Below are positions 1-64,000 of a stretch of DNA of 64,000 bases, in pieces. Each line of letters opens with the position of its first letter. Within the stretch, counting starts at the first letter, position 1. Both the position numbers and the translations under genes were made by a program. Source of the stretch: Metabacillus sp. B2-18 (GTDB lineage Bacteria > Bacillota > Bacilli > Bacillales > Bacillaceae); assembly GCF_021117275.1 (NCBI RefSeq), contig NZ_CP088245.1, positions 1,277,501 to 1,341,500 on the forward strand, given 5' to 3'. A model generated the notes under the pieces. It did no database searches. It was not told the origin of the DNA and worked only from the letters and a program-made list of their open reading frames with translations.

Positions 1-1
1 A

Positions 2-385
2 GTTCTACCTATTTTCTTTGAACATCTAGATAAAGAAAATAAATTACCGGTTCATATGGTGTTTTCTCTTAGTGGATTAATTTCCTATTATCAACCAATC
101 AGAGTTGATGGGGATGAACATATGGTTGGAATAAGAGATCTTCAGGAATATCAAATTCGTGACAGCAAAGATGCGATCAAGACGTTTTCCGAGGCGTGGA
201 ATCAAAATGATGGAACAGAGGAATCTCTTACTGAAGTGGTTTCAATCATATTATCTGATGAAAAGCTATGGGGTCGAAGTTTAGTGGAAATTTCTCTTCT
301 TAAGGATATGGTTATTAATTACCTAGAAGATATTGTTACGGATGGAGTTCAAAAGAGCCTTGAGAAATTTTATCTGAAAAATTGA
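2..385 (+). CDS. uxaB: Tagaturonate reductase, C-terminal part (cut by window edge)
   Basis: The frame is open from base 2, so the gene begins upstream of the window; about 127 C-terminal residues remain. The stretch resembles the helical C-terminal domain of mannitol-dehydrogenase-family altronate oxidoreductases (tagaturonate to altronate, NADH-dependent, cytoplasmic), with an LP-x-H-MVFSLSGLI-like helix followed by a long acidic helical tail. The strongest support is position: it ends 43 bases before glucuronate isomerase, the usual partner in hexuronate catabolism. The N-terminal NAD-binding domain is not visible, so another member of the polyol dehydrogenase family (for example fructuronate reductase) cannot be excluded. 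Confidence 0.65.
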   Translation, partial: VLPIFFEHLDKENKLPVHMVFSLSGLISYYQPIRVDGDEHMVGIRDLQEYQIRDSKDAIKTFSEAWNQNDGTEESLTEVVSIILSDEKLWGRSLVEISLLKDMVINYLEDIVTDGVQKSLEKFYLKN

Positions 386-428
386 TAGTTAGGTACATTA
401 CGAAGGAAAACGAAGGACGGTGGGAGAA

Positions 429-1829
429 ATGAAAGACTTTATGGGAGAAGACTTTTTACTATCAACGAATACTGCGGTGGAGTTATATCATAAATATGCG
501 AAGGAAATGCCGATTATTGATTACCATTGTCATCTTAGTCCTAAAGAAATTTATGAAAATAAGAGATTTAAAAATATAACAGAAGCTTGGTTATATGGTG
601 ATCATTATAAGTGGAGAGCGATGAGAAGTAATGGTGTTGACGAAGAATATATTACAGGAAATGCTAGTGATTATGAAAAATTTTTAGCTTGGGCAAAAAC
701 AGTACCTATGACTATAGGAAATCCATTATATAACTGGACACACTTAGAGCTTCAACGATTCTTTGGAATTAATGAAATTTTAAATGAAAAAAGTGCCCCA
801 GATATTTGGGAGAAGGTAAACTCATTATTAGCTCAAGATGACTTCACAGCTCAAGCATTAATTAAAAAGTCACAGGTTGAGGTTGTTTGTACAACAGATG
901 ATCCGACTGATGCTTTAGAGTATCACCAGAAGTTACAAGAAAACACTGAGTTTGGTGTAAAGGTATTGCCAAGTTTTAGACCTGATAAAGGACTTGAAAT
1001 TAATCGTGATGGGTTTTTAGAGTGGGTAGGAAAACTGTCTGAGGCTTCTGGGCAATCGGTTACAAACTATAGTGAGTATCTGAAAGCGTTAAAGGAACGA
1101 ATTGAGTTTTTTCACTCCCTTGGGGGCCGTGTATCAGATCATGCTCTTGATTCGATGATGTACGAAGCAGCATCAGAGGAAGAAGTTGCTGACATCTTTG
1201 CAAAAGGACTTAAAGGAGAAAAGGTATCGCTTGAAGAAGAAAAGCAATTCAAATCGTACACGTTAACCTTCCTAGGTGAACAATATGCACGCTTAGGTTG
1301 GGTTATGCAATACCACATGCATGCCCTGCGAAACAACAATACTAGAATGTTTAAACAGCTTGGCCCTGATACTGGATTTGACAGTATGAATGACGGAGAA
1401 GTGGCAAAGCCTTTGTGTCAATTGCTTGATTCATTAGATCAAAAGGATGCTCTTCCAAAAACAGTTCTTTATTCGTTAAATCCAAAAGACAATTATGTGA
1501 TTGGATCTGTTATTGGGAGTTTTCAAGGTGGAGGAACACCTGGCAAAATCCAGTTTGGTACGGCATGGTGGTTTAATGATCAAAAAGACGGAATGCTTGA
1601 TCAAATGAAAGCTTTAGCAAACCTTGGGTTGTTCAGCCGCTTTATTGGGATGTTAACTGATTCAAGAAGCTTCTTATCATATACAAGACATGAATATTTT
1701 AGAAGATTAGTTTGTGATCTTATTGGACAATGGGTTGAAAACGGTGAATATCCGTATGATGAAGAAGCTTTAAGTAGCATTATTCAAGGAATATGTTATA
1801 ACAATGCAAAAGAATATTTTCAATTTTAA
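429..1829 (+). CDS. uxaC: Glucuronate isomerase
   Basis: UxaC interconverts D-glucuronate/D-fructuronate and D-galacturonate/D-tagaturonate, the first step of hexuronate use. The protein (about 466 aa, normal for the family) begins MKDFMGEDFLL and has the metal-binding YHCHLSP motif near residue 30, then FKNITEAWLYGDHYKWRAMR, TIGNPLYNWTHLEL and, near the end, GTAWWFNDQKDGM and LTDSRSFLSYTRHEYFRR, all hallmarks of the uronate isomerase fold. A GTG nine bases upstream is also possible, but ATG 429 matches the family start and has GAAGGA at 412-417. It lies directly downstream of the uxaB fragment, probably in one operon. A terminator follows at 1840. Confidence 0.95.
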   Translation: MKDFMGEDFLLSTNTAVELYHKYAKEMPIIDYHCHLSPKEIYENKRFKNITEAWLYGDHYKWRAMRSNGVDEEYITGNASDYEKFLAWAKTVPMTIGNPLYNWTHLELQRFFGINEILNEKSAPDIWEKVNSLLAQDDFTAQALIKKSQVEVVCTTDDPTDALEYHQKLQENTEFGVKVLPSFRPDKGLEINRDGFLEWVGKLSEASGQSVTNYSEYLKALKERIEFFHSLGGRVSDHALDSMMYEAASEEEVADIFAKGLKGEKVSLEEEKQFKSYTLTFLGEQYARLGWVMQYHMHALRNNNTRMFKQLGPDTGFDSMNDGEVAKPLCQLLDSLDQKDALPKTVLYSLNPKDNYVIGSVIGSFQGGGTPGKIQFGTAWWFNDQKDGMLDQMKALANLGLFSRFIGMLTDSRSFLSYTRHEYFRRLVCDLIGQWVENGEYPYDEEALSSIIQGICYNNAKEYFQF

Positions 1830-1839
1830 TAAGTTTATT

Positions 1840-1880
1840 AAAGGTATACCGACCCAGTTTGTTTGGAGGTATACCTTTTT
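1840..1880 (+). terminator. Rho-independent terminator after uxaC
   Basis: Inverted repeat AAAGGTATACC / GGTATACCTTT with an 18-base loop, followed by a T run. It closes the hexuronate operon. Confidence 0.85.
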
Positions 1881-2009
1881 ACGTTAGTTGTGGGAACAAT
1901 AGCAATAATGAGAGGATAGGAAAATTGACAAATATAAAATAGAATAGTTAATATTTTAATAGATTGAATACATAGCTTGGGAAAAGTATCTGATTATTTT
2001 ATAGCGAGT

Positions 2010-2027
2010 TACCCTTTAGGGTATAAT
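2010..2027 (+). promoter_or_regulatory. CstR/CsoR-type operator overlapping a -10 box
   Basis: TACCCT-TT-AGGGTA (2010-2023) is a perfect inverted repeat of the C/G-tract type bound by CsoR/CstR repressors. It overlaps TATAAT (2022-2027), 36 bases before the start of the repressor gene, so binding would block the promoter. The -35 region is poor. Autoregulation is inferred from position. Confidence 0.75.
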
Positions 2028-2062
2028 GATCATAATAAAGGCTAAAGAAGGGGAGATTAAAG

Positions 2063-2323
2063 ATGGAGTATGATGCACAAATTAAAAACCGTGTAAAGAG
2101 AATTGAAGGGCAGCTCAGAGGAATCTTACGTATGATGGAAGAACAGAAAGATTGTAAAGATATTATTACTCAGCTTTCCGCAAGTAGAACAGCAATTGAT
2201 CGAACAATTGGTGTAATCGTTAGCTCTAATTTAATAGAATGTGTTCGAATGGCTGAGGAAAAAGGCGAAAGCAGTGATGATTTAGTGAAGGAAGCAGTTA
2301 ATTTGCTTGTGAAAAGTAGGTAA
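2063..2323 (+). CDS. cstR: CstR-type persulfide-sensing transcriptional repressor
   Basis: An 86-aa all-helical repressor of the CsoR/RcnR (DUF156) family. It has the family signature RIEGQLRGI near residues 13-21 and the two cysteines Cys31 (DC) and Cys60 (IECV). The position that is histidine in copper-sensing CsoR is Asn56 here, the pattern of the sulfur-sensing CstR subgroup, in which the two thiols form di- or polysulfide links. The overall sequence closely resembles staphylococcal CstR as I remember it, including the VNLLVKS end. It should repress sulfide/persulfide detoxification genes, yet none lies next to it; the downstream neighbour is a repeat element and then a germination operon. 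Strong GGGGAG ribosome site at 2050. Confidence 0.85.
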   Translation: MEYDAQIKNRVKRIEGQLRGILRMMEEQKDCKDIITQLSASRTAIDRTIGVIVSSNLIECVRMAEEKGESSDDLVKEAVNLLVKSR

Positions 2324-2329
2324 TTTAAA

Positions 2330-2870
2330 AGGCTATGGGACTTTTGTTAACGAGTTCTGTTTTGAAGTACAGGATACGAATTAACATTGCTTTTTCGTAT
2401 AGGAATCCGCACTAGAATCAAAAAGCAATTTGACAAGTAAATCAGCAAAGGAAAATGCTTGGATACATATATGCTCCAAGCATTTTTTTATAGCAAGATA
2501 AGCGATTTCCAGGTTTCATGAATCGCCATGAAATAAGCTACCAAATAAGCGGAGAAATTCCTCTTAATGAAGAAATAGCACAAAAAATAGATAAAATAGA
2601 CGGAAAGATTCCGCCTATTTAATCAAAAAAGATGAAAATGAACCATTTTACTTTGCTTAACCGGAAAAACTCCGCTTATATCCCTCGAACCGAGTTCCAT
2701 TCTTCAGTCTAACCAGAAAAACTCCGCTTATTTTGGACTATCGTTACTCAGTTAAGGATTAGCAAGAAGGTCTGCTTTATTTATCCTCTCAGACATCATC
2801 ACCCACACTCTGGTAGTTCAATATCATCTTATTCAGTTGCAAATGGGACTGCTAATTGGGGTGATAATTT
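2330..2870. repeat. Composite non-coding repeat element, copy 1 (terminator hairpin plus CGGAA..TCCG iterons)
   Basis: No gene is visible in 2324-3000. In order it holds: a left segment with GAGTTCTGTTTTGAAGTACA; a hairpin ATGCTTGGA/TCCAAGCAT (2455-2483) followed by seven T; four short imperfect palindromes of the form TAAnCGGAAAAAnTCCGCTTAT at 2546-2566, 2601-2620, 2657-2681 and 2710-2732; and a right segment GGGACTGCTAATT (2845-2857). The same parts in the same order recur at 50103-50596, so this is one family of dispersed element. The hairpin probably also terminates cstR transcription. Confidence 0.7.
2452..2489 (+). terminator. Terminator hairpin within composite repeat copy 1
   Basis: AAAATGCTTGGA / TCCAAGCATTTT stem with an 11-base loop and a long T run, located 130 bases after cstR. 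The same stem sequence occurs in the second copy of the element at 50220-50247. Confidence 0.8.
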
Positions 2871-3006
2871 AGTTTTTATATTCGTAAACAAACCCCTTTA
2901 ACATTTCATATGCTGCTTTTTAATTTGTCATTTAATCATAAAATTTCCTCCAAAGGTAAATAGTAATGAGAAGAAAAATAATAATGAGACGTTCAGGAGC
3001 ATGATT

Positions 3007-4548
3007 ATGAGGAAATTTATGAACCATAGACAACTCTATCAAAACCAAGACGCACCTGAAACCTTGGATCAAACAGTTGTAACCGATTTGACTGAGAATG
3101 TAGCTGTACTAAAAAAGGAATTTGATAAATGTTCCGATGTGAAATTTAGGCCTCTAATAGTAGGTCAAAATGAAGCGTACCTTATCTTCGTTGAAGGATT
3201 AATTGATTCCAAAAGTATAGAATTTCATGCCTTAAAGCAATTGTTAGCAGAGATAAAAGAAGAACATCTCACTGCTGAATATTTAGAAAAAAACATTCTT
3301 TCTGTTAACCAAGTAGTTGAATCGAATAAGATGTCTGATATAGTGAAGCAAGTTTTGCATGGGAGTTCAATCCTTTTAGTAGATTCCTTAAATAAAGGAT
3401 TAGTGTTAGATGCAAAAGGTGGGACTAGTAGAAGTGTATCTGAGCCGGATACGGAATCCGTAGTACGTGGTCCACGTGAAGGTTTTACCGAAAATTTGGG
3501 AGTAAATACAGCGCTTGTTAGACAAAAGATTAAATCAAAGCATTTAAAGCTTATTTCTAAAGAAGTAGGTACTCAAACAAATACAACGATCAACATCATG
3601 TATATGGATAATCTTGCACCACCAGACTTAGTTGAAGAAGTAATAGCGAGAATTGACCGTATTGAAATTGATGGTGTATTAGAAAGTGGGTATATTGAAG
3701 AATTAATTGAGGATAGCCCTAGTAGCTTTTTTCCTCAGATACAAAATACAGAGCGTCCTGATACAGTGGCAGCTAACTTATTAGAAGGAAGAGTGTCTAT
3801 ATTAGTTAATGGAACTCCTTTTGCGCTTATATTACCTGTGAGTTTTTGGCAATTTATTCAATCAAGTGAAGATTATTATCAACGATATCATATCTCAATT
3901 TTTTTAAGAATATTAAGGGTAATGCTTCTATTTTTAGCTTTACTCTTACCTGCATTCTATGTTGCAATAACAACGTTTCATCAAGATATGATACCTACAA
4001 ACCTGTTGTTTAGTATTGCTGCTAGTAGGGAGTCTATTCCCTTTCCTGCTCTCATTGAGGCGTTAATGATGGAGATTGCGTTCGAGGCTTTACGTGAAGC
4101 GGGTATACGACTCCCGAAGGTGATTGGACAAGCAGTTAGTATTTTAGGTGCCTTAGTTATTGGTCAAGCAGCAGTTGAGGCAGGGATTGTCTCTGCACCT
4201 ATGGTTATTATCGTCTCTTTAACTGGAATTGCTTCCTTTACCATTCCAAGGTTTAATATGGCGATTTCTATTCGACTATTACGATTTCCAATGATGATTC
4301 TTGCAGGCATTTTTGGCTTATTTGGTATTGCTCTTGGTTCTATTATCGTATTAACTCATTTATGTAAGTTGCGATCATTTGGTGTTCCTTATTTTCATCC
4401 ACTTGGACCACTTAAATGGAGTGAACTGAAGGATGTATTTATTCGAATCCCTTGGTGGGACATGGATCGACGACCAACTCAATTTGTTAAAGAAAATGTG
4501 TCTCGTGAAAAGGACAACCTTAAACCTTCTACACACAAACATAATTAG
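3007..4548 (+). CDS. Spore germination receptor subunit A (GerA/GerKA family)
   Basis: A-subunit of a nutrient germinant receptor in the inner spore membrane. About 513 aa: a soluble N-terminal domain to about residue 285, then a membrane domain with several hydrophobic helices (about 298-450), then a charged tail. Family features include VVRGPREGFTENLGVNTALVR near residue 155, NGTPFALILPVSFW and SIAASRESIPFPALIEALMME. Two starts are possible: ATG 3001 is only one base from the AGGAG at 2995-2999, while ATG 3007 has a seven-base spacing and is preferred. It is the first gene of a four-gene operon A-C-small-B. Expression in the forespore by sigma-G is expected for the family, but I could not identify a convincing sigma-G promoter. 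Confidence 0.9.
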   Translation: MRKFMNHRQLYQNQDAPETLDQTVVTDLTENVAVLKKEFDKCSDVKFRPLIVGQNEAYLIFVEGLIDSKSIEFHALKQLLAEIKEEHLTAEYLEKNILSVNQVVESNKMSDIVKQVLHGSSILLVDSLNKGLVLDAKGGTSRSVSEPDTESVVRGPREGFTENLGVNTALVRQKIKSKHLKLISKEVGTQTNTTINIMYMDNLAPPDLVEEVIARIDRIEIDGVLESGYIEELIEDSPSSFFPQIQNTERPDTVAANLLEGRVSILVNGTPFALILPVSFWQFIQSSEDYYQRYHISIFLRILRVMLLFLALLLPAFYVAITTFHQDMIPTNLLFSIAASRESIPFPALIEALMMEIAFEALREAGIRLPKVIGQAVSILGALVIGQAAVEAGIVSAPMVIIVSLTGIASFTIPRFNMAISIRLLRFPMMILAGIFGLFGIALGSIIVLTHLCKLRSFGVPYFHPLGPLKWSELKDVFIRIPWWDMDRRPTQFVKENVSREKDNLKPSTHKHN

Positions 4549-4567
4549 CTAGGGGAGTTTAATATAT

Positions 4568-5719
4568 ATGGTAACTCGTAAAATGATTTGCCTACTTTGT
4601 ATTTGTGTACTTCTGTTAACAGGGTGTTGGGACCGAGTAGAGGTAAATGATTTAGCTTTCGTTGTTTCAACTGGATTTGACAAAGTTGGGGACAATCAGT
4701 TCAGGGTTTCTGTTCAGGTTCCGCTTCCAGGCGCAATGAGTGAGTCATCTGGAGGTGGAGGTGGAACGGGTGGAGGTGGTCCCTACTATGTTGACTCAGG
4801 AATTGGAAGAAATGTAAGGGAAAGTAATGACGATCTACAGGAGAGAATGTCCAGAGAATTATACTTTGCTCATCGAAGGATCATTATTTTTGGTGAGGAG
4901 TTAGCTCGATTTGGATTCAAGAAATCTTTAGATGTTGTACTGGAACAACCTCAATCAAGACTTTCTGCTTATGTTTTATTGACTAAAGGAGAAGCGATCA
5001 ACGTGTTAAATGCAACACCTCACTTAGAAATGTTACCAGCTGAGGCAATGAGGGAAATGGCAAAATCAGGTTTTGGTATAACAGTTAAAGATGTCTTGAT
5101 GGATATATCTAGGCCTGGTAAGGACACATTTATACCGATTGTTGAAACTACTGAAACGCAAAATGCCAATTCTAAGGATAAGAAGCAAGAAGTTAAAATG
5201 AGTGGATTTGGAATCTTAAAAAAGGATGAATTAAAATTTTTTACGACTAAGGAAGAGGCATGGGGGTTACGTTGGTTATTAGAAAAAGCAAATGGTAATA
5301 ACTACACATTTGTAGTAGGTGAAAAGGAAGAGTTAAATGTCAATATTATAAAATCAAAAGTAAAAACAAATTACAAGTCTAATGGAGGTAAACCATCATT
5401 TACTCTTACAATTAAAGTTGAATCAAATATGATGCAAAATGAACCTAATCTAAAACTTGCTGAGCAGGAAGTCTATAGCTCAGCAATAAAAGATATGAAA
5501 AAACAAATAAAATCAGAAGTATTATCCTTAATTAACCATGGGAGGGAAGAAGGAATTGATATATTTGGGTTTGGTTGGTATTTATACCTTCATCATAATG
5601 ATGAATGGGAAAAGTGGAAGGATGATTGGGAGAAAATTTTAAAGGATGCCGATATCGAGATTAAGGTGGATGCTGAGATAAAACGAACCATTAATTCAGG
5701 AATTAATATTAAGGAGTAG
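4568..5719 (+). CDS. Spore germination receptor subunit C, lipoprotein (GerAC/GerKC family)
   Basis: Ger(x)C lipoprotein of the germinant receptor, anchored on the outer face of the spore inner membrane. The signal peptide ends in the lipobox LLTGC with Cys20, followed by WDRVEVNDLAFVVSTGFD, typical of the family. A glycine/serine-rich insert sits near residues 57-76. The C-terminal domain ends with the usual FGFGWYLYLHHNDEWEKW-type segment. Total length 383 aa, normal for the family. It starts 19 bases after the A subunit and is followed within 6 bases by a small membrane protein gene, consistent with one transcript. Confidence 0.9.
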   Translation: MVTRKMICLLCICVLLLTGCWDRVEVNDLAFVVSTGFDKVGDNQFRVSVQVPLPGAMSESSGGGGGTGGGGPYYVDSGIGRNVRESNDDLQERMSRELYFAHRRIIIFGEELARFGFKKSLDVVLEQPQSRLSAYVLLTKGEAINVLNATPHLEMLPAEAMREMAKSGFGITVKDVLMDISRPGKDTFIPIVETTETQNANSKDKKQEVKMSGFGILKKDELKFFTTKEEAWGLRWLLEKANGNNYTFVVGEKEELNVNIIKSKVKTNYKSNGGKPSFTLTIKVESNMMQNEPNLKLAEQEVYSSAIKDMKKQIKSEVLSLINHGREEGIDIFGFGWYLYLHHNDEWEKWKDDWEKILKDADIEIKVDAEIKRTINSGINIKE

Positions 5720-5724
5720 TTTAT

Positions 5725-5946
5725 ATGATTGCAACGTTGATATGTTTGTTTACTTTACTCATTTTTCTCTTCCTTCAACGAAAGACAATTCATAAACAAA
5801 AGAAGCGTAATAAGGTCATTATTTATCTTATGACTTTTCTAGCAGCAAGTTCTTCTACGTTTTTTTTTCTTCCGTATGATTTAAGTGGCCTTACAGCTTA
5901 TATGAATAAATTTATTGGCCCTATTACAAAGCTGGTGGTCAACTAA
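5725..5946 (+). CDS. Small membrane protein inside the germination operon
   Basis: A 73-aa protein with two hydrophobic stretches (about residues 1-17 and 30-48) separated by a Lys/Arg-rich loop. AAGGAG lies at 5711-5716 at good spacing, and its stop codon overlaps the start of the B subunit (TAATG), so it is almost certainly translated and coupled to it. Small membrane genes of this size occur in some ger operons (the D-subunit idea), but I do not recognise this sequence specifically and cannot assign a function. Confidence 0.7.
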   Translation: MIATLICLFTLLIFLFLQRKTIHKQKKRNKVIIYLMTFLAASSSTFFFLPYDLSGLTAYMNKFIGPITKLVVN

Positions 5947-7019
5947 TGATTAAGTATAATATTTCACTTTTTCAATTTGCTCTTTTGTTAGCTAATTTTA
6001 TGATTCCAGCATCCCTTATTTCCTTGCCGCAGGTATTGACACAGATATCAAATCAAAATACATGGATGATTCCGATTCTTGTGTTTCCTGTTTTTTTTCT
6101 TATTTTTTTCCTATGTTTAGGAAAGAATGTAGATCCTGTACAACATTCAAGGCTTGATAAAGCATTCACCGTTGTGATTGGAGTATTTTTAATTTTTGTG
6201 TATATAAGGGATTTACGCCTGTTCATTGATTATGTTTCCTCATATCTCTTACCGACTACTCCTATTGAAATCATTTCAATTGTTCTAACACTTACTTTAC
6301 TTTATGTCAGTGCTGCTGGCTTAGAGGTCATTGCTAGAATCACGGTTATACAATTTATTGTTTTGGCTGTGGTAGTATTGGTTGCCCCTATTCTTGTTAT
6401 AAATGAATTGGATGTAAGAAATATTACTCCGATTATTAATAATGAACAAATGGGCAATTTGGCTAAATCTTCATACTTATTTTTCCCTTGGATGGGTGAA
6501 GCGTTAATTTCTTGTTACTTAATTCGTTTTTTATCAAAGCAAAGGGGGATTAAAAAGGGAGTCCTTTTAGGGAGTAGTCTAGGTTTTTTATTAATTTTTA
6601 TTGTAATAATTGTAGATATAGCTGTGCTGGGTGAAAAAATCATGACTATTGCCACATATCCTACCCTTTTAATGGTTCAGGAAATTAATATTACAGACTT
6701 CTTAGATCGTTTAGATTTAATTCTTGTAACGATTTGGATGCCAACATTGTTTAGTAAACTAGCTCTTGCCTTATATTGTATTGTTCATTCTTTATTCCCA
6801 TTAAAGGATGAAGGAACTAAATTAATAATGACACCTGTAAGCTTATTCTTAGGTATTTTAGCTATAATCCTTTTTGAATCCAATACCATGCATTTAGAGT
6901 TTACTTTTCAAACATGGACGGTTATAGGTTTGTTATTGGAAATCTTACTGATTGGATTACTTATTGTTAGTAGGATTAGAAAAAAGATAGGAAATAAAAA
7001 ATCTGATACAGAGTATTAG
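5946..7019 (+). CDS. Spore germination receptor subunit B, permease-like (GerAB/GerKB family)
   Basis: Integral membrane subunit of the amino-acid/polyamine/organocation fold that binds the germinant in the spore inner membrane. 357 aa with about ten hydrophobic helices. It starts with ISLFQFALLLANFMIPASLI and contains the family-typical YIRDLRLFIDYV segment near residue 90 and FFPWMGEALISCYLIRFL near 180. It overlaps the preceding small gene by one base. It is last in the operon; a hairpin at 7070-7107 follows. The germinant specificity cannot be read from the sequence. Confidence 0.88.
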   Translation: MIKYNISLFQFALLLANFMIPASLISLPQVLTQISNQNTWMIPILVFPVFFLIFFLCLGKNVDPVQHSRLDKAFTVVIGVFLIFVYIRDLRLFIDYVSSYLLPTTPIEIISIVLTLTLLYVSAAGLEVIARITVIQFIVLAVVVLVAPILVINELDVRNITPIINNEQMGNLAKSSYLFFPWMGEALISCYLIRFLSKQRGIKKGVLLGSSLGFLLIFIVIIVDIAVLGEKIMTIATYPTLLMVQEINITDFLDRLDLILVTIWMPTLFSKLALALYCIVHSLFPLKDEGTKLIMTPVSLFLGILAIILFESNTMHLEFTFQTWTVIGLLLEILLIGLLIVSRIRKKIGNKKSDTEY

Positions 7020-7069
7020 TAGTAAGAAGGCTGCTTCAAATGGAGAGATTTATGCTAATGCTAATGGAA

Positions 7070-7107
7070 TAAAAAGGCTTTTCTATACAAAAGGAAAAGT
7101 CTTTTTA
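7070..7107 (+). terminator. Terminator after the germination operon
   Basis: AAAAAGgCTTTTC / GAAAAGtCTTTTT stem with a short loop and T-rich tail, 50 bases after the B subunit stop. Confidence 0.7.
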
Positions 7108-7220
7108 TAATCTGATTTTTTAAAAAATTATACAATTCGAACAATGAATAAGATAAAAATTCACATTTCCTACAATGACATTTACACTTAAAAATATTAA
7201 TATGTTAAGTAATATAACAA

Positions 7221-7245
7221 TTAATGTTACATATTATAACATTAA
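7221..7245 (+). promoter_or_regulatory. Palindrome in the leader of the urate permease gene
   Basis: TTAATGTTA (7221-7229) and TAACATTAA (7237-7245) are perfect 9-bp inverted arms around a 7-base spacer, ending eight bases before the GGGAGG ribosome site. It is placed where a repressor or activator of the urate operon could bind. The factor is unknown; it does not match the published PucR box well. Confidence 0.45.
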
Positions 7246-7265
7246 GGTTTGAGGGAGGGCTTTGA

Positions 7266-8579
7266 GTGGAGAGTGGCGGTGTAGGTGGTTTTAAACTTTT
7301 TTCGTTAGGTCTACAGCATGTACTGGCTATGTATGCTGGAGCTATTTTAGTTCCGTTAATTGTAGGAAGGGCATTAAATTTATCGTCTGAACAATTAGCG
7401 TATTTAGTTGCGATAGACTTGCTTACATGTGGGATAGCAACGTTGCTACAAGCTTGGAAAAATAGGTATTTTGGAATTGGTTTACCAGTTGTGCTGGGGA
7501 GCTCCTTCGTTGCTGTCACACCAATGATTGCGATTGGCTCTCAATATGGTGTTTCTGCTATTTATGGCTCGATTATAGCGGGTGGTTTGTTTATCTTACT
7601 ATTTGCCTCGTTTTTTGGGAAGTTAATTAAATTATTTCCTCCGGTTGTAACGGGTAGTGTTGTTACAATAATTGGTCTTTCATTAGTACCAACAGGAATT
7701 CGAAATATGGCAGGAGGTAATGGGAGTCCTGATTTTGGTAGCTCGACTAATTTGTTATTATCCTTCGGAGTTTTAGCATTGATTTTGTTTTTAAATCGCT
7801 TTCTGAAAGGCTTTGCTCAAGCGTTATCTGTATTGATAGGGATCGTTGCTGGAACTCTCGTTGCGTCAATGCTGGGGAAAGTTGATTTTACAGATGTTGC
7901 AGAAGCCTCGTGGTTGCACCTTCCTGAGTTGTTCTATTTTGGAGCTCCATCGTTTGAGGTTGGACCGATTTTAACCATGATGATCGTATGTTTAGTGATT
8001 GTTATTGAATCAACTGGTGTATTTCTGGCTCTAAGTAAAATTTGTGACCAAGAATTAAAAGAAAAGGATTTTGTAAGAGGTTATCGTGCTGAAGGATTGG
8101 CAATTACGTTAGGTGGACTTTTTAATGCATTTCCATACAATACATTTGCTCAAAATGTAGGTCTTGTTCAATTGTCAAAGGTAAAAACGAAAAATGTAGT
8201 GGTGGCTGCTGGGATGATCTTAATAGGGTTAGGGCTTGTTCCAAAAATTGCTGCCATTGCAACCATAATTCCTTCTCCTGTATTAGGAGGCGCTACGGTT
8301 GTCATGTTTGGGATGGTGATTTCATCAGGTATCAAAATGCTGGGTGCTGTTGATTTTAGTGATCAGCATAATATGCTTGTTATCGCATGCTCCCTTTCAT
8401 TAGGATTAGGGGCAACTGTAGTACCAGATCTATTTGCAGGATTACCTCAAGCTTTACGCATCATAGTAAGTGACGGGATCATTACTGGAAGTTTAACGGC
8501 AATCTTATTGAATTTGTTTTTTGTGGTTCGTAAGAAAAGTAACACTGTACCGATTGATGATAACAAATCAATTGCTTAA
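7266..8579 (+). CDS. Urate/xanthine permease (NCS2 family)
   Basis: A nucleobase:cation symporter-2 (437 aa, about 12-14 helices) that imports urate or xanthine across the cytoplasmic membrane. Family features: the start GFKLFSLGLQHVLAMYAGAILVPLIVG; the transport motif region ESTGVFLALSKICDQEL near residue 248; and the NCS2 signature FNAFPYNTFAQNVGLV near residue 285. GTG 7266 is chosen because GGGAGG at 7253-7258 is seven bases away. It resembles Bacillus PucJ/PucK; which of the two, and so urate versus xanthine, is not decidable by eye. It leads the genes for urate oxidation, so urate is the more likely substrate. Confidence 0.88.
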   Translation: MESGGVGGFKLFSLGLQHVLAMYAGAILVPLIVGRALNLSSEQLAYLVAIDLLTCGIATLLQAWKNRYFGIGLPVVLGSSFVAVTPMIAIGSQYGVSAIYGSIIAGGLFILLFASFFGKLIKLFPPVVTGSVVTIIGLSLVPTGIRNMAGGNGSPDFGSSTNLLLSFGVLALILFLNRFLKGFAQALSVLIGIVAGTLVASMLGKVDFTDVAEASWLHLPELFYFGAPSFEVGPILTMMIVCLVIVIESTGVFLALSKICDQELKEKDFVRGYRAEGLAITLGGLFNAFPYNTFAQNVGLVQLSKVKTKNVVVAAGMILIGLGLVPKIAAIATIIPSPVLGGATVVMFGMVISSGIKMLGAVDFSDQHNMLVIACSLSLGLGATVVPDLFAGLPQALRIIVSDGIITGSLTAILLNLFFVVRKKSNTVPIDDNKSIA

Positions 8580-8600
8580 CTAAGAAGGAGGTGACGGAAG

Positions 8601-9104
8601 GTGGTTTCGATAAAACAACTCAATAATGTTAGTCATTCTAATTTTATTGATATGTTAAAGGATATCTTTGAACATTCTCCTTGGATTCCTGAACGAACAT
8701 GGGATTGTAGGCCTTTTTCTACAGTAGAAGACTTACATGGAAAAATGATTGGTAGAGTAAATGAAGCATCTGATGAAGAAAAGCTCCGGTTGATCCATGC
8801 GCATCCTAATTTAGGGACACGACTTGCGATGAGTAATTCTTCAGTGCAAGAACAGACTAACGCTGGGTTAAGTGAGCTCACAGCAGAAGAATATGAACAT
8901 TTTTCTTTGTTAAACAAGCGGTACATGGAGAAGTTTGGATTTCCGTTTATTATGGCGGTAAAAGGACGAACTAAAGATGAAATATATTCCTTTATGGAAA
9001 AAAGAATATCACATGGGGAGAAGGGTGAGTTTGAAACAGCATTATTAGAAATAGAAAAAATAGCTCTTTTTCGTTTACGTGAATTAATTCAAAATGAGGA
9101 GTGA
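8601..9104 (+). CDS. 2-oxo-4-hydroxy-4-carboxy-5-ureidoimidazoline (OHCU) decarboxylase
   Basis: Catalyses the third step of urate breakdown, OHCU to S-allantoin plus CO2. 167 aa, a complete single-domain UraD protein. It carries the family motif LIHAHPNLGTR near residue 53, with the conserved His-Pro, and KRYMEKFGFPFIMAVKGR near residue 103. GTG 8601 follows a strong AAGGAGGTGA at 8585-8594. In Bacillus subtilis this domain is fused to uricase in PucL; here it is a separate gene, with uricase starting five bases after its stop. Confidence 0.92.
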   Translation: MVSIKQLNNVSHSNFIDMLKDIFEHSPWIPERTWDCRPFSTVEDLHGKMIGRVNEASDEEKLRLIHAHPNLGTRLAMSNSSVQEQTNAGLSELTAEEYEHFSLLNKRYMEKFGFPFIMAVKGRTKDEIYSFMEKRISHGEKGEFETALLEIEKIALFRLRELIQNEE

Positions 9105-9108
9105 TTCT

Positions 9109-10083
9109 ATGGGGAAAGAACGTTATGTATCGTATGGAAAAGGTGATGTATTTGCATATCGTACATTTTTGAAGCCGTTGAATGGAGTGAAACAAATTCC
9201 AGAGTCTAATTTTACAGAAAGGAGCAATATTGTTTTTGGGGTAAATGTAAAAGTGGAGGTTGGTGGTGAAAAACTGCTTCCTTCATTTACAGAAGGAGAT
9301 AATAGTCTTGTGGTTGCGACAGATTCTATGAAAAATTTTGTTCAAAGGCACTTGGGTAGCTATGAGGGTTCCACCATTGAAGGATTTATTCAATATGTTG
9401 GCGAAGAGTTTTTAAAGAAATATGAACATATTGATACGATTAAATTAATTGGGGAAGAAGTTCCGTTTGAACCATCAACTAGACTTTCAGCTAGTGGTCT
9501 AGTTGAAAGTGATTTAGTGTTTAAGCATTCCCGGAATGAAAAGGTTGTTGCTCAAATTGAAATGATTCGAACTCAGAATGGGATTGAAGTTGTTGGACAG
9601 AATAGTGGAATTTTAGATTTGCAGTTAATTAAAGTGCGAGGTAATTCATTTGTTGGATTTATCAGGGATGAGTATACAACATTACCGGAGGATAGCAATC
9701 GACCGCTATTTATCTATTTAAATATCGGGTGGGAATATGAGGAATTACAAGATTCTACAGGAGTCGTGCCAAGCCTTTATGTTTGTGCAGAACAGATAAA
9801 AGATATTGTGACATCTGTTTTCCATGAACTTGAAACACCGTCTATTCAATACTTGATCTTTTTAATTGGTTGTCGAGTGCTGGAAAGATTCCCGCAATTA
9901 ATAGAAGTTCATTTTCAATCGCAAAACCATACTTGGGATTCAGTGGTGGAAGATATTCCAAATTCAGAAGGGAAAGTTTATACAGAACCACGCCCTCCTT
10001 ACGGCTTCCAACAATTTTCAGTTACAAAAGAAGATCTTCAACAAAATAAAGAATATGCCGATACAAACAATCTTTCTAAATAA
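9109..10083 (+). CDS. Uricase (urate oxidase)
   Basis: Cofactor-free oxidase converting urate, O2 and water to 5-hydroxyisourate and H2O2. About 324 aa with the tandem T-fold. Visible landmarks: YGKGDVFAYRTFLKPL near the N-terminus, SLVVATDSMKNF around residue 62 carrying the active-site Thr, and FHELETPSIQYLIFLIG in the second half. The C-terminus contains PRPPYGFQQFSVT. ATG 9109 is preferred over an in-frame ATG 15 bases upstream because GAGGAG at 9096-9101 precedes it at the right distance. It corresponds to the C-terminal half of B. subtilis PucL, here split off. Confidence 0.95.
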   Translation: MGKERYVSYGKGDVFAYRTFLKPLNGVKQIPESNFTERSNIVFGVNVKVEVGGEKLLPSFTEGDNSLVVATDSMKNFVQRHLGSYEGSTIEGFIQYVGEEFLKKYEHIDTIKLIGEEVPFEPSTRLSASGLVESDLVFKHSRNEKVVAQIEMIRTQNGIEVVGQNSGILDLQLIKVRGNSFVGFIRDEYTTLPEDSNRPLFIYLNIGWEYEELQDSTGVVPSLYVCAEQIKDIVTSVFHELETPSIQYLIFLIGCRVLERFPQLIEVHFQSQNHTWDSVVEDIPNSEGKVYTEPRPPYGFQQFSVTKEDLQQNKEYADTNNLSK

Positions 10084-10095
10084 GGATTTGATAGA

Positions 10096-10449
10096 ATGGT
10101 AGGATTGACAACACATATATTGGATTTAACACATGGTACACCGGCTGCGGGTGTGGACATTCAATTAATTAGGATCGTTGATTCAACACACACTTTACTA
10201 AAAACATCTATAACAAATGAAGATGGTCGCTTAAATGAACCGCTTTTATCTTGTGAAGAAATGGTAGTAGGTGAATATGAGTTACTATTTTTTATTGGAG
10301 ACTATTTTAGGGGTATGGAAGCTACGTTATCAGAACCTGCATTTTTAAATAAAATATCCGTACGGTTTGGAATATCAGATGCTGATTCGCATTATCATGT
10401 GCCGTTGCTCGTATCTCCTTGGGGATATCAAGTTTACAGAGGAAGTTAA
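10096..10449 (+). CDS. pucM: 5-hydroxyisourate hydrolase (transthyretin-like)
   Basis: Hydrolyses 5-hydroxyisourate, the uricase product, to OHCU. 117 aa, the normal length. It has the transthyretin-like signature LTTHILDLTHGTPAAGV at the start, with the catalytic His, and ends with the diagnostic YRGS tetrapeptide. It starts 12 bases after uricase, so permease, decarboxylase, uricase and this gene form one operon covering urate to allantoin. Confidence 0.96.
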   Translation: MVGLTTHILDLTHGTPAAGVDIQLIRIVDSTHTLLKTSITNEDGRLNEPLLSCEEMVVGEYELLFFIGDYFRGMEATLSEPAFLNKISVRFGISDADSHYHVPLLVSPWGYQVYRGS

Positions 10450-10462
10450 TCGCAAAAATATT

Positions 10463-10500
10463 TTGGGGTGAAGTCTAATGATTTCGCCCTCTTTCATATA
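10463..10500 (+). terminator. Possible weak terminator after pucM
   Basis: GGGGTGAA and TTCGCCC can pair across an 11-base loop with one G-U pair, followed by a short T-rich stretch. It would separate the urate operon from the downstream sensor kinase. Confidence 0.4.
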
Positions 10501-10663
10501 TTTAATGTTTGTTTAATTGTTTTAAAAGCTATGTATGAGCAGTTCTATCTTACAAATTTTTTTTATAAGAAATGTTATTGAAATTAAAGGTGAATTTCCA
10601 TTTATTGTTGAAAGTATCAATAGTTGAAATTTAAAATTAATTTCTACCGAAGAAGGTGTGATT

Positions 10664-12208
10664 TTGAATAATGTAAATGTTCATAACGATGAGGAAATAG
10701 ATCATTTTAGGAAAGAAAATGAACAATTAAAGTTGGAAATTGAGTATTTAACGCATGAGCTAAATGCCTCTAAGGAAAGTAGAGCTCGAGAATCAGATAA
10801 AAGTGATATAAGATTCAAACGGTTATTTAATCATCTTACTGATGCTGTTTACTATTTTAAGATTTATGACGATGGAAGTGCGGGTAATTTTATTGAAGTG
10901 AATGAAACTGCTTGTCAACGATTAGGGTACACCCGGGAAGAAATGCTTGCTTTATCACCAAAGGATATTGATGGGCTTGAGACAGGGGAAATGAAGCCGA
11001 TTATTAAAGATGTATACGATAACGACTCAATTATTTTTGAAACCGTTCATGTTTGTAAAAATGGGGGTAGAATTCCTGTTGAAATTAAGACTCATAGGTT
11101 TGTGGTAGAGGGGGAGATGTATCTACTTTCAGTTTGTCGTGATATTACTGAAAGAAAAAATTCAGAAAGAGAGATTCGAGAGGCTAAGGAACAGTTTGAA
11201 AATATCGTGGAATCTTCTACTAACGGAATTACAATCCTGCAAGATGGAAAATGGGTATTTGTGAATAAGGCGGCCCTAACTCTTTTTGATGCTAAAACGA
11301 AGGAAGAGCTACTAGGGAGAAGTATTTATGATATGTTGCACCCGGAGTTTCATATGGAATGTAAGGAGATTGTAAAGAAAGGTGGAATTCACCCTAGGCT
11401 TTATCGTGTTTGGACTACTCTACGCGGGAAAGAAGTACATACGGAAGTGGTATCAATTCCTACTACCTTTCAGGGGAAAGATGCCAATGAGTTAATCATT
11501 CAAGATATAACGGAACAGAAAAAATCAGACTCAATGATGATTCAGGCAGAAAAAATGAATGTGGTAGGGCAACTAGCAGCTGGAATTGCGCATGAAATAA
11601 GAAATCCTTTAACTGCTTTAAAAGGTTTTGTTCAATTATTTCGCTCAGGAACGATACCGAATGAAATGTTTTTAAATATTATGGAGGCTGAGTTGGAACG
11701 GATAGATGTTATCTCGAGTGAGTTTCTAACGCTAGCTCAACCCGCAAATAGTGATTTTGCTACTGTTGATATTAGAGATTTAGTGAGTAATGTTATCGAT
11801 TTATTGGATACGGAAGCTTTCAAAAAATCAATATCTTTTGTTGTTGAAAATAACGCTATAGCAACAGCTGTTAATGGAATTGGTTCACAACTAAAGCAAG
11901 TGTTCATTAATTTGATTAAAAACGCAATTGAAGTGATGCAAAACGAGGGGACTATAACCATTACATTTAAAAATCATGAAGGATTTATTCTTATCTCTGT
12001 ACATGATGAAGGTGTAGGGATGAGTGAAGAGCAGCTGAAGCGGTTGGGAGAACCATTTTACACAACAAAACAAAATGGTACAGGACTAGGCCTTATGGTT
12101 ACTTATCGAATTATTAATCAGCATAATGGGGTAGTGGATGTTGAGAGTAAAGTTAACGCAGGGACAACTTTTACAGTGAAATTACCGCTGATTGCTAAGG
12201 TAGAGTGA
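10664..12208 (+). CDS. Soluble PAS-PAS sensor histidine kinase (sporulation-kinase-like)
   Basis: About 514 aa without membrane helices. A short N-terminal coiled coil is followed by PAS domain 1 (about 48-170, with FIEVNETACQRLGYTREEM), PAS domain 2 (about 175-290), a HisKA domain with GIAHEIRNPLTALKGF (His310) and a HATPase domain (NAIEVMQ N-box, DEGVGM, GTGLGLMV). The HisKA sequence is of the type found in Bacillus phosphorelay kinases that feed Spo0F. No response regulator lies nearby. The best start is TTG 10664, since GAAGGTG at 10652-10658 is too close to GTG 10658. It lies between pucM and pucR; whether it senses purine or redox status is unknown. Confidence 0.85.
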   Translation: MNNVNVHNDEEIDHFRKENEQLKLEIEYLTHELNASKESRARESDKSDIRFKRLFNHLTDAVYYFKIYDDGSAGNFIEVNETACQRLGYTREEMLALSPKDIDGLETGEMKPIIKDVYDNDSIIFETVHVCKNGGRIPVEIKTHRFVVEGEMYLLSVCRDITERKNSEREIREAKEQFENIVESSTNGITILQDGKWVFVNKAALTLFDAKTKEELLGRSIYDMLHPEFHMECKEIVKKGGIHPRLYRVWTTLRGKEVHTEVVSIPTTFQGKDANELIIQDITEQKKSDSMMIQAEKMNVVGQLAAGIAHEIRNPLTALKGFVQLFRSGTIPNEMFLNIMEAELERIDVISSEFLTLAQPANSDFATVDIRDLVSNVIDLLDTEAFKKSISFVVENNAIATAVNGIGSQLKQVFINLIKNAIEVMQNEGTITITFKNHEGFILISVHDEGVGMSEEQLKRLGEPFYTTKQNGTGLGLMVTYRIINQHNGVVDVESKVNAGTTFTVKLPLIAKVE

Positions 12209-12266
12209 GCTCTCAAGTTTATTGATTGTAAATATAGTGTGAGGTGTTTTAAACAAACTGAGAGCT
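12208..12266. terminator. Possible hairpin between convergent kinase and pucR
   Basis: AGCTCTCAAGTTT and AAACTGAGAGCT can pair with one bulged base across a 34-base loop, overlapping the kinase stop codon. There is no clear T run, so termination is uncertain. Confidence 0.35.
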
Positions 12267-12298
12267 TGGAATGGGACACCAGGCTCCTTAATTATTTT

Positions 12299-13924
12299 TT
12301 AATTCTTAGTTGTACCGTAAATTAGTGCTTTGATTCTAAAAGCAAGGCGGAGACGTAACGTTTCGTCGGGTTCTTTTAAGCTTCTTCCGATCATTTCCTC
12401 GCATTTTTCCAACCGATAAATAACAGTATTTCGATGAACATATAGTTTTTTTGCAGTTTCTGATAACTGGCAATGTGTTTCTAGATAAACAGATAAAGTA
12501 TGGAGCAGGACTTGATGATCCTTTTTAGTATCGTTGGCAAAAGCTTGGAATGTATCGTCATAAAACTTTTTTAAATAATCATAAGGAACCATTCGTAAAA
12601 TTTCCGGTACTTCCTTTGGTTGATAAATCTCAATAAATTGCTTTTTACCTGACATCCTTCCGAAATATAGAGCCTCTGTTGCTTCTTTGTATGACACGGT
12701 AACATGTGTAAGTTCTTCAGCGTACATGCTTATTCCAAATGAAAGATTTTCTTTAAAATGAATTCCTATTCTCATTTGTAGTTTTTCTAATAACTGAACA
12801 AATGAATCTTCATTTTCCTTTCTTGCACCATTTAATTCTAACAAAAAAATGTAAAATTGTTCGTTAGAAAAGAGATGGATTTTTTCCTCGAAGTTTTGTA
12901 GCTCATACTCAATTGTATCGTAAATTAATTCCTTTTCTGACTGAAACTGCAGATAAGATTTGTCTTTGTCATCATCATCTATTTGTCCGACAGCACATAA
13001 ATATCGTTGATCCTCTATTAGTCCGAATTCTTTTCCACGACTAATGATCTCTTCTTGTGTTGAAAATGCATCATTAATGAAATTGGAAAAAAATTCATCT
13101 TGTAGGCGCCTTGTCATTTGCTTTAAAGCATGTTCTTTCATTAATTCAAATGAAATAACGTTTGTTGCTTGTTCAATCGTTAAGATAGTGGAACGATCTG
13201 TGGGTGGGATGTTACCTAAAACACAAAGATAGTTGGACTGCCTATGCGTGTAAACTGGAAAAATCGTCACTGTGTCTTTGTTGTTATTTAATAGTGAAAA
13301 AGCTGTATATGATGCTTTTGAAAGGTGAAACAGATATTCATTTGCGATTGTATCTAAATACAAATAAATATTTGTTTGCCAATTTAGTTTTGTAAGTGGA
13401 AGTAAATGATCATTTACTAAAAATACAGGTGAATCAATAAGGCTGGATAAGTTATCTAAAATTTTATGAATACCCTGTCCATTCATAATTTGATTTGTAA
13501 ATTGTTGGTGAGCATCCATAGCATGATGAAGTTCATTTGTTCGAATTTCTAGAATATGACTAAGTGATTTGTTAACAATATCTCCAAGTGATGTATCAAC
13601 AGGAAGCTCTAGCAGTGGAATATTAAGCTTGTTAGCGAGAGTGATCACATCTCTAGGAATCTCCTGTAAAAAACGCTTCGTTTTAATCCCTAATCCTGCA
13701 CATCCTTGCTTCTCCATTTCTTTAATAAGCTGAAGCAATGCCTGAAGGTCATCTTTAAAATGAAAGGCTGTTGTAACAAGAAGTTCGTCTTTTTTTAAAA
13801 AGTGAATAATGTCAGGTGCATCCATCATATTAACTGTGTTCACTTCACGATCAGTTCCTTGCTGCCCACCCAGTAATTTTGCTCCGTGAAAAACAGAAAG
13901 ATTCAGTAAATCAATTAATCTCAT
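12299..13924 (-). CDS. pucR: PucR-family transcriptional regulator of purine catabolism
   Basis: 541 aa. The N-terminal PucR domain (about residues 5-125) includes VNMMDAPDIIHFLKKDELLVTTAF and KQGCAGLGIKTKRFL. A middle GGDEF-like region follows, and the C-terminal helix-turn-helix (about 475-535) reads LSETAKKLYVHRNTVIYRLEK. In Bacillus, PucR activates the puc genes under nitrogen limitation and when a ureide inducer is present. It is transcribed divergently from the allantoate amidohydrolase gene and convergently to the kinase gene, an expected position for a local regulator. A near match to the PucR box lies in the divergent promoter region at 13952. Confidence 0.92.
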   Translation of the reverse strand: MRLIDLLNLSVFHGAKLLGGQQGTDREVNTVNMMDAPDIIHFLKKDELLVTTAFHFKDDLQALLQLIKEMEKQGCAGLGIKTKRFLQEIPRDVITLANKLNIPLLELPVDTSLGDIVNKSLSHILEIRTNELHHAMDAHQQFTNQIMNGQGIHKILDNLSSLIDSPVFLVNDHLLPLTKLNWQTNIYLYLDTIANEYLFHLSKASYTAFSLLNNNKDTVTIFPVYTHRQSNYLCVLGNIPPTDRSTILTIEQATNVISFELMKEHALKQMTRRLQDEFFSNFINDAFSTQEEIISRGKEFGLIEDQRYLCAVGQIDDDDKDKSYLQFQSEKELIYDTIEYELQNFEEKIHLFSNEQFYIFLLELNGARKENEDSFVQLLEKLQMRIGIHFKENLSFGISMYAEELTHVTVSYKEATEALYFGRMSGKKQFIEIYQPKEVPEILRMVPYDYLKKFYDDTFQAFANDTKKDHQVLLHTLSVYLETHCQLSETAKKLYVHRNTVIYRLEKCEEMIGRSLKEPDETLRLRLAFRIKALIYGTTKN

Positions 13925-13951
13925 AAATGGTCATCCTTTTTGTTAGGTAAT

Positions 13952-13964
13952 TTCCTTAGGTTAA
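13952..13964 (+). promoter_or_regulatory. Candidate PucR binding site between pucR and pucF
   Basis: TTCCTTAGGTTAA matches 11 of 13 positions of the PucR box I recall from B. subtilis (WWWCNTTGGTTAA). It sits in the divergent intergenic region, where such a site is expected. Based on eye matching only. Confidence 0.4.
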
Positions 13965-14124
13965 AAGATTTGAAGTTTATTTGTATAAAATAAACAAAGA
14001 AATCAATAGATGTTCTACATATATGTGAATGATTTTTATTCATGTCTATTTTAAAATTAGATTATATTACTTTTCGTGTCAATAAATATAACATCATTAT
14101 AAGAAATAGATTAGGGGGAATGGA

Positions 14125-15372
14125 TTGGTTATGGAAGAGAAAGAATCATCTGCCTTATTTATAGAAATTGAACAGATGGTTGAGTGGCTGGCTCAATTCG
14201 GAAGAAGTCAGAGTGGTGGTGTGACAAGATTATTATATACAGATGCTTGGCAGGAGGCTCAATATGCACTTAAAAAGAAAATGGAGCAGCTTGGCCTAAT
14301 AACAAATTTTGACGATGTTGGTAATTTATTTGGAAGATTAAAAGGAACCCAAGAAGATGCTGCTACAATTTTAACAGGATCACATATTGATACGGTTAGA
14401 GATGGTGGGAAATATGATGGTGCATATGGAATCATTGCAGCTGTAATAGCTGTTCAGCTTTTGCGGGAACAGTATGGAACTCCTAAGAAAAATATAGAGG
14501 TTGTCTCTTTGTGCGAAGAAGAGGGAAGTCGCTTTCCGATGACTTATTGGGGATCGGGTAATATAACTGGCGTTAAATCTTTTGATGATATAAGGGATAT
14601 AAAAGATTCAGAGGAAATTCAGTTTGAAGAGGCGATGAATAAGGCTGGCTTTGGACGAGGTAAATATTTGAGGCCGAATCGTAAAGATCTTGAATGTTTT
14701 TTAGAACTTCATATCGAACAAGGAATTGTATTAGAGAAGGAAGAGAAGGCGGTTGGTCTAGTAAGTCATATTGTTGGTCAACGAAGATACAATGTTACTG
14801 TTTTTGGCGAAAGTAATCATGCTGGAACAACTCCGATGATGTGGCGTAAAGATGCAATGTATGCAGCAGCTGAACTTATTCAAGCGCTTATAGGTCGTGG
14901 AAAAGAAACTGCGCCTGACTTAGTAGTGACGGTTGGACAAATAAGTATAAAACCAAACATAGCAAATGTTATACCGAAGGAAGTCACATTTAGTGTTGAT
15001 ATTCGGCATAGTGAAGAGTGTGTTTTAGATCAGTTTTGTGATGAAGTCTTTCAAGAGCTTGAACTAATTGCGATCAAACATCAAACAAAGCTTACTATTC
15101 ATAATTGGATGAATGAAAAGCCGGTCAAGATGAGTGAAAAACTAAATCATTTATCTGAGAAGATTTTAGAAGAAGAACAAATTCCTTATAAGTGGATGAC
15201 AAGTGGTGCCGGTCATGATTCTCAAATTTTCGGTTCATTTTGTCCGACTTCATTATTATTTGTTCCGAGTCAGAATGGAATCAGTCATTCTCCGTTGGAA
15301 TTTTCGAAAACTGGGGATTTGGAAATAGGTATAAAAGTATTAATGAAAATATTATATGAATTAGCGTATTAA
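14125..15372 (+). CDS. pucF: Allantoate amidohydrolase (M20 family)
   Basis: Binuclear-metal hydrolase converting allantoate to S-ureidoglycine, NH3 and CO2. About 415 aa. The metal and catalytic motifs of the M20/AllC family are present: TGSHIDTVRDGGKYDGAYG near residue 88 (His and Asp), LCEEEGSRFP near 130 (Glu pair), ELHIEQG near 194 (His) and GAGHDSQIF near 357. A dimerisation domain lies between about 205 and 320. The start is TTG 14125 or ATG 14131; AGGGGG at 14113-14118 fits the TTG slightly better. It begins a run of tightly spaced puc genes. N-carbamoyl-amino-acid hydrolases are similar, but the context supports allantoate. Confidence 0.88.
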   Translation: MVMEEKESSALFIEIEQMVEWLAQFGRSQSGGVTRLLYTDAWQEAQYALKKKMEQLGLITNFDDVGNLFGRLKGTQEDAATILTGSHIDTVRDGGKYDGAYGIIAAVIAVQLLREQYGTPKKNIEVVSLCEEEGSRFPMTYWGSGNITGVKSFDDIRDIKDSEEIQFEEAMNKAGFGRGKYLRPNRKDLECFLELHIEQGIVLEKEEKAVGLVSHIVGQRRYNVTVFGESNHAGTTPMMWRKDAMYAAAELIQALIGRGKETAPDLVVTVGQISIKPNIANVIPKEVTFSVDIRHSEECVLDQFCDEVFQELELIAIKHQTKLTIHNWMNEKPVKMSEKLNHLSEKILEEEQIPYKWMTSGAGHDSQIFGSFCPTSLLFVPSQNGISHSPLEFSKTGDLEIGIKVLMKILYELAY

Positions 15373-15384
15373 GGGGGTATCAGA

Positions 15385-16626
15385 ATGAGTGTTTTTCAAG
15401 AGATAAATGCACCATTGCGAACGATTATGACACCGGGACCGGTTGAGGTTGATCCTAGGGTATTACGAGCAATGGGTACACCTATTTTAGGGCAATTTGA
15501 TCCTGTTTTTACTGAAATGATGAATGAAACAATGGAGATGCTTCGTTATATTTTTCAAACGAAAAATCAATGGGCTTTTCCGATAGATGGAACATCCCGT
15601 TCAGGTATTGAGGCTGTTATGTGCAGTGTTATTGAGCCTGGAGATAAAGTATTGATACCGATTTTTGGGAGGTTTGGTCACTTATTAACGGAAATTGCTG
15701 AACGGAATGGAGCGGAAATTCATACGATCAATTGCGAATGGGGAAAAGTTTTTGATCAGCAAGAAGTAATTGATGAAATTAAAAAGGTACAGCCTAAGGT
15801 GTTAGCGATTGTTCATGGTGAAACCTCAACAGGATGTATGCAACCTTTAGATAAAATTGGTCCTGCGTGTCGAGAGCTTGATGTTTTATGTATTGTGGAT
15901 GCAGTGGCTACAATTGCCGGAACAGAAGTAAAAGTAGATGATTGGAAGCTTGATGCAGTGATTGGTGGGACGCAAAAATGCTTGTCTGTTCCTTCAGGAA
16001 TGGCACCGATTACGTACAATGAACGAATAGAAGAAATCTTAGTGAAAAGAAAAAAAGTAGAAAAAGGAATAGCCACAGAAAATGATCATGTAAATGTTGG
16101 TCGACCAATTCGTAGTAACTATTTTGATTTAAGTCAACTTCAAGATTACTGGGGAGCAAGAAGACTTAATCATCATACAGAAGCAACTTCAATGTTATAT
16201 GCCTTACGCGAAGGAGTTCGAATTGTCTTGCAAGAAGGGTTAGTTGAACGGTTTGAGCGACACCAATTACATGAAAAAGCACTTGTTGAAGGAATAAAAG
16301 CAATGGGATTAGAGTTATCCAATGATGTTCCGTGGAAACTTCCGATGGTAACTTGTGTGCGTATACCTGATGGAATTGATGGAGAGGAAGTTCGTTCGAT
16401 GCTTCTTAATCAATTTGGGATTGAGATTGCAAGTTCTTTTGGTCCTCTTCATGGGAAGATTTGGAGAATTGGAACGATGGGATATAGCTGTCGAAAAGAA
16501 AATGTCTTATTTGTTTTATCTGCCCTTGAAGCTGCTCTGATTCGTTTGGGAGCAAACTTGCATGTAGGGAAAGGCTTGCAAGCTACGTTGGATATTTATG
16601 AATCAAAGAATTTAGTAGCTAAATAG
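15385..16626 (+). CDS. pucG: (S)-ureidoglycine-glyoxylate aminotransferase
   Basis: PLP-dependent class V aminotransferase that moves the amino group of ureidoglycine to glyoxylate, giving oxalurate and glycine. 413 aa. Landmarks: the family start TPGPVEVDPRVLRAM; DGTSRSGIEAVM around residue 72; VDAVATIAGTEV near 172; and GGTQKCLSVPSGMAP with the PLP lysine at Lys198. It begins 12 bases after pucF with GGGGG at 15372-15376. Serine-glyoxylate and alanine-glyoxylate aminotransferases are in the same family; the surrounding urate genes decide the call. Confidence 0.92.
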   Translation: MSVFQEINAPLRTIMTPGPVEVDPRVLRAMGTPILGQFDPVFTEMMNETMEMLRYIFQTKNQWAFPIDGTSRSGIEAVMCSVIEPGDKVLIPIFGRFGHLLTEIAERNGAEIHTINCEWGKVFDQQEVIDEIKKVQPKVLAIVHGETSTGCMQPLDKIGPACRELDVLCIVDAVATIAGTEVKVDDWKLDAVIGGTQKCLSVPSGMAPITYNERIEEILVKRKKVEKGIATENDHVNVGRPIRSNYFDLSQLQDYWGARRLNHHTEATSMLYALREGVRIVLQEGLVERFERHQLHEKALVEGIKAMGLELSNDVPWKLPMVTCVRIPDGIDGEEVRSMLLNQFGIEIASSFGPLHGKIWRIGTMGYSCRKENVLFVLSALEAALIRLGANLHVGKGLQATLDIYESKNLVAK

Positions 16627-16691
16627 AATGGGTGGAAAAGATTCTGGAGAAGAACCAGGATCTTTTTGTTAAATCTAAAGGGGGGATCAGT

Positions 16692-17855
16692 GTGAGAGAT
16701 CAATGGAATGCATTTTTTGATGAAAAAATAATATTGGAACCAACGAAAGTTGGAGTGTTAAACGGTTTAACGTTTGCTGTAAAAGATGTTATATCGATAA
16801 AAGGGTACAAAAATGGTGCTGGGAATCCAGGTTGGTTAAAAACTCATAAAGAATCGCAAGAACATGCTCCAGTAGTTGAATGTCTTTTAGAGCAAGGTGC
16901 AAAGCTAGTGGGAACTACTCAAACGGATGAAATAATGTACAGTCTAAATGGTGAAAATTTTCATTATGGTACACCGGTCAATCCGAAGGATCCGAGGCGG
17001 ATTCCAGGGGGTTCCTCAAGTGGCTCAGCTGTTGCAGTTGCAGCTGGTTTAGTTGATTTTGCTTTAGGGACTGATACAGGTGGTTCTGTTCGAATACCTT
17101 CATCTTATTGTGGAATCTATGGCTTTCGCCCAACTCATGGAGCAATATCGGTTGATGGAGTGATTCCGTTGGCGGGAAGCTTTGACACAGTTGGATGGAT
17201 GACAAGAGACCCAGAACTATTATGTAGAGTAGGAGAAGTGCTATTGAAAGCTCCAGGTACAAGTGGTAGTTTTACAGAAATGTTTTTCGCTGAAGATGCA
17301 TGGGAGCTATTAGATGATGAATATAGAAGGGCATTGTTAAAGACTGTTTCTTCAATGAAACTTCCGAAAATAAGAAAATGGGTCAAAATATCGAAAGAAG
17401 GATTATCTGAATGGTCAAGTACTTTCAGAATTTTACAAGGACTTGAGATTTGGAACGAACATGGAGAATGGATCAAAAAAGAAAAGCCAACATTCGGACC
17501 GGGCATTTCTGAAAGGTTCCAATGGACCAGTACGCTTAACGTAAGTGAGAGTCGGCAACAATTTCAGTGCAGGGAGAATATGAAACAATCAATATCTACG
17601 CTCTTAGGAGAAAGTGGAATTATTGTTATTCCGACAGCACCAGGCCCAGCTCCTCTTCTAAATTTGTACGGAGAAAAAGCGGAACAGTATCGAGTGAAAG
17701 CAATGAAACTTTCCTGTATAGCGGGGTTGGCTGGTTTGCCGCAGATTACACTTCCTTTAACAGAAGTGAATGGACTTCCGGTAGGTTTATCGTTTATAGC
17801 AAATCAGTATCAAGATCTTAAGCTTCTTAATTGGGTAAAGAGTATTTCAAGGTAG
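16692..17855 (+). CDS. Amidase-signature hydrolase; candidate oxalurate hydrolase
   Basis: A cytoplasmic amidase-signature enzyme of about 387 aa. The Ser-cisSer-Lys triad is visible: Lys in FAVKDV near residue 33, the Gly/Ser-rich GGSSSGSAVAVAAG near 106-119, and the nucleophile region DTGGSVRIPSSYCGIYGF just after. An in-frame GTG at 16632 has almost no ribosome site, whereas GTG 16692 follows AAAGGGGGG at 16678-16686, so the later start is preferred. It lies 65 bases after pucG, whose product is oxalurate, and hpx-type purine clusters of enterobacteria also carry an AtzE-like amidase. Hydrolysis of oxalurate to oxamate is therefore a reasonable inference, not shown by sequence. Confidence 0.8.
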   Translation: MRDQWNAFFDEKIILEPTKVGVLNGLTFAVKDVISIKGYKNGAGNPGWLKTHKESQEHAPVVECLLEQGAKLVGTTQTDEIMYSLNGENFHYGTPVNPKDPRRIPGGSSSGSAVAVAAGLVDFALGTDTGGSVRIPSSYCGIYGFRPTHGAISVDGVIPLAGSFDTVGWMTRDPELLCRVGEVLLKAPGTSGSFTEMFFAEDAWELLDDEYRRALLKTVSSMKLPKIRKWVKISKEGLSEWSSTFRILQGLEIWNEHGEWIKKEKPTFGPGISERFQWTSTLNVSESRQQFQCRENMKQSISTLLGESGIIVIPTAPGPAPLLNLYGEKAEQYRVKAMKLSCIAGLAGLPQITLPLTEVNGLPVGLSFIANQYQDLKLLNWVKSISR

Positions 17856-17867
17856 GGGGTCTGTTTA

Positions 17868-18743
17868 ATGAAACTTGCAACAGTCAAGAACGAAGGTAAA
17901 GAGTTTGCTGTTATTATTACAGCCGAAAAGGCTGTTTCTATTCGAGAGATTAATAGGGTGCTTGGAATGAGTTGGAGTGAAGATCTGTTTAGTATTCTAG
18001 AAAAAAATCAACTTTCTTCATTGAATGACTGGTATAGAAATGGGGGGATGGAACAATTGGGAAGTTCTTCGTTAATGGATATAGATAACTTGTCATTTGG
18101 TCCTTTGTACCGCAATCCAGGAAAGATATGGGGAGTGGGGATGAATTACGTTGAAAAGGCAATTGAATTATCCGGAAGTCCACCTGGGGAAGAGCCTGTT
18201 ATTTTTATGAAGCCGATTACTAGTGTGATAGGTCCTGATGATCCGATCATTTTACCGAATCAATCTTCACAGGTTACAGCGGAGGCTGAGCTTGGTGTTA
18301 TTATCGGGAAAACGTGCAAAAATATTAAGGAAGAGGAAGCGAGTAATGTTGTTGCTGGCTTTACAACAACATTAGATATGACGGCAAAAGATATACATGC
18401 AAAGGACCCTCGTTTTTTACAACGATCCAAAAGCTTTGATACGTTTTTTAGTTTCGGCCCCTACTTTTTAACAATAGATGAATGGCAAGATTTAGAAAAT
18501 ATAAGAGTAAGCACAAGTATAAATGGTTGTAAGAAGCATCAAAACGTTGTTCGCAACATGATGTTTAAACCTTGGTGGATTGTTTCCTTTTTCTCAGAAA
18601 TAATGACTCTACATCCTGGTGATATCATTATGACGGGTACTCCGGGATCGATTCTGATTCGTGACAGAGATGTTGTGGGATGTGAAATCTCTGGTTTTAA
18701 GGAGTTGAGAAATTTAGTTGTGGAAAAATATAGTGTTAATTGA
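17868..18743 (+). CDS. Fumarylacetoacetase-family protein in the puc operon
   Basis: A 291-aa member of the FAH superfamily (metal-dependent hydrolases and lyases acting on 2-oxo acids). An N-terminal cap of about 85 residues precedes the catalytic domain, which has KIWGVGMNYVEKAIE near 94; the metal ligands in TAEAELGVIIG (two Glu) and TTLDMTAKDIHAK (Asp) at about 140-180; FGPYFLT; and the C-terminal PGDIIMTGTPGS. It follows the amidase by 12 bases and is closed by a terminator. FAH proteins are sometimes annotated as ureidoglycolate lyase; cleaving ureidoglycolate would yield glyoxylate, the co-substrate of PucG. That role is inferred from context only. Confidence 0.8.
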   Translation: MKLATVKNEGKEFAVIITAEKAVSIREINRVLGMSWSEDLFSILEKNQLSSLNDWYRNGGMEQLGSSSLMDIDNLSFGPLYRNPGKIWGVGMNYVEKAIELSGSPPGEEPVIFMKPITSVIGPDDPIILPNQSSQVTAEAELGVIIGKTCKNIKEEEASNVVAGFTTTLDMTAKDIHAKDPRFLQRSKSFDTFFSFGPYFLTIDEWQDLENIRVSTSINGCKKHQNVVRNMMFKPWWIVSFFSEIMTLHPGDIIMTGTPGSILIRDRDVVGCEISGFKELRNLVVEKYSVN

Positions 18744-18750
18744 TTGGAGT

Positions 18751-18779
18751 AGGTGTCTTTAAAGAGATACCTGTTTTTT
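18751..18779 (+). terminator. Terminator after the pucF-pucG-amidase-FAH operon
   Basis: AGGTGTCTTT / AAAGAGATACCT pair over ten positions including G-U pairs, followed by GTTTTTT. Confidence 0.8.
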
Positions 18780-18914
18780 ATGTTAGGATTTGTTACTTTT
18801 GAAGAATTGTTAGCGATAATTTTAGTTAAATAATACAAAGAGAAATTAAACAATTCATAGATCCTCTAATGATTTATCTGGAATTCTACTATAAAATGTA
18901 ATTAGATGTTAACT

Positions 18915-18933
18915 TTACTAACACTGTTAGTAA
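18915..18933 (+). promoter_or_regulatory. Perfect 19-bp palindrome upstream of the pucI remnant
   Basis: TTACTAACACTGTTAGTAA has 9-bp arms around one central base, 43 bases before the permease start and just upstream of a possible -10 TACAAT (18942-18947). It looks like an operator. Its core ACTAA-N5-TTAGT is the same pattern as the tandem operators at 35555-35599. Confidence 0.6.
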
Positions 18934-18976
18934 TGAAATGTTACAATGAGTAGTTTAGATGATAAAGGAGGATCAC

Positions 18977-20232
18977 ATGGAAACAAATTATGATTTAAAA
19001 CCAATCCTAAGTGAAAAGAATCGAATACTAGGTCCAAAAGCTTATGTGGCAATGTGGTGGGGAGACGCAGTTATGGTTGGGTCGTTTATGTTAGGATCAA
19101 GTCTTATTCCTCCATTCGGTGAATTAAACTTAACACAAGCATTAATTGGATTAGTTTTGGCGAATATACTTGCGGCCTTATTATTTGCTTTAAATGGTAG
19201 AGTGGGGTGGAAACATGGAATACCAATGGTTGTTCAACTTCGTTCCTCCTTCGGTCCAGTCGGAGCAAAAATACCTTCGTTAATGCGTGCAATACCAGCA
19301 TTATTCTGGTATGGAGTTCAAAGTTGGTTAGGCGCACAAGCGTTAAATCAAATTTTTATGGATATATTCGAGTTTAACAATGTCTGGGTATGGTTCTTTG
19401 GTTTTCAGGCTTTACAAATTTATTTATCTGCTAAAGGAATTAAATCAATTAAGTGGATTGAAGTGGTTGGTTCAGTTGTGATTATGTTAGGTGTAGTGTA
19501 CTTAATTTTCTTATTTTTATCTACGTTTGGCTTTGAAGTAACAGAAACGGCTAATGTTGAGGGTTCATGGGGAATTCCTTTTTGGTTGGCTATTTCAGTT
19601 TTAATTGGTCAATTTTCAGCTTTATTATTGAATGTGTCAGATTATACAAGGTATTTTCCTAGAAAAGCTTCTACAAAGACATTTATTGGTTCGCATGTAG
19701 TAGGTATAGTTCCGCCGATGATTTTGTTACCTATCGTTGGAATTCTTGGTGCAGCCGCTGTAGGAATATGGAATCCAGTAGAATGGATATTTTTAAGATT
19801 TCGTGGGAAAAAGCATGTGTAATTGTCGGAATATTAGGTGTAATCACTTGTCCATGGTATATCATGACTGATTCAACTTTTAATCTATTTATCTCTATAG
19901 TCTCCGCGTTTTTAGGACCAATTTTTGCTGTGATGGTAGCAGATTTCTATCTCGTACATAAAGGAAACTACAATGTTAGTAAACTTTATGATGTGAAGAA
20001 CCTATTTCCAGCGTATAAAGGGTGGAATCCAGCTGCAATTATTGCAATTGCTGTAGGTACATGCTTTTCATTTATCAATGTTGATCTCTCTTGGTTGTTA
20101 GGAATTGTTCCGGCTGGGGTTGTTTATACAGCAATCATGAGACTATGGATAATAAAGCAAGATGAGTATGTAAAAGAAGGATTTGAGCAGAGCTTTACAC
20201 AATCAACTGATATAGAAGATCTAGCGGTGTAA
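18977..20232 (+). pseudogene. pucI: Allantoin permease (NCS1 family), disrupted by internal deletion and frameshift
   Basis: The first part (18977-19822) encodes about the N-terminal 270 residues of an NCS1 transporter: WWGDAVMVGSF, HGIPMVVQLRSSFG, ALFWYGVQSWLGAQAL and LLLNVSDYTRYFPR. After WNPVE (about 19777) this frame runs into junk and stops at 19822. The C-terminal part continues in another frame from about 19785 (FKISWEKACVIVGILGV) to 20232, with the usual NLFPAYKGWNPAA tail. Compared with the normal roughly 490 aa, a central segment of perhaps 45-70 residues (about two helices) is missing at the junction and the frame is changed, so no full transporter can be made. A good AAGGAGG start signal and upstream palindrome remain, indicating recent loss or an assembly fault. 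Confidence 0.85.
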
Positions 20233-20243
20233 TAAAGGGATAG

Positions 20244-20271
20244 GTGCTTAAGTTAAGTAAATCTTAAGCAC
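20244..20271 (+). terminator. Hairpin after the pucI remnant
   Basis: GTGCTTAAG and CTTAAGCAC are perfect 9-bp arms around a 10-base loop, followed by a weak T-rich run. Likely terminator or processing hairpin. Confidence 0.6.
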
Positions 20272-20305
20272 TGCTTTCATTTAAAAAGATAAAGGGGATG
20301 AAGTA

Positions 20306-21682
20306 GTGGAACAGTTAGATCTAATCATTAAAAATGGAAGTGTTGTTCTGCCATCAGGTCCAGAGAAAATGGACGTTGGTATAAAAGACGGAAAAATCAC
20401 TGAAATAGAAAAAGCTATAACAAAACGTACACTCAACACATGGGATGCTACTAATCGATACATTTTCCCAGGAATGATTGATGTTCATGTACATTTTAGT
20501 GAGCCAGGAAGAGAGCATTGGGAAGGTTTCCATACTGGCTCACAAATGATGGCTGCTGGTGGTTGTACAACTTATTTTGATATGCCGTTAAATGGAATTC
20601 CCTCAACAGTTACGAAAGAAGCTCTTTATGAAAAAGCAAAATTAGGTAATGAAAAATCTTATGTCGATTTTGGATTGTGGGGAGGACTTGTCCCGGGAAA
20701 TGAATCGGATTTAGAAGAACTGGCGCATTCTGGTGCAATTGGGTTTAAAGCATTTCTCTCAACTACAGGTAATAAAGAGTTTGAAGCGGTTGATGATATA
20801 ACCTTACTTAATGGAATGAAGAAGATCGCCGAATTAGGAAAAATTTTAGCGCTTCATTCAGAAAGTGCGGCGATAACAAATTGGTTAAAGAAACAGAAGG
20901 AACAAGAAGGGAATATAAGTGCGGATGATTATTTAGAAACACGGCCTATTATAGCTGAGGTAGAAGCAGTTGAACGAGCTATTCATTATTCAGAGCTTAC
21001 AGGCTGTCCACTTCATTTTGTTCATATTAGCTCAGCAAAAGCGATTGAAAAGATTGAAGAGGCTAAAGCAAAGGGACTAAACATCACAGTAGAAACATGT
21101 GCTCATTATTTATTATACAACCATGAACATTTAAGGGAATTAGGAACCGTAGCAAAATGTGCACCACCTTTACGAGAAAAGGAAGAGCAGGGAAAATTAA
21201 TTAACTTATTAATCAACGGAAAATTCGATATGCTTACCTCTGATCATTCTCCATGTCCTTATGACTTGAAAGATCCTAATGTATATAATTTGTTTGAAGC
21301 ATGGGGAGGAATTAGTGGAGGGCAATTTACGCTTTTATCTGCAATTGAGCTTGCTACTCGCTATCATATTCCCTTTGAACAAGTTGCGGTGTGGACAGCA
21401 CAAGCACCAGCGGAAAGATTTGGTTTATCTGATAAAGGACAGATCAAGGTTGGTGGAGATGCCGACTTTGCTATTGTTTCCTTGGAAGACTCCTTCATAG
21501 TAACAAAAGAAAATTTCTTTGCAAAGCATAAGGAGAGCTTGTATATGGGGCATACGTTTCCTTGTAAGATTGTTGGGACAATTAATAGAGGTAATATTAT
21601 CTATGAGAATGGGAACATTCTAGAACAAAAAACTTATGGGGAATGGATAAAACCTATAAAAGTCGAAGTGAAAACTCTATGA
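20306..21682 (+). CDS. pucH: Allantoinase
   Basis: Binuclear amidohydrolase of the cyclic amidohydrolase family that opens allantoin to allantoate. 458 aa. Metal-binding landmarks are in place: GMIDVHVHFSEPGREHWEGF near residue 55; GFKAFLS around 147 with the lysine that is carbamylated in the family; LHSES near 183; HFVHISS near 238; and LTSDHSPC near 311 with the final Asp. GTG 20306 is preceded by AAGGGGATG at 20292-20300. It lies upstream of the GGT-family gene with a roughly 95-base gap. Dihydropyrimidinase and dihydroorotase are related, but GCTTYFDMPLN and the context support allantoinase. Confidence 0.93.
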   Translation: MEQLDLIIKNGSVVLPSGPEKMDVGIKDGKITEIEKAITKRTLNTWDATNRYIFPGMIDVHVHFSEPGREHWEGFHTGSQMMAAGGCTTYFDMPLNGIPSTVTKEALYEKAKLGNEKSYVDFGLWGGLVPGNESDLEELAHSGAIGFKAFLSTTGNKEFEAVDDITLLNGMKKIAELGKILALHSESAAITNWLKKQKEQEGNISADDYLETRPIIAEVEAVERAIHYSELTGCPLHFVHISSAKAIEKIEEAKAKGLNITVETCAHYLLYNHEHLRELGTVAKCAPPLREKEEQGKLINLLINGKFDMLTSDHSPCPYDLKDPNVYNLFEAWGGISGGQFTLLSAIELATRYHIPFEQVAVWTAQAPAERFGLSDKGQIKVGGDADFAIVSLEDSFIVTKENFFAKHKESLYMGHTFPCKIVGTINRGNIIYENGNILEQKTYGEWIKPIKVEVKTL

Positions 21683-21777
21683 AATCTGGAAATTTGAAAG
21701 CCTTTTTTAAAAATGATAGAGGTTTTGTTTTTTCTATTCTTGAATATGTTATTAAAAATAAAAGAGGAGGAAATTTC

Positions 21778-23358
21778 ATGAATAAACCAATTGTCGGTTC
21801 AAAAACAATGGTCGTAAGTCCACATTACTTAGCATCTCACGCAGGAAACACAATCCTTGAAAAAGGAGGAAATGCGTTTGATGCAGCAGTAGCTGTTAGT
21901 GCCTGCCTTGCGGTGGTATACCCACATATGACCGGACTTGGTGGTGATTCCTTTTGGCTTACATACAGTAAAAAGGATCAAAAAGTACGTGCTTACAATG
22001 GGAGTGGACGAACAGGAGTAAATATAACACGTAACGATTATGAAGGAAAAAGCTCTATTCCTACTCGAGGTATTGAGAGTGTGATAACGGTGCCTGGAAT
22101 GGTCGATAGTTGGGATGCTGTATTAAAGGAATATGGGCGACTTTCGTTAGAGAAAGTGCTGCAGCCAGCAATTGAGTATGCTTCCAAAGGGTTTCCATTC
22201 TCACTTGACCAGCATGAAAATACAGTCAAAAATGCAGAGATGTTAAAAGGAGATAAAGATACAGCAAATGTTTTTTTAGCCAAAGGAAAGGTTCCTAAGG
22301 TAAATGAAAGATTCGTACAAGAAAACTTAGCAACAACATTAGAAGAGTTAGCATTATCTGGTAGAGATGAATTTTATAAAGGTGAGCTTGCATATCGACT
22401 TATTTCTAGCTTAAAAGATAAGGGCGGCAAGCTAACGGTTGAGGACTTGGCTCATCATAAAGGAGAATGGACTGAACCACTTACCTCTACATATCGCGGG
22501 TATAATATGTATCAAGTTCCTCCAAATTCACAAGGCTTTGTGGGATTAATGGCACTTAATATATTAGAAAATTTTGATTTTACTGCAATTTCCGAAGGAT
22601 CTTACGAATATTATCATTTATTAGTAGAATCATTAAAAAGAAGTTTCCAAGATCGAAATAAACATTTAACAGACCCTGAGTTTTACTCCGTTCCTATAGA
22701 AAGATTAGTAAGTAAGCAGTATGCAAAAGAGATAGCAGATGCCATTCAATTTGACCGTACTAATGATATAGAAACTCAATCAGTTGGCAGCGACACAGCT
22801 CATGCAGCTGTTATAGATGAGGAAGGAAACGCTGTTTCCTTTATACAAAGTCTTTATTTTGAATTTGGATCAGGTGTGGTTGCTGGAGACACAGGTGTTG
22901 TTATGCAAAATAGGGGTTCGTTTTTCTCACTTAACGCAAGTGATGTGAATTGCCTCGAGCCGAGAAAAAGAACTTTCCATACTCTGATGCCAGCAATGGC
23001 TCTAAGAGATGGTCAGCCAAGGATTCTTTATGGCACACAAGGTGGTGAAGGTCAGCCGCAAACTCAAACAGTCATCATTACAAGAATGATTGACTATGGT
23101 ATGAATCCGCAACAAGCTATAAGTGAACCTAGATTTGTTTGGGGAAGAACATGGGGACAGCAAACTCAAGAGTTGAAAATTGAAGGTCGAGTCAGTATGG
23201 ATGTGATTGAGGAATTATCAAAAGCTGGACATATTGTTAATATAGTTGAAAATTTTGCTGGAATTATGGGCCATGCAAATGCAATAGTCATAGATGATCA
23301 GGGCTTTGTTCATGGTGGAGTGGACCCTAGGAGCGATGGAGCTGCGATTGGAAGGTAA
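21778..23358 (+). CDS. Gamma-glutamyltransferase-family acylase; candidate oxamate amidohydrolase
   Basis: An Ntn-hydrolase proenzyme of about 526 aa with no signal peptide, so cytoplasmic, unlike secreted glutathione-cleaving GGTs. The large-subunit start has EKGGNAFDAAVAVSACLAV and GLGGDSFWL. The self-cleavage and catalytic Thr is in SDTAHAAVID (Thr340). The small subunit has AVSFIQSLYFEFGSGVV, NRGSFFSLN and the RRR-like PRKRTFHTL. ATG 21778 is set by AGAGGAGG at 21763-21770. Enterobacterial HpxW, an oxamate amidohydrolase of urate catabolism, is in this family, and the FEFGSGVV/QNRG block recalls it. Placement beside pucH suggests oxamate to oxalate plus ammonia. A generic GGT-like acylase is the alternative. 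Confidence 0.8.
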   Translation: MNKPIVGSKTMVVSPHYLASHAGNTILEKGGNAFDAAVAVSACLAVVYPHMTGLGGDSFWLTYSKKDQKVRAYNGSGRTGVNITRNDYEGKSSIPTRGIESVITVPGMVDSWDAVLKEYGRLSLEKVLQPAIEYASKGFPFSLDQHENTVKNAEMLKGDKDTANVFLAKGKVPKVNERFVQENLATTLEELALSGRDEFYKGELAYRLISSLKDKGGKLTVEDLAHHKGEWTEPLTSTYRGYNMYQVPPNSQGFVGLMALNILENFDFTAISEGSYEYYHLLVESLKRSFQDRNKHLTDPEFYSVPIERLVSKQYAKEIADAIQFDRTNDIETQSVGSDTAHAAVIDEEGNAVSFIQSLYFEFGSGVVAGDTGVVMQNRGSFFSLNASDVNCLEPRKRTFHTLMPAMALRDGQPRILYGTQGGEGQPQTQTVIITRMIDYGMNPQQAISEPRFVWGRTWGQQTQELKIEGRVSMDVIEELSKAGHIVNIVENFAGIMGHANAIVIDDQGFVHGGVDPRSDGAAIGR

Positions 23359-23364
23359 TTTTTT

Positions 23365-23397
23365 GAAGAACCCGTTCTTAGGTAGGACGGGTTTTCA
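23365..23397 (+). terminator. Terminator after the GGT-family gene
   Basis: GAAGAACCCGT / ACGGGTTTTC stem with an 11-base loop and a TTTT within the 3' arm. Marks the end of the puc locus. Confidence 0.7.
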
Positions 23398-23516
23398 AAT
23401 GTTAATAATTTAACTAATTCGCTAACCATTTGTTTGGTAGAAGAGCATATATATAAATATTTTGAAATATGTATAAAAATGAATCAATTTATGGTCTTTA
23501 GAAGGGAGAAGTTAAG

Positions 23517-24761
23517 TTGTCGTTCTTACATTATAAAAAAGAATATATAAGAGGTGACCTATCTTCTGGACTAGTTGTTGCTGCATTGGTCATTCCACAA
23601 GGTATAGCGTATGCATTGATAGCAGGGCTGCCACCTGTTATAGGATTATATACAGCAACAATTCCAGTGCTTATTTATTTATTATTTGGATCGTCTCCAC
23701 ATGTTTCAGTAGGACCTGTTGCGATGGTCTCAATTCTTATTTTCGGTGGTGTGACACCATATGCTGTTGCAGGTACTCCAGAATATATCCAGTATGTTGC
23801 CATATTGACGATTCTCGTTGGTGTTATTCAGTTCCTCTTACACATACTAAAAGTTGGGGGAATTGTTGAACATGTTCCTCATGGTGTTATTAGTGGTTTC
23901 ACTTCAGGATGTGCGGTGATCATAGCGATAAATCAAATAAGCACAATCATAAAAATGCCATTGCATGATCGAGGTAATATGATTTCCTCCTTAGGGTTGA
24001 TTATAACTAATCTAAAAGATATTCATGTATTAACAGCCTTAATTGGCTTTACCTCAGTCATTGCACTTATGTTATTAAAAAAAATACTACCAAACTACCC
24101 TCAACCAATCTTCCTCATCCTTATAAGTACAATGGTTGCTTATATATTAAATGTTTCAAGCAAAGGTGTAGTGCTTATTGGAGAAATTCCAATGGGGCTT
24201 CCTCCATTTGTGTTACCTGAATTAAGTTTGGACAAAGTATCTGTGATGTTACCAACTGCTATTGTCATTGCATTTATAGGTTTTATTGAGACGTTCGCTA
24301 TTGCAAAAGTGATTGCAAAGAAAGAAGGATATTCAATTCGTCCCAACACGGAATTAAAGTCTCTTGGCATTGCGAATTTGATTGGAGGTTTTTTTTCATC
24401 AATGCCAGTAGCAGGTGGATTTTCAAGGTCTGCAGTTAACTATAGCTCAGGAGCAAAGACAAAATTTTCTTCTTTTTTAAGTGCAGGAATTGTTATAGTT
24501 ACGTTAGCTTGTTTTACGTCATTGTTTGCATTTATTCCAAAAGCTGTTCTTGCCTCTATCATTTTAGTGTCAGTTATAAAATTAATCGATGTAAAAGAGG
24601 CGATCTACTTGCTTAGAACCAATATACTGAATGGAGCTATACTTCTTTTAACTTTCTCAGTAACAATTGTTTCAGGCCCTAAATTTGGACTAGGCATTGG
24701 AATATTCCTCTCTATTTTGTCTGGTATTCGCAAAGTAAATATTTCATATAGTATTCGTTAA
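23517..24761 (+). CDS. SulP-family anion transporter without STAS domain
   Basis: A 414-aa SLC26/SulP transporter with the family opening RGDLSSGLVVAALVIPQGIAYALIAGLPPVIGLY, SVGPVAMVS and later GFIETFAIAKVIAKKEGYSIRPNTELKSLGIANLIGGFF. About ten or more hydrophobic helices are present, but translation stops after the last helix and the cytoplasmic STAS domain usual in SulP proteins is absent. The substrate (sulfate, bicarbonate, oxalate or other dicarboxylate) cannot be read from sequence. It uses TTG 23517 behind GAAGGGAGAAG. It follows the puc locus but is separated from it by a terminator. Confidence 0.85.
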   Translation: MSFLHYKKEYIRGDLSSGLVVAALVIPQGIAYALIAGLPPVIGLYTATIPVLIYLLFGSSPHVSVGPVAMVSILIFGGVTPYAVAGTPEYIQYVAILTILVGVIQFLLHILKVGGIVEHVPHGVISGFTSGCAVIIAINQISTIIKMPLHDRGNMISSLGLIITNLKDIHVLTALIGFTSVIALMLLKKILPNYPQPIFLILISTMVAYILNVSSKGVVLIGEIPMGLPPFVLPELSLDKVSVMLPTAIVIAFIGFIETFAIAKVIAKKEGYSIRPNTELKSLGIANLIGGFFSSMPVAGGFSRSAVNYSSGAKTKFSSFLSAGIVIVTLACFTSLFAFIPKAVLASIILVSVIKLIDVKEAIYLLRTNILNGAILLLTFSVTIVSGPKFGLGIGIFLSILSGIRKVNISYSIR

Positions 24762-24846
24762 ACATAACTTTTCTTTATGTAAGACTTTTAACCAAACCAT
24801 CTTCTTATTATACTAAGACTATATATACTTAAAGGATGGGTTTTCA

Positions 24847-25296
24847 TTGAAAATAGATCATATTGATAGAAAAATACTTGAGTTACTCACGATTAATGGC
24901 AGAATGTCTTATTCAGATATAGGAAAAGAACTAGATTTGTCACGGGTATCCGTTCGAGAACGTGTAAATCAATTAATAAACAATGATGTAATTGAAAAGT
25001 TCAGTGTTGTGATCAATTCTGAGAAGATGGGCAAAAATGTTTCAGCTTTTTTTGAGGTTGACTGTGAACCTGCTTATTTAGTTGAGGTTGCTGAAACATT
25101 GGCGGATAATCCCTGTGTCTCAAGCTGCTATCAAATGACAGGCCCTAGTACACTACATATGCATGTGTTGGTAGATGACTTTGTGGCATTAGAAAAGTTT
25201 ATCAACAAAGAATTATATGCACTTGAAGGAATAACCAGAGTGGAAAGTCACATTTTACTAAGGCGTTTTAAAAGTCGAAGCGGAATGAAATTATAA
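24847..25296 (+). CDS. Lrp/AsnC-family transcriptional regulator
   Basis: 149 aa with an N-terminal winged helix (IDRKILELLTINGRMSYSDIGKELDLSRVSVRERVNQL, residues about 5-45) and a C-terminal RAM ligand/assembly domain (about 65-140) containing NPCVSSCYQMTGPSTLHMHVLV. TTG 24847 follows AAAGGATGGG. It sits just upstream of two half-size chromate transporter genes, the same association as the Lrp-type regulator and chromate transporter pair known in B. subtilis (ywr genes), so it probably controls them. A terminator follows at 25307. Confidence 0.88.
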   Translation: MKIDHIDRKILELLTINGRMSYSDIGKELDLSRVSVRERVNQLINNDVIEKFSVVINSEKMGKNVSAFFEVDCEPAYLVEVAETLADNPCVSSCYQMTGPSTLHMHVLVDDFVALEKFINKELYALEGITRVESHILLRRFKSRSGMKL

Positions 25297-25306
25297 TAAA
25301 ATTTGT

Positions 25307-25352
25307 AAAGAATGACTTTTGAAAGATACTATCAAAATGTCATTCTTTTTTG
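25307..25352 (+). terminator. Terminator after the Lrp-family gene
   Basis: AAAGAATGAC-TTTTGA pairs with TCAAAA-GTCATTCTTT across a short loop, followed by six T. Confidence 0.85.
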
Positions 25353-25586
25353 TTGAAATTTTTTTCTGGAAATTGTATAGAAAATTAACTTTATGTGGTT
25401 TATAATCATAAGTATATTCCGTTTGTTAATTTAATATAAGGCAATAACTAACAAATGATAAGGTTGATTGCATAAATGGTAAGATCCACCATAAACATCG
25501 TTAAGGAACATTTAAATGAAAAAGGGGAGAATAAATAGCGAGGGGAATCACATTGAAAATCTAATGTAGAAGGGTGATTTAAAAAA

Positions 25587-26159
25587 ATGACACACCTGCA
25601 GCTTTTTTTAGCTTTTTTTCGGGTTGGAATGCTTGGATATGGCGGTGGTCCTTCTTCAATACCACTTGTTCATAAAGAGGTCGTTGAAAAGTACAAATGG
25701 ATGAATGATGATGAATTTGCAGATGTGTTAGCTCTTGGGAATACATTGCCTGGGCCTATTGCTACAAAAATGGCAGGATATATTGGTTATCGAGTCGCGG
25801 GAACATTAGGCTTAATAAATGCTACACTTTCTACGATTCTTCCTACTATTGTGTTAATGATCGTTCTTTTAACAACAATTAGCTCTGTCAAAAATTATCC
25901 ATGGGTTCAAGGAATGACAGCGGCAGTCGTACCTGTCGTAGGAGTTATGTTAGCTACTTTAACTTGGGACTTCTTTAAGAAATCTCAAAAGTCACTCGGC
26001 TGGGTAAAAGCATTAGCACTTATATGTGGTAGTTTTCTTTTAATGGAGATTCTAGGAGTACACCCTGCCATTTTAATTGGGGGACTATTGCTCGCGGCGA
26101 TATTAAAAAAAGATAAAAATCCAGATAAAGATCGGACGGTTGAAAGGGGGAGTGCTTAG
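25587..26159 (+). CDS. Half-size chromate transporter, first subunit
   Basis: A 190-aa CHR-family membrane protein with one CHR domain and about five or six helices. It carries FFRVGMLGYGGGPSSIPLVHKEVV and LALGNTLPGPIATKMAGYIGYRVAG, the typical CHR glycine and PGP motifs. Short-chain CHR proteins work as pairs with opposite topology, exporting chromate. Its stop codon overlaps the GTG start of the next gene (TAGTG), giving translational coupling. Confers chromate efflux by family; other oxyanions are possible. Confidence 0.88.
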   Translation: MTHLQLFLAFFRVGMLGYGGGPSSIPLVHKEVVEKYKWMNDDEFADVLALGNTLPGPIATKMAGYIGYRVAGTLGLINATLSTILPTIVLMIVLLTTISSVKNYPWVQGMTAAVVPVVGVMLATLTWDFFKKSQKSLGWVKALALICGSFLLMEILGVHPAILIGGLLLAAILKKDKNPDKDRTVERGSA

Positions 26160-26689
26160 TGCTATATTGGGATATTTTTCTTGCCTTCTTTATACCAGGG
26201 ATTTTAGGTTACGGAGGTGGTCCGGCATCCATCCCGCTTGTAGAAAATGAGGTAGTGGATCGATATGGCTGGATGAACGTAAATGAATTTAGTGAAGTGC
26301 TTGCGTTGGGAAATGCTCTTCCAGGCCCAATTGCCACTAAGATGGCTGGTTATATTGGGTACCAACAAGGGGGAGTGTTAGGAAGTCTTGTTGGGATTTT
26401 TGCTACAGTTGCTCCTTCATTAATCTTAATGATCGTTTTATTAGGGTTTTTATATAAGTATAAGGATTCTCCAAAAGTAAAAAGAATGACAACATTCATT
26501 CGCCCTGCAATTGCAGTGTTATTAGGGATGATGGCATTTAGCTTTTTCTTTACCTCATATCAAGATACAGGAATATGGCAATCGCTCTTTCTGGTTGCGA
26601 TCAGCTTATTATTGTTAGAAAAGCTGAAAGTACACCCTGCATTAGTGATCGTTGGTGCGATGGGATATGGAGCTGTTTTTCTAGGGTGA
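26159..26689 (+). CDS. Half-size chromate transporter, second subunit
   Basis: A 176-aa single CHR domain membrane protein with GILGYGGGPASIPLVENEVV and LALGNALPGPIATKMAGYIGY, clearly paralogous to the gene just upstream. GTG start at 26159 overlaps the upstream stop; GAAAGGGGGAG lies just before it. The two proteins likely form a heterodimeric transporter equivalent to one long-chain ChrA. Confidence 0.88.
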   Translation: MLYWDIFLAFFIPGILGYGGGPASIPLVENEVVDRYGWMNVNEFSEVLALGNALPGPIATKMAGYIGYQQGGVLGSLVGIFATVAPSLILMIVLLGFLYKYKDSPKVKRMTTFIRPAIAVLLGMMAFSFFFTSYQDTGIWQSLFLVAISLLLLEKLKVHPALVIVGAMGYGAVFLG

Positions 26690-26859
26690 AATACTTCACT
26701 TGTTTTAGATGAATTTTACCCCATGCACATAAAGAAGCTAATATGTTCTAGGCTTCTACCACATTCACTTCATCCGCTTTTGGGGGAATTTGCTGGTAAA
26801 CAAAACGGTTTATGACTCCAATCTTTAAAATGATATTGTAACAATTCTGAAGTTTGACT

Positions 26860-26981
26860 AAGGAGTATCGAATTATTGAAAATGCGTCAATTTTTGAATT
26901 AACAGAAACAGAGATCCAGCAGATGATGCTTTAAATGAAAATAAACGTGTTGCACCAGATCCTAATAACTTTGACTTTTAA
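26860..26981 (+). pseudogene. Remnant of an aldo/keto reductase (C-terminal tail)
   Basis: From 26860 one frame reads KEYRIIENASIFELTETEIQQ and then meets a stop. Shifting by one base at about 26923 gives DALNENKRVAPDPNNFDF and a stop at 26981. Together these match the conserved C-terminal end of aldo/keto reductases of the 2,5-diketo-gluconate reductase type. The catalytic domain is absent upstream, so this is a decayed gene fragment with a frameshift and small deletions. Confidence 0.75.
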
Positions 26982-26983
26982 TA

Positions 26984-27022
26984 GGTACCCCGTCTTTTGA
27001 AGGCGGGGGTTTAGCATTTTTC
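26984..27022 (+). terminator. Terminator downstream of the AKR remnant
   Basis: ACCCCG and CGGGGGT arms around a TCTTTTGAAGG loop followed by TTTAGCATTTTT. It appears to be the old terminator of the decayed gene. Confidence 0.65.
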
Positions 27023-27050
27023 TACTAGCCTATATTTGTTTATTACCGGA

Positions 27051-27886
27051 AGAGTCGGGACGAGAAAAAGTGCAAAGAGCGAGTATGTGTCTCGATACCA
27101 GAGGAATCGGGACAAGCAAGGGTCCTAAAAGCAAATTTATGTCTGGATACCTGGGGAATCGGGACAAGCAAGGGTCCTAAAAGCAAATTTATGTCTGGAT
27201 ACCTGGGGAATCGGGACAAGCAATGGTCCTAAGAGCAAATTTATGTCTGGATACCAGAGGAATCGGGACAAGCAATGGTCCTAAGAGCAAATTTGTGTCT
27301 GGATACTAGAGGAATCGGGACAAGCAAGGGTCCTAAGAGCAAATTTGTGTCTGGATACTAGGGGAATCGGGACAAGTTAGGGTGCTAAGAGAGAAAATGT
27401 GTCTCGATACCAGAGGAATCGGACAAGCAAGAGCAAATTTGTGTCTGGATACCAGAGGAATCGGGACAAGCAAGGGTCCTAAGAGCAAATTTGTGTCTGG
27501 ATACCAGAGGAATCGGGACAAGCAAGGGTCCTAAGAGCAAATTTGTGTCTGGATACTAGGGGAATCGGGACAAGTTAGGGTGCTAAGAGAGAAAATGTGT
27601 CTCGATACCAGAGGAATCGGGACAAGCAAGGGTCCTAAGAGCAAATTTATGTCTCGATACCTGGGGAATCGGGACAAGCAAGGGTCCTAAGAGCAAATTT
27701 GTGTCTGGATACTAGGGGAATCGGGACAAGTTAGGGTGCTAAGAGAGAAAATGTGTCTCGATACCAGAGGAATCGGGACAAGCAAGGGTCCTAAAAGCAA
27801 ATTTATGTCTGGATACCAGAGGAATCGGGACAAGCAAGGGTCCTAAGAGCAAATATGTGTCTGGATACTAGGGGAATCGGGACAAG
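27051..27886. repeat. 52-bp tandem repeat array, about 16 units
   Basis: The motif GGAATCGGGACAAG recurs at 27103, 27155, 27207, 27259, 27311, 27363, 27415, 27457, 27509, 27561, 27613, 27665, 27717, 27769, 27821 and 27873. The spacing is exactly 52 bases except one 42-base unit (27415-27456, ten bases lost). A diverged unit precedes at 27051. Two unit types alternate: type A with GCAAGGGTCCTAAGAGC, and type B with GTTAGGGTGCTAAGAGAG at 27363, 27561 and 27717. Each unit junction can fold as a hairpin (TGTCTCGAT with ATCGGGACA). No credible protein is encoded. Confidence 0.95.
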
Positions 27887-28036
27887 GAATTAGAAAAGCA
27901 GTTAGAGGATACCTTTGAACTTTGAGATGCTGTTGTTGTAGAAAGTGTTTTAGGAGCACTTAATAGCCACAATCTTGATGTGATTATCATTGATGAATCA
28001 ACAGCAGCGGCGGTGTTAGAAAGAGTAACTAAATAG
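27887..28036 (+). pseudogene. Probable remnant of a SorC/DeoR-type sugar-binding regulator
   Basis: The frame from 27887 reads ELEKQLEDTFEL, a stop, then DAVVVESVLGALNSHNLDV and IIIDESTAAAVLERVTK before a stop at 28034. The first part resembles the beginning of the sugar-binding domain of SorC-family regulators, and the end resembles their C-terminal DE-x-TA-x-x-L segment, as if the middle was deleted. It abuts the 52-bp array directly. The identification is tentative. Confidence 0.5.
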
Positions 28037-28060
28037 AAGATTCATCATGTTAATCCTAAC

Positions 28061-28102
28061 AAAAAAAGCTTCAATTCCTATAAAAGGAACTGAAGCTTTT
28101 TC
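28061..28102. terminator. Bidirectional terminator
   Basis: AAAAAAGCTTCA and TGAAGCTTTTT arms with extra ATTCC/GGAAC pairing and a short loop. A-rich before and T-rich after, so it can stop transcription from both sides; it ends the minus-strand gene at 28102. Confidence 0.85.
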
Positions 28103-28950
28103 TATTCCCTAATTAACGGAAGAGTACAACAACGAAAGGCCCCACCAGATTTTATTATCTCCGTAATATCAACCTCTATAACATGAAAACCTCGTTCCCG
28201 AAGCTTCTGATTTACATCTTTATTAATTGGTAAGCTCAATACTCGCTTTTCTCCTATCGATAAAACATTAGTACCTAAAGTTGCTTGTTCTTCCTCTGTT
28301 ACCTCAATTAAGTTATAGCGAGATGATAACAGTTCTACCTTATTCTTTTCTATTTCGTTAGGAAAAATTAAAGCATCTTCCGGTGATAAGATATTAAAAA
28401 CACAATCTAAGTGTAAATATTTATCTGTAAATGGAACTTCAATAACGTCAAAAGTGGGTAACAGGCTTTGTAAATGCGAAATAGCATTTTCGTTTGTTCG
28501 ATTACTTACACCAACGTAAATTGTGTTTTGATCGATAAAAACATCGCCACCTTCGATTTTATCTCCAATCAAATTTGTGTAGGTAATTTGCTCCTTTTCT
28601 AGGTAATCGATAAAAGATGTTTCTTCTCCTTTTCTCACATCATGAGCCATGTCTGCCGCAAAAACTTGATGACCTAGTACAAATCCAATATCACGGGTGA
28701 AAACCTGCTCAGGAAAGTCTTTTCTAGGTGTAAGTAAGATTACTTCCACATCATTTTCTTTTAATGTATTAACTAAGTCTTTATGTTGCTGTTGAGCAAG
28801 TTTTGTGTCGATATTTTCTTCTAAAAATCTTTTTTGGATTTCATTTATTGGTTCTTTAATCGTCATAAATTCTGGTGAACATAAAACCACTTTTTTTAGA
28901 GTGTTATATTCAGAATTACAAGAGCATTTTATGTAATCAAGATTTTCCAT
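28102..28950 (-). CDS. Amidinohydrolase of the DDAH/arginine deiminase family
   Basis: 282 aa with the guanidine-modifying-enzyme fold. Landmarks: FTRDIGFVLG near residue 108, EGGDVF near 153, HLDCVFN near 202 (catalytic His) and the C-terminal GGAFRCCTLPL with the catalytic Cys at 274 or 275. The family includes dimethylarginine dimethylaminohydrolases and related Bacillus proteins such as YkgA; the exact substrate (methylated arginines or another guanidino compound) is not determined. AGGAGG precedes the ATG at 28950. Monocistronic, transcribed away from the sugar transport operon. Confidence 0.82.
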   Translation of the reverse strand: MENLDYIKCSCNSEYNTLKKVVLCSPEFMTIKEPINEIQKRFLEENIDTKLAQQQHKDLVNTLKENDVEVILLTPRKDFPEQVFTRDIGFVLGHQVFAADMAHDVRKGEETSFIDYLEKEQITYTNLIGDKIEGGDVFIDQNTIYVGVSNRTNENAISHLQSLLPTFDVIEVPFTDKYLHLDCVFNILSPEDALIFPNEIEKNKVELLSSRYNLIEVTEEEQATLGTNVLSIGEKRVLSLPINKDVNQKLRERGFHVIEVDITEIIKSGGAFRCCTLPLIRE

Positions 28951-29052
28951 GTTTTCCTCCTCATTTCATTCTTAATGTGTAATATTCCCTAACTCAGAAA
29001 ATTATTAAACGTTTGCAATTTAATCAAGCTTAGAAAAAATAATAATTTTTTG

Positions 29053-29081
29053 TTGTACAAATAAAAAATCTATGATATATT
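29053..29081 (+). promoter_or_regulatory. Sigma-A promoter of the sugar ABC operon
   Basis: TTGTAC (29053-29058), 17-base spacer, TATATT (29076-29081), about 215 bases before the binding-protein gene. The first LacI/CcpA-like operator lies just downstream. Confidence 0.6.
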
Positions 29082-29098
29082 TCTTTATGCAAGGTTAG

Positions 29099-29114
29099 TG
29101 CAAACGATTTCGCA
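29099..29114 (+). promoter_or_regulatory. LacI/CcpA-type operator 1 upstream of the sugar ABC operon
   Basis: TGCAAACGATTTCGCA, with central CG, fits 13 of 14 positions of the cre consensus as I recall it and is also a typical LacI-family operator. It lies just downstream of the predicted start of transcription. Confidence 0.6.
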
Positions 29115-29228
29115 AGCTGTTGCACAATATAACATAGGAAAATTCTCACGGTAGCCTTATTAGTCATTATGAAATAGTAGATTAAGAGGTTGTAAGTAAG
29201 GATCTCTATGTTTTTTTAAAAGGGTTTG

Positions 29229-29242
29229 TGCAAACGTTTCCT
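29229..29242 (+). promoter_or_regulatory. LacI/CcpA-type operator 2 upstream of the sugar ABC operon
   Basis: TGCAAACGTTTCCT shares the TGCAAACG half-site with operator 1, 130 bases upstream. Either could bind the LacI regulator at 32573 or CcpA; the spacing would permit looping. Confidence 0.6.
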
Positions 29243-29294
29243 CACTCGCCTGAAATAGCGCAAGAGCGCAAATAAATAAAACGGGGGTAAAAAA

Positions 29295-30605
29295 ATGGGA
29301 AGTAAAAAAATATTTTTAAGCTTTTTCTCGATTCTATTTCTTGTAAGCGTTGTATTAGCTGGTTGTTCCGGCAGTGACTCTTCTTCTGAAAAAGAAGGAT
29401 CAGGTTCTGAAGGAGATCAAGTAACTCTAGATATTTTCCAATTTAAAGTAGAATTCAAAGATCAGTTTGAAGCAGTAGCAGAGCAATACCAAGAAGCTAA
29501 TCCAGGGGTAAAGATTAATATCCAAACTGTAGGTGGCGGAGAAGATTATGGTGCAGCGTTAAGATCTAAATTTGCATCTGGTGACGAGCCTGCAATTTTC
29601 AATATTGGTGGTCCGACTGACGTCATTGACTGGGAAGATAGTTTAGCTGATTTAACTGACTCTGCTGCAGCTGGTGCGGCACTTGAAGGTACACTTGACG
29701 GTGTAACGAAAGATGATCAAGTACTAGGCTTACCATTCAACCAAGAAGGTTATGGTCTAATTTATAACACTGAAATTTTTGAGAAAGCGGGAATTAACCC
29801 TGCAGATATTAAAGATATGGCTTCTTTAGAAGCAGCTGTTAAAACTTTAGATGAAAAGAAATCAGACCTAGGTTTAGAAGCAGTATTTGCATTACCTGCA
29901 AAAGAAACTTGGGTAACAGGTTTACACTTATCAAACGCATTTATTTCTCCAGAATTTGATGGAAACGTAACAAGTGCATTTGAATCTAAAACAGTTGATT
30001 TTAAATATGGCGATGCAATGAAAAACTTTATTGATCTTCAAAATAAACACTCAGTTCAACCTGTTGTAAGTCTTGATTATTCTCAACAAGTTGAAGAATT
30101 ATTCTCTACTGGAAAAGTAGCAATGATTCAACAAGGTAACTGGGTATACGGTTCAATCGCTGGAATTGACGAAGAGTTAGCAAACAACAAGGTTGGGATC
30201 TTACCTATCCCGGTTCCAGGATACAAAGAAGATGCAATTCCAGTAGGAGTTCCAATGTACTGGGCTGTTAACAAAAACAAAGATGAAAAAGTAATTGAAG
30301 AAGCTACAAAATTCCTAGATTGGTTATACACATCTGATGAAGGTAAAGAAGTTGTAATAAATGATTTCAAATTTGTTCCAGCTTATGAAGGCTACGATGC
30401 ATCAAAAATTACAGATCCACTTTCAAAACAAGTCTATGAGTATGCAGAAGCAGGAAAAACAATTGGATGGGTATTTATGGGTTATCCAGCGAACTGGGGT
30501 CAAGATAAACTAGGCGCTAATATCCAAAAATACTTAGCTGAAGAAGCTACTTGGGAAGAGATTGTTGAAGATTCAAAAGCTGCTTGGGCAGAGTCTAAAG
30601 AATAA
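29295..30605 (+). CDS. Sugar ABC transporter, substrate-binding lipoprotein
   Basis: A 436-aa family 1 extracellular solute-binding protein anchored to the outer membrane leaflet by its lipobox VVLAGC (Cys24), followed by a Ser/Glu/Gly-rich linker. The mature protein begins VTLDIFQFKVEFKDQFEAVAEQY and has the usual two-lobed pattern with DEPAIFNIGGP and KVAMIQQGNWVYGSI. The downstream alpha-glucosidase suggests an alpha-glucoside or isomalto-/malto-oligosaccharide ligand. No ATPase gene is in the operon, so a shared ATPase such as MsmX is expected. A hairpin at 30620 separates it from the permease genes, favouring excess binding protein. Confidence 0.9.
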   Translation: MGSKKIFLSFFSILFLVSVVLAGCSGSDSSSEKEGSGSEGDQVTLDIFQFKVEFKDQFEAVAEQYQEANPGVKINIQTVGGGEDYGAALRSKFASGDEPAIFNIGGPTDVIDWEDSLADLTDSAAAGAALEGTLDGVTKDDQVLGLPFNQEGYGLIYNTEIFEKAGINPADIKDMASLEAAVKTLDEKKSDLGLEAVFALPAKETWVTGLHLSNAFISPEFDGNVTSAFESKTVDFKYGDAMKNFIDLQNKHSVQPVVSLDYSQQVEELFSTGKVAMIQQGNWVYGSIAGIDEELANNKVGILPIPVPGYKEDAIPVGVPMYWAVNKNKDEKVIEEATKFLDWLYTSDEGKEVVINDFKFVPAYEGYDASKITDPLSKQVYEYAEAGKTIGWVFMGYPANWGQDKLGANIQKYLAEEATWEEIVEDSKAAWAESKE

Positions 30606-30619
30606 GGTGGAGATGGATA

Positions 30620-30655
30620 AAGCAAAGTAGCAGATTGTTGCTACTTTGTTTTATT
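30620..30655 (+). terminator. Hairpin between binding protein and permease genes (partial terminator)
   Basis: CAAAGTAGCA / TGCTACTTTG arms with a 6-base loop followed by TTTTATT. As it is inside the operon it probably acts as an attenuator or 3' stabiliser, lowering permease expression. Confidence 0.75.
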
Positions 30656-30687
30656 AATCCATGTAAGGAGTGGCTTTGTTATAAGCT

Positions 30688-30728
30688 GCTCCATAAACAA
30701 AGGTGCTTATAACCTTCGTTTATGGAGC
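30688..30728 (+). terminator. Second hairpin upstream of the permease gene
   Basis: GCTCCATAAAC and GTTTATGGAGC are perfect 11-bp arms with additional AAGG/CCTT pairing inside. It lacks a T run, so mRNA stabilisation or a regulatory role is as likely as termination. Confidence 0.5.
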
Positions 30729-30791
30729 GACTTATAGATTGAGCGCTTGACTACTACATTAAAAAAGCAAAAAAGTGTTGGAGGGATTCAC

Positions 30792-31655
30792 ATGATGCGT
30801 ACTCGGGATCTATCATATTGGTTATTCTTAGCACCTGTCCTGTTTGCATTGGCAATGGTTATAATCATACCTTTAATAATTGGTGTTTATTATTCATTTA
30901 CAGATTGGAACGGAATTAAGATTGGTTCATTTGTTGGACTTGAGAATTATATTGATGCTTTTAAGGATGAAGAATTTCTAGCATCACTTTGGTTCACAAC
31001 GAAGTTTTCCGTTGTATCTGTTTTATTAACAAATGCTATTGGATTAGGTTTAGCGTTAATTGTCACAACAAAAATTAAATCAAGTAAATTCTTAAGAACT
31101 ATTTTCTTTATGCCTAACTTAATTGGTGGATTAATTTTAGGTTTTATCTGGCAGTTTATTTTCATTAAGGTTTTTGCCGGAATTGGAGATGTATTAGGTA
31201 TAGAATCATTAAAAGGCTGGTTATCAACGACAGAAACTGGATTTTGGGGATTAGTCATTTTAATGAGCTGGCAAATGTCAGGCTATATCATGATTATTTA
31301 TATTGCTTACTTAGAGGGTCTGCCAAGTGAGTTACTTGAAGCTTCTGAGATTGATGGAGCAGGACCTTTCCAACGATTCAGATATATTATTTTCCCACTT
31401 GTTGCACCAGCATTTACAGTAAGTATGTTCTTAACTCTATCAAACTCGTTTAAGCTATACGATCAGAACTTATCCTTAACAAGTGGTGGACCGTATAATT
31501 CAACACAAATGGTTGCGATGGAAATCTTTAAAACAGCTTTTGGTGAAAGAGATATGGCTTACGCTCAAGCAAAAGCAGTTGTCTTCTTTATTATTGTTGC
31601 CGTCATCTCATTAACTCAGGTGTATATGAACAAGAAGAAGGAGGTTGAAGTATAA
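30792..31655 (+). CDS. Sugar ABC transporter permease (MalF-type)
   Basis: A 287-aa membrane permease with six hydrophobic helices. It carries LSYWLFLAPVLFALAMVIIIPLIIGVYYSF at the N-terminus and the EAA loop near residue 187 (LPSELLEASEIDGAGPFQRFRYIIFPLV) that contacts the ATPase. ATG 30792 is chosen because GGAGGG lies 6 bases upstream. Its stop overlaps the start of the second permease (TAATG). Confidence 0.92.
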   Translation: MMRTRDLSYWLFLAPVLFALAMVIIIPLIIGVYYSFTDWNGIKIGSFVGLENYIDAFKDEEFLASLWFTTKFSVVSVLLTNAIGLGLALIVTTKIKSSKFLRTIFFMPNLIGGLILGFIWQFIFIKVFAGIGDVLGIESLKGWLSTTETGFWGLVILMSWQMSGYIMIIYIAYLEGLPSELLEASEIDGAGPFQRFRYIIFPLVAPAFTVSMFLTLSNSFKLYDQNLSLTSGGPYNSTQMVAMEIFKTAFGERDMAYAQAKAVVFFIIVAVISLTQVYMNKKKEVEV

Positions 31656-32470
31656 TGAGAAGTAAATATCAATTTCCTGTTGAAATCTTGGGTGTTGTTT
31701 TAGGGATTATCTGGTTAGCACCTTTTTACTTAATGATCGTTAACTCGTTAAAAACAAAGAGAGAAATCTTTACTGATGTATTGAAGTTACCGGAAGAGTT
31801 TACACTTGATAATTATTTTCAAGCTTTTGAAGAGCTTGACTTTATTCAAACATTTTTCAACTCATTACTTATTACTGTGATTAGTGTTGCGATTATCATT
31901 ATTTTCTCATCAATGGCAGCCTATGCACTTTCAAGAAACAAGAGCAAAACAAGTACCATTCTTTTTATGCTATTTGTAGCGGCGATGTTAATTCCTTTCC
32001 AGTCAGTAATGATTCCGCTTGTTACTGTGTTTGGACAAATCGAAATGTTAAACAGAGTCGGATTAATCTTCATGTATTTAGGTTTTGGTAGCAGTTTATC
32101 AATTTTCTTATTCCACGGTTCATTAAATGGAATTTCTAAATCATTGGATGAAGCTGCAACAATTGATGGATGCAATAAGTTCCAGGTTTTCTGGTACATC
32201 ATTTTCCCAATATTGAAGCCTATTACTGTAACGGTCGCAATTCTAAATATCATTTACATTTGGAATGATTACCTATTGCCTTCATTAGTTATAAATCAAG
32301 AAGGACTTCAAACAATACCTTTAAAAATGTTTTTCTTCTTTGGTGAATATACAAAGCAATGGCACTTAGCTCTTGCGGGCTTAACAATTGCGATTATTCC
32401 TGTTATTATCGTGTATTTCTTTGCACAACGTGAAATTATTAAAGGAATTTCTGAAGGTGCAGTAAAATAA
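31655..32470 (+). CDS. Sugar ABC transporter permease (MalG-type)
   Basis: A 271-aa permease with six helices. The N-terminal half has LAPFYLMIVNSLKTKREIF, and the EAA loop reads ISKSLDEAATIDGCNKFQVFWYIIFPILKP near residue 165. It is translationally coupled to the first permease. The two permeases form the channel for the importer whose binding protein is encoded at 29295. Confidence 0.92.
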   Translation: MRSKYQFPVEILGVVLGIIWLAPFYLMIVNSLKTKREIFTDVLKLPEEFTLDNYFQAFEELDFIQTFFNSLLITVISVAIIIIFSSMAAYALSRNKSKTSTILFMLFVAAMLIPFQSVMIPLVTVFGQIEMLNRVGLIFMYLGFGSSLSIFLFHGSLNGISKSLDEAATIDGCNKFQVFWYIIFPILKPITVTVAILNIIYIWNDYLLPSLVINQEGLQTIPLKMFFFFGEYTKQWHLALAGLTIAIIPVIIVYFFAQREIIKGISEGAVK

Positions 32471-32484
32471 TTGAAGTGAAAGTA

Positions 32485-32498
32485 GAAAAGCGTTTCCA
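32485..32498 (+). promoter_or_regulatory. cre/LacI-like site upstream of the lacI gene
   Basis: GAAAAGCGTTTCCA matches 12 of 14 positions of the cre consensus. It lies 75 bases before the LacI-family regulator, suggesting autoregulation or CcpA control. Confidence 0.5.
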
Positions 32499-32572
32499 TT
32501 ATCCTTCTCGACGTATTATGATAGAAATAAGAATTGGTGTTTCTAACACCTGCAATTAGTAAGGAGGCAGCA

Positions 32573-33595
32573 ATGATCGTAACAATTAAAGATGTTGCAA
32601 AACGAGCGAATGTAGCTCCTTCAACTGTGTCGAGGGTTATTGCAAACAGTCCTCGTATTAGTGAGCAAACAAAAAAACGAGTTCGAGAAGTAATGGAGGA
32701 ACTAGGATATCATCCAAATTTTCAGGCGCGCAGCTTAGTTGCAAAAAGTACTCAAACAATCGGTGTGGTTATGCCAAATTCAGCGTACTATGCCTTTCAA
32801 AATCCCTTTTTCCCGGAAGTATTAAGAGGGATTAGTACAAGCGCACATGAAAATAAATATGGAATTTATTTATCTACAGGATCGGATGAAAACGAAATCT
32901 TTAATGAAGTTGTATCGATGGTCCAAGGTAGACGTGTTGATGGCATTGTCCTTCTATATTCAAGAATTAACGATAAAACAATGAAATTTTTACATGACTC
33001 AAATTTTCCTTTTGTTGTTGTGGGCAGACCTTTTGAAAATGAGGAAAGAATTTCATTTGTTGATAACGATAATATTTATATAACAAAACAAGTCACAAAA
33101 TATTTAATTGAACTTGGGCACCGTCATATTGCATTTGTTGGAGGTAGTCTTCATTTTGTCGTAACTATTGATCGTTTAAATGGATATAAGTTGGCACTAG
33201 AGGAAGCTGATATTCCGTTTAATGAAGAATATATGGTCCACGAAGAATACATTAAGGAAAACGGGAGAGAAGCGATCAGGCTTCTTATGTCCTTAGACTC
33301 TCCACCAACGGCACTTGTGACGCAAGATGATTTAATTGCATATGAAATGATTAGTCATTTAGAGGATATGAATGTAAGTGTTCCAAATGATATCTCTATT
33401 ATAAGCTTTAACAATTTAATGCTTTCTGAACATTCAAAACCGCCTTTAACTTCAGTTGATATTTGCATTTATCAACTAGGCTTAGAAGCAACAAATTGCT
33501 TAATTGAGAAAATGAACAAACCAGATTCTTTGCCGAAAAGAATTACAATTCCTACTAAATTCATTGAACGTAAATCATGTGAAAAAAAGAAATAG
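32573..33595 (+). CDS. LacI-family regulator of the alpha-glucoside operon
   Basis: About 340 aa: a LacI helix-turn-helix (TIKDVAKRANVAPSTVSRVIANSPRISEQTKKRV, residues 3-36) with hinge, then a periplasmic-binding-protein-like effector domain from about residue 60. ATG 32573 sits 6 bases after AAGGAGG. It lies between the ABC importer and the alpha-glucosidase, so it most likely represses both until an alpha-glucoside or derivative binds. Candidate operators with a TGCAAACG core lie upstream of the importer. Confidence 0.9.
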   Translation: MIVTIKDVAKRANVAPSTVSRVIANSPRISEQTKKRVREVMEELGYHPNFQARSLVAKSTQTIGVVMPNSAYYAFQNPFFPEVLRGISTSAHENKYGIYLSTGSDENEIFNEVVSMVQGRRVDGIVLLYSRINDKTMKFLHDSNFPFVVVGRPFENEERISFVDNDNIYITKQVTKYLIELGHRHIAFVGGSLHFVVTIDRLNGYKLALEEADIPFNEEYMVHEEYIKENGREAIRLLMSLDSPPTALVTQDDLIAYEMISHLEDMNVSVPNDISIISFNNLMLSEHSKPPLTSVDICIYQLGLEATNCLIEKMNKPDSLPKRITIPTKFIERKSCEKKK

Positions 33596-33602
33596 GTTTA
33601 TT

Positions 33603-33673
33603 GTAAAAAGGATAATTGATCGCAATGTATTGAAATGTGTACATACATTTGATCATTTGTCCTTTTCTTTTAT
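33603..33673 (+). terminator. Imperfect terminator after the lacI gene
   Basis: AAAAAGGATAATTGATC pairs imperfectly with GATCATTTGTCCTTTT, with an inner ATGTA/TACAT stem, ending in a T-rich run. Confidence 0.6.
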
Positions 33674-33800
33674 AACATGAACGGTTCTGCATTCACATAA
33701 TAATAAATGTGTATGCCTCATGATAATGGAGAAAACTAGGAAAATGAACAGTACAGAAAACTATGAGCCCAAAATTAATTCGCATAAGAGAGGAAGTAAC

Positions 33801-35474
33801 ATGAACAAGATATGGTGGAAAGAAGCGGTTGCCTACCAGGTGTATCCTAGGAGCTTTATGGATTCAAATGGTGATGGAATTGGCGACCTTCAAGGAATGA
33901 TTTCAAAATTAGATTATATTAAAGACTTAGGAATAGATGTTATATGGATTTGTCCAATGTATAAATCGCCTAATGATGATAATGGCTATGATATTAGTGA
34001 TTATCAAGACATCATGGAAGACTTCGGAACGATGGAAGACTTTGATCAGTTGTTAAAAGAAGTTCATAGCCGAGGGATGAAATTAATAATCGATTTAGTT
34101 ATTAACCACACAAGTGATGAGCATCCTTGGTTTATTGAATCACGCACATCTAAAGATAGTGAAAAACGTGATTGGTATATTTGGAGAGATGGTCTAGGCG
34201 GAAAAGAGCCAAATAACTGGGAAAGTATTTTTAGTGGTTCAGCATGGGAATATGATGAAAAAACAGAGCAATATTACATGCATATTTTTTCAACAAAACA
34301 ACCTGACTTAAATTGGAGAAATCCTGAAGTTCGCCATGCACTATACGATATGATCAACTGGTGGCTTGATAAAGGAATAGATGGTTTCCGTGTTGATGCA
34401 ATTAGTCATATTAATAAAGAAGAAGGATTAGTGGATATGCCAAATCCAGAGGGACTAAAATATGTTCCTTCTTTTGATAAGCATATGAATGTTAAAGGTA
34501 TCCATACCTACCTGCAAGAATTAAAAGAAGAAACGTTCTCGAAATATGACATCATGACTGTTGGTGAAGCAAACGGAGTCAAAGTGGAAGATCACGAAGA
34601 TTTAGATCAATGGGTTGGAACGGAAAATGGTAAATTTAATATGGTGTTTCAATTCGAGCATTTATCATTATGGAATGCAACAAAAGAAAATAGTTTAGAT
34701 ATTTTAGGACTAAAAAATGTTCTAACAAAGTGGCAAAAAACTCTCGAACATAATGGATGGAATGCCCTTTTTATAGAAAATCATGACCAGCCACGCCGTG
34801 TTTCAACTTGGGGAAATGATAAGGAATACTGGTATGAGAGCGCTACGGCACTTGGTGCTATGTACTTCCTCATGCAGGGAACTCCTTTTATTTATCAAGG
34901 GCAAGAAATTGGGATGACAAATGTGAAGTTCAATTCGATTGAGGAATATAATGATGTTGCCGATCGAAATATGTACCGAATTAAGCGTGAAGAAGGCGTA
35001 CCACATGAAGAGATTATGGAAGTAATCTGGTCATCCAGTCGTGATAACTCAAGAACCCCAATGCAATGGTCTTCAGAGCCAAATGCAGGCTTTACAACGG
35101 GTACACCATGGTTAGGTGTAAATGAAAATTACCATCATATTAATGTTGAAGTACAACAACAAGACAAAGGATCTATTCTACATTTTTATAAGAAAATGAT
35201 TAAGATTAAAAAGGAAAATGATGTGTTTACGTATGGAACATATGAGTTGATCTTAGAAGATCATCCACAAATTTTTGCGTACACACGAACATTAGAGGAT
35301 GGAAAAGTTGTCATTCTCACAAACCTTACGGGAGATTCAGCAACTTGGGAAGAAGATTTAGAATTTAATGTTGAATCAAATCAACTGCTACTTTCCAATT
35401 ATGAAGTAAAGGAACATCAAGCAATATCAAAATTTGAACTGAAACCTTATGAAACAAGAGTTTATTGGGTTTAA
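33801..35474 (+). CDS. Oligo-1,6-glucosidase / alpha-glucosidase (GH13)
   Basis: Intracellular GH13 enzyme of 557 aa, the usual oligo-1,6-glucosidase length, beginning MNKIWWKEAVAYQVYPRSF. ATG 33801 follows AGAGGAAG. Catalytic residues fall at the family positions: nucleophile Asp199 (GFRVDAIS), acid/base about Glu256 (VGEAN) and Asp329 (ENHDQPR). INHTSDEHPWF is the conserved region I. It hydrolyses alpha-1,6 and probably some alpha-1,4 bonds in isomaltose-type or maltose-type sugars taken up by the neighbouring importer. MalL and trehalose-6-phosphate hydrolases are related; the lack of a PTS gene argues against the latter. Confidence 0.92.
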   Translation: MNKIWWKEAVAYQVYPRSFMDSNGDGIGDLQGMISKLDYIKDLGIDVIWICPMYKSPNDDNGYDISDYQDIMEDFGTMEDFDQLLKEVHSRGMKLIIDLVINHTSDEHPWFIESRTSKDSEKRDWYIWRDGLGGKEPNNWESIFSGSAWEYDEKTEQYYMHIFSTKQPDLNWRNPEVRHALYDMINWWLDKGIDGFRVDAISHINKEEGLVDMPNPEGLKYVPSFDKHMNVKGIHTYLQELKEETFSKYDIMTVGEANGVKVEDHEDLDQWVGTENGKFNMVFQFEHLSLWNATKENSLDILGLKNVLTKWQKTLEHNGWNALFIENHDQPRRVSTWGNDKEYWYESATALGAMYFLMQGTPFIYQGQEIGMTNVKFNSIEEYNDVADRNMYRIKREEGVPHEEIMEVIWSSSRDNSRTPMQWSSEPNAGFTTGTPWLGVNENYHHINVEVQQQDKGSILHFYKKMIKIKKENDVFTYGTYELILEDHPQIFAYTRTLEDGKVVILTNLTGDSATWEEDLEFNVESNQLLLSNYEVKEHQAISKFELKPYETRVYWV

Positions 35475-35485
35475 TGTTTAATGAA

Positions 35486-35517
35486 GGCATATTACTTTTA
35501 GTGATATGTCTTTTTTT
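35486..35517 (+). terminator. Terminator after the alpha-glucosidase gene
   Basis: GGCATATtACT and AGTgATATGTC arms with G-U pairing followed by eight T. Confidence 0.8.
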
Positions 35518-35554
35518 CTGTTTTAGAATAATCATTTAGAAAATAATGGTTGTA

Positions 35555-35599
35555 AAACTAATGGAGTTAGTTTATTATAAAACTAATAGTGTTAGTTTT
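35555..35599 (+). promoter_or_regulatory. Tandem TetR-type operators upstream of the MBL gene
   Basis: Two palindromes with the same arms: AAACTAA-TGGAG-TTAGTTT (35555-35573) and AAAACTAA-TAGTG-TTAGTTTT (35579-35599), 25 bases centre to centre. They lie 30-75 bases before the MBL gene, whose operon encodes a TetR-family regulator, the probable binding protein. Confidence 0.75.
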
Positions 35600-35630
35600 A
35601 ATCCTAATTTAGTAAAGGAGAGGGATCATA

Positions 35631-36344
35631 ATGAAGGTAACAAAGGTAGGGAATGTTTATCAATTAACGTTTTTACCAGGCTTCTTTCCAGTAAATTGCT
35701 ATATGATTGAAGAGAGTTCAAGCCTTACTCTAATAGATACAGGGCTTCCTAATAGTTATAAAGGAATTGTTAAGATAATTGATTCCATTGGTAAGCCACT
35801 TAAAAACATCATGCTAACACATGCTCATGGAGATCATGTTGGTTCGTTAGTTAGTCTTAAAAAACAATTTCCTGATGTACCCATATCTGTTTCGAAACGC
35901 GACTGCCGTTTATTAAGAGGTGATACATCCTTAGAAGATAATGAGCCACAAACGCCTATAAAAGGTGGTATTCCAAAGAATATTAACTTAGTACCTGAAC
36001 AGCTTTTAAAGGAAGGAGATCAAATAGGCTCATTAGTTGTTATTACAACACCTGGGCACACACCTGGATCTATTTCCTTTTTTGATACGCGTGATCAAGC
36101 AATTATTGCTGGAGATGCTCTGCAAACTAGAGGAGGAATTGCAGTAAGTGGTCAGATTCGTCCGTTCTTTCCGTTTCCTGCAATGGCTACATGGCATAAA
36201 GAAACATCTCTTGAAAGTGTTAAAAAGGTTAAAGCATTACAACCACGTTTACTTGCTGTAGGTCACGGTGAAATGATTGAAAATCCAGGAGAATCTATCC
36301 AGCTTGCTCTTGATCAGGCAGAAAAGAGATTAGCAACTAATTAA
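35631..36344 (+). CDS. MBL-fold metallo-hydrolase
   Basis: A 237-aa metallo-beta-lactamase-fold hydrolase. It carries the metal motif THAHGDHVGS near residue 64, TTPGHTPGSISFFD around 140 (His) and AGDAL (Asp) at about 160, and a late GHGE. This is the general zinc hydrolase pattern shared by glyoxalase II-like and lactonase-like enzymes; the substrate cannot be inferred. AAAGGAGAGGG precedes the ATG. It is co-transcribed with a TetR regulator 24 bases downstream, and the promoter carries two TetR-like palindromes, so it is probably induced by a small hydrophobic compound. Confidence 0.85.
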   Translation: MKVTKVGNVYQLTFLPGFFPVNCYMIEESSSLTLIDTGLPNSYKGIVKIIDSIGKPLKNIMLTHAHGDHVGSLVSLKKQFPDVPISVSKRDCRLLRGDTSLEDNEPQTPIKGGIPKNINLVPEQLLKEGDQIGSLVVITTPGHTPGSISFFDTRDQAIIAGDALQTRGGIAVSGQIRPFFPFPAMATWHKETSLESVKKVKALQPRLLAVGHGEMIENPGESIQLALDQAEKRLATN

Positions 36345-36368
36345 GAAATAATAGAAAGGTAGAGACGT

Positions 36369-36941
36369 ATGCCTAGAATGGGACTTGACTTACAAACAAT
36401 TTTACAAGCTGCAGCAGAAATAGCAGATGAACAAGGAATAGAGGCCGTGACGTTAGCAACTTTGGCTAAAAAACTTAATGTTCGTTCTCCTTCTTTATAT
36501 AATCATATCGAAGGGTTAACAGGACTTCGAAAAAAATTAGCTATTCATGGTATGGAATTACTCTATAACAAGCTAGCCGAAGCTGCAATTGGTCGGTCAC
36601 AGGATGATGCCATTCATTGTGTTGCCGATGCATATATTGCATTCGCACGTAAACACCCTGGACTTTATGAATTAACATTAAGTGCATCAGATCCAGATGA
36701 CCAAAACATTCAACTGGCAGGGAAAAGAATTGTTGACTTAACTGTTCAAGTATTAAATGGGTATGGACTTGAAAATGATGAAGTCATTCATGCTGTTCGT
36801 GGTATCCGAAGTATATTACATGGCTTCTCTTCACTTGAACAAAAGGGAGGATTTGGTTTACCTCTTGATCTTGATAATAGTCTACATTTATTAATTGATA
36901 GTTTTTTAGCTGGTATTCATAAAATGAAAAACGGGGGATAA
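36369..36941 (+). CDS. TetR/AcrR-family regulator
   Basis: 190 aa with an N-terminal helix-turn-helix (ILQAAAEIADEQGIEAVTLATLAKKLNVRSPSLYNHIEGL, residues about 10-50) and a ligand domain ending RGIRSILHGFSSLEQKGGFG, a pattern of the WHG/TetR_C_33 subgroup. It likely represses its own operon with the MBL hydrolase through the palindromes at 35555-35599. Start ATG 36369 behind GAAAGG. Confidence 0.88.
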   Translation: MPRMGLDLQTILQAAAEIADEQGIEAVTLATLAKKLNVRSPSLYNHIEGLTGLRKKLAIHGMELLYNKLAEAAIGRSQDDAIHCVADAYIAFARKHPGLYELTLSASDPDDQNIQLAGKRIVDLTVQVLNGYGLENDEVIHAVRGIRSILHGFSSLEQKGGFGLPLDLDNSLHLLIDSFLAGIHKMKNGG

Positions 36942-36954
36942 GTGTTAGAAATGA

Positions 36955-37020
36955 TAAAAAGTAAATCGGAGATAAATTTGAATAATCGAAGATAAACTTC
37001 CAATAATCGAAGGTAAACAT
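36955..37020. repeat. Short 21-bp tandem repeat (three units)
   Basis: Three successive units resembling AATAATCGAAGATAAACTTCC: one around 36960-36980 (AAATCGGAGATAAATTTG), one at 36980-37000 and one at 37001-37021 (AATAATCGAAGGTAAACATGG). The rest of 36942-37192 holds the MATE gene promoter region and no other recognised feature. Confidence 0.75.
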
Positions 37021-37192
37021 GGTGTTCATCATTTTTTAATAGTCATAAATATAAAAATCTAAACTGTAACTTCCTCGTGAACCTCAAATCATACCTTGTG
37101 CAAGGTAGCAAAGGTCTGTGATAACATAAAAGCAATCAAAAAGTGAATAGTAGTATTAGCTAAAATTCACTTTCGAGGGGAAGTTAGTAAAT

Positions 37193-38545
37193 ATGAAGGA
37201 ACAGCATGATTTTACGAACGGAAATATTGTTAAGCAAATCTGGATTTTTTCACTTCCAATTATGCTGACAAACTTATTGCAGGTTTCTTATCAATTTATC
37301 GACAGCTTATGGGTGGGGAATTTACTTGGTGCCACTGCATTAGGTGCAATTGCTGTATCGGGAACCGTCATTTTTACGATTTTATCGTTTATTATTGGTA
37401 TAAATAATGCTACATTGACCATTCTTTCTCAACAAAAAGGTAAGCAAAATGAAGCAGGATTAAAAAACTATATTAACGCCTTTATCGTTGTCTTGACAGC
37501 TATGTCGGCTTTGTTGGGTGCAATCGGCTTCATTCTATCTGAAGAGATTTTAAAATGGCTTTCAACACCATCGGCAATGATTCCGGAAGCAACTGCCTAT
37601 CTCCAAATTAATTTTATTGGAATACTTTTTCTATTTGGTTATAACCTTATTAGCACCGTCTTAAGAGCATTAGGAGATAGTAAAACACCGATTCGATATG
37701 TCATGATTGCTGTGATATTAAATGCAGTGTTAGATCCACTTTTCTTGTATGTGTTTGATATGGGAATAGAGGGAGCTGCTTATGCGACTATTTTATCTCA
37801 GGGGATTTCATTTATATACGGTGTTTTTGACACAATAAAAAGAGGATTAATTCCATTTATTTTTCCTAAGTTGCCTACAGCTGATGAAGTGGCAACTATT
37901 ATGAAGCTAGGGCTACCTTCAGGATTGCAAATGACTGTCATATCAGCGGGTGTGATGGCAATTATGAGTGTTGTTAACTCGTTTGGAAGTGATGTTGTAG
38001 CAGGCTTTGGTGCTGCACAACGATTAGACAGTGTGATTATGCTGCCTGCAATGGCACTTGGAACAGCTGTAAACAGTATGGCAGGTCAAAATATTGGGGC
38101 CAATAAATGGAGCCGTGTTCATGATATAGCAAAATATGGTGTTTTATTTAATTTGTTTATTATGATTATGATTAGTACAATCGTATTTTTTTGCGCAGAA
38201 ATGGCTGTTAGACTTTTTATTAAAGAACAAGATGCTTTACAATTCGGAAAAGAATATTTACGTATTATTGCCTTTTTCTACCCGTTTTTAGGTATTAATT
38301 TTATTTTAAATGGCATTGTGAGGGCTGCAGGCGCCATGTTCCAAGTACTAATATTGAATATTATTTCTTTCTGGATACTAAGGTACCCCCTTTCATATTT
38401 TTGTTCCTTATGGCTGGGTGACAAAGGAATTGCCGTTGGAATGGGGGTTAGCTTTGTGATAAGCAGTGTGATTGCTTTTGGATATTATAAGCTTGGGAAA
38501 TGGAATAAAATAGAACTGGAACCTTCAAGAGTAGCTCAAAAATAA
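37193..38545 (+). CDS. MATE-family efflux transporter
   Basis: A 450-aa multidrug and toxin extrusion transporter with about 12 hydrophobic helices in two homologous halves. It starts FTNGNIVKQIWIFSLPIMLTNLLQVSYQFIDSLWVGNLLG, the usual MATE N-terminus, and the second half begins around residue 230 with MKLGLPSGLQMTVISAG, followed by GFGAAQRLDSVIMLPAMALGTAVNSMAGQNIGA. Such pumps use Na+ or H+ gradients; the substrate is not predictable. It stands alone, followed by the promoter of the proBA leader. Confidence 0.92.
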   Translation: MKEQHDFTNGNIVKQIWIFSLPIMLTNLLQVSYQFIDSLWVGNLLGATALGAIAVSGTVIFTILSFIIGINNATLTILSQQKGKQNEAGLKNYINAFIVVLTAMSALLGAIGFILSEEILKWLSTPSAMIPEATAYLQINFIGILFLFGYNLISTVLRALGDSKTPIRYVMIAVILNAVLDPLFLYVFDMGIEGAAYATILSQGISFIYGVFDTIKRGLIPFIFPKLPTADEVATIMKLGLPSGLQMTVISAGVMAIMSVVNSFGSDVVAGFGAAQRLDSVIMLPAMALGTAVNSMAGQNIGANKWSRVHDIAKYGVLFNLFIMIMISTIVFFCAEMAVRLFIKEQDALQFGKEYLRIIAFFYPFLGINFILNGIVRAAGAMFQVLILNIISFWILRYPLSYFCSLWLGDKGIAVGMGVSFVISSVIAFGYYKLGKWNKIELEPSRVAQK

Positions 38546-38557
38546 TTCATCTTCATC

Positions 38558-38586
38558 TTGACACCACGAAAAATACTCGGCATAAT
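38558..38586 (+). promoter_or_regulatory. Promoter of the proBA T-box leader
   Basis: TTGACA (38558-38563), exactly 17 bases, CATAAT (38581-38586). Near-consensus sigma-A promoter directly upstream of the T-box leader. Confidence 0.8.
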
Positions 38587-38592
38587 AAATTA

Positions 38593-38845
38593 AAATAAAA
38601 TGGAACGTTATAAAAAGAGGACCAGTATGCGAGGCCTTTTCAATTCAGAGAGTGAAGTTTAGTAGCTGAAAGACTTCATATTGAAAAGCCGCAGAACCTA
38701 CCTTTTGAGTCCTGTGCAAACATAGGCGCATCCCTAGCGTTATAGGGTAAGTGGGATGTTGAAAAAACATCCAATCAAGGTGGTACCACGGAAGCAAAGC
38801 TCCTTTCGTCCTTATTATATAGGGATGATTGGGGCTTTTTTGTAC
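38593..38845 (+). ncRNA. T-box riboswitch (proline) upstream of proBA
   Basis: The leader contains the T-box sequence AAGGTGGTACCACGG (38777-38791), followed by a terminator hairpin (AAAGCTCC... with GGGGCTTTTTT, 38796-38842) with which the antiterminator competes. The Stem I region (about 38615-38720) has an AGTATGCGA-type bulge and GAACCTACC, in which CCT at 38697-38699 is a good proline specifier codon. Uncharged tRNA-Pro would permit read-through into proB and proA, matching the pathway. Confidence 0.92.
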
Positions 38846-38924
38846 GATTAGAAGCTTTCGTCATTAGGATTTGGCGATAAGACAAGTTTTTTTAATTGAA
38901 CGAAGAAAAGTGGAGGAGAAGAAC

Positions 38925-40022
38925 ATGGATAAAAAGCGAATTGTTGTCAAAATTGGAAGCAGCTCTTTGACAAACTCAAAAGGGCAAATTGATCACGAAA
39001 AATTTACTGATCATGTTCAAGCTGTCGCAGCATTACGTGAGGAAGGGCATGAGGTATTATTAGTTTCATCAGGTGCTGTTGCAGCCGGATTTGCTCGTTT
39101 AGGTTATCCAACTCGTCCGTCTACGTTAAAGGGAAAACAAGCTGCTGCAGCTGTAGGCCAAAGCTTGCTTGTTCAATCTTATATTGAGCAATTTAGTCAA
39201 TTTAGCATTGTTCCAGCCCAAATTCTTCTTACACGTAAAGATTTCTCAAAACAAGAGCGTTATAAAAATGCCTATGCCACCTTAACTGAATTGTTAGAAC
39301 GGGGGATATTACCGATTATTAATGAAAATGATACGGTTTCAGTTGAGGAGCTTACCTTTGGTGACAATGATATGCTTTCCGCCCTTGTTAGCGGTTTAGT
39401 TCATGCAGATCAGCTCATTATCTTAACTGATATTAACGGACTGTATGATTCAAATCCTACTAAAAATCCTGATGCCAAAAGAATTGATTTTCTATCAGAA
39501 GTAACCGATGAGATGCTTAGTGCGGCAGGTGGCTCAGGTTCTAAGGTGGGCACAGGTGGAATGAAATCAAAACTAATGGCAGCCAAAACAGCGATATCAC
39601 TTGGTGTTCAAGTATTTATTGGGTTAGGTAAAGGGAAAAACAAGCTTGTAAATATTATCAATGGACAAGGAAATGGTACTTATATCGGTAAGGATGGATT
39701 GCAATCGATCAATAATAGTCGTCAATGGATCGCCTTTCATTCTGAAATATCCGGTACTATTTATGTTGATAAAGGTGCTGAAGATGCCTTGCTTTATAAA
39801 GGGAAAAGTCTTCTCCCAGCAGGTATTTACGATATAAAAGGGTCATTTCAAAAAAATGAAGTTGTAGAAGTAGTCGGTCCAAATGGCTTACTTGGTAAGG
39901 GAGAGGTTCTTTTTTCATCAGGTGAGTTAAAAGCAGCAATGGGAAAAAGAAGTGAAGAACTAAGTAAAGATGTTCTATCTTCAATAGTGGTCATTCACAG
40001 AAATAAATGGGTAAAAGCATAG
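38925..40022 (+). CDS. proB: Glutamate 5-kinase
   Basis: First step of proline synthesis: phosphorylates glutamate to gamma-glutamyl phosphate. About 365 aa: an amino-acid-kinase domain (residues about 4-255; [48 protein letters not shown] and [13 protein letters not shown]) and a C-terminal PUA domain (about 275-355). GGAGG at 38912-38916 selects ATG 38925. It is under the T-box leader and is followed 11 bases later by proA. Confidence 0.96.
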
Positions 40023-40033
40023 GAGGTTAAAAA

Positions 40034-41281
40034 ATGGGTGAGGTTTTAGTGAAGGGGAAAGCGGCAAAAGAAGCTAGCTTTGCATTGGTTGATATTTCAA
40101 CAGAGGAAAAAAACGAAGCATTAGCTAAAATTGCCGATCAATTGATTGTTGATCAGAGTTTTATTATAGAAGAAAATAAGAAAGATCTTGAAGCCGGAAA
40201 GCAAAATGGATTGAACGATAGTGTGTTAGATAGAATTATGTTAAATGAAAAACGAATTGGTGATATGTCTGAGGCAATTCGTTTATTAATTGAGCTAAAA
40301 GATCCAGTCGGTGAAACGATTGAAACAATTGAAAAAGAAAATGGTCTGCTTATAAAGAAAAATCGAGTACCAATTGGCGTTATTGGAATGATTTATGAAG
40401 CAAGACCAAATGTAACAGTCGATGCTGCTACGTTGACTTTGAAAACAGGGAATGCTGTAATTTTACGAGGCAGCTCTTCAGCTAGCTTTTCAAATCAAGC
40501 CTTGATGAATTCAATTCATAAAGCGCTTGAAAAAAGTAACGTTCCAATTAATGCGATACAACTTATTGAAGACACAAGTAGAGAAACAGCAAAAGAACTA
40601 TTTCATCTTAAAGAATATTTAGACGTTCTTATACCACGTGGAGGAAAAAATCTAATTGATACCGTCGTGAGAGAAGCAACAGTACCTGTATTAGAAACAG
40701 GCGCAGGAAACTGTCATGTGTTTATTGATGAAACAGCTGATTATCAAATGGCTGAAAGCATTGTAGTTAATGGTAAAACTCAGCGTCCGTCAGTATGTAA
40801 TGCAATTGAAACTATATTAATAGAAGAAAAATGGTTTGCACAACATGGTAAAGATCTTTTAGAAAAGTTAGCTAATCTTCAGGTTGAAATTTATGGAGAT
40901 GAGACTGTTCGAAGTGTCTTTAACTCCGCGAAACTAGCTACGGAAGAAGACTGGTACACAGAATATCTTGCATTATCAGTAAGTGTGAAGGTCATTAAAA
41001 ATGTGGACGAGGCGATCTCTCATATTAATAAATATGGAACAAACCATTCTGAAGCAATTGTGACAAAGAATGAGGAAAATGCAACAAAGTTTCTTAATAG
41101 AGTCGATGCTGCAGCTGTTTACCATAACGCTTCAACACGTTTTACAGACGGATCTGAATTTGGTTATGGTGCTGAAATTGGAATCAGTACTCAAAAGTTA
41201 CATGCCAGAGGGCCTATGGGGTTACAAGCATTAACATCTAGCAAGTTTTTTGTTTATGGTACAGGTCAGGTTCGGGATTAA
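40034..41281 (+). CDS. proA: Gamma-glutamyl phosphate reductase
   Basis: NADPH-dependent reductase of the aldehyde dehydrogenase fold that makes glutamate-5-semialdehyde. 415 aa. Landmarks: [33 protein letters not shown] around residue 115; [10 protein letters not shown]; and the catalytic Cys in [12 protein letters not shown] near 255; with [28 protein letters not shown] near the end. AGGAGG overlaps the end of proB. Completes the proline pathway up to the cyclising intermediate; ProI/ProC is not in the window. Confidence 0.96.
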
Positions 41282-41319
41282 TAGAAAGGTGCCTAGTGCA
41301 AAAATTAAAAATGTATAAG

Positions 41320-41358
41320 AAATGACCATCAAATTAAATACTATTGATGGTCATTTTT
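41320..41358 (+). terminator. Terminator after proBA
   Basis: AATGACCATCA / TGATGGTCATT perfect 11-bp stem with a 13-base loop and T-rich tail. Confidence 0.9.
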
Positions 41359-41532
41359 GTTTTTATGTAGTTATCCTCAAACAATTTATACTTATGTTTG
41401 AAGTTCATCGTACTCCTTTGTGTGAGTCTTAATATAGTATAATTAAAATTTTAAATAGGATGATATATTTGAGCAGTTTACAAGCTCAGTGTATACTAAG
41501 CAATAACTCAATTGCATAAGGGGGAGCACAGT

Positions 41533-42384
41533 ATGGAATTCAAGCCAAAAGCAATTTTCTTAGACATGGATGGGACCATTTTAAACCATCAAAACTTTGT
41601 GAGTGTTAACACAAAGGAAATCATTGATAAGATAAGACAAAAGGGAATTTATGTTTTCATTGCAACAGGGAGAGCTGTTGATGAAATAGAAAGAGTCGTA
41701 CCAGAGGGATTTGAAGTAGACGGGGTTGTTACATCTAATGGAATGTCAGGATACTTAGGTGAAGAATCTCTTTTTGAACATTCACTTGAGCGGAAGTTAG
41801 TTGAAAAAATTATAGAAAGAGCAAGAAATCATAAAATATATTATGAGCTTTTTCCGTATGGATCTTCCCGTGTAACATTGAAGCAAGATCAAGAGTATGT
41901 TGAAGCCGAGATTAGTGGTGATAAACCTGAAAGTGTCGGAATAAATGAATGGCTTTCAAGGCAACAAGCAATCAAGGAAGAAATTGAATGGGCAGAAAAG
42001 ATAGAAGGAGAAAAATTCTCTAAATTTTATTTCTTTGCTAAATCAAAAGAGCAAATTAATAAGTGGAAAGATGAGCTTGATGAAGTAAAAAAAGAAATAG
42101 ACTTTACTACCTCTATTTCATCTCACCATAATGTTGAGGTAATGGTGGCAAATGTAAACAAAGCAACTGGCATTCAGCAAATGTTAGAGAAATTTGGTGT
42201 GTCAGTTGATGAAACTCTTGCAATCGGTGATAGTGACAATGACATACCTATGTTAAGGTTAGTAAAATATCCAGTTGCAATGAAAAATGCATCAGATCAC
42301 ATTAAAGAGCTAGCTGTAGATGTAACTGAGTACACTTGTGATGAAGATGGGGTATATCACTATCTGAAATCTAAATTTGAATGA
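41533..42384 (+). CDS. HAD-superfamily phosphatase, Cof-type (IIB cap)
   Basis: A 283-aa cytoplasmic phosphatase. Motif I FLDMDGTIL is near residue 10, motif II includes ATGRA near 46, and motif IV DSDNDIPML lies near 234, with the preceding lysine helix around 210. A C2B cap lies between. Such enzymes dephosphorylate sugar phosphates, flavin or other small metabolites with loose specificity. ATG 41533 is selected by AAGGGGGAG at 41519-41526. Confidence 0.88.
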   Translation: MEFKPKAIFLDMDGTILNHQNFVSVNTKEIIDKIRQKGIYVFIATGRAVDEIERVVPEGFEVDGVVTSNGMSGYLGEESLFEHSLERKLVEKIIERARNHKIYYELFPYGSSRVTLKQDQEYVEAEISGDKPESVGINEWLSRQQAIKEEIEWAEKIEGEKFSKFYFFAKSKEQINKWKDELDEVKKEIDFTTSISSHHNVEVMVANVNKATGIQQMLEKFGVSVDETLAIGDSDNDIPMLRLVKYPVAMKNASDHIKELAVDVTEYTCDEDGVYHYLKSKFE

Positions 42385-42436
42385 AGTTATATGTGCATTT
42401 GCGTCTATTTTAGAAAAATAAAAGGAGCAATTAGTT

Positions 42437-42631
42437 ATGTCAGGGACAATAAGAGAACATATAAAACCGGGAATAAAGGTGAATGTCGTACAAAAGCAAG
42501 ATCAGCGTACAGGAAAATTAACTGAAGGAGTTGTTGCGAAAATTTTAACAAACTCCTCGTCTCATCCACATGGTATCAAGGTTATGCTCCAAAGCGGAAT
42601 TGTTGGTCGAGTGAAAGAAATTATTGATTGA
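42437..42631 (+). CDS. YwbE-family conserved small protein
   Basis: 64 aa, SGTIREHIKPGIKVNVVQKQDQRTGKLTEG..., matching the YwbE/DUF2196 family found across Bacilli and other bacteria. The KOW-like beta-rich composition suggests a small nucleic-acid or ribosome-associated fold, but its function is unknown. AAAGGAG precedes the ATG. Confidence 0.85.
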   Translation: MSGTIREHIKPGIKVNVVQKQDQRTGKLTEGVVAKILTNSSSHPHGIKVMLQSGIVGRVKEIID

Positions 42632-42779
42632 TATGTTGAGTTGAATTTTATGGTGGCTATCTTGAATTGAAGATATTTCGTTGAATTGTAAAAGTGTAAA
42701 TATTTGTAATTAGCAATTATCCTCAATAATTTAATATATTTTTAGACATTCTAAAAATAAAAAAGTTAGGTGAGCACAG

Positions 42780-43793
42780 ATGAATTACCACCATAAACCT
42801 AAACTCACATCAACCGAAATTTCATTTTTATGGACAACATTTATTCAAGATTCTCTGGCCATTTGTATTTTAGAATATTTTAAAGCAACAAGAATGGATG
42901 AAGACCTTGATCCAAGTATTGACTATGGCTTACACGCTTCAAATTCTCATCTTAATCATATAAAGACAATATTTAATAATGAAGAAATTCCAATTCCTAT
43001 TGGATTTAAAGTAGAGCAAGATTTTTTCACAAATGGTTCTAGACTATTTCCGGATGTTTATATGTTCCGCTTTCTTGAACATATGGCGCGTGGAGGGTTA
43101 ACCAACTATGCGATGGCAAGATCAACTACATATCGAAAAGATGTTAGACAGTTTGCTCAAAGTTGTTTAGATCATTCTTCAAATCTTTATGATTTAGTGA
43201 TTGAAACAGCACAAAATAAAGGGATCTTAGTTAGAAGCCCATCAATTGCTTACCCTGTTAGAGTTGAATATGTTCAGAAGGCCAAATTCTTTTCAGATGG
43301 ATTTCTTGATGAAGATCGACCGTTATTAGGTGTGGAAATTTCACATTTAGGAACCAATATTGAGGCGAGTTATGTAGTAGCAACAACATTACTTGGTTAT
43401 GCTCAAGTAGCAAGTGATAAAAAACTTAGTCAGCTTTTTGTTAGAGGATATGAGATTGCAAAAAAACATTCTGAGATTTTTTCTTCGATTCTTCGAAAGG
43501 AAAACGTTCATGCACCTGCAGATTGGGACAGTTCCATTACTAATGCAACAAAACCTGGTTTATCTGACCGCTTAATGGTAAATAATATTGCCTCGATGAT
43601 TAGCATAGGAATGAGTAATTATGGGACCGCAGTTGGGGCAACGTTAAGAAAGGATCTGTTGATTCATTATGCCAGACTTTCGGCAGAATTGGGTCAATAT
43701 GCAGAAGATTTAGCTGAGTTAATGATTCGAAATAGATGGATGGAAAAGCCACCACAAGTTATAAATAGAGAAGAGTTAATCAATAAAGATTGA
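42780..43793 (+). CDS. DUF3231 protein, coat-F-like double ferritin-like fold
   Basis: A 337-aa helical protein composed of two similar halves (about 5-160 and 185-325), each starting with a helix like EISFLWTTFIQDSLAICIL or EISHLGTNIEASYVVATTL and ending with a four-helix segment. DUF3231 proteins are common in spore-formers and related to spore coat protein F. A role in the spore coat is plausible but unproven. Monocistronic with its own terminator. Confidence 0.82.
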   Translation: MNYHHKPKLTSTEISFLWTTFIQDSLAICILEYFKATRMDEDLDPSIDYGLHASNSHLNHIKTIFNNEEIPIPIGFKVEQDFFTNGSRLFPDVYMFRFLEHMARGGLTNYAMARSTTYRKDVRQFAQSCLDHSSNLYDLVIETAQNKGILVRSPSIAYPVRVEYVQKAKFFSDGFLDEDRPLLGVEISHLGTNIEASYVVATTLLGYAQVASDKKLSQLFVRGYEIAKKHSEIFSSILRKENVHAPADWDSSITNATKPGLSDRLMVNNIASMISIGMSNYGTAVGATLRKDLLIHYARLSAELGQYAEDLAELMIRNRWMEKPPQVINREELINKD

Positions 43794-43796
43794 ACT

Positions 43797-43837
43797 AAAA
43801 AAAGTCTTCAAATTTAAAATTGGAAGACTTTTTTTGT
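43797..43837. terminator. Bidirectional terminator between convergent genes
   Basis: AAAAAAGTCTTC and GAAGACTTTTTTT arms with an inner loop; A run before and T run after, so it serves both the DUF3231 gene and the minus-strand membrane protein. Confidence 0.9.
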
Positions 43838-43864
43838 GTGATTTTTTAAGTGAAATAAGTTTGT

Positions 43865-44347
43865 TTACTCAGAAGTAAAATTCAATTGACTTCTTCTGAA
43901 AATCTTTTCATAGAGTACTTGAAATCCATACATCAAAATGGATTTTACTAAAAATAAAAGAGAAAGTTGGAGCCTTGAAAGTTTTACAAGAGTTACGTAT
44001 CCAATTTTTTTAAACCAGGATATAGCTATGTAAGTAAAAATTGAGTCGATGATTATATTTATAAAAATATATAAGTTGAATTTTCCAAAAGTGTATTTAA
44101 AAACCCATAACGAGCCAATAAAGAAAGGTCCAATTATTAATGGTAGCTCAGCTAAAACATTAGGCTTTACCGAAAACGGAAACCACCACCATTTTTTCTT
44201 TTGTGCTAACGACCCTTCTGCTAACAGGTATAAGCACATAAATAGAGAACCTGGGAGAAATCGTTTCAATGTTTTTTTATTTAATAATGGTAAAGAAAGC
44301 CAAGGTAATATGGTCATTAAGGTGATGTACAGTCTAGTGTGCCGCAT
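43865..44347 (-). CDS. Small integral membrane protein (possibly CBO0543 family)
   Basis: 160 aa with four or five hydrophobic segments: residues about 5-20, 33-43, 67-85, 92-112 and 130-145. A basic, Trp-rich loop KKKWWWFPFS lies near 50. The general look recalls the CBO0543-type membrane proteins of Bacilli and Clostridia, but the identification is weak. AAAGGATG precedes the ATG at 44347. No functional inference is possible. Confidence 0.65.
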   Translation of the reverse strand: MRHTRLYITLMTILPWLSLPLLNKKTLKRFLPGSLFMCLYLLAEGSLAQKKKWWWFPFSVKPNVLAELPLIIGPFFIGSLWVFKYTFGKFNLYIFINIIIDSIFTYIAISWFKKIGYVTLVKLSRLQLSLLFLVKSILMYGFQVLYEKIFRRSQLNFTSE

Positions 44348-44481
44348 TTATAAACATCCTTTTCCCTATTCGTATATCATTATTTTTCCAAATTTAAATG
44401 AGATTATGTAAATATTTGAAGATCAAATCATTTCTTTCAATATTTTATCGTAAATATATACATAATAGGGGAGGGAGCAGT

Positions 44482-45309
44482 ATGAATGATAATTTGATAC
44501 CCGTGTGGGATGAACATTTGTTTTGGTTAGAAATTCTGCAAGATCATGCCTATTTTGTTAGAGATCATCTGTCTGTGAGTGAAGTTGAATATGTTCGTAC
44601 ATCTCAGCAGTATATTTATCTCTTTGGAGAACTTATTACCTTATTAAATTCAATTCCACGAAAAGGTCTTTATTATGATGAAGTAATGATTTCTTTTGCA
44701 AAAAGAGCATGGCCGGTGGTAAAAGGTTATTTTGAGTTTGAGGGGAACCTGCAATCACTTAGAATTGATAATAAAGTGAATTTAAATTTATCTCCAACTT
44801 ATTTGAATGGTACACTTGCTGAAAATCAGGAATATTTACGTATATTGACTTTCCTAGTACAAGGACAAGAACCTGTACCTCTTCCATTAGCAGATTTAAT
44901 GGATTTGTGGTTGGAAGATCAACTAGGACATGTACTTCTATTTGAAGATTTACTAGATCCGATAGAATTAATTGCAACTAAGCAGGCGGAAGCCTATATA
45001 AATAGGTATCAAGCATTTATTATACAAAATCGGCATTTAAAAGGCTATTTACGATTTAAGGAACCGAATTTTGCACGGCAAAGAGAATTTGCCAATGATG
45101 TAGGGCAAACGACGATTGAGATGAGTAAGTTTATTTATAGTATGATGATTAAATATAAGGAAAACAAACTTTTGAATAAAACAACACTTCGTTTTCTAGA
45201 ACATCATTTTCCAGAAACCTGTTATTTTATTAAAAAGTTAAGTTATTATGCACCAGGATTAAGTGACGAAGCTAGTAAATGCTCTCTTAAGAGACCATCT
45301 TATTCATAA
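44482..45309 (+). CDS. DUF2935 protein, two helical repeats
   Basis: A 275-aa protein made of two ferritin-like helical modules (about 5-130 and 145-265). The first carries DEHLFWLEILQDHAYFVRDHL, the typical DUF2935 opening with E and H residues that may bind metal. GGGAGGGAGCAGT immediately upstream fixes ATG 44482. The family is found in spore-forming Firmicutes and has no established function. Confidence 0.82.
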   Translation: MNDNLIPVWDEHLFWLEILQDHAYFVRDHLSVSEVEYVRTSQQYIYLFGELITLLNSIPRKGLYYDEVMISFAKRAWPVVKGYFEFEGNLQSLRIDNKVNLNLSPTYLNGTLAENQEYLRILTFLVQGQEPVPLPLADLMDLWLEDQLGHVLLFEDLLDPIELIATKQAEAYINRYQAFIIQNRHLKGYLRFKEPNFARQREFANDVGQTTIEMSKFIYSMMIKYKENKLLNKTTLRFLEHHFPETCYFIKKLSYYAPGLSDEASKCSLKRPSYS

Positions 45310-45317
45310 AAGGACAA

Positions 45318-45350
45318 GAAAGGTACGTTGCAGACAACGTACCTTTCTAT
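45318..45350 (+). terminator. Terminator after the DUF2935 gene
   Basis: GAAAGGTACGTTG / CAACGTACCTTTC, a 13-bp perfect stem with a CAGA loop; the T tail is short. Confidence 0.75.
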
Positions 45351-45397
45351 TGTACAATCATTGACAAGAAAAAAGTAAATCAGTAAACATTATGAAT

Positions 45398-45451
45398 TTG
45401 ACATATAACCATTTAGTGTTATATTATTCAAATGACACCAAATGGTTATAT
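45398..45451 (+). promoter_or_regulatory. Promoter and operator of the SRPBCC-ArsR operon
   Basis: TTGACA (45398-45403), 18 bases, TATTAT (45422-45427). Two perfect inverted 12-bp arms, ATATAACCATTT (45403-45414) and AAATGGTTATAT (45440-45451), flank the -10 box on both sides. The ArsR-family product of the second gene is the obvious candidate to bind there. Confidence 0.75.
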
Positions 45452-45474
45452 TTAATAATAAAGGAGAAAATGAT

Positions 45475-45894
45475 ATGGAAATGTTACAAGATATAAAGAA
45501 AACAATTACTTTTGAAGCACCTATTCAAAAGGTATGGAACCAAGTATCTACAGCAAAAGGTATTGAAGCTTGGTTTATGCCTAATGATTTTGAACCGATT
45601 GTTGGTCACGAGTTTCATATTCAATCCCCATTTGGACCTTCTCCTTGCAAAGTTTTAGAGGTAGATGAGCCGAATAAGATTTCTTTTTCATGGGATACAG
45701 ATGGATGGTTTGTAACATTTAGCTTAAAAGATTTAGGTGATAATAAAACAGAATTCACACTCATTCATGGTGGGTGGAAAGCTGATGATGACGTTATTTC
45801 AAAAGCAAATGAAAAGAGTTCAGTTATTCGTGATCGGATGGACAATGGTTGGACAGGCATTGTTCATAATCTTAAAAAGGTTGTTGAGGGATAA
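45475..45894 (+). CDS. SRPBCC/AHSA1-domain protein
   Basis: A 139-aa START-like domain protein with [32 protein letters not shown] at the start and [24 protein letters not shown] near residue 82, typical of activator-of-Hsp90-ATPase-homologue-1-like proteins. These bind small hydrophobic ligands in a cavity. AAGGAG at 45461-45466 sets ATG 45475. The next gene, an ArsR regulator, starts immediately after its stop, an arrangement common for this family. Confidence 0.9.
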
Positions 45895-46260
45895 GTGGCA
45901 GCTGCAGTAAAGTATGATGTTTTTCAAGCAATAGCCGATCCAACTCGTAGAGATGTTTTGAGATTACTGACACACAATGATATGGCTATCTCAGAAATCT
46001 CCTCTCATTTTCCTGTTAGTAGAACAGCAATTGTAAAACACCTTCATGTTCTTTCAGAAGCAAAATTAGTTAGTTCAAGAAAAGTAGGGAGAGAAAAGCT
46101 ATACTCACTACAGCCAGAATCATTAGCAGAATTAAAAGACTGGCTTTTTTACTTTGAACAGTTTTGGACAAATAAGCTGTCTATGCTTAAATCTGTAGTG
46201 GAAAATGGTGAGAATGTTACTTTAGGAGATGTAATGTTGAAAAAAGATAGTAAAGAGTAA
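45895..46260 (+). CDS. ArsR-family regulator paired with the SRPBCC protein
   Basis: A 121-aa winged-helix repressor: AIADPTRRDVLRLLTHNDMAISEISSHFPVSRTAIVKHLHVLSEAKLVSSRKVGREKLYSL. No metal-binding cysteine motif is present, so it is probably a non-metal ArsR member. The GTG start at 45895 directly follows the stop of the previous gene, giving tight coupling. It likely autoregulates through the inverted repeat at 45403-45451. Confidence 0.9.
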   Translation: MAAAVKYDVFQAIADPTRRDVLRLLTHNDMAISEISSHFPVSRTAIVKHLHVLSEAKLVSSRKVGREKLYSLQPESLAELKDWLFYFEQFWTNKLSMLKSVVENGENVTLGDVMLKKDSKE

Positions 46261-46266
46261 GTAGAA

Positions 46267-46296
46267 AAGAGCTAGTACAAATTTGTACTAGCTCTT
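46267..46296. terminator. Bidirectional terminator, 30-bp perfect palindrome
   Basis: The 15-bp arm AAGAGCTAGTACAAA is followed immediately by its exact reverse complement, with T- and A-rich flanks, between the convergent arsR-like and guaC genes. Confidence 0.85.
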
Positions 46297-46303
46297 CTTT
46301 GTA

Positions 46304-47287
46304 TTAATAAACTTTATCACCATTAAAAATGGAGTTCTTGACAACAACATAATCCACGTGACGAATAGCGTCTAAGCTAGTACCGCCAGCATATGAGATG
46401 GAGGATTGAAGGTCTTGTTCCATTTCAGTTAATGTATCTTGTAGTGCACCTTTGTGTTCTACATACATTTTTTTTCCTTCAACATTTTTCTTTTCACCTT
46501 TTTGATATTCAGATGCTGAACCAAAATACTCTTTGAAAAGCTTTCCGTCTTTTTCTATTGTTTGGCCTGGAGATTCTTCATGACCAGCAAATAGAGAACC
46601 TATCATCACCATAGTTGCACCGAATCTAACTGATTTTGCGATGTCACCGTGTGTACGAATACCACCGTCAGCAATAATGGGTTTACTTGCTGCTTTAGCA
46701 CACCAGCGAAGTGCTGCTAATTGCCAGCCACCAGTTCCGAATCCTGTTTTGATTTTTGTAATACAAACTTTTCCAGGTCCAATTCCAACTTTAGTAGCAT
46801 CAGCACCTGCATTCTCTAATTCTCTAACCGCTTCAGGAGTACCAACATTACCAGCAATAACAAAGCTTTGTGGTAAATACTCTTTAATATGTTTGATCAT
46901 TTTGATTACCGCGTTAGAATGACCATGGGCAATATCGATTGTAATAAATTCTGGTACAAGCTTTTCTTCAGCTAATTGTTGAACGAAATCATACTCTTCT
47001 TCTTTCACTCCAACACTAATTGAAGCTATTAACCCACGTGCATGCATATCTTTAATAAAATCTTGGCGTTTCTCTGGCTCAAAACGGTGCATCACATAAA
47101 AATATCCATTTTCAGCTAAGTAAACAGCAATTTTTTCATCGATAATTGTTTGCATATTTGCAGGTACAACAGGTAATTTAAATTTATGCCCGCCTAATGA
47201 TACAGTCGTATCACACTCAGAACGGCTATTAACCACACATTTTGCAGGAATTAGTTGGATATCTTCATAGTCAAATACGTTTTCCAT
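46304..47287 (-). CDS. guaC: GMP reductase
   Basis: Converts GMP to IMP with NADPH, linking guanine nucleotides back to adenine nucleotide synthesis. 327 aa TIM barrel of the IMPDH/GMPR family: [23 protein letters not shown] at the start, GPGKVCITK with the catalytic Cys near residue 175, [25 protein letters not shown] near 205 and [19 protein letters not shown] near the end. No CBS domains, as expected for GMPR rather than IMPDH. Single gene on the minus strand. Confidence 0.95.
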
Positions 47288-47451
47288 TGTATAACACCCC
47301 TAAATACGAATATTAAAAGTTTTTGATAATATAATTGTTCGTCCCTTAGGTAATTTACATCATTTTTGAAGGGTTGTCAAAGACTTTTTAAAGCATTTTC
47401 ATTAAATTCAGGTAATTTTATATAAAATTGGCTGTCATAAATATGAAAATA

Positions 47452-47494
47452 ATAAAACCTCACAAACTTCAATACTTTGTTTGTGAGGTTTTAT
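47452..47494 (-). terminator. Terminator after the minus-strand hypothetical gene
   Basis: ATAAAACCTCACAAAC / GTTTGTGAGGTTTTAT perfect 16-bp arms with an 11-base loop, 35 bases past the end of the gene at 47529. Confidence 0.8.
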
Positions 47495-47528
47495 CGCCTA
47501 AGTTTCAAAAAGGAAGAACTTACATTTA

Positions 47529-47975
47529 CTATAAAGTTGTTTTACTCATATACATCACGTACGTAGATCGATCTTCATCTATCTCCGCAGAAATCTTTTC
47601 ATACTCTTCATTTTGAATCCATAAATAATCATTTCCAAGAAGTGATAATGCTTCTTCATGGGAATATAAATCATATGTAAAGATGAGAGGTGACTCACTA
47701 AACTCTTTGAAGTCCCTGACTTCAAGTGTAACATGTGAATAGCGATCAGCTTGATCAAAAACATATTCATCAGTGTCTTCTTCCACATAAATGACATAAT
47801 ATTCTTCTTCAAGGCTTGAGGAGGTTTTTTGATAAACCTTTTTTCCTTTAATAAAAAAATCACATAAACGACGACAGTAGATTTCGTATGGATCAGCAAA
47901 CTCATAATGATATAAAGCTGGATATCCATTGCGTTCATCATTTAGCCGATATTCCAATTTATAACTTTTTTTCAT
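47529..47975 (-). CDS. Hypothetical acidic protein, no recognised family
   Basis: 148 aa, beginning MKKSYKLEYRLNDERNGYPALYHYEF. No signal peptide or membrane segment. It is acidic and rich in Tyr and Glu, with mixed alpha/beta character. A good ribosome site (TTGGAGGTAAAT) is placed directly before the ATG at 47975, and its own terminator follows, so it is a real gene. I do not recognise the family. Confidence 0.7.
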   Translation of the reverse strand: MKKSYKLEYRLNDERNGYPALYHYEFADPYEIYCRRLCDFFIKGKKVYQKTSSSLEEEYYVIYVEEDTDEYVFDQADRYSHVTLEVRDFKEFSESPLIFTYDLYSHEEALSLLGNDYLWIQNEEYEKISAEIDEDRSTYVMYMSKTTL

Positions 47976-48101
47976 ATTTACCTCCAAATTTGTGATTGTT
48001 TTTACTATACTATAAAAGGGTAGTTCATGACGGGGGAATTTTCCGGAATCTTGTCAAAAATATTGGTACAATTCTTATGCTTTTTAAGGAGGGGTGTTTT
48101 C

Positions 48102-48431
48102 TTGAGCAAAACAAGTAAGCTATTAACTGGTATTATTTCCGCTTCGATGATTACGGCAGCAGGCTGTGGGAATAATCAATCATTACCGCCTGTCCCAGAA
48201 GATTCAGAATGTGGCGATTGGGAGTGGGAAGCGGATGAAGGTGTCTGGGAATGTGATGACGACTATTCTTCACATTACGGACACTATTATTATGGGGGTA
48301 AATATTATTCTACGAAAAGCAACCTTAAATCAAGCTCTGCTTATAAAAGCTATCAGTCTAGCAGTTCATTTAAAGGAGGGGGCTCTAGCTCGGGCTTTGG
48401 AAAGGGATCTAGTGGAGGATTTGGTGGGTAA
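48102..48431 (+). CDS. Small lipoprotein with Gly/Ser-rich tail (YgiB/YjfM-like position)
   Basis: About 109 aa. A TTG start at 48102 lies eleven bases after AAGGAGGGG. A signal peptide ends in the lipobox ITAAGC (Cys22). The mature part has an acidic, Trp-containing segment (CGDWEWEADEGVWECDDD) and then a Tyr/Ser/Gly-rich tail ending GFGKGSSGGFGG. Its stop overlaps the start of the glutathionylspermidine-synthase-like gene (TAATG). In enterobacteria the lipoproteins YgiB/YjfM precede the same type of ligase (YgiC/YjfC), so this is probably the functional counterpart. Confidence 0.75.
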   Translation: MSKTSKLLTGIISASMITAAGCGNNQSLPPVPEDSECGDWEWEADEGVWECDDDYSSHYGHYYYGGKYYSTKSNLKSSSAYKSYQSSSSFKGGGSSSGFGKGSSGGFGG

Positions 48432-49692
48432 TGTCTCAACCATTTAATCTAACAGAACATCAAAACAACCGAAAAAGAATGTATCAAAAACTAGATTCCT
48501 TCTGGCATGACCTTTATGAAAGTGAATATGCATTATATGATATAGCCCTTATGACAAGTGAAGAAATCGAGGAAATACGCCTAGCCACAAATCGCATTGG
48601 CCATATTTTTTTAAAAATGGGGAATCTACTTAGAAGGTCTCCTGATGAATCTTTGCTTCAGCTGGATATTCCAAAGAATATGCTTCCGTTCATCCGACAT
48701 CGTGCTCTGCCAATTGACACAGTAATATCCAGGGTCGACTTAGTTAAAACAAGTGAAGGTTTAAAGGTACTTGAGTTAAATAGCGATACACCAACATTTG
48801 AAAAAGAAGTCTATGATGTGAATAGCTTTTTATGCCAAGAATTTGGGGTTGATGATCCAAATGAGGGGTTGTCCGAAAAGCTTGGAAGTGAAATGAGAAA
48901 AGCGATAGCTGAAGCTCTACATCGCAGCAAACATAATGAATCTCCATATATTGTTTTTACCTCCCATGAAGAACATGAGGAAGATAAGTTCACAACGATC
49001 TTTCTAAAAGATCGGGCTAATGTAGGAGCAAATTATGTTCCATTACATAAATTAAGGATTCAAGAGGGTGAAGGGCTATATGATGACGAAGGAAACAGAA
49101 TCGATGTATTGTATCGTCAAACCTACCCGTTGGAGCATTTAATTGAAGATGTGAGTGAAGGGTCAGGAGATCCGATTGGTGAGCAATTACTTCAACTTGT
49201 TTGTTCCAATAAGTTAATTATGTTAAATCCGATTTCGGCATTTCTCCTTCAATCAAAAGCAGTTCAGGCTGCTATTTGGGGGATGAAGGAGCTTGATTCT
49301 CCTTATTTTACAGAAACAGAAAAACAATGGATTTCTCAATATTTTTTACCAACATACCTTGAGGAAGATATTTTTATTGAAAATGGATTGAAATATGTAA
49401 AAAAACCTAGTTTTGGTAGAGAAGGAGATACGGTTTCTGTGTTCCAAGGCACTGAAAAACTATTTGAGGACAAACATAAATCGTATGAGAAATCACTACC
49501 AGTTTATCAAAAATATGTGGACCTTCCCTCTCAAAAAATCAAACGATGAATGGTATTCTTGAAGGAAAAGTATTAATAGGAAGTTTTCTTATTAACGGAA
49601 AAGCAAGTGGAATAGGACTAAGAGCAGGCAAGCAAATTACAGACAATAATGCCTACTTTTTACCTTTAGGAATTAAAAAAGGAAGGGAATGA
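48431..49692 (+). pseudogene. Glutathionylspermidine-synthase-like ATP-grasp ligase, frameshifted near the end
   Basis: The first frame (48431-49549, 372 aa) encodes an ATP-grasp ligase of the GSP synthase/YgiC type: LDSFWHDLYESEYALYDIALMT; LKVLELNSDTPTF near residue 115; RQTYPLEHL; and KKPSFGREGDTVSVF near 318. It stops at 49547-49549. The family's final strand-rich tail continues in the -1 frame (LEGKVLIGSFLINGKASGIG ... ITDNNAYFLPLG) up to 49692. Adding one A to the A6 run at 49533-49538 would join them into about 421 aa. The rest is well conserved, so a sequencing error or a very recent mutation is likely. It lies between a lipoprotein gene and a DUF350 gene. Confidence 0.75.
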
Positions 49693-49696
49693 GAAG

Positions 49697-50101
49697 ATGA
49701 CATTTTTAGATTTATTTTTATCAACGGTTTCTTATATTGGATTGGCGATTGTTTTGTTGATTATTGGTATTATTTTGTTTGAAGTAACAACAAAGAACAA
49801 AGAATTTGAACTAATTAAAAACGGGAATAAAGCAGCTGTTTATGCGTTTGGTGGTAGAATTTTAGGGCTTGCGATTGTTCTTTATTCATCAATCTCTAAT
49901 TCTGTCAATATTTTTGATATGGTGATTTGGGGAAGCATTGCGATTGTCATGCAAATTATTATTTTCTATTTAGCAGAGCTATTAACTCCTAAGTTTAATA
50001 TTACAAAAGCAATTGATGATGATAACCAAGCGGTTGGATTATTTTTATTATTTTTGTCGATATCAATCGGACTTATTATTGCAGCATCATTAACATATTA
50101 A
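49697..50101 (+). CDS. DUF350 membrane protein (YjfL-like)
   Basis: 134 aa with four hydrophobic helices (about 10-30, 48-68, 75-95 and 108-130), the short DUF350/UPF0719 pattern. It starts five bases after the end of the repaired ligase frame, so the three genes (lipoprotein, ligase, DUF350) form one operon. The enterobacterial yjf cluster combines the same three families. Function unknown; an envelope or ion-channel role has been suggested for the wider group. Confidence 0.85.
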   Translation: MTFLDLFLSTVSYIGLAIVLLIIGIILFEVTTKNKEFELIKNGNKAAVYAFGGRILGLAIVLYSSISNSVNIFDMVIWGSIAIVMQIIIFYLAELLTPKFNITKAIDDDNQAVGLFLLFLSISIGLIIAASLTY

Positions 50102-50102
50102 T

Positions 50103-50596
50103 AGAAAAAAGCGGGGGAACTAAGGTTTTATAGGTTCGGTTTTAAAATGCAAATTAGAAATAGCCATACTTTCGAACGGTAATTCGCACTTAAATTAACA
50201 GATCATTTGATTAGCAAAAATGCTTGGAACATTGTGTCTCCAAGCATTTTTTACATTATTTTGCACTCTATAGTTGAATTTTTACTAAATTTTAAAAAAT
50301 AAACGGAAAAATTCCGTTTAAATTGAGAAATATCAACATTCCCCACAGAATAAGGGGAATTTATCCGCTTATATGAACGTAATCTTTTGATTTAGTTATG
50401 AATAGAGAAGTTAACCGGAATATATCCGCTTATATCGGCTATTTAAGCACCTACTATATACCTTAAGTGGAATTTCTCCGCCTATCAAATCCTATACCCT
50501 CAAGAAAACCTCAACAATGGGCTGCTAATTAAGTATTGTACTCGAAAACCGAACTACTTAAACTAAGGTTTTTACCGCTTTTTTCTTGTTGTTTTG
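50103..50596. repeat. Composite non-coding repeat element, copy 2, with terminal inverted repeats
   Basis: AGAAAAAAGCGG (50103-50114) is inverted as CCGCTTTTTTCT (50585-50596); inside these, GTTCGGTTTT (50134-50143) is inverted as AAAACCGAAC (50545-50554). Between them lie the hairpin ATGCTTGGA/TCCAAGCAT (50220-50247) with a T run, and four palindromic iterons of the CGGAAnnnTCCGCTTAT type at 50299-50323, 50349-50374, 50411-50435 and 50462-50485, then GGGCTGCTAATT (50519-50530). Order and motifs match 2330-2870. No open reading frame of interest. Confidence 0.75.
50220..50252 (+). terminator. Terminator hairpin within composite repeat copy 2
   Basis: ATGCTTGGA / TCCAAGCAT stem, 10-base loop, six T. 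It shares its stem with the hairpin at 2455-2483 and would terminate the lipoprotein-ligase-DUF350 operon. Confidence 0.8.
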
Positions 50597-50801
50597 CAAA
50601 TGTCCTAAACTGACACTTTATTGTCAAAAAAATACCCTAATAAAACCAAGCCCCAAAGCGTATTGTTATGTGAAGGGATTGTTTTTTTATTCGTATTAGG
50701 AAGCGAAGTTAGGATAAGTGTTTTACTATAAAAGATAGAGGGAAAGGTACAAGAGTAGTTTCGCTCTTTTACAACATTTTCTGTTAAAATAAACCAATAA
50801 G

Positions 50802-50818
50802 CCTCATTAATAATGAGG
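50802..50818 (+). promoter_or_regulatory. 17-bp palindrome upstream of the GTPase gene
   Basis: CCTCATTA-A-TAATGAGG is perfectly symmetric and lies about 90 bases before the start codon of the GTPase gene, in an otherwise featureless AT-rich stretch (50597-50905). Possible operator. Confidence 0.4.
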
Positions 50819-50905
50819 TTAATACTCGTATACATTTTTCTAATCTTTTCGAATTTATACGAATTCTACTTCAGTTTAAATTTAAAAGGATTGCAGGAGG
50901 AAAAT

Positions 50906-53650
50906 ATGACAAGAGAAGATCAACTAATTGAAAAGACATTTTTTGAAACATTTTTATCTGATGGTGATAATAGGCGTCCATCACGGATACTTGGTCAGGC
51001 CTATTTTGAGGAACAAAATCGAGAAGAAAGCTTCGATTTATCATATATTCGTTTTGCTCAAGGAGAAATCTATTTTCATGATTTGGATTATGAGGCTGCC
51101 ATCTTTAAATGGGAAAATATTAAAAATGAATTAGAGCCTTGGGCAAAAATGAATATAGGCGATGCCTACTCTCAGCTAGGATTATTATCTGCAGCAGAGG
51201 ATATGTATAATTCGATTGAGACAAGTGAAGATACATTAAAAAGTGAGGTTGCTTTAAAGCTCTTTTTTCTTTATAAAGAAAGAGGAAAAACGGAGCATGC
51301 ATATGAAACAATTAAAAAAGCTGTTTTACTGGATCCGGATTATCCAAATGTAACAAGAATTGCACGCGATTTTTACGAAGAAAATGAAGATGAAGAGAAT
51401 GCTGTTAAACTAGCTGTTGATGAACTTATTCGTACCGAAAAAGAAGAATGGTTTTCAGTCATCACCTCATATGTAAAAGCAGGAAACACAAAAAACTTTT
51501 CACCAGATTTTTTTGCAGATGCTTTACTTTCCATTCATGGTGTTAATAAACATTCCTTCATCTCTTTTACTCATGCATTATGGAATAGTTATAGAAATGA
51601 AGAGTCATATCTTCAATGGATCAATACAATTAATGAGTTGTTTATGATTGTCCAACATGAAGAGGAGTTTCAGTGGAATTCAATTGTTCAACTTTATGAA
51701 GAAACGTTTATTGAATTAACAGATGGTCGCTATTTTCTACAAATTCTTCAAGATATGATGCCTAATCTATTATCTTGTTGGTTGAAGCTCTCAACAAGAG
51801 AAAATGGGTTAACTCCAGCTGCCACGGTATTAGCCTGGAATGAAATTTTCCCTGGCCATATTAATCAGGATAGTATATATCGTGCAGAAGCAATTATTTT
51901 TGAAGTGGAGAACAACCAAAGTGGAATGCAGCAAGCTCTACAATTATTTAAAACAGTGAAAAAATGGGCGGAAGGACATTCTCTTGCTGTTGATTATAAA
52001 ACTGTATGGTGGTTAGAAGAATTACTAAATTCGAATATTAAGCAGCATTTTTTACTTGCAGGATTCGAAGGAAGCGGAAAAACAACATTTATGCACTCAT
52101 TATTGGGTGAAAAACGGTATAAAGGTACAACAACTTCTATGGTCGTTTACCATGATGATGACGAACTTTCTATTAGTCAGATTACAAGTACAGGACATCG
52201 TTATCTTGAGAACCAACGTGAAATGCTTGAGGAGATGGAGGAAGCTTCTTTATTTCAAGTAAAGCAACCATGTATCTTTTTACACGAAAATCAATGTGCA
52301 ATTATTGATACACCAGCTTTAAACAGCAGTTATAGAAATGAATTTTTTAGCAAATTATTATTAGCCGATGGAGTATTTTTTGTTTTGGACGGAGCCGATC
52401 CTCTTTCAGATGAGGAGTACAATGTATTAAGTCAAATGAAAAAATTTGCTCCAGAAATAAAAGTTCATTTTATCCTAAACAAGGTAGATCTAATTGCAAG
52501 TGATGCAAATACACAAGCAATGATTAATGATATAAAAAGAAAAGTGATAAGTATATATCCAGAAGCAGATATTCTGCCATATTCTTCTTTACATCCATTT
52601 AGTCAGCAATCCAGCAAACTTAACACGTTTGTAAACGCATATTATCCTTTTGATATGAAAGAAAAACCAAACAAAAGAACAGCCAATGTGTTAGCGATAA
52701 TTCGAAATGTTCTCTCTGAATTGCTTCATAAAAGAGAAGAAATGGAAAAAGGCTTTATCTATTCTATTCAATGGAATGAAGATATTTTAGGTAGATTAAA
52801 AGGCTTGAGTTTAAAACTAACAGATCTTCAACATGAAAAAGTGGAGGCCATTATTGCCGCTTATAGGTCCTTACTAAAAGAAGGCAAAACAGAGTTGATG
52901 GAAACCATTCCAAAATTGTTAAAAGAAAGCTCAGAATATATCAAAGAAGATAGTGACTTTAAACAAATTCATATAAACTTAAATGAGAAAATGAATGAAA
53001 AAATACAAACGTATATTGAAGGAACATTACTTCCAACCGTTTATAATCAGCTTGATACCTGGGTATCAGCTTCTCACGATGAATTTCTTGAAAGTCAATC
53101 TTTCTTAGTTGAGATGAGTGAAACGTTCAATGATATTTATCAAGAGAATAAGCTTTCTTTACAGTGTGATTTTGCGCTATTAGATGATTGGCGTAGAGAT
53201 TTAGACAGAATGACAGGTCGAATTCAGTTTGAAAAAGAAAACATAATGCTTAAGAAAAAACCTGCTCAGTTGTTATTAAAAGGTGCTGGCAGGCTATTAG
53301 GAACAATGAACCAAAGCAACAATATGCTTTATAATCAATACAAGAAATATGTTGAAAATGAATCATATGAAGAAGTAACAGCCTCTATTGCGAATAAGTT
53401 ATTTTTACCATTTGAATTATTTGAAAAGGGCTTAAGTCAAGATGTTTCATCCTTTTTCCAAGGTGCAATTCAAGAGGTAAAGGATACGATTGCTGAAACA
53501 GAAAACATTATCCAAGATGGAAAAGAAAGCTTGGATAACATGAGATCTAATCCTGAGGTCTTTTATGATCCGTTAAAATTATTTGAGGTAAACCTACTTC
53601 AGCAGGAATTTAGCTTACAAGCTAAAAAAGATTACAGTCGAACAAGTTGA
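50906..53650 (+). CDS. TPR and dynamin-like GTPase fusion protein
   Basis: About 914 aa with no membrane-spanning signal. The N-terminal 370 residues are helical with TPR-like repeats (FAQGEIYFHDLDYEAAIFKWENI, AKMNIGDAYSQLGLLSAAEDMYNSI). A GTPase domain follows (about 380-560): P-loop GFEGSGKTTF near 386, a DTPALNSS G3 segment near 467 and NKVD (G4) near 528. The last 330 residues are long helices typical of a bacterial dynamin-like stalk. AGGAGG at 50895-50900 sets ATG 50906. Bacterial dynamin-like proteins remodel membranes; the TPR-first arrangement suggests recruitment by a partner. It differs from the two-headed DynA of B. subtilis. Confidence 0.8.
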   Translation: MTREDQLIEKTFFETFLSDGDNRRPSRILGQAYFEEQNREESFDLSYIRFAQGEIYFHDLDYEAAIFKWENIKNELEPWAKMNIGDAYSQLGLLSAAEDMYNSIETSEDTLKSEVALKLFFLYKERGKTEHAYETIKKAVLLDPDYPNVTRIARDFYEENEDEENAVKLAVDELIRTEKEEWFSVITSYVKAGNTKNFSPDFFADALLSIHGVNKHSFISFTHALWNSYRNEESYLQWINTINELFMIVQHEEEFQWNSIVQLYEETFIELTDGRYFLQILQDMMPNLLSCWLKLSTRENGLTPAATVLAWNEIFPGHINQDSIYRAEAIIFEVENNQSGMQQALQLFKTVKKWAEGHSLAVDYKTVWWLEELLNSNIKQHFLLAGFEGSGKTTFMHSLLGEKRYKGTTTSMVVYHDDDELSISQITSTGHRYLENQREMLEEMEEASLFQVKQPCIFLHENQCAIIDTPALNSSYRNEFFSKLLLADGVFFVLDGADPLSDEEYNVLSQMKKFAPEIKVHFILNKVDLIASDANTQAMINDIKRKVISIYPEADILPYSSLHPFSQQSSKLNTFVNAYYPFDMKEKPNKRTANVLAIIRNVLSELLHKREEMEKGFIYSIQWNEDILGRLKGLSLKLTDLQHEKVEAIIAAYRSLLKEGKTELMETIPKLLKESSEYIKEDSDFKQIHINLNEKMNEKIQTYIEGTLLPTVYNQLDTWVSASHDEFLESQSFLVEMSETFNDIYQENKLSLQCDFALLDDWRRDLDRMTGRIQFEKENIMLKKKPAQLLLKGAGRLLGTMNQSNNMLYNQYKKYVENESYEEVTASIANKLFLPFELFEKGLSQDVSSFFQGAIQEVKDTIAETENIIQDGKESLDNMRSNPEVFYDPLKLFEVNLLQQEFSLQAKKDYSRTS

Positions 53651-53655
53651 ATGTA

Positions 53656-53690
53656 GAAGAGACTATTCCTTAGGGAAGGTCTCTTTTTTA
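53656..53690 (+). terminator. Terminator after the GTPase gene
   Basis: AGAGACtaTTCC / GGAAggTCTCT arms with a short loop and six T. Confidence 0.8.
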
Positions 53691-53783
53691 TGCAAGTTAA
53701 TTGAGAAAAGAATATAATGAGGGTAACATTAATTCATAACGATTAAGGCACGTAAGTCATAACTACCTGAGGAGAGTACATAT

Positions 53784-54818
53784 ATGGTGAAACATAAAAA
53801 GATTAACTTGAAAATCCCCCTTCTAATCATGCTTTTATTAATTATTGTGGCTTTCATTCCAACACCTTACTACCTATATCAACCAGGTTCGATCGAAGCA
53901 TTGCAGCCAAAAATTAAGGTGGAAGATGGGTACACAAAGGAAGACGGAAGCTTCCATTTAACAACTATTTTGTCAATAAAGGCAATGAATCCTTATATAT
54001 TGGCTTATGGGCTAGTTGCTCCACATACTGATATTGTAGAGGCAGAGGATGTTAAAGGGGACTTAACAGATCAGGAGTATAATAGATTACTCGAATTTAT
54101 GATGAAGAATTCAAAACAAAATGCGTTAGTTGCCGGTTTTAAGCAAGCTGGAGAAGAGGTTAAGATTGAATATCATGGCATTTTTGTTAGTGCAATATTG
54201 ACAGACTCTCCAGCAAAAAATGCTCTTCAAGTAGGAGATGTAATCACAAGTATTGATGGCATTAAAATGTATGAGGCAACTGAATTTATTTCGTATATAG
54301 AACAAAATAAAAAGGAAGGTGATTCAGCTACATTAACAATCTCTCGCGGAGGAGAAGAAATAAAGAAAACAGTTGAAATGGTGAAACTGGACCCATCAAC
54401 TAGTAAAGTAGGAATTGGTATTGTTCCTGAGGAAGATTTTACGGCAACGGTTTCTAGAGAGGTTGAAATTGAAAGTGATGATATTGGTGGTCCTTCAGCA
54501 GGTCTTATGTTTTCCTTAGAAATTCTTAATCAGCTAATTGCTGAAGATTTAACTAAAGGTTATAAAATTGCCGGAACTGGAACAATTGATCATAACGGAA
54601 ATGTAGGTCAAATAGGTGGAATCACTCATAAAATTACAGCAGCCTATGAAGACGGAGCTGATATCTTCTTTGCTCCGAAGGACATAACTTCCTATGATCG
54701 AAATGAACAAGAGGTTATAGCAGAGGTGGAGAAGAATGGCTATGAGGTAGATGTTGTGCCAGTAGCAACATTGTCTCAAGCTGTTGAGTATTTAGAGGGG
54801 CTAGAGGAGAAAAGTTAA
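53784..54818 (+). CDS. SepM/YlbL-family PDZ-Lon membrane protease
   Basis: 344 aa. One N-terminal membrane helix (about 9-27) anchors it with the active part outside the cell. A PDZ domain (about 125-205; SPAKNALQVGDVITSIDG) precedes a Lon-type Ser-Lys protease domain with GGPSAGLMFSLEI (Ser about 238) and GGITHKITAAYEDGADIFFAP (Lys about 283). Family members process peptide pheromones (streptococcal SepM) or assist cell-envelope proteolysis (Bacillus YlbL). In Bacillus, ylbL normally sits in another neighbourhood, so this may be a relocated or second copy. It follows the GTPase gene but has its own upstream region after a terminator. Confidence 0.9.
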   Translation: MVKHKKINLKIPLLIMLLLIIVAFIPTPYYLYQPGSIEALQPKIKVEDGYTKEDGSFHLTTILSIKAMNPYILAYGLVAPHTDIVEAEDVKGDLTDQEYNRLLEFMMKNSKQNALVAGFKQAGEEVKIEYHGIFVSAILTDSPAKNALQVGDVITSIDGIKMYEATEFISYIEQNKKEGDSATLTISRGGEEIKKTVEMVKLDPSTSKVGIGIVPEEDFTATVSREVEIESDDIGGPSAGLMFSLEILNQLIAEDLTKGYKIAGTGTIDHNGNVGQIGGITHKITAAYEDGADIFFAPKDITSYDRNEQEVIAEVEKNGYEVDVVPVATLSQAVEYLEGLEEKS

Positions 54819-54880
54819 ATATGTTTTGTGGAAGAAGTCTGTTTAGGGCTTCTTTCTTTAGTTTTTAAACTAGTGGTTAA

Positions 54881-55012
54881 GTTGAAATGTGTGTTGGTTG
54901 CGTCAAATTTGAGGAGTCACGTCAAAACTGCAATTGGTCCAGTCAAAAAGGCCTGTGGTCAAGTCAAATCGCATGTTGGTCACGTCACCACATTCCAAGC
55001 AATCTCGTCACA
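54881..55012. repeat. Degenerate 21-bp tandem repeat (GTCAAA / TTGGTC)
   Basis: GTCAAA-like cores begin at 54881 (GTTGAAA), 54902, 54921, 54942, 54963, 54984 and 55007, mostly 21 bases apart, with TGGTC or TTGGT between them. The array fills the gap between the protease gene and the terminator at 55061. Two short open frames here are composed of the repeat and are not credible genes. Confidence 0.7.
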
Positions 55013-55060
55013 GCCTCCAAAAAAATACAAACAAGCCCCACCATCTTCAACGTCTTCATA

Positions 55061-55107
55061 AAAACAATGGGACGCTCTAACGAACAGTCAGAGCGTCCCA
55101 TTGTTTT
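55061..55107. terminator. Bidirectional terminator between convergent genes
   Basis: AAAACAATGGGACGCTCT and AGAGCGTCCCATTGTTTT perfect 18-bp arms with an 11-base loop. Confidence 0.92.
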
Positions 55108-55121
55108 AAACAACCATAACA

Positions 55122-56201
55122 CTAAAAATCCAACAATTCAGGCCGTTCACATGTGCTTTCCATTTTATAATGAATACCACTGTTAGAGGAATCGTGGAAT
55201 CCATGCATAGCTTCTAACACATGATAAGCTAGATCACCATTTGCCCGGAACTTACCTCCATGTAAAATGGCTTTTGCCATGTCAGCTACACCTAGGCCTC
55301 GGCTGTTTTTGATATAGTCAGATGTTACTGGTACATCAGTGAATTCTTTTTCACCACGTTTTCTAATACGCACTGGCCCTCCAAATGTATTTGGATCAGG
55401 AACAAGTAGGGTACCTTCACTCCCGTATATTTCAATTGGGGGAAGGGAGGTGCCGCCCATTGCATCAAAACTTGTCGTAAGAGTTGCTACAGCACCAGAC
55501 GCAAAATCTAAAACACCGGAAATATGAGTTGGTGTTTTGACTGTAAGCTTTTCACCTGATTTTGGTTCACTTGTTATGATTCGTTCGGAATAGCTAATAC
55601 GGGCTGAACCTGAAAGCCGTTCAATTGGTCCTAAAAGAGATACCAATGTAGTTATATAGTACGGCCCCATGTCAAACATTGGGCCACCTCCAATTTCATA
55701 GTAAAACCCAGGATCTGGATGCCAGTGTTCGTGGCCACGGCTTATCATAAAGGCGGAGGCTCCAATTGGCGTTCCAATTTCTCCTTTCTCAATAAGAGAG
55801 ATGCTTGTTTGAATGCCGCCTCCTAAAAAAGTATCAGGTGCACTTCCAACAAAGAGATTGTTCTTCTTTGCGGTTTCTAAAATTTGCTTACCTTCTTCAC
55901 GAGTTATGCTAAGTGGTTTTTCTGTATAAACATGCTTGCCAGCCTCGAGTACTTTAATACAGACTAAGGCATGGGCTTTCGGGATCGTTAAGTTTATAAC
56001 TAATTGTATCTCAGAGTCATCAAGTAACTCTTGAACAGAATAAGCATGGGGGATTCCGAATTTTGTTGCTTGTGATTTGGCGCGTTCCAAATCTAGATCA
56101 GCACAGGCAACAAGGTCAAGATGTTCGAACTTTTGACAGTTTTCCATGTAAATGGAGCTAATATTTCCACAGCCAATTATTCCTATTTTTAGCTTTTTCA
56201 T
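55122..56201 (-). CDS. Gfo/Idh/MocA-family oxidoreductase (second of the cluster)
   Basis: 359 aa. The N-terminal Rossmann fold begins KIGIIGCGNISSIYMENC (GxGxxx NAD motif at about 7-12), with EKPLSITREEG near 98, the catalytic Lys of the family. The C-terminal alpha/beta substrate domain has GGGPMFDMGPYYITTLVSLLG near 170, with Asp and Tyr of the active site. It is last in a minus-strand operon after ThuA and a paralogous oxidoreductase. It probably oxidises or reduces a sugar or cyclitol derivative; specificity is unknown. Confidence 0.88.
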   Translation of the reverse strand: MKKLKIGIIGCGNISSIYMENCQKFEHLDLVACADLDLERAKSQATKFGIPHAYSVQELLDDSEIQLVINLTIPKAHALVCIKVLEAGKHVYTEKPLSITREEGKQILETAKKNNLFVGSAPDTFLGGGIQTSISLIEKGEIGTPIGASAFMISRGHEHWHPDPGFYYEIGGGPMFDMGPYYITTLVSLLGPIERLSGSARISYSERIITSEPKSGEKLTVKTPTHISGVLDFASGAVATLTTSFDAMGGTSLPPIEIYGSEGTLLVPDPNTFGGPVRIRKRGEKEFTDVPVTSDYIKNSRGLGVADMAKAILHGGKFRANGDLAYHVLEAMHGFHDSSNSGIHYKMESTCERPELLDF

Positions 56202-56228
56202 TTAGAGACCCTCCAGAAATTATTAAAT

Positions 56229-56966
56229 CTACTGACTGTCACCCATTCCAGTGTAATTACGACTGTTTTCATTACTAGATAAAACTAGTTCTTCAGCACG
56301 TTTTTTGCCGTTTGCTGCCCATAAGAAACCTTTCCTCATGATATGAGTAACCTCTGGCATGGAAATTATATTAGCTTTATGACCTAATGAATTATAAAAA
56401 ACATTTCCATGTCCCCAACGCTTTGTCCATACAACAGGCATATCTACTGCTTTGTTTGTTGCGTGAGGACCATCAACAACTGGAAAACGTGTTGTAGCCA
56501 GTACTTCAACAGCAGGGTCTACATGAAGATAATATTGTTCACTTACTACCTTAAAATCAGATAGACCTTCTAAAAGAGGACTTGTCGAATGCTTGATATT
56601 GACCATATATTCAACACCATCATTACCAGGGTGTGCAACCCAATTTCCACCGGTCATAAACTGCCAGTCAACATTATTGCGAAAAGAATCACACATTCTT
56701 CCATGACATCCGGCTAAGCCAACACCGTTTACTACAGCATCTGAAATATTGAAAACATATTTCTTATCTATTTCACCCATTGTCCAGTGTGGAACGATTA
56801 GGTCAAAGGATTTTAATTTTTCTGGATCTGCGTAAGATTCAAGGGAGGAAGATACTTCTACAGAGAAGTTTTCTTCTTCGAGAATAGATTTGAAAATTTG
56901 AGCAACTTGCTCAGGTTCATGTCCGTCCCAGCCTCCCCAAACGATTAATGCGTTTTTATCACTCAT
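56229..56966 (-). CDS. ThuA-domain protein (trehalose-utilisation-like)
   Basis: 245 aa with the ThuA class I glutamine-amidotransferase-like fold: ALIVWGGWDGHEPEQVAQIF at the start, DLIVPHWTMGEI near 54, GVGLAGCHGRMCDSF near 87 and WTKRWGHGNVFYNSLGHKANI near 180-200, typical of the family. In rhizobia ThuA acts with the oxidoreductase ThuB in disaccharide use, probably on 3-keto sugar intermediates. It lies between two Gfo/Idh/MocA genes, supporting a similar role. Confidence 0.88.
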   Translation of the reverse strand: MSDKNALIVWGGWDGHEPEQVAQIFKSILEEENFSVEVSSSLESYADPEKLKSFDLIVPHWTMGEIDKKYVFNISDAVVNGVGLAGCHGRMCDSFRNNVDWQFMTGGNWVAHPGNDGVEYMVNIKHSTSPLLEGLSDFKVVSEQYYLHVDPAVEVLATTRFPVVDGPHATNKAVDMPVVWTKRWGHGNVFYNSLGHKANIISMPEVTHIMRKGFLWAANGKKRAEELVLSSNENSRNYTGMGDSQ

Positions 56967-56984
56967 TCTTTTTTCTCCTCTCTA

Positions 56985-58145
56985 TTAAACTTCCGAAACA
57001 GTTATCCATTGTCGTTTTTCAATAGATAAATCAACAGCCTCTAGAACTTGTTGACATTTCACACCATCGTGAAAATTTGGAACAGGCTGACGGTCTCCCT
57101 TAATCGCATCCATTAGCTCTACTATTTCATGGATAAATGTGTGCTCATAACCAATTGTATGTCCAGGCGGCCACCAGTTTTCTGCATAAGCATGTGAAGG
57201 GTCTGTTGCTAACACACGTCGGAAGCCCTGAACATCATCTCTGTCTTCAGTGAAGTAGACTTGTAATTCATTCATTCGTTCAAAATCAAAGATGACGCTA
57301 CCCTTGCTTCCATTAATCTCAAAGGAATTTGTACAGCGATGACCTGTGCCGTAACGAGTAGCTTCAAAGCTACCTAATGCTCCATTTGCAAAACGCGTCA
57401 TAAACAAAGTAGCATCATCAACCGTGACCTTTCCTTTCTCTTCTTGAGTTTGACCACCTGATGAAAGCCCTGTTGTGTTTGTTGGGAGAGGTCTTTCTTT
57501 AATAAATGTTTCGCTCATCCCAATTACCTCTGTCATATCACCAATTAGATAGTGAGCTAAGTCAATTAAGTGTGCTCCTAAATCTCCATGCGAACCTGAG
57601 CCGGCTATATCTTTTTGAAGTCTCCAGGCAAGAGGGAAGTTAGGGTCAACCAGCCAATCTTGTAAAAACCATGCGCGATAATGATAGATATCACCTAATT
57701 TTCCTTCCGCTATTAATTTTTTTGCCAGCATAACAGCTGGAGCAAATCGATAATTAAAGCCGACCATATGCTTAACACCTGCTGCTTCAACAACCTCAAG
57801 CATTTCACGTGAATCCTTCAATGTAAGCGCTAACGGTTTTTCGCAGAAAACATGTTTTCCTGCTCTAGCTGCTGCAATGGTTATTTCTTTATGTACATCA
57901 CTAGGAGCATTAATATCTATTAAATCAAGATCGCTTCGTTCAATAAGAGTTTTCCAGTCTGTTGAGTATTCCTCCCAACCGAATTGTTTTGCAGCTTGTG
58001 CAATACCTTCTGGATTGCGTCCACAAATTACTTTCATTTCAGGTTGCATACTGTTTGGAAAGAAAAGAGGAAGATCACGATAAGCATGACTATGTGCCTT
58101 CCCCATAAACTTGTAACCAATCATCCCAACTTTTATTGTCTCCAT
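56985..58145 (-). CDS. Gfo/Idh/MocA-family oxidoreductase (first of the cluster)
   Basis: 386 aa with the Rossmann start KVGMIGYKFMGKAHSHAYRDL (a GxxxxG variant), EKPLALTLKDSREML with the conserved Lys near residue 97, and AGSGSHGDLGAHLIDLAHYLIGDM near 185 with active-site Asp and His. It resembles oxidoreductases acting on glucosides, inositols or 3-keto sugars. First structural gene of the operon after the LacI regulator; ThuA follows 18 bases downstream. Confidence 0.9.
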   Translation of the reverse strand: METIKVGMIGYKFMGKAHSHAYRDLPLFFPNSMQPEMKVICGRNPEGIAQAAKQFGWEEYSTDWKTLIERSDLDLIDINAPSDVHKEITIAAARAGKHVFCEKPLALTLKDSREMLEVVEAAGVKHMVGFNYRFAPAVMLAKKLIAEGKLGDIYHYRAWFLQDWLVDPNFPLAWRLQKDIAGSGSHGDLGAHLIDLAHYLIGDMTEVIGMSETFIKERPLPTNTTGLSSGGQTQEEKGKVTVDDATLFMTRFANGALGSFEATRYGTGHRCTNSFEINGSKGSVIFDFERMNELQVYFTEDRDDVQGFRRVLATDPSHAYAENWWPPGHTIGYEHTFIHEIVELMDAIKGDRQPVPNFHDGVKCQQVLEAVDLSIEKRQWITVSEV

Positions 58146-58248
58146 AATATTTCCCCTTTTTTAAAGTTTGGTAGAAAACAAGTTACTTCGTTTGATAACG
58201 TTTAGTGTCATTTCTGAGGTGAAAGAAGGAGCATAGGTTTATATGACA

Positions 58249-59277
58249 CTAGTTTTTGCGTGAGGATTGTCTTTCAATTAAAGTGACAGGCAGTCTTAGG
58301 CTAGTATTTTTGTTGTCACCGTGCGAAATACAGTTGAGTACCTTTTCAGCAGCCATTTGCCCCATTTCATATAAAGGTACATTTACAGTACTTAATGGTG
58401 GAGAAGTCATTCTCGATATTTCTGAGTTATCATAGCCGATAATGAAATAATCCTGTGAAGCGAGCAAACCTCGTTCATTCAAACCTTGCATAAGTCCAAT
58501 AGCCATTCGGTCATTTGCTGCAAAAATCGCTTTTGATGTATGCAGGAAAGAGTGAATTTGCTCAGCTACCATATAGCCGCTTTTTCGGCTATAATTTCCT
58601 TCAAAAATAAGGTCATTACTAAATGGTATGCCTTTATGTTGTAATGCTTTCCTATAGCCTACAAGTCGATCGATACTATTTGAAAACTCTTTTGGACCAT
58701 TTAAGAAGATAATTCTTTCAAAACCTTTATTAAGTAAAGAAGTTGTTGCTTGATAACTTCCATCTACATGATCTCCATCAATAAAGTGAAAGGTATGTTC
58801 TGAAAAAGTTTGATTAATTAAACAATATGGCAATTGTTGTTGATGTAGATCTTCAAGTGCCTTTATTTCATTCGGAGTATTTTTAGCTCCTAGAATAATG
58901 CAGCCATCTACTCGCTGAGATTGAAAAAGCTGAACATAATCTTTTGGTTGATCAGGAGTTTGAAATAATAGTAACAATCCATAACCAGATTCTCCTAGTT
59001 TTGCACCAATTCCACTAACTAGCTCTGAAAAATAGTGGGTAGACATTAAGTTGACCTTAGGTAGATAAGGTACAATCACTCCAATATTGTTGCTTTTACC
59101 TTTAGCAAAGTTTTGTGCGATTACGTTAGGATAATAATGAAGCTCTTTTGCAGCTTGCAATACTTTTTGCTTAGTTTCTTCTCGCAATGGAGCTATGTTG
59201 TTAAAGACCCGTGAAACCGTGGCCTCAGAAACACCTGCTAGCCTTGCAACATCTTTTCTATTAGCTAATTTATTCAC
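58249..59277 (-). CDS. LacI-family regulator of the ThuA/oxidoreductase cluster
   Basis: 342 aa: LacI helix-turn-helix NRKDVARLAGVSEATVSRVFNNIAPLREETKQKV (residues about 6-40) and a sugar-binding effector domain. The GTG start at 59277 is almost directly after AGGGGG, an unusually short spacing, but no other start would keep the DNA-binding helix. It lies 103 bases upstream of the oxidoreductase gene in the same direction and is its likely regulator. Confidence 0.9.
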   Translation of the reverse strand: MNKLANRKDVARLAGVSEATVSRVFNNIAPLREETKQKVLQAAKELHYYPNVIAQNFAKGKSNNIGVIVPYLPKVNLMSTHYFSELVSGIGAKLGESGYGLLLLFQTPDQPKDYVQLFQSQRVDGCIILGAKNTPNEIKALEDLHQQQLPYCLINQTFSEHTFHFIDGDHVDGSYQATTSLLNKGFERIIFLNGPKEFSNSIDRLVGYRKALQHKGIPFSNDLIFEGNYSRKSGYMVAEQIHSFLHTSKAIFAANDRMAIGLMQGLNERGLLASQDYFIIGYDNSEISRMTSPPLSTVNVPLYEMGQMAAEKVLNCISHGDNKNTSLRLPVTLIERQSSRKN

Positions 59278-59640
59278 CCCCTGTAAACATTATGTACACG
59301 CGTTCATTTTCTCTGTTTTTAGGTGAAATGTCAATGAAAACCAGGAAATTAAAAATAAAAATAAAAAAATTAAAATTTTTAGGTTTAACATGTTTTTAGT
59401 CGGGTATATAGCAAAAGACAGTATCCCCCCTGATACTTTCTATATGAAAAACTTGAGGAGCCTTCATACATAGTATGGAGGTTTTTTCTTGTGCCTTTCT
59501 TTTGTGTTCTCTTTCACCCTCCGGTAGAGGATTCTCGTTTTCACGCTAAACAACTTAAACATAGCTTAAATTCTTAAGAATTTCTTCATATTTTCCCTAC
59601 CTTTAATTTAAGAACTTTTGTTTATACTGAGTTCATCCTT
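59278..59640. other. Intergenic region between divergent lacI and response regulator genes
   Basis: About 400 bases without a gene between 59278 and 59682. It holds a possible GTGTAC/GTACAC-containing operator near 59291-59305 beside the lacI start, an A-rich stretch (59340-59390), a hairpin with T run at 59459-59488 on the plus strand that terminates nothing annotated, and the promoter region of the two-component operon (TTCTTAAATTTAAG-like stretch near 59560-59610). Confidence 0.5.
59459..59488 (+). terminator. Orphan terminator-like hairpin
   Basis: CCTTCATAC and GTATGGAGG pair with one mismatch around a three-base loop and are followed by TTTTTT. No gene ends upstream on this strand, so it could end a small RNA or a leader transcript. 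Confidence 0.5.
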
Positions 59641-59682
59641 AGCAGATAGCGCATGGTATACTTTGGAAAGGAGGAAAGAATG

Positions 59683-60374
59683 ATGAATAATTATACCGTT
59701 TTAGTAGTAGATGATGATAAAGAAATACGTGAAGCAATTGAAATATACTTGAGAAATGAAGGCATGACTGTGTTATTGGCAAAGGATGGCGTTGAGGCAA
59801 TTGAGTGTTTACAGGAAAACGAAGTTCATTTAATTGTTTTAGACATTATGATGCCGAGAATGGATGGAATTTCTGCGACTTTTAAAATACGTGAAAAGAA
59901 AAATATCCCAATTATATTTTAAGTGCTAAAAGTGAGGACACTGACAAGATCTTAGGATTACAGGTAGGGGCTGACGACTATGTTACAAAGCCATTTAATC
60001 CTCTCGAACTTATTGCAAGAGTGAAATCACAGCTTAGAAGATATGTAAAACTAGGTCATTTTGAAGGAAGAAATCAATTAATTGATCTTAATGGTTTAAT
60101 GATCGATCAAGAAGCAAAAGAAGTGACGGTAAATGGAGAAGCAGTAAAATTAACTCCAATTGAATATAAAATTGTGGAACTATTAATGGTAAACGCAGGT
60201 CGAGTGTTTTCTATTTCTGAAATTTATGAAAAGGTATGGCAGGAGCCTTGCTATAATGCGGAAAATACCGTGGCTGTGCATATTCGTAAAATTAGAGAAA
60301 AAATCGAAATCGACCCTAAAAATCCTAGATATTTAAAGGTGGTATGGGGCATTGGATACAAGATGGAAAAATAG
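59683..60374 (+). pseudogene. OmpR-family response regulator, frameshifted in the receiver domain
   Basis: The first frame encodes the receiver start (VLVVDDDKEIREAIEIYL; phospho-acceptor Asp54 in VLDIMMPRMDG) and stops after KNIPIIF at about 59922. The next frame continues exactly where the family continues (LSAKSEDTDKILGLQVGADDYVTKPF) and runs through the OmpR winged helix (LTPIEYKIVELLMVNAGRVFS ... GIGYKMEK) to 60374. Adding one T to the T4 run before TAAGTGC (59917-59920) restores about 231 aa. Everything else is intact, including the 23-base overlap with the kinase gene, so a sequencing error is as likely as a true mutation. Start ATG 59680 or 59683 behind AAAGGAGG. Confidence 0.85.
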
Positions 60375-62556
60375 GATCATCCTAATCTTATGGCTTGTTT
60401 TATTTACTTATGGAGTAAGTGGTGTATTAACAGCACTATTAAATGATCAAGACTATATGAAAACAAGCTACTTTAAAACCTCGCAATATAAAGATACGGT
60501 GGGCACTTATGTTAGCTATCTACATGCGTTTGAAATAGATTATCAAACAAAGGAAGATATGAAAAAGGCTATTACCGTATCAAAGGAAGAAATAGATGAG
60601 CATCGTTTCATGTATGGTGAATTGTCCGATCAGATTAGTAGCATAGAGCAACAATATGTATCAAGGATTCAAGAAGCACAGGCTAATAATAATCAAGATC
60701 AAGCAGATTTGTATATTAAAGAAAGAGATGCAAAAATAGCGGACATTACGAAAAATTTTGAAAGTGATGAGTACGTTGAAGAAAAAATTAGAAAAGAAAA
60801 AGCACAAAGAGTAGATGAGTACTATAAAGAGCTGGCAACATACCGGCAGGATTTTCGTATTTATGATGAGGCTTTTTCTTATTACTTGGTAAATACCTCA
60901 ACTGGAGAGATTTATACAAATCTACCTACGAAGGATCAAGAAGAAGTAGACAAGTATATGTCATCAGATAAAATGCTTCATATTGATCAATTTCCTTCAA
61001 AAAGTAATGGCTATTTAGATATAGCTGAGCTTTCGTTTATATATGGATACGAAGATCTTATTTCTGAAGATCAAGCAAATTCTTTGTATGAAGGGAAAAT
61101 CGGTCTTCGAGAAGGAGTTTCAAGTTCTAATGCCATAATGGTTTCATATGAGCAATATGATCAACAAAGAAAGTTATTTTGGATCTATACAATTGGTTCA
61201 ATTGTGGCATTTTTTGTTAGTTTATTTATAGGTAGAAAAATACAAATTTTAAATAAAATAAGTTCTCATAAATTACGAGAAACTTATAATAGACTTCCAC
61301 TTGATCTAGCAGTTACTCTCTCAGGAATCACAGTAATAATTTCACTAGTATTTATTACAGACTTTCCAAATTTATACAACTATTACACGTTTAGAGATGT
61401 ATTAAATCAACTCTTTATCATGAGTGTATTTCTTGGGTTAACAATTATCCAATTGATTTTCTTATTTCCAATTGTAAAAGATTTATCTAAAAACAGAGAA
61501 ATCCTAAGAAAAACAATGACTGGGAGACTTTTAAAAATTGTAAAAGAAGCTTTTTATAACCGTCGAGTTGGAACTCAAGTATTACTTCTTTTAGGGTTTG
61601 TTTATCTGTTTGGTCTTGGAGCAGGTCCGATTTTTATTGAACCTGAATTTATGATTGCATATGTTCCAGCATTTTTCATTATTGGTATTCCTGTTTTTAT
61701 TATGATCGTAAGAAAAGTTGGATATTTTAATAAAATTACCCGCAATGCACGTGCTCTTGCTTCTGGTCAATTTGAACCAGATTTAAAAGTGGCTGGGAAA
61801 TCTGTACTTGCAAAATTAGCGGAAGATATAAATACAATGAAGCATGGAGTGAAAACATCACAAAAAGCGCAAGCGAAAAGTGAGAGGTTAAAAACGGAAC
61901 TAATTACAAATGTTAGTCATGATTTGAGAACACCTCTAACTTCCATCATTACGTATTCAGAGTTGTTAAAAAATCCAGAGTTAACTGAAGATGAACGTAG
62001 CACATATATTGAAATCATTGACCGGAAATCTAAAAGGTTAAAAGTGTTAATTGACGATTTATTTGAAGCATCGAAAATGGCAAGTGGCAATATTGAACTA
62101 TCAAAAACGAAGGTGGATATTGTTCAACTTCTTCAACAATCATTGGCAGAATATAATGAAACAATCCAGGCGTCTACAATCCATTTTAGAATTTCAAATC
62201 CAGATTCACCTGTTTATGCTTTTATCGACGGACAAAAGTTATGGAGGGTATTTGATAACTTAATTGGTAACATTCTTAAATATTCGCTTGAGCATACTCG
62301 TGCTTATATAGGTATAAAAGAAGCTAATAGTCAAATCACCATTAGCTTTAAAAACATCTCAAAATATGAGCTTAGTGATGATGTGGATGAATTATTTGAA
62401 CGTTTTAAGCGAGGAGATACTTCACGTCATACAGATGGATCTGGATTAGGACTTGCTATTGCCAAATCGATTATAGATTTACATGAAGGACATTTAGATA
62501 TTGATGTTGATGGTGATTTGTTTAAAGTTACCATTTTATTAGAAAAAATAGAATAA
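60352..62556 (+). CDS. Membrane sensor histidine kinase, partner of the response regulator
   Basis: 734 aa. A first membrane helix (about 7-27) is followed by an extracellular sensor of about 240 residues containing a long Lys/Glu/Gln-rich coiled coil (about 65-160), then membrane helices at about 275-295, 322-342, 353-375, 402-422 and 430-450. HAMP-like linker residues precede a HisKA domain (NVSHDLRTPLTSIITY, His523) and a HATPase domain (N-box NLIGNILKYS, GSGLGLAIAKS). No other start before the first helix exists, so TTG 60352 is used, overlapping the regulator gene by 23 bases. It resembles the multi-TM VanS/YclK-like kinases; the signal is unknown. Confidence 0.85.
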   Translation: MDTRWKNRIILILWLVLFTYGVSGVLTALLNDQDYMKTSYFKTSQYKDTVGTYVSYLHAFEIDYQTKEDMKKAITVSKEEIDEHRFMYGELSDQISSIEQQYVSRIQEAQANNNQDQADLYIKERDAKIADITKNFESDEYVEEKIRKEKAQRVDEYYKELATYRQDFRIYDEAFSYYLVNTSTGEIYTNLPTKDQEEVDKYMSSDKMLHIDQFPSKSNGYLDIAELSFIYGYEDLISEDQANSLYEGKIGLREGVSSSNAIMVSYEQYDQQRKLFWIYTIGSIVAFFVSLFIGRKIQILNKISSHKLRETYNRLPLDLAVTLSGITVIISLVFITDFPNLYNYYTFRDVLNQLFIMSVFLGLTIIQLIFLFPIVKDLSKNREILRKTMTGRLLKIVKEAFYNRRVGTQVLLLLGFVYLFGLGAGPIFIEPEFMIAYVPAFFIIGIPVFIMIVRKVGYFNKITRNARALASGQFEPDLKVAGKSVLAKLAEDINTMKHGVKTSQKAQAKSERLKTELITNVSHDLRTPLTSIITYSELLKNPELTEDERSTYIEIIDRKSKRLKVLIDDLFEASKMASGNIELSKTKVDIVQLLQQSLAEYNETIQASTIHFRISNPDSPVYAFIDGQKLWRVFDNLIGNILKYSLEHTRAYIGIKEANSQITISFKNISKYELSDDVDELFERFKRGDTSRHTDGSGLGLAIAKSIIDLHEGHLDIDVDGDLFKVTILLEKIE

Positions 62557-62559
62557 CAA

Positions 62560-62598
62560 ATAGTCAGCTCCGGAAAGGGGCTGACTATAATTTTTTTC
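62560..62598 (+). terminator. Terminator after the two-component operon
   Basis: ATAGTCAGC-TCC / GG-GGCTGACTAT arms with a short loop, then AATTTTTTT. Confidence 0.92.
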
Positions 62599-62694
62599 CT
62601 TACAATATTTTAACTGGTCACTTACTTATTCTTTACATTCATATATTAAAATTTAAGTACCCACTTTTTCTAAATGTTGTTTTGGAGGTGTTTT

Positions 62695-63480
62695 ATGCGG
62701 GAAAGTATCATCTTTATCCATGGCTTAACTGGCACAAAGCGTGCATTTAAGAAACAAATAGAGTACTTTAATCAGGATTATCATACTTATACATATGATT
62801 TACTTGGTCATGGAGAACATATAGGAAAACATGTTCATTTTACTTTGGATAATTTAGTAAAACAATTAGAAGAATTTTATAATCAAAATGGCATAAAGGA
62901 AGCCCATATTTGTTCCTTAAGCTATAGTTGTTATCCAAGTGCTATATTTGCAAACAAATGGAAAAAGCGAGTGAAAAGCTTGTGCTTTATAGGTGGACAT
63001 TATAATGCACCTTCCAGGCTATTAGATGTTCTTCGATTTTATTGGGAAACTCGTAATGAAGATTACGATACATGGCTGAAAAAATATTCTAATGATCTTT
63101 ACCCTAAAGAAAGCATACTAGATCCTTATTCAGCTATTTCTAAAAAAATCTACTATAAGTTCGGGTTAAAGTTAGATGATCAAATTTTAAGAAATGCTAT
63201 AGGGCATCGCCTGAATTATGACTTGAGAAGCCAATTAGCAGGTTTTTCGATCCCGGTGTTATGGGTAATGGGTGAGCATGATAGTTTATATAAATCCACG
63301 TTAACTGAATTGAAAAGTATTATTCCCCACGTGATTTATAAGGAAATAAGGCATGCTGGTCATGCTGCAAATTTGTTCAGACCAAGTTGTTTTAGAGAGG
63401 TATACGAGAACTTTTTAGTTCACCATACAATGGAAAAAACGAACCAACAAAAAATGCTTAACATCATATCATCATGTTAA
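62695..63480 (+). CDS. Alpha/beta hydrolase with an atypical nucleophile elbow
   Basis: 261 aa. The fold is indicated by IIFIHGLTGTKRAF (oxyanion HG) near residue 5 and YDLLGHGEH near 34. The nucleophile elbow reads S-L-S-Y-S (residues 74-78, Ser76 presumed nucleophile) in place of the normal G-x-S-x-G. The acid is Asp196 in GEHDSLYK, and the base is probably His223 in HAGHAANLF. GGAGGTG upstream fixes ATG 62695. The substrate is unknown. Hairpin at 63451 overlaps the stop codon. Confidence 0.82.
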   Translation: MRESIIFIHGLTGTKRAFKKQIEYFNQDYHTYTYDLLGHGEHIGKHVHFTLDNLVKQLEEFYNQNGIKEAHICSLSYSCYPSAIFANKWKKRVKSLCFIGGHYNAPSRLLDVLRFYWETRNEDYDTWLKKYSNDLYPKESILDPYSAISKKIYYKFGLKLDDQILRNAIGHRLNYDLRSQLAGFSIPVLWVMGEHDSLYKSTLTELKSIIPHVIYKEIRHAGHAANLFRPSCFREVYENFLVHHTMEKTNQQKMLNIISSC

Positions 63481-63487
63481 GTGTTTT
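63451..63487 (+). terminator. Terminator overlapping the end of the alpha/beta hydrolase gene
   Basis: AAAATGCTTAACAT / ATGTTAAGTGTTTT arms with a 9-base loop; the stem includes the stop codon. Confidence 0.7.
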
Positions 63488-63708
63488 ATGAATGAAAAAT
63501 ATATTCTTACCAATCGACAAAAAATGACATATACTAATAGAAGGCGCTTTCTTTCTGCCAATGATATGAAAATAAGATCAAAAACATATGATTAATCTCA
63601 TATAGATATCAATTTCAAACATTTTTAATGAAATTCCATTAAAAAGATGATATGATAGAATTATCTTAATATTTAATAGAATAATAAATTCTAAGGGAAG
63701 GTGACATA

Positions 63709-64000
63709 ATGACAGCAAGAACTGAAATAAATGACAGCAGTCTTCCGTTACGTCGTGATGTGAAATCACTAGGACATATTCTAGGAGAAATTATTGTTCA
63801 TCATGGGGGAACGGAGCTACTTGATAAAGTTGAAAAGTTAAGGATGATGGCGAAATCGCTTCGAAATAACTTTGACGAGCAAACATATAAGGAACTAAAG
63901 GAAGAAATTTTAAACCTGGATGCACCTATGCGAAAACAAGTTATTCGTGCCTTTTCAATTTATTTCCATCTAATTAATGCCGCAGAATCTAATCACCGAA
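63709..64000 (+). CDS. ppc: Phosphoenolpyruvate carboxylase, N-terminal part (cut by window edge)
   Basis: From ATG 63709, preceded by AAGGGAAGGTGA, the frame stays open to the window end (97 codons). It reads LPLRRDVKSLGHILGEIIVHHGGTELLDKVEKLR and ends with FSIYFHLINAAESNHR, the conserved N-terminal helix of bacterial PEP carboxylase (FxxYFxLxNxAExxHR). The enzyme carboxylates PEP to oxaloacetate for anaplerosis. The catalytic domain lies beyond the window. Confidence 0.9.
   Translation, partial: MTARTEINDSSLPLRRDVKSLGHILGEIIVHHGGTELLDKVEKLRMMAKSLRNNFDEQTYKELKEEILNLDAPMRKQVIRAFSIYFHLINAAESNHR

Follow-up and report, generated by a model that had tools for sequence, protein, structure and literature searches.

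How far down the purine degradation route can a bacillus carry urate? The question is raised by a locus of Metabacillus sp. B2-18, lying in a window of 64,000 nucleotides (the whole stretch analyzed here), in which genes of the B. subtilis puc type stand together with an amidase-signature enzyme and a member of the gamma-glutamyltransferase (GGT) family. The reactions up to oxalurate are established, and PucG, which converts ureidoglycine and glyoxylate to oxalurate and glycine, makes that intermediate; for the step after PucG's oxalurate, we found no enzyme assigned in Bacilli in the literature consulted. We consider it reasonably probable that the locus encodes a route from urate through oxalurate and oxamate to oxalate, a reading that we favor because of phylogeny, motifs, gene neighborhood and co-occurrence.

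Genes of the urate locus

All of the urate cluster genes named in an earlier note on this DNA are present where it placed them, with open frames, and they, the amidase and the GGT-family gene are borne out by NCBIfam and Pfam matches and, for PucG, by a match to a structure chain. That list had omitted an FAH gene, a PAS kinase, PucR and the NCS2 and NCS1 permeases. The stretch opens with an NCS2 permease of the xanthine/urate type (PucJ/K-like; 7266..8579, plus strand, as are all genes below unless stated; TIGR03173, 553.8 bits, cut-off 414.15), followed by OHCU decarboxylase (8601..9104; TIGR03164, 196.9 bits, cut-off 96.25), urate oxidase (9094..10083; TIGR03383, 271.6 bits, cut-off 168.4), 5-hydroxyisourate (HIU) hydrolase (10096..10449; TIGR02962, 125.7 bits, cut-off 87.45), a PAS-domain histidine kinase assigned by Pfam (10658..12208), which has the same position in two other loci (L056 and L057), and a PucR-type regulator on the minus strand (12299..13924; PF07905 and PF13556). 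Next come the allantoate amidohydrolase PucF (14125..15372; NF006768, allantoate deiminase, 570.2 bits, cut-off 532), the ureidoglycine-glyoxylate aminotransferase PucG (15385..16626), the amidase (16632..17855; PF01425) and the FAH-family hydrolase (17868..18743; PF01557, 190.7 bits), in that order and with intergenic gaps of 12, 5 and 12 bp. In a structure-sequence search, the aminotransferase matched the B. subtilis PucG structure 3isl at 669 bits and the ureidoglycine-glyoxylate aminotransferase 3nnk at 466. An NCS1 (allantoin-type) permease gene (18959..20232), intact with 463 codons in L056 and L057, is broken here into two overlapping frames, by a real lesion or by an assembly error. 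With the allantoinase PucH (20306..21682; NF004839, 653.5 bits, cut-off 631), the B. subtilis puc pathway is in place: uricase, HIU hydrolase, OHCU decarboxylase, allantoinase, PucF, PucG and PucR.

The GGT-family Ntn-hydrolase gene (21778..23358) most likely starts at 21778, at the ATG after AGAGGAGG, rather than at 21643. Downstream lie a SulP-family anion transporter, possibly an oxalate carrier (23517..24761; PF00916, 333 bits; the sulP and DauA models both match under their cut-offs), a ChrS-like regulator of the Lrp type (24847..25296; NF053758, 207.5 bits, below the cut-off of 250) and a pair of short chromate-family transporters (25587..26159 and 26159..26689; PF02417, 154.2 and 147.4 bits).

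A TnrA-box-like sequence precedes the first permease gene (7225..7241, plus strand, 0 mismatches to the consensus), and another, with one mismatch, lies in the PucR-PucF gap. These sites are suggestive, a hint only, because their total in the window is no more than chance would give (2 against 1.4 expected, and 28 against 21.8 at two mismatches). A TnrA ChIP study states, after earlier work, that TnrA regulates ywrD, and itself detected no site there. Control through a PucR box was rejected as unsupported: at up to one mismatch to the consensus, the window holds 5 matches against 7.0 expected, and none of these lies between genes of the locus.

A PRK08310-family amidase and an HpxW-type Ntn-hydrolase

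The earlier note took the amidase for an AtzE-like enzyme of the hpx type, and here the family scores point elsewhere. The protein exceeds the cut-off of PRK08310 (NF006169; 484.3 against 391 bits), an NCBIfam family without a named function, whereas it reaches only 202.8 bits on the AtzE model (cut-off 461), on which HpxY of K. pneumoniae scores 773.5. Its identity to that HpxY is 27%, and the partner proteins HpxX (AtzG-like) and HpxZ (AtzH-like) had no match at 1e-4 in the window or in the Bacilli loci; the Metabacillus genome is also without a match to the HpxZ family PF11533. Orthology to AtzE/HpxY is rejected on these grounds. Residues K51, S128-S130 and S152 are invariant in all 12 aligned sequences, that of the window included. 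The picture of a Bacillus-type front end joined to an hpx-type back end thus holds for the front and for the HpxW-type enzyme; since HpxX and HpxZ were not found and the amidase is of another family, the back end is a mixture, HpxW-type in one enzyme and different in the other.

HpxW of K. pneumoniae is an oxamate amidohydrolase, and the GGT-family protein, the product of the sole PF01019 match in the genome, resembles it in several respects. In our tree a group of 43 rows (support 100/97) contains both proteins, with HpxW on a long branch closer to another Bacilli group than to that of the window, while five glutathione-type GGTs, among them L185, which was checked as a GGT, separate at 100/100. 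The motif GRTWG is found in 43/43 rows of the HpxW group and in none of the 16 others, and GGxGQPQTQ in 41 of the 43. An Arg and a Ser-Ser of the GGT rows displayed in the alignment, which we take to be gamma-glutamyl-binding residues, are substituted. The small subunit matches 5hft_B at 187.8 bits and that of E. coli GGT at 81.7. The broad GGT model TIGR00066 nonetheless matches (580.9 bits), and in a full-length structure search the top single chain was 2nlz ('cephalosporin acylase', 337.4 bits); HpxW is represented there by two chains (189.5 and 184.8 bits), its large chain doing no better than the large chain of E. coli GGT (189.4 bits). Clustering with the glutathione enzymes, named beforehand as the result that would speak against the proposal, was looked for in tree and motifs and not seen. 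The HpxW grouping and the replaced binding residues rule out a glutathione gamma-glutamyltransferase, and we propose, from sequence comparison, that the protein is an oxamate amidohydrolase. The likeness of B. subtilis YwrD to HpxW has been in print since 2016, in PMC5270733.

Co-occurrence, gene neighborhood and competing readings

Among 100 genomes, that of the window included, PucG is present in 24/24 amidase-positive and 23/76 amidase-negative ones; it was also found in 26 of 27 further genomes tested in which the amidase locus itself lacks PucG. A GGT of at least 44% identity occurs in 18 of the 24 amidase-positive genomes and 14 of the 76 others; four of the 24 (G065, G073, G078 and G098) have a GGT of 35-39% identity only, and two (G024 and G046) have no GGT match at 1e-60. 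Across 80 Bacilli loci, a puc enzyme gene lies within 10 kb of the amidase in 53 and a GGT-family gene in 33 (31 in the HpxW group); within 200 bp the GGT count is 21, all but L128 in the HpxW group. The amidase tree shows 15 changes in whether a GGT is nearby; independent-pairs tests on it, with too few pairs for a decision, were not significant. For the 47 loci that have no GGT close by, 28 genomes were tested: 11 have a GGT of at least 47% identity, 14 only one of 35-39%, and three none.

Outside Bacilli, the Pseudoalteromonas plasmid pPBSW1 carries a run of consecutive genes for the amidase, an HpxW-type protein, TauE, an aminotransferase and allantoate amidohydrolase. Azospirillum has an HpxW-group GGT and an amidase-hpxZ pair, and the amidase-hpxZ adjacency is also seen in a further Azospirillum, in Roseomonas and in Pseudoroseomonas. 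In Rhodococcus, first read as free of hpx genes near the amidase, the amidase gene itself includes, in frame, an HpxZ-like part at its N-terminal end (39.6-44.2% identity). The Rhizobium region, with a GGT-family gene near the amidase, is not counted in favor of an HpxW-type partner because that GGT-family protein lacks GRTWG, and three of the 11 plasmid regions opened (Variovorax, Aminobacter and Caballeronia) held no hpx or puc gene. Some amidase relatives, in Paenibacillus and Roseomonas, lie in creatininase/isochorismatase/CocE clusters in which purine degradation is not evident. Because of the co-occurrence with PucG, the adjacency to the GGT-family gene, the hpxZ neighbors and fusion and the Pseudoalteromonas gene row, the PRK08310-type amidase is likely the oxalurate hydrolase.

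That step could instead belong to the FAH protein, with the amidase acting on another ureide or on oxamate, which we think unlikely. Oxalurate (carboxylate-CO-NH-CO-NH2) corresponds to an acylpyruvate (carboxylate-CO-CH2-CO-R) with nitrogen in place of carbon, and an FAH enzyme that resembles acylpyruvases and depends on a metal might therefore split it into oxamate and carbamate. The FAH gene follows the amidase by 12 bp in the same gene run, an FAH gene is near the amidase in 44 of the 80 loci (46 by a looser count; 33 of them within 200 bp), and its solved relatives, led by HpaG-type proteins, include the acylpyruvase FAHD1 and maleylpyruvate hydrolase; moreover, part of PMC12625717 reports an FAH and a gatA-like amidase close to biuH in several ammonia-oxidizing archaea. 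However, 16/80 loci have amidase and GGT with no FAH match above threshold (L164 has FAH in two weaker pieces), none is annotated in the Azospirillum, Pseudoalteromonas or Rhizobium regions, and it is the amidase, not FAH, that HpxZ adjoins or is fused to. That the amidase and GGT serve a wider oxidized-ureide pathway, for biuret, triuret or similar products of purine oxidation, with oxalurate incidental, seems very improbable to us: the Paenibacillus neighbors (RutB/BiuH-like isochorismatase, creatininase, a cytosine-deaminase-like protein) and those in Roseomonas (cysteine hydrolase, creatininase) would fit it, but the amidase co-occurs almost obligately with PucG, the maker of oxalurate.

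The GGT-family gene also occurs outside joined clusters: in five genomes of genus group g6 its orthologs sit apart from PucG. The enzyme might belong to a separate ywrDCBA-like module (GGT, ChrS-like regulator and ChrA pair) with another amide or peptide substrate; its position at the end of the puc cluster, seen in some members of the genus, would then be due to chance, and the pathway would end at oxamate or oxalurate. In several relatives, GGT, Lrp and ChrA genes do form a unit at a distance from puc (in L081-L088, neither puc nor amidase is close by), and the 35-39% clade, which lacks GRTWG, is ChrA-linked in 6/6 loci. We nevertheless hold this reading to be rather unlikely: in 20/80 loci no more than 200 bp separate the amidase from an HpxW-group GGT, the adjacency recurs in Pseudoalteromonas, the protein has the grouping and motifs of HpxW, and PucG is present in 31 of the 32 genomes with a GGT of at least 44% identity (that of G028 being a 148-residue fragment), against 16 of the 68 others.

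Predicted pathway and comparison with known systems

In the favored urate-to-oxalate route, urate oxidase, HIU hydrolase, OHCU decarboxylase, allantoinase and PucF would take urate to ureidoglycine, from which PucG, by transamination of glyoxylate, would form oxalurate and glycine. Oxalurate would then be split by the PRK08310-type amidase into oxamate and carbamate, the latter giving ammonia and CO2, and hydrolysis of oxamate by the HpxW/YwrD-type enzyme would yield oxalate and ammonia. The earlier note had all ring nitrogen released; ammonia would not account for all four nitrogens, one of them going to glycine by the known PucG reaction. Oxalate is probably excreted, as suggested by the anion transporter genes that adjoin the cluster, and would leave through the ChrA pair and/or SulP. 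Its breakdown in the cell was rejected on a search for two families: oxalate decarboxylase (TIGR03404) had no match, and the best match to oxalyl-CoA decarboxylase (TIGR03254) reached 210.8 bits, below the cut-off of 739.4.

If true, such bacilli would scavenge nitrogen by converting urate to oxalate, a point that bears on how urate-degrading strains are seen in soil and gut. From the Metabacillus locus, a likely substrate can be put forward for the PRK08310 family, and a natural function is suggested for chromate-family transporters. It is conceivable, if doubtful, that PRK08310-type amidases are a second, unrecognized kind of oxalurate amidohydrolase, replacing HpxY with or without HpxZ in Bacilli and several proteobacteria and actinobacteria, and that short paired CHR transporters, often adjoining the HpxW-type enzyme in Bacilli, naturally export oxalate, with SulP, TauE or lactate-permease proteins as stand-ins elsewhere.

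AtzE/AtzG/AtzH, as described in part of PMC6219798, likewise employ an amidase-signature enzyme on a small ureide, but here the amidase family is another and AtzG- and AtzH-like partners were not found. Oxamic transcarbamylase of E. coli (AllFGH) also consumes oxalurate and forms oxamate; according to a portion of PMC11326118, it is phosphorolytic, comprises three gene products and serves anaerobic growth, with oxamate not metabolized further. Closer are the g6 genomes (B. subtilis puc plus YwrD), which we infer to be Bacillus sensu stricto: their PucG orthologs have 69-74% identity (79% in G046) and 12/24 have a full-length GGT ortholog at 62-64%, adjoined by Lrp and ChrA in the two loci opened. 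They differ in that only 2/24 (G046 and G055) have the amidase and that GGT lies about 0.4 Mb from PucG in five single-chromosome genomes (G031, G053, G054, G055 and G058). Pseudoalteromonas pPBSW1 shares the aminotransferase, the allantoate amidohydrolase, an HpxW-type GGT with GRTWG and a PRK08310-like amidase (379.8 bits, just under the cut-off of 391), with a TauE/SafE transporter instead of ChrA/SulP. Klebsiella hpxWXYZ (HpxW-HpxX-AtzE-HpxZ in K. pneumoniae) similarly has, at a single locus, HpxW together with an amidase-signature enzyme and an aminotransferase of the ureidoglycine type, and the predicted intermediates are the same. Metabacillus, in contrast, has the puc-type front end, additional FAH, SulP and ChrA genes, and, without HpxX/HpxZ, a PRK08310-type amidase that appears to be an unrecognized substitute for the Klebsiella enzyme.

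Gene content and the proposed route from urate to oxalate

A puc-type urate set occupies positions 7266-23358 of the window together with three additional hydrolase genes. Family models support the identities of the permease, OHCU decarboxylase, uricase, HIU hydrolase, PucF, allantoinase and PucR, and the aminotransferase is PucG, matching the B. subtilis structure 3isl with 669 bits (466 bits for the runner-up, 3nnk); the earlier note's observation of urate genes accompanied by an amidase and a GGT-family gene is right. PucF, PucG, the amidase (16632-17855, + strand) and an FAH-family gene (PF01557; 17868-18743, + strand) follow one another at intervals of 12, 5 and 12 bp. The GGT-family gene (PF01019; 21778-23358, + strand) most likely starts at 21778, with a good ribosome-binding site upstream, and on its 3' side lie SulP (23517-24761), a regulator resembling ChrS and two paired short transporters of the chromate family (25587-26689).

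Some features of this 5.47 Mb genome are worth recording separately. The allantoin-type NCS1 permease (18959-20232) is spread over two overlapping frames, reflecting either decay or an assembly error; its counterparts in the close relatives L056 and L057 are open frames of 463 codons. The large subunit of xanthine dehydrogenase (PucD model), outside the window, is likewise in two pieces (L201 and L202, G000:C1:2937563-2939754). A PAS histidine kinase gene within the purine cluster (10658-12208) has an equivalent at this position only in L056 and L057 among the loci compared for gene order.

In the simplest account, the amidase would replace HpxY of the Klebsiella hpx system and the GGT-family enzyme would replace HpxW. 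By known chemistry, PucF releases one ammonia and PucG passes one nitrogen to glycine; the predicted amidase would then release one ammonia from oxalurate, and the GGT-family enzyme one from oxamate.

Family assignment of the two hydrolases

The earlier note had drawn the same route from urate to oxalate with an AtzE-like, hpx-type amidase, and while its outline was right, that kinship was not. The amidase scores 484.3 bits against PRK08310 (cut-off 391) and 202.8 against AtzE (cut-off 461), a model to which K. pneumoniae HpxY scores 773.5 bits, and it is 27% identical to HpxY. K51, S128-S130 and S152, the positions expected for the catalytic triad of amidase-signature enzymes, are unchanged across 12 aligned sequences including that of the window. 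The description of the PRK08310 model reads merely 'amidase'.

The GGT-family protein is the only PF01019 protein in the genome. Its small subunit scores 187.8 bits against chain B of 5hft, which we take to be K. pneumoniae HpxW (the structure record reads gamma-glutamyltranspeptidase), and 81.7 against E. coli GGT, whereas the large chain matches both about equally (189.5 vs 189.4); the best full-length structure chain is 2nlz, labelled cephalosporin acylase (337.4 bits). The phylogeny proposed in the earlier note was run, and in the 59-row tree five glutathione-type GGTs separate at 100/100, while the window protein shares a group of 43 rows (100/97) with HpxW of Klebsiella, Azospirillum proteins and two groups of Bacilli. 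HpxW itself is a long branch, closer to the second Bacilli group than to that of the window protein. The motif GRTWG is found in 43/43 rows of the HpxW group and GGxGQPQTQ in 41/43, each against 0/16 remaining rows, and the Arg and Ser-Ser of the GGT rows are substituted in the window protein. The tree split, motifs and substitutions together exclude a glutathione GGT.

PMC5270733 already states the resemblance of B. subtilis YwrD to HpxW and its co-evolution with purine genes, so the GGT half of our finding is not new but partly anticipated in print. According to PMC4475385, ywrD is TnrA-regulated per earlier work, yet a ChIP study found no site there. In a literature search that covered few subscription papers, we recognised no paper assigning an oxalurate amidohydrolase in Bacilli, identifying PRK08310 as that enzyme or naming oxalate as a CHR substrate. 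The text of PMC12625717 calls hpxY an oxalurate amidohydrolase, yet its figure legend says otherwise.

The amidase in Bacilli and other phyla, and the proposed oxalurate step

A scan of genome contigs gave 349 stretches with amidase relatives, and the counts that follow refer to the best 80 of these 349, assigned to Bacilli by their titles, with flanks of up to 10 kb. A puc enzyme gene lies near the amidase in 53/80 loci, FAH in 44, PucG in 41 and a GGT-family gene in 33 (within 200 bp in 21); only two of the 33, L128 (among the 21) and L164, have GGTs outside the HpxW group. For the 39 loci without PucG nearby, PucG was found elsewhere in 26 of 27 genomes tested. In a set of 100 genomes that contains the window's own, PucG is present in 24/24 amidase-positive and 23/76 amidase-negative genomes (Fisher p 2e-10, genome relatedness ignored). 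A GGT of at least 44% identity occurs in 18/24 and 14/76 of them, respectively, and PucG accompanies it in 31/32 genomes, vs 16/68 others. A quickly built tree of the amidase shows 15 changes of the GGT-near state, which argues that the neighbourhood was gained or lost repeatedly; paired tests for this state on that tree gave no significance.

The FAH-family enzyme could cut oxalurate too, since oxalurate may be viewed, in an idea of our own, as an aza-analogue of acylpyruvate. However, 16 of the 80 loci carry amidase and GGT without an above-threshold FAH, which argues against a requirement for it, although in one of these, L164, a looser search detected weaker FAH pieces. Other phyla were reached through plasmids, where the GGT-family protein found matches in 505 records and the amidase in 79; 16 regions were opened (one unannotated), 11 of them amidase regions. 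In five of the 11 (three Azospirillum, Roseomonas and Pseudoroseomonas) hpxZ is immediately 3' of the amidase, and two of the three Azospirillum regions also contain an HpxW-group GGT. Pseudoalteromonas has consecutive genes for amidase, GGT with GRTWG, TauE, aminotransferase and allantoate amidohydrolase; in Rhizobium, a GGT-family gene without GRTWG is close to the amidase. In Rhodococcus (L195), the gene annotated as amidase (8602-10146) opens with a part that resembles HpxZ (39.6-44.2% identity) and is in frame with the rest, an apparent HpxZ-amidase fusion. The opened Variovorax, Aminobacter and Caballeronia amidase regions contain no hpx or puc genes, and in the Paracoccus, Rubrobacter and Priestia regions with an HpxW-group or related match no adjacent amidase is annotated. 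Such mixed neighbourhoods across the 11 amidase regions indicate that the broad amidase family is not exclusively an oxalurate family. In Klebsiella (L176), hpxX, an AtzE amidase and hpxZ lie 3' of an unannotated HpxW, with an aminotransferase close by; this HpxW has an interrupted frame in L176 and an intact one in L177. A DUF1116 (AllG-type) gene is found 3' of amidase-hpxZ in Azospirillum L178, L179 and L182.

Anion transporters and related clusters

In the genome, the oxalate decarboxylase model finds nothing and the oxalyl-CoA decarboxylase model nothing above cut-off, which would make oxalate a waste product. Its export is suggested by the anion transporters that adjoin the GGT-family gene: SulP in the window, while two proteobacterial loci have TauE and two records L-lactate permease. 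Of 51 Bacilli loci in the HpxW group, a tally in which some genomes occur twice, 35 have ChrA no more than 2.5 kb away, and six of the remaining 16 end within 0.7 kb. However, a GGT clade without GRTWG is ChrA-linked in 6/6 loci, and this neighbourhood is therefore no proof of oxalate. The natural substrate of ChrA and the GGT product are possibly in common. Paired short ChrA genes (25587-26689; L087, L090-L095, L188) adjoin GGT-family genes of two clades across Bacillales, with purine genes mostly absent nearby (L094 is the exception).

Five Paenibacillus loci (L147, L151, L152, L169, L170) share a cluster encoding a PucR-like regulator, an ABC transporter, an isochorismatase-like hydrolase, amidase, creatininase, FAH, an FAD oxidase, an S15 peptidase, a cupin, a cytosine-deaminase-like enzyme and GGT, a set that has the look of a ureide or heterocycle pathway yet to be characterised. 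It is similar in composition to a neighbourhood in ammonia-oxidising archaea, where FAH, creatininase and a gatA-like amidase lie near biuH, as described in PMC12625717.
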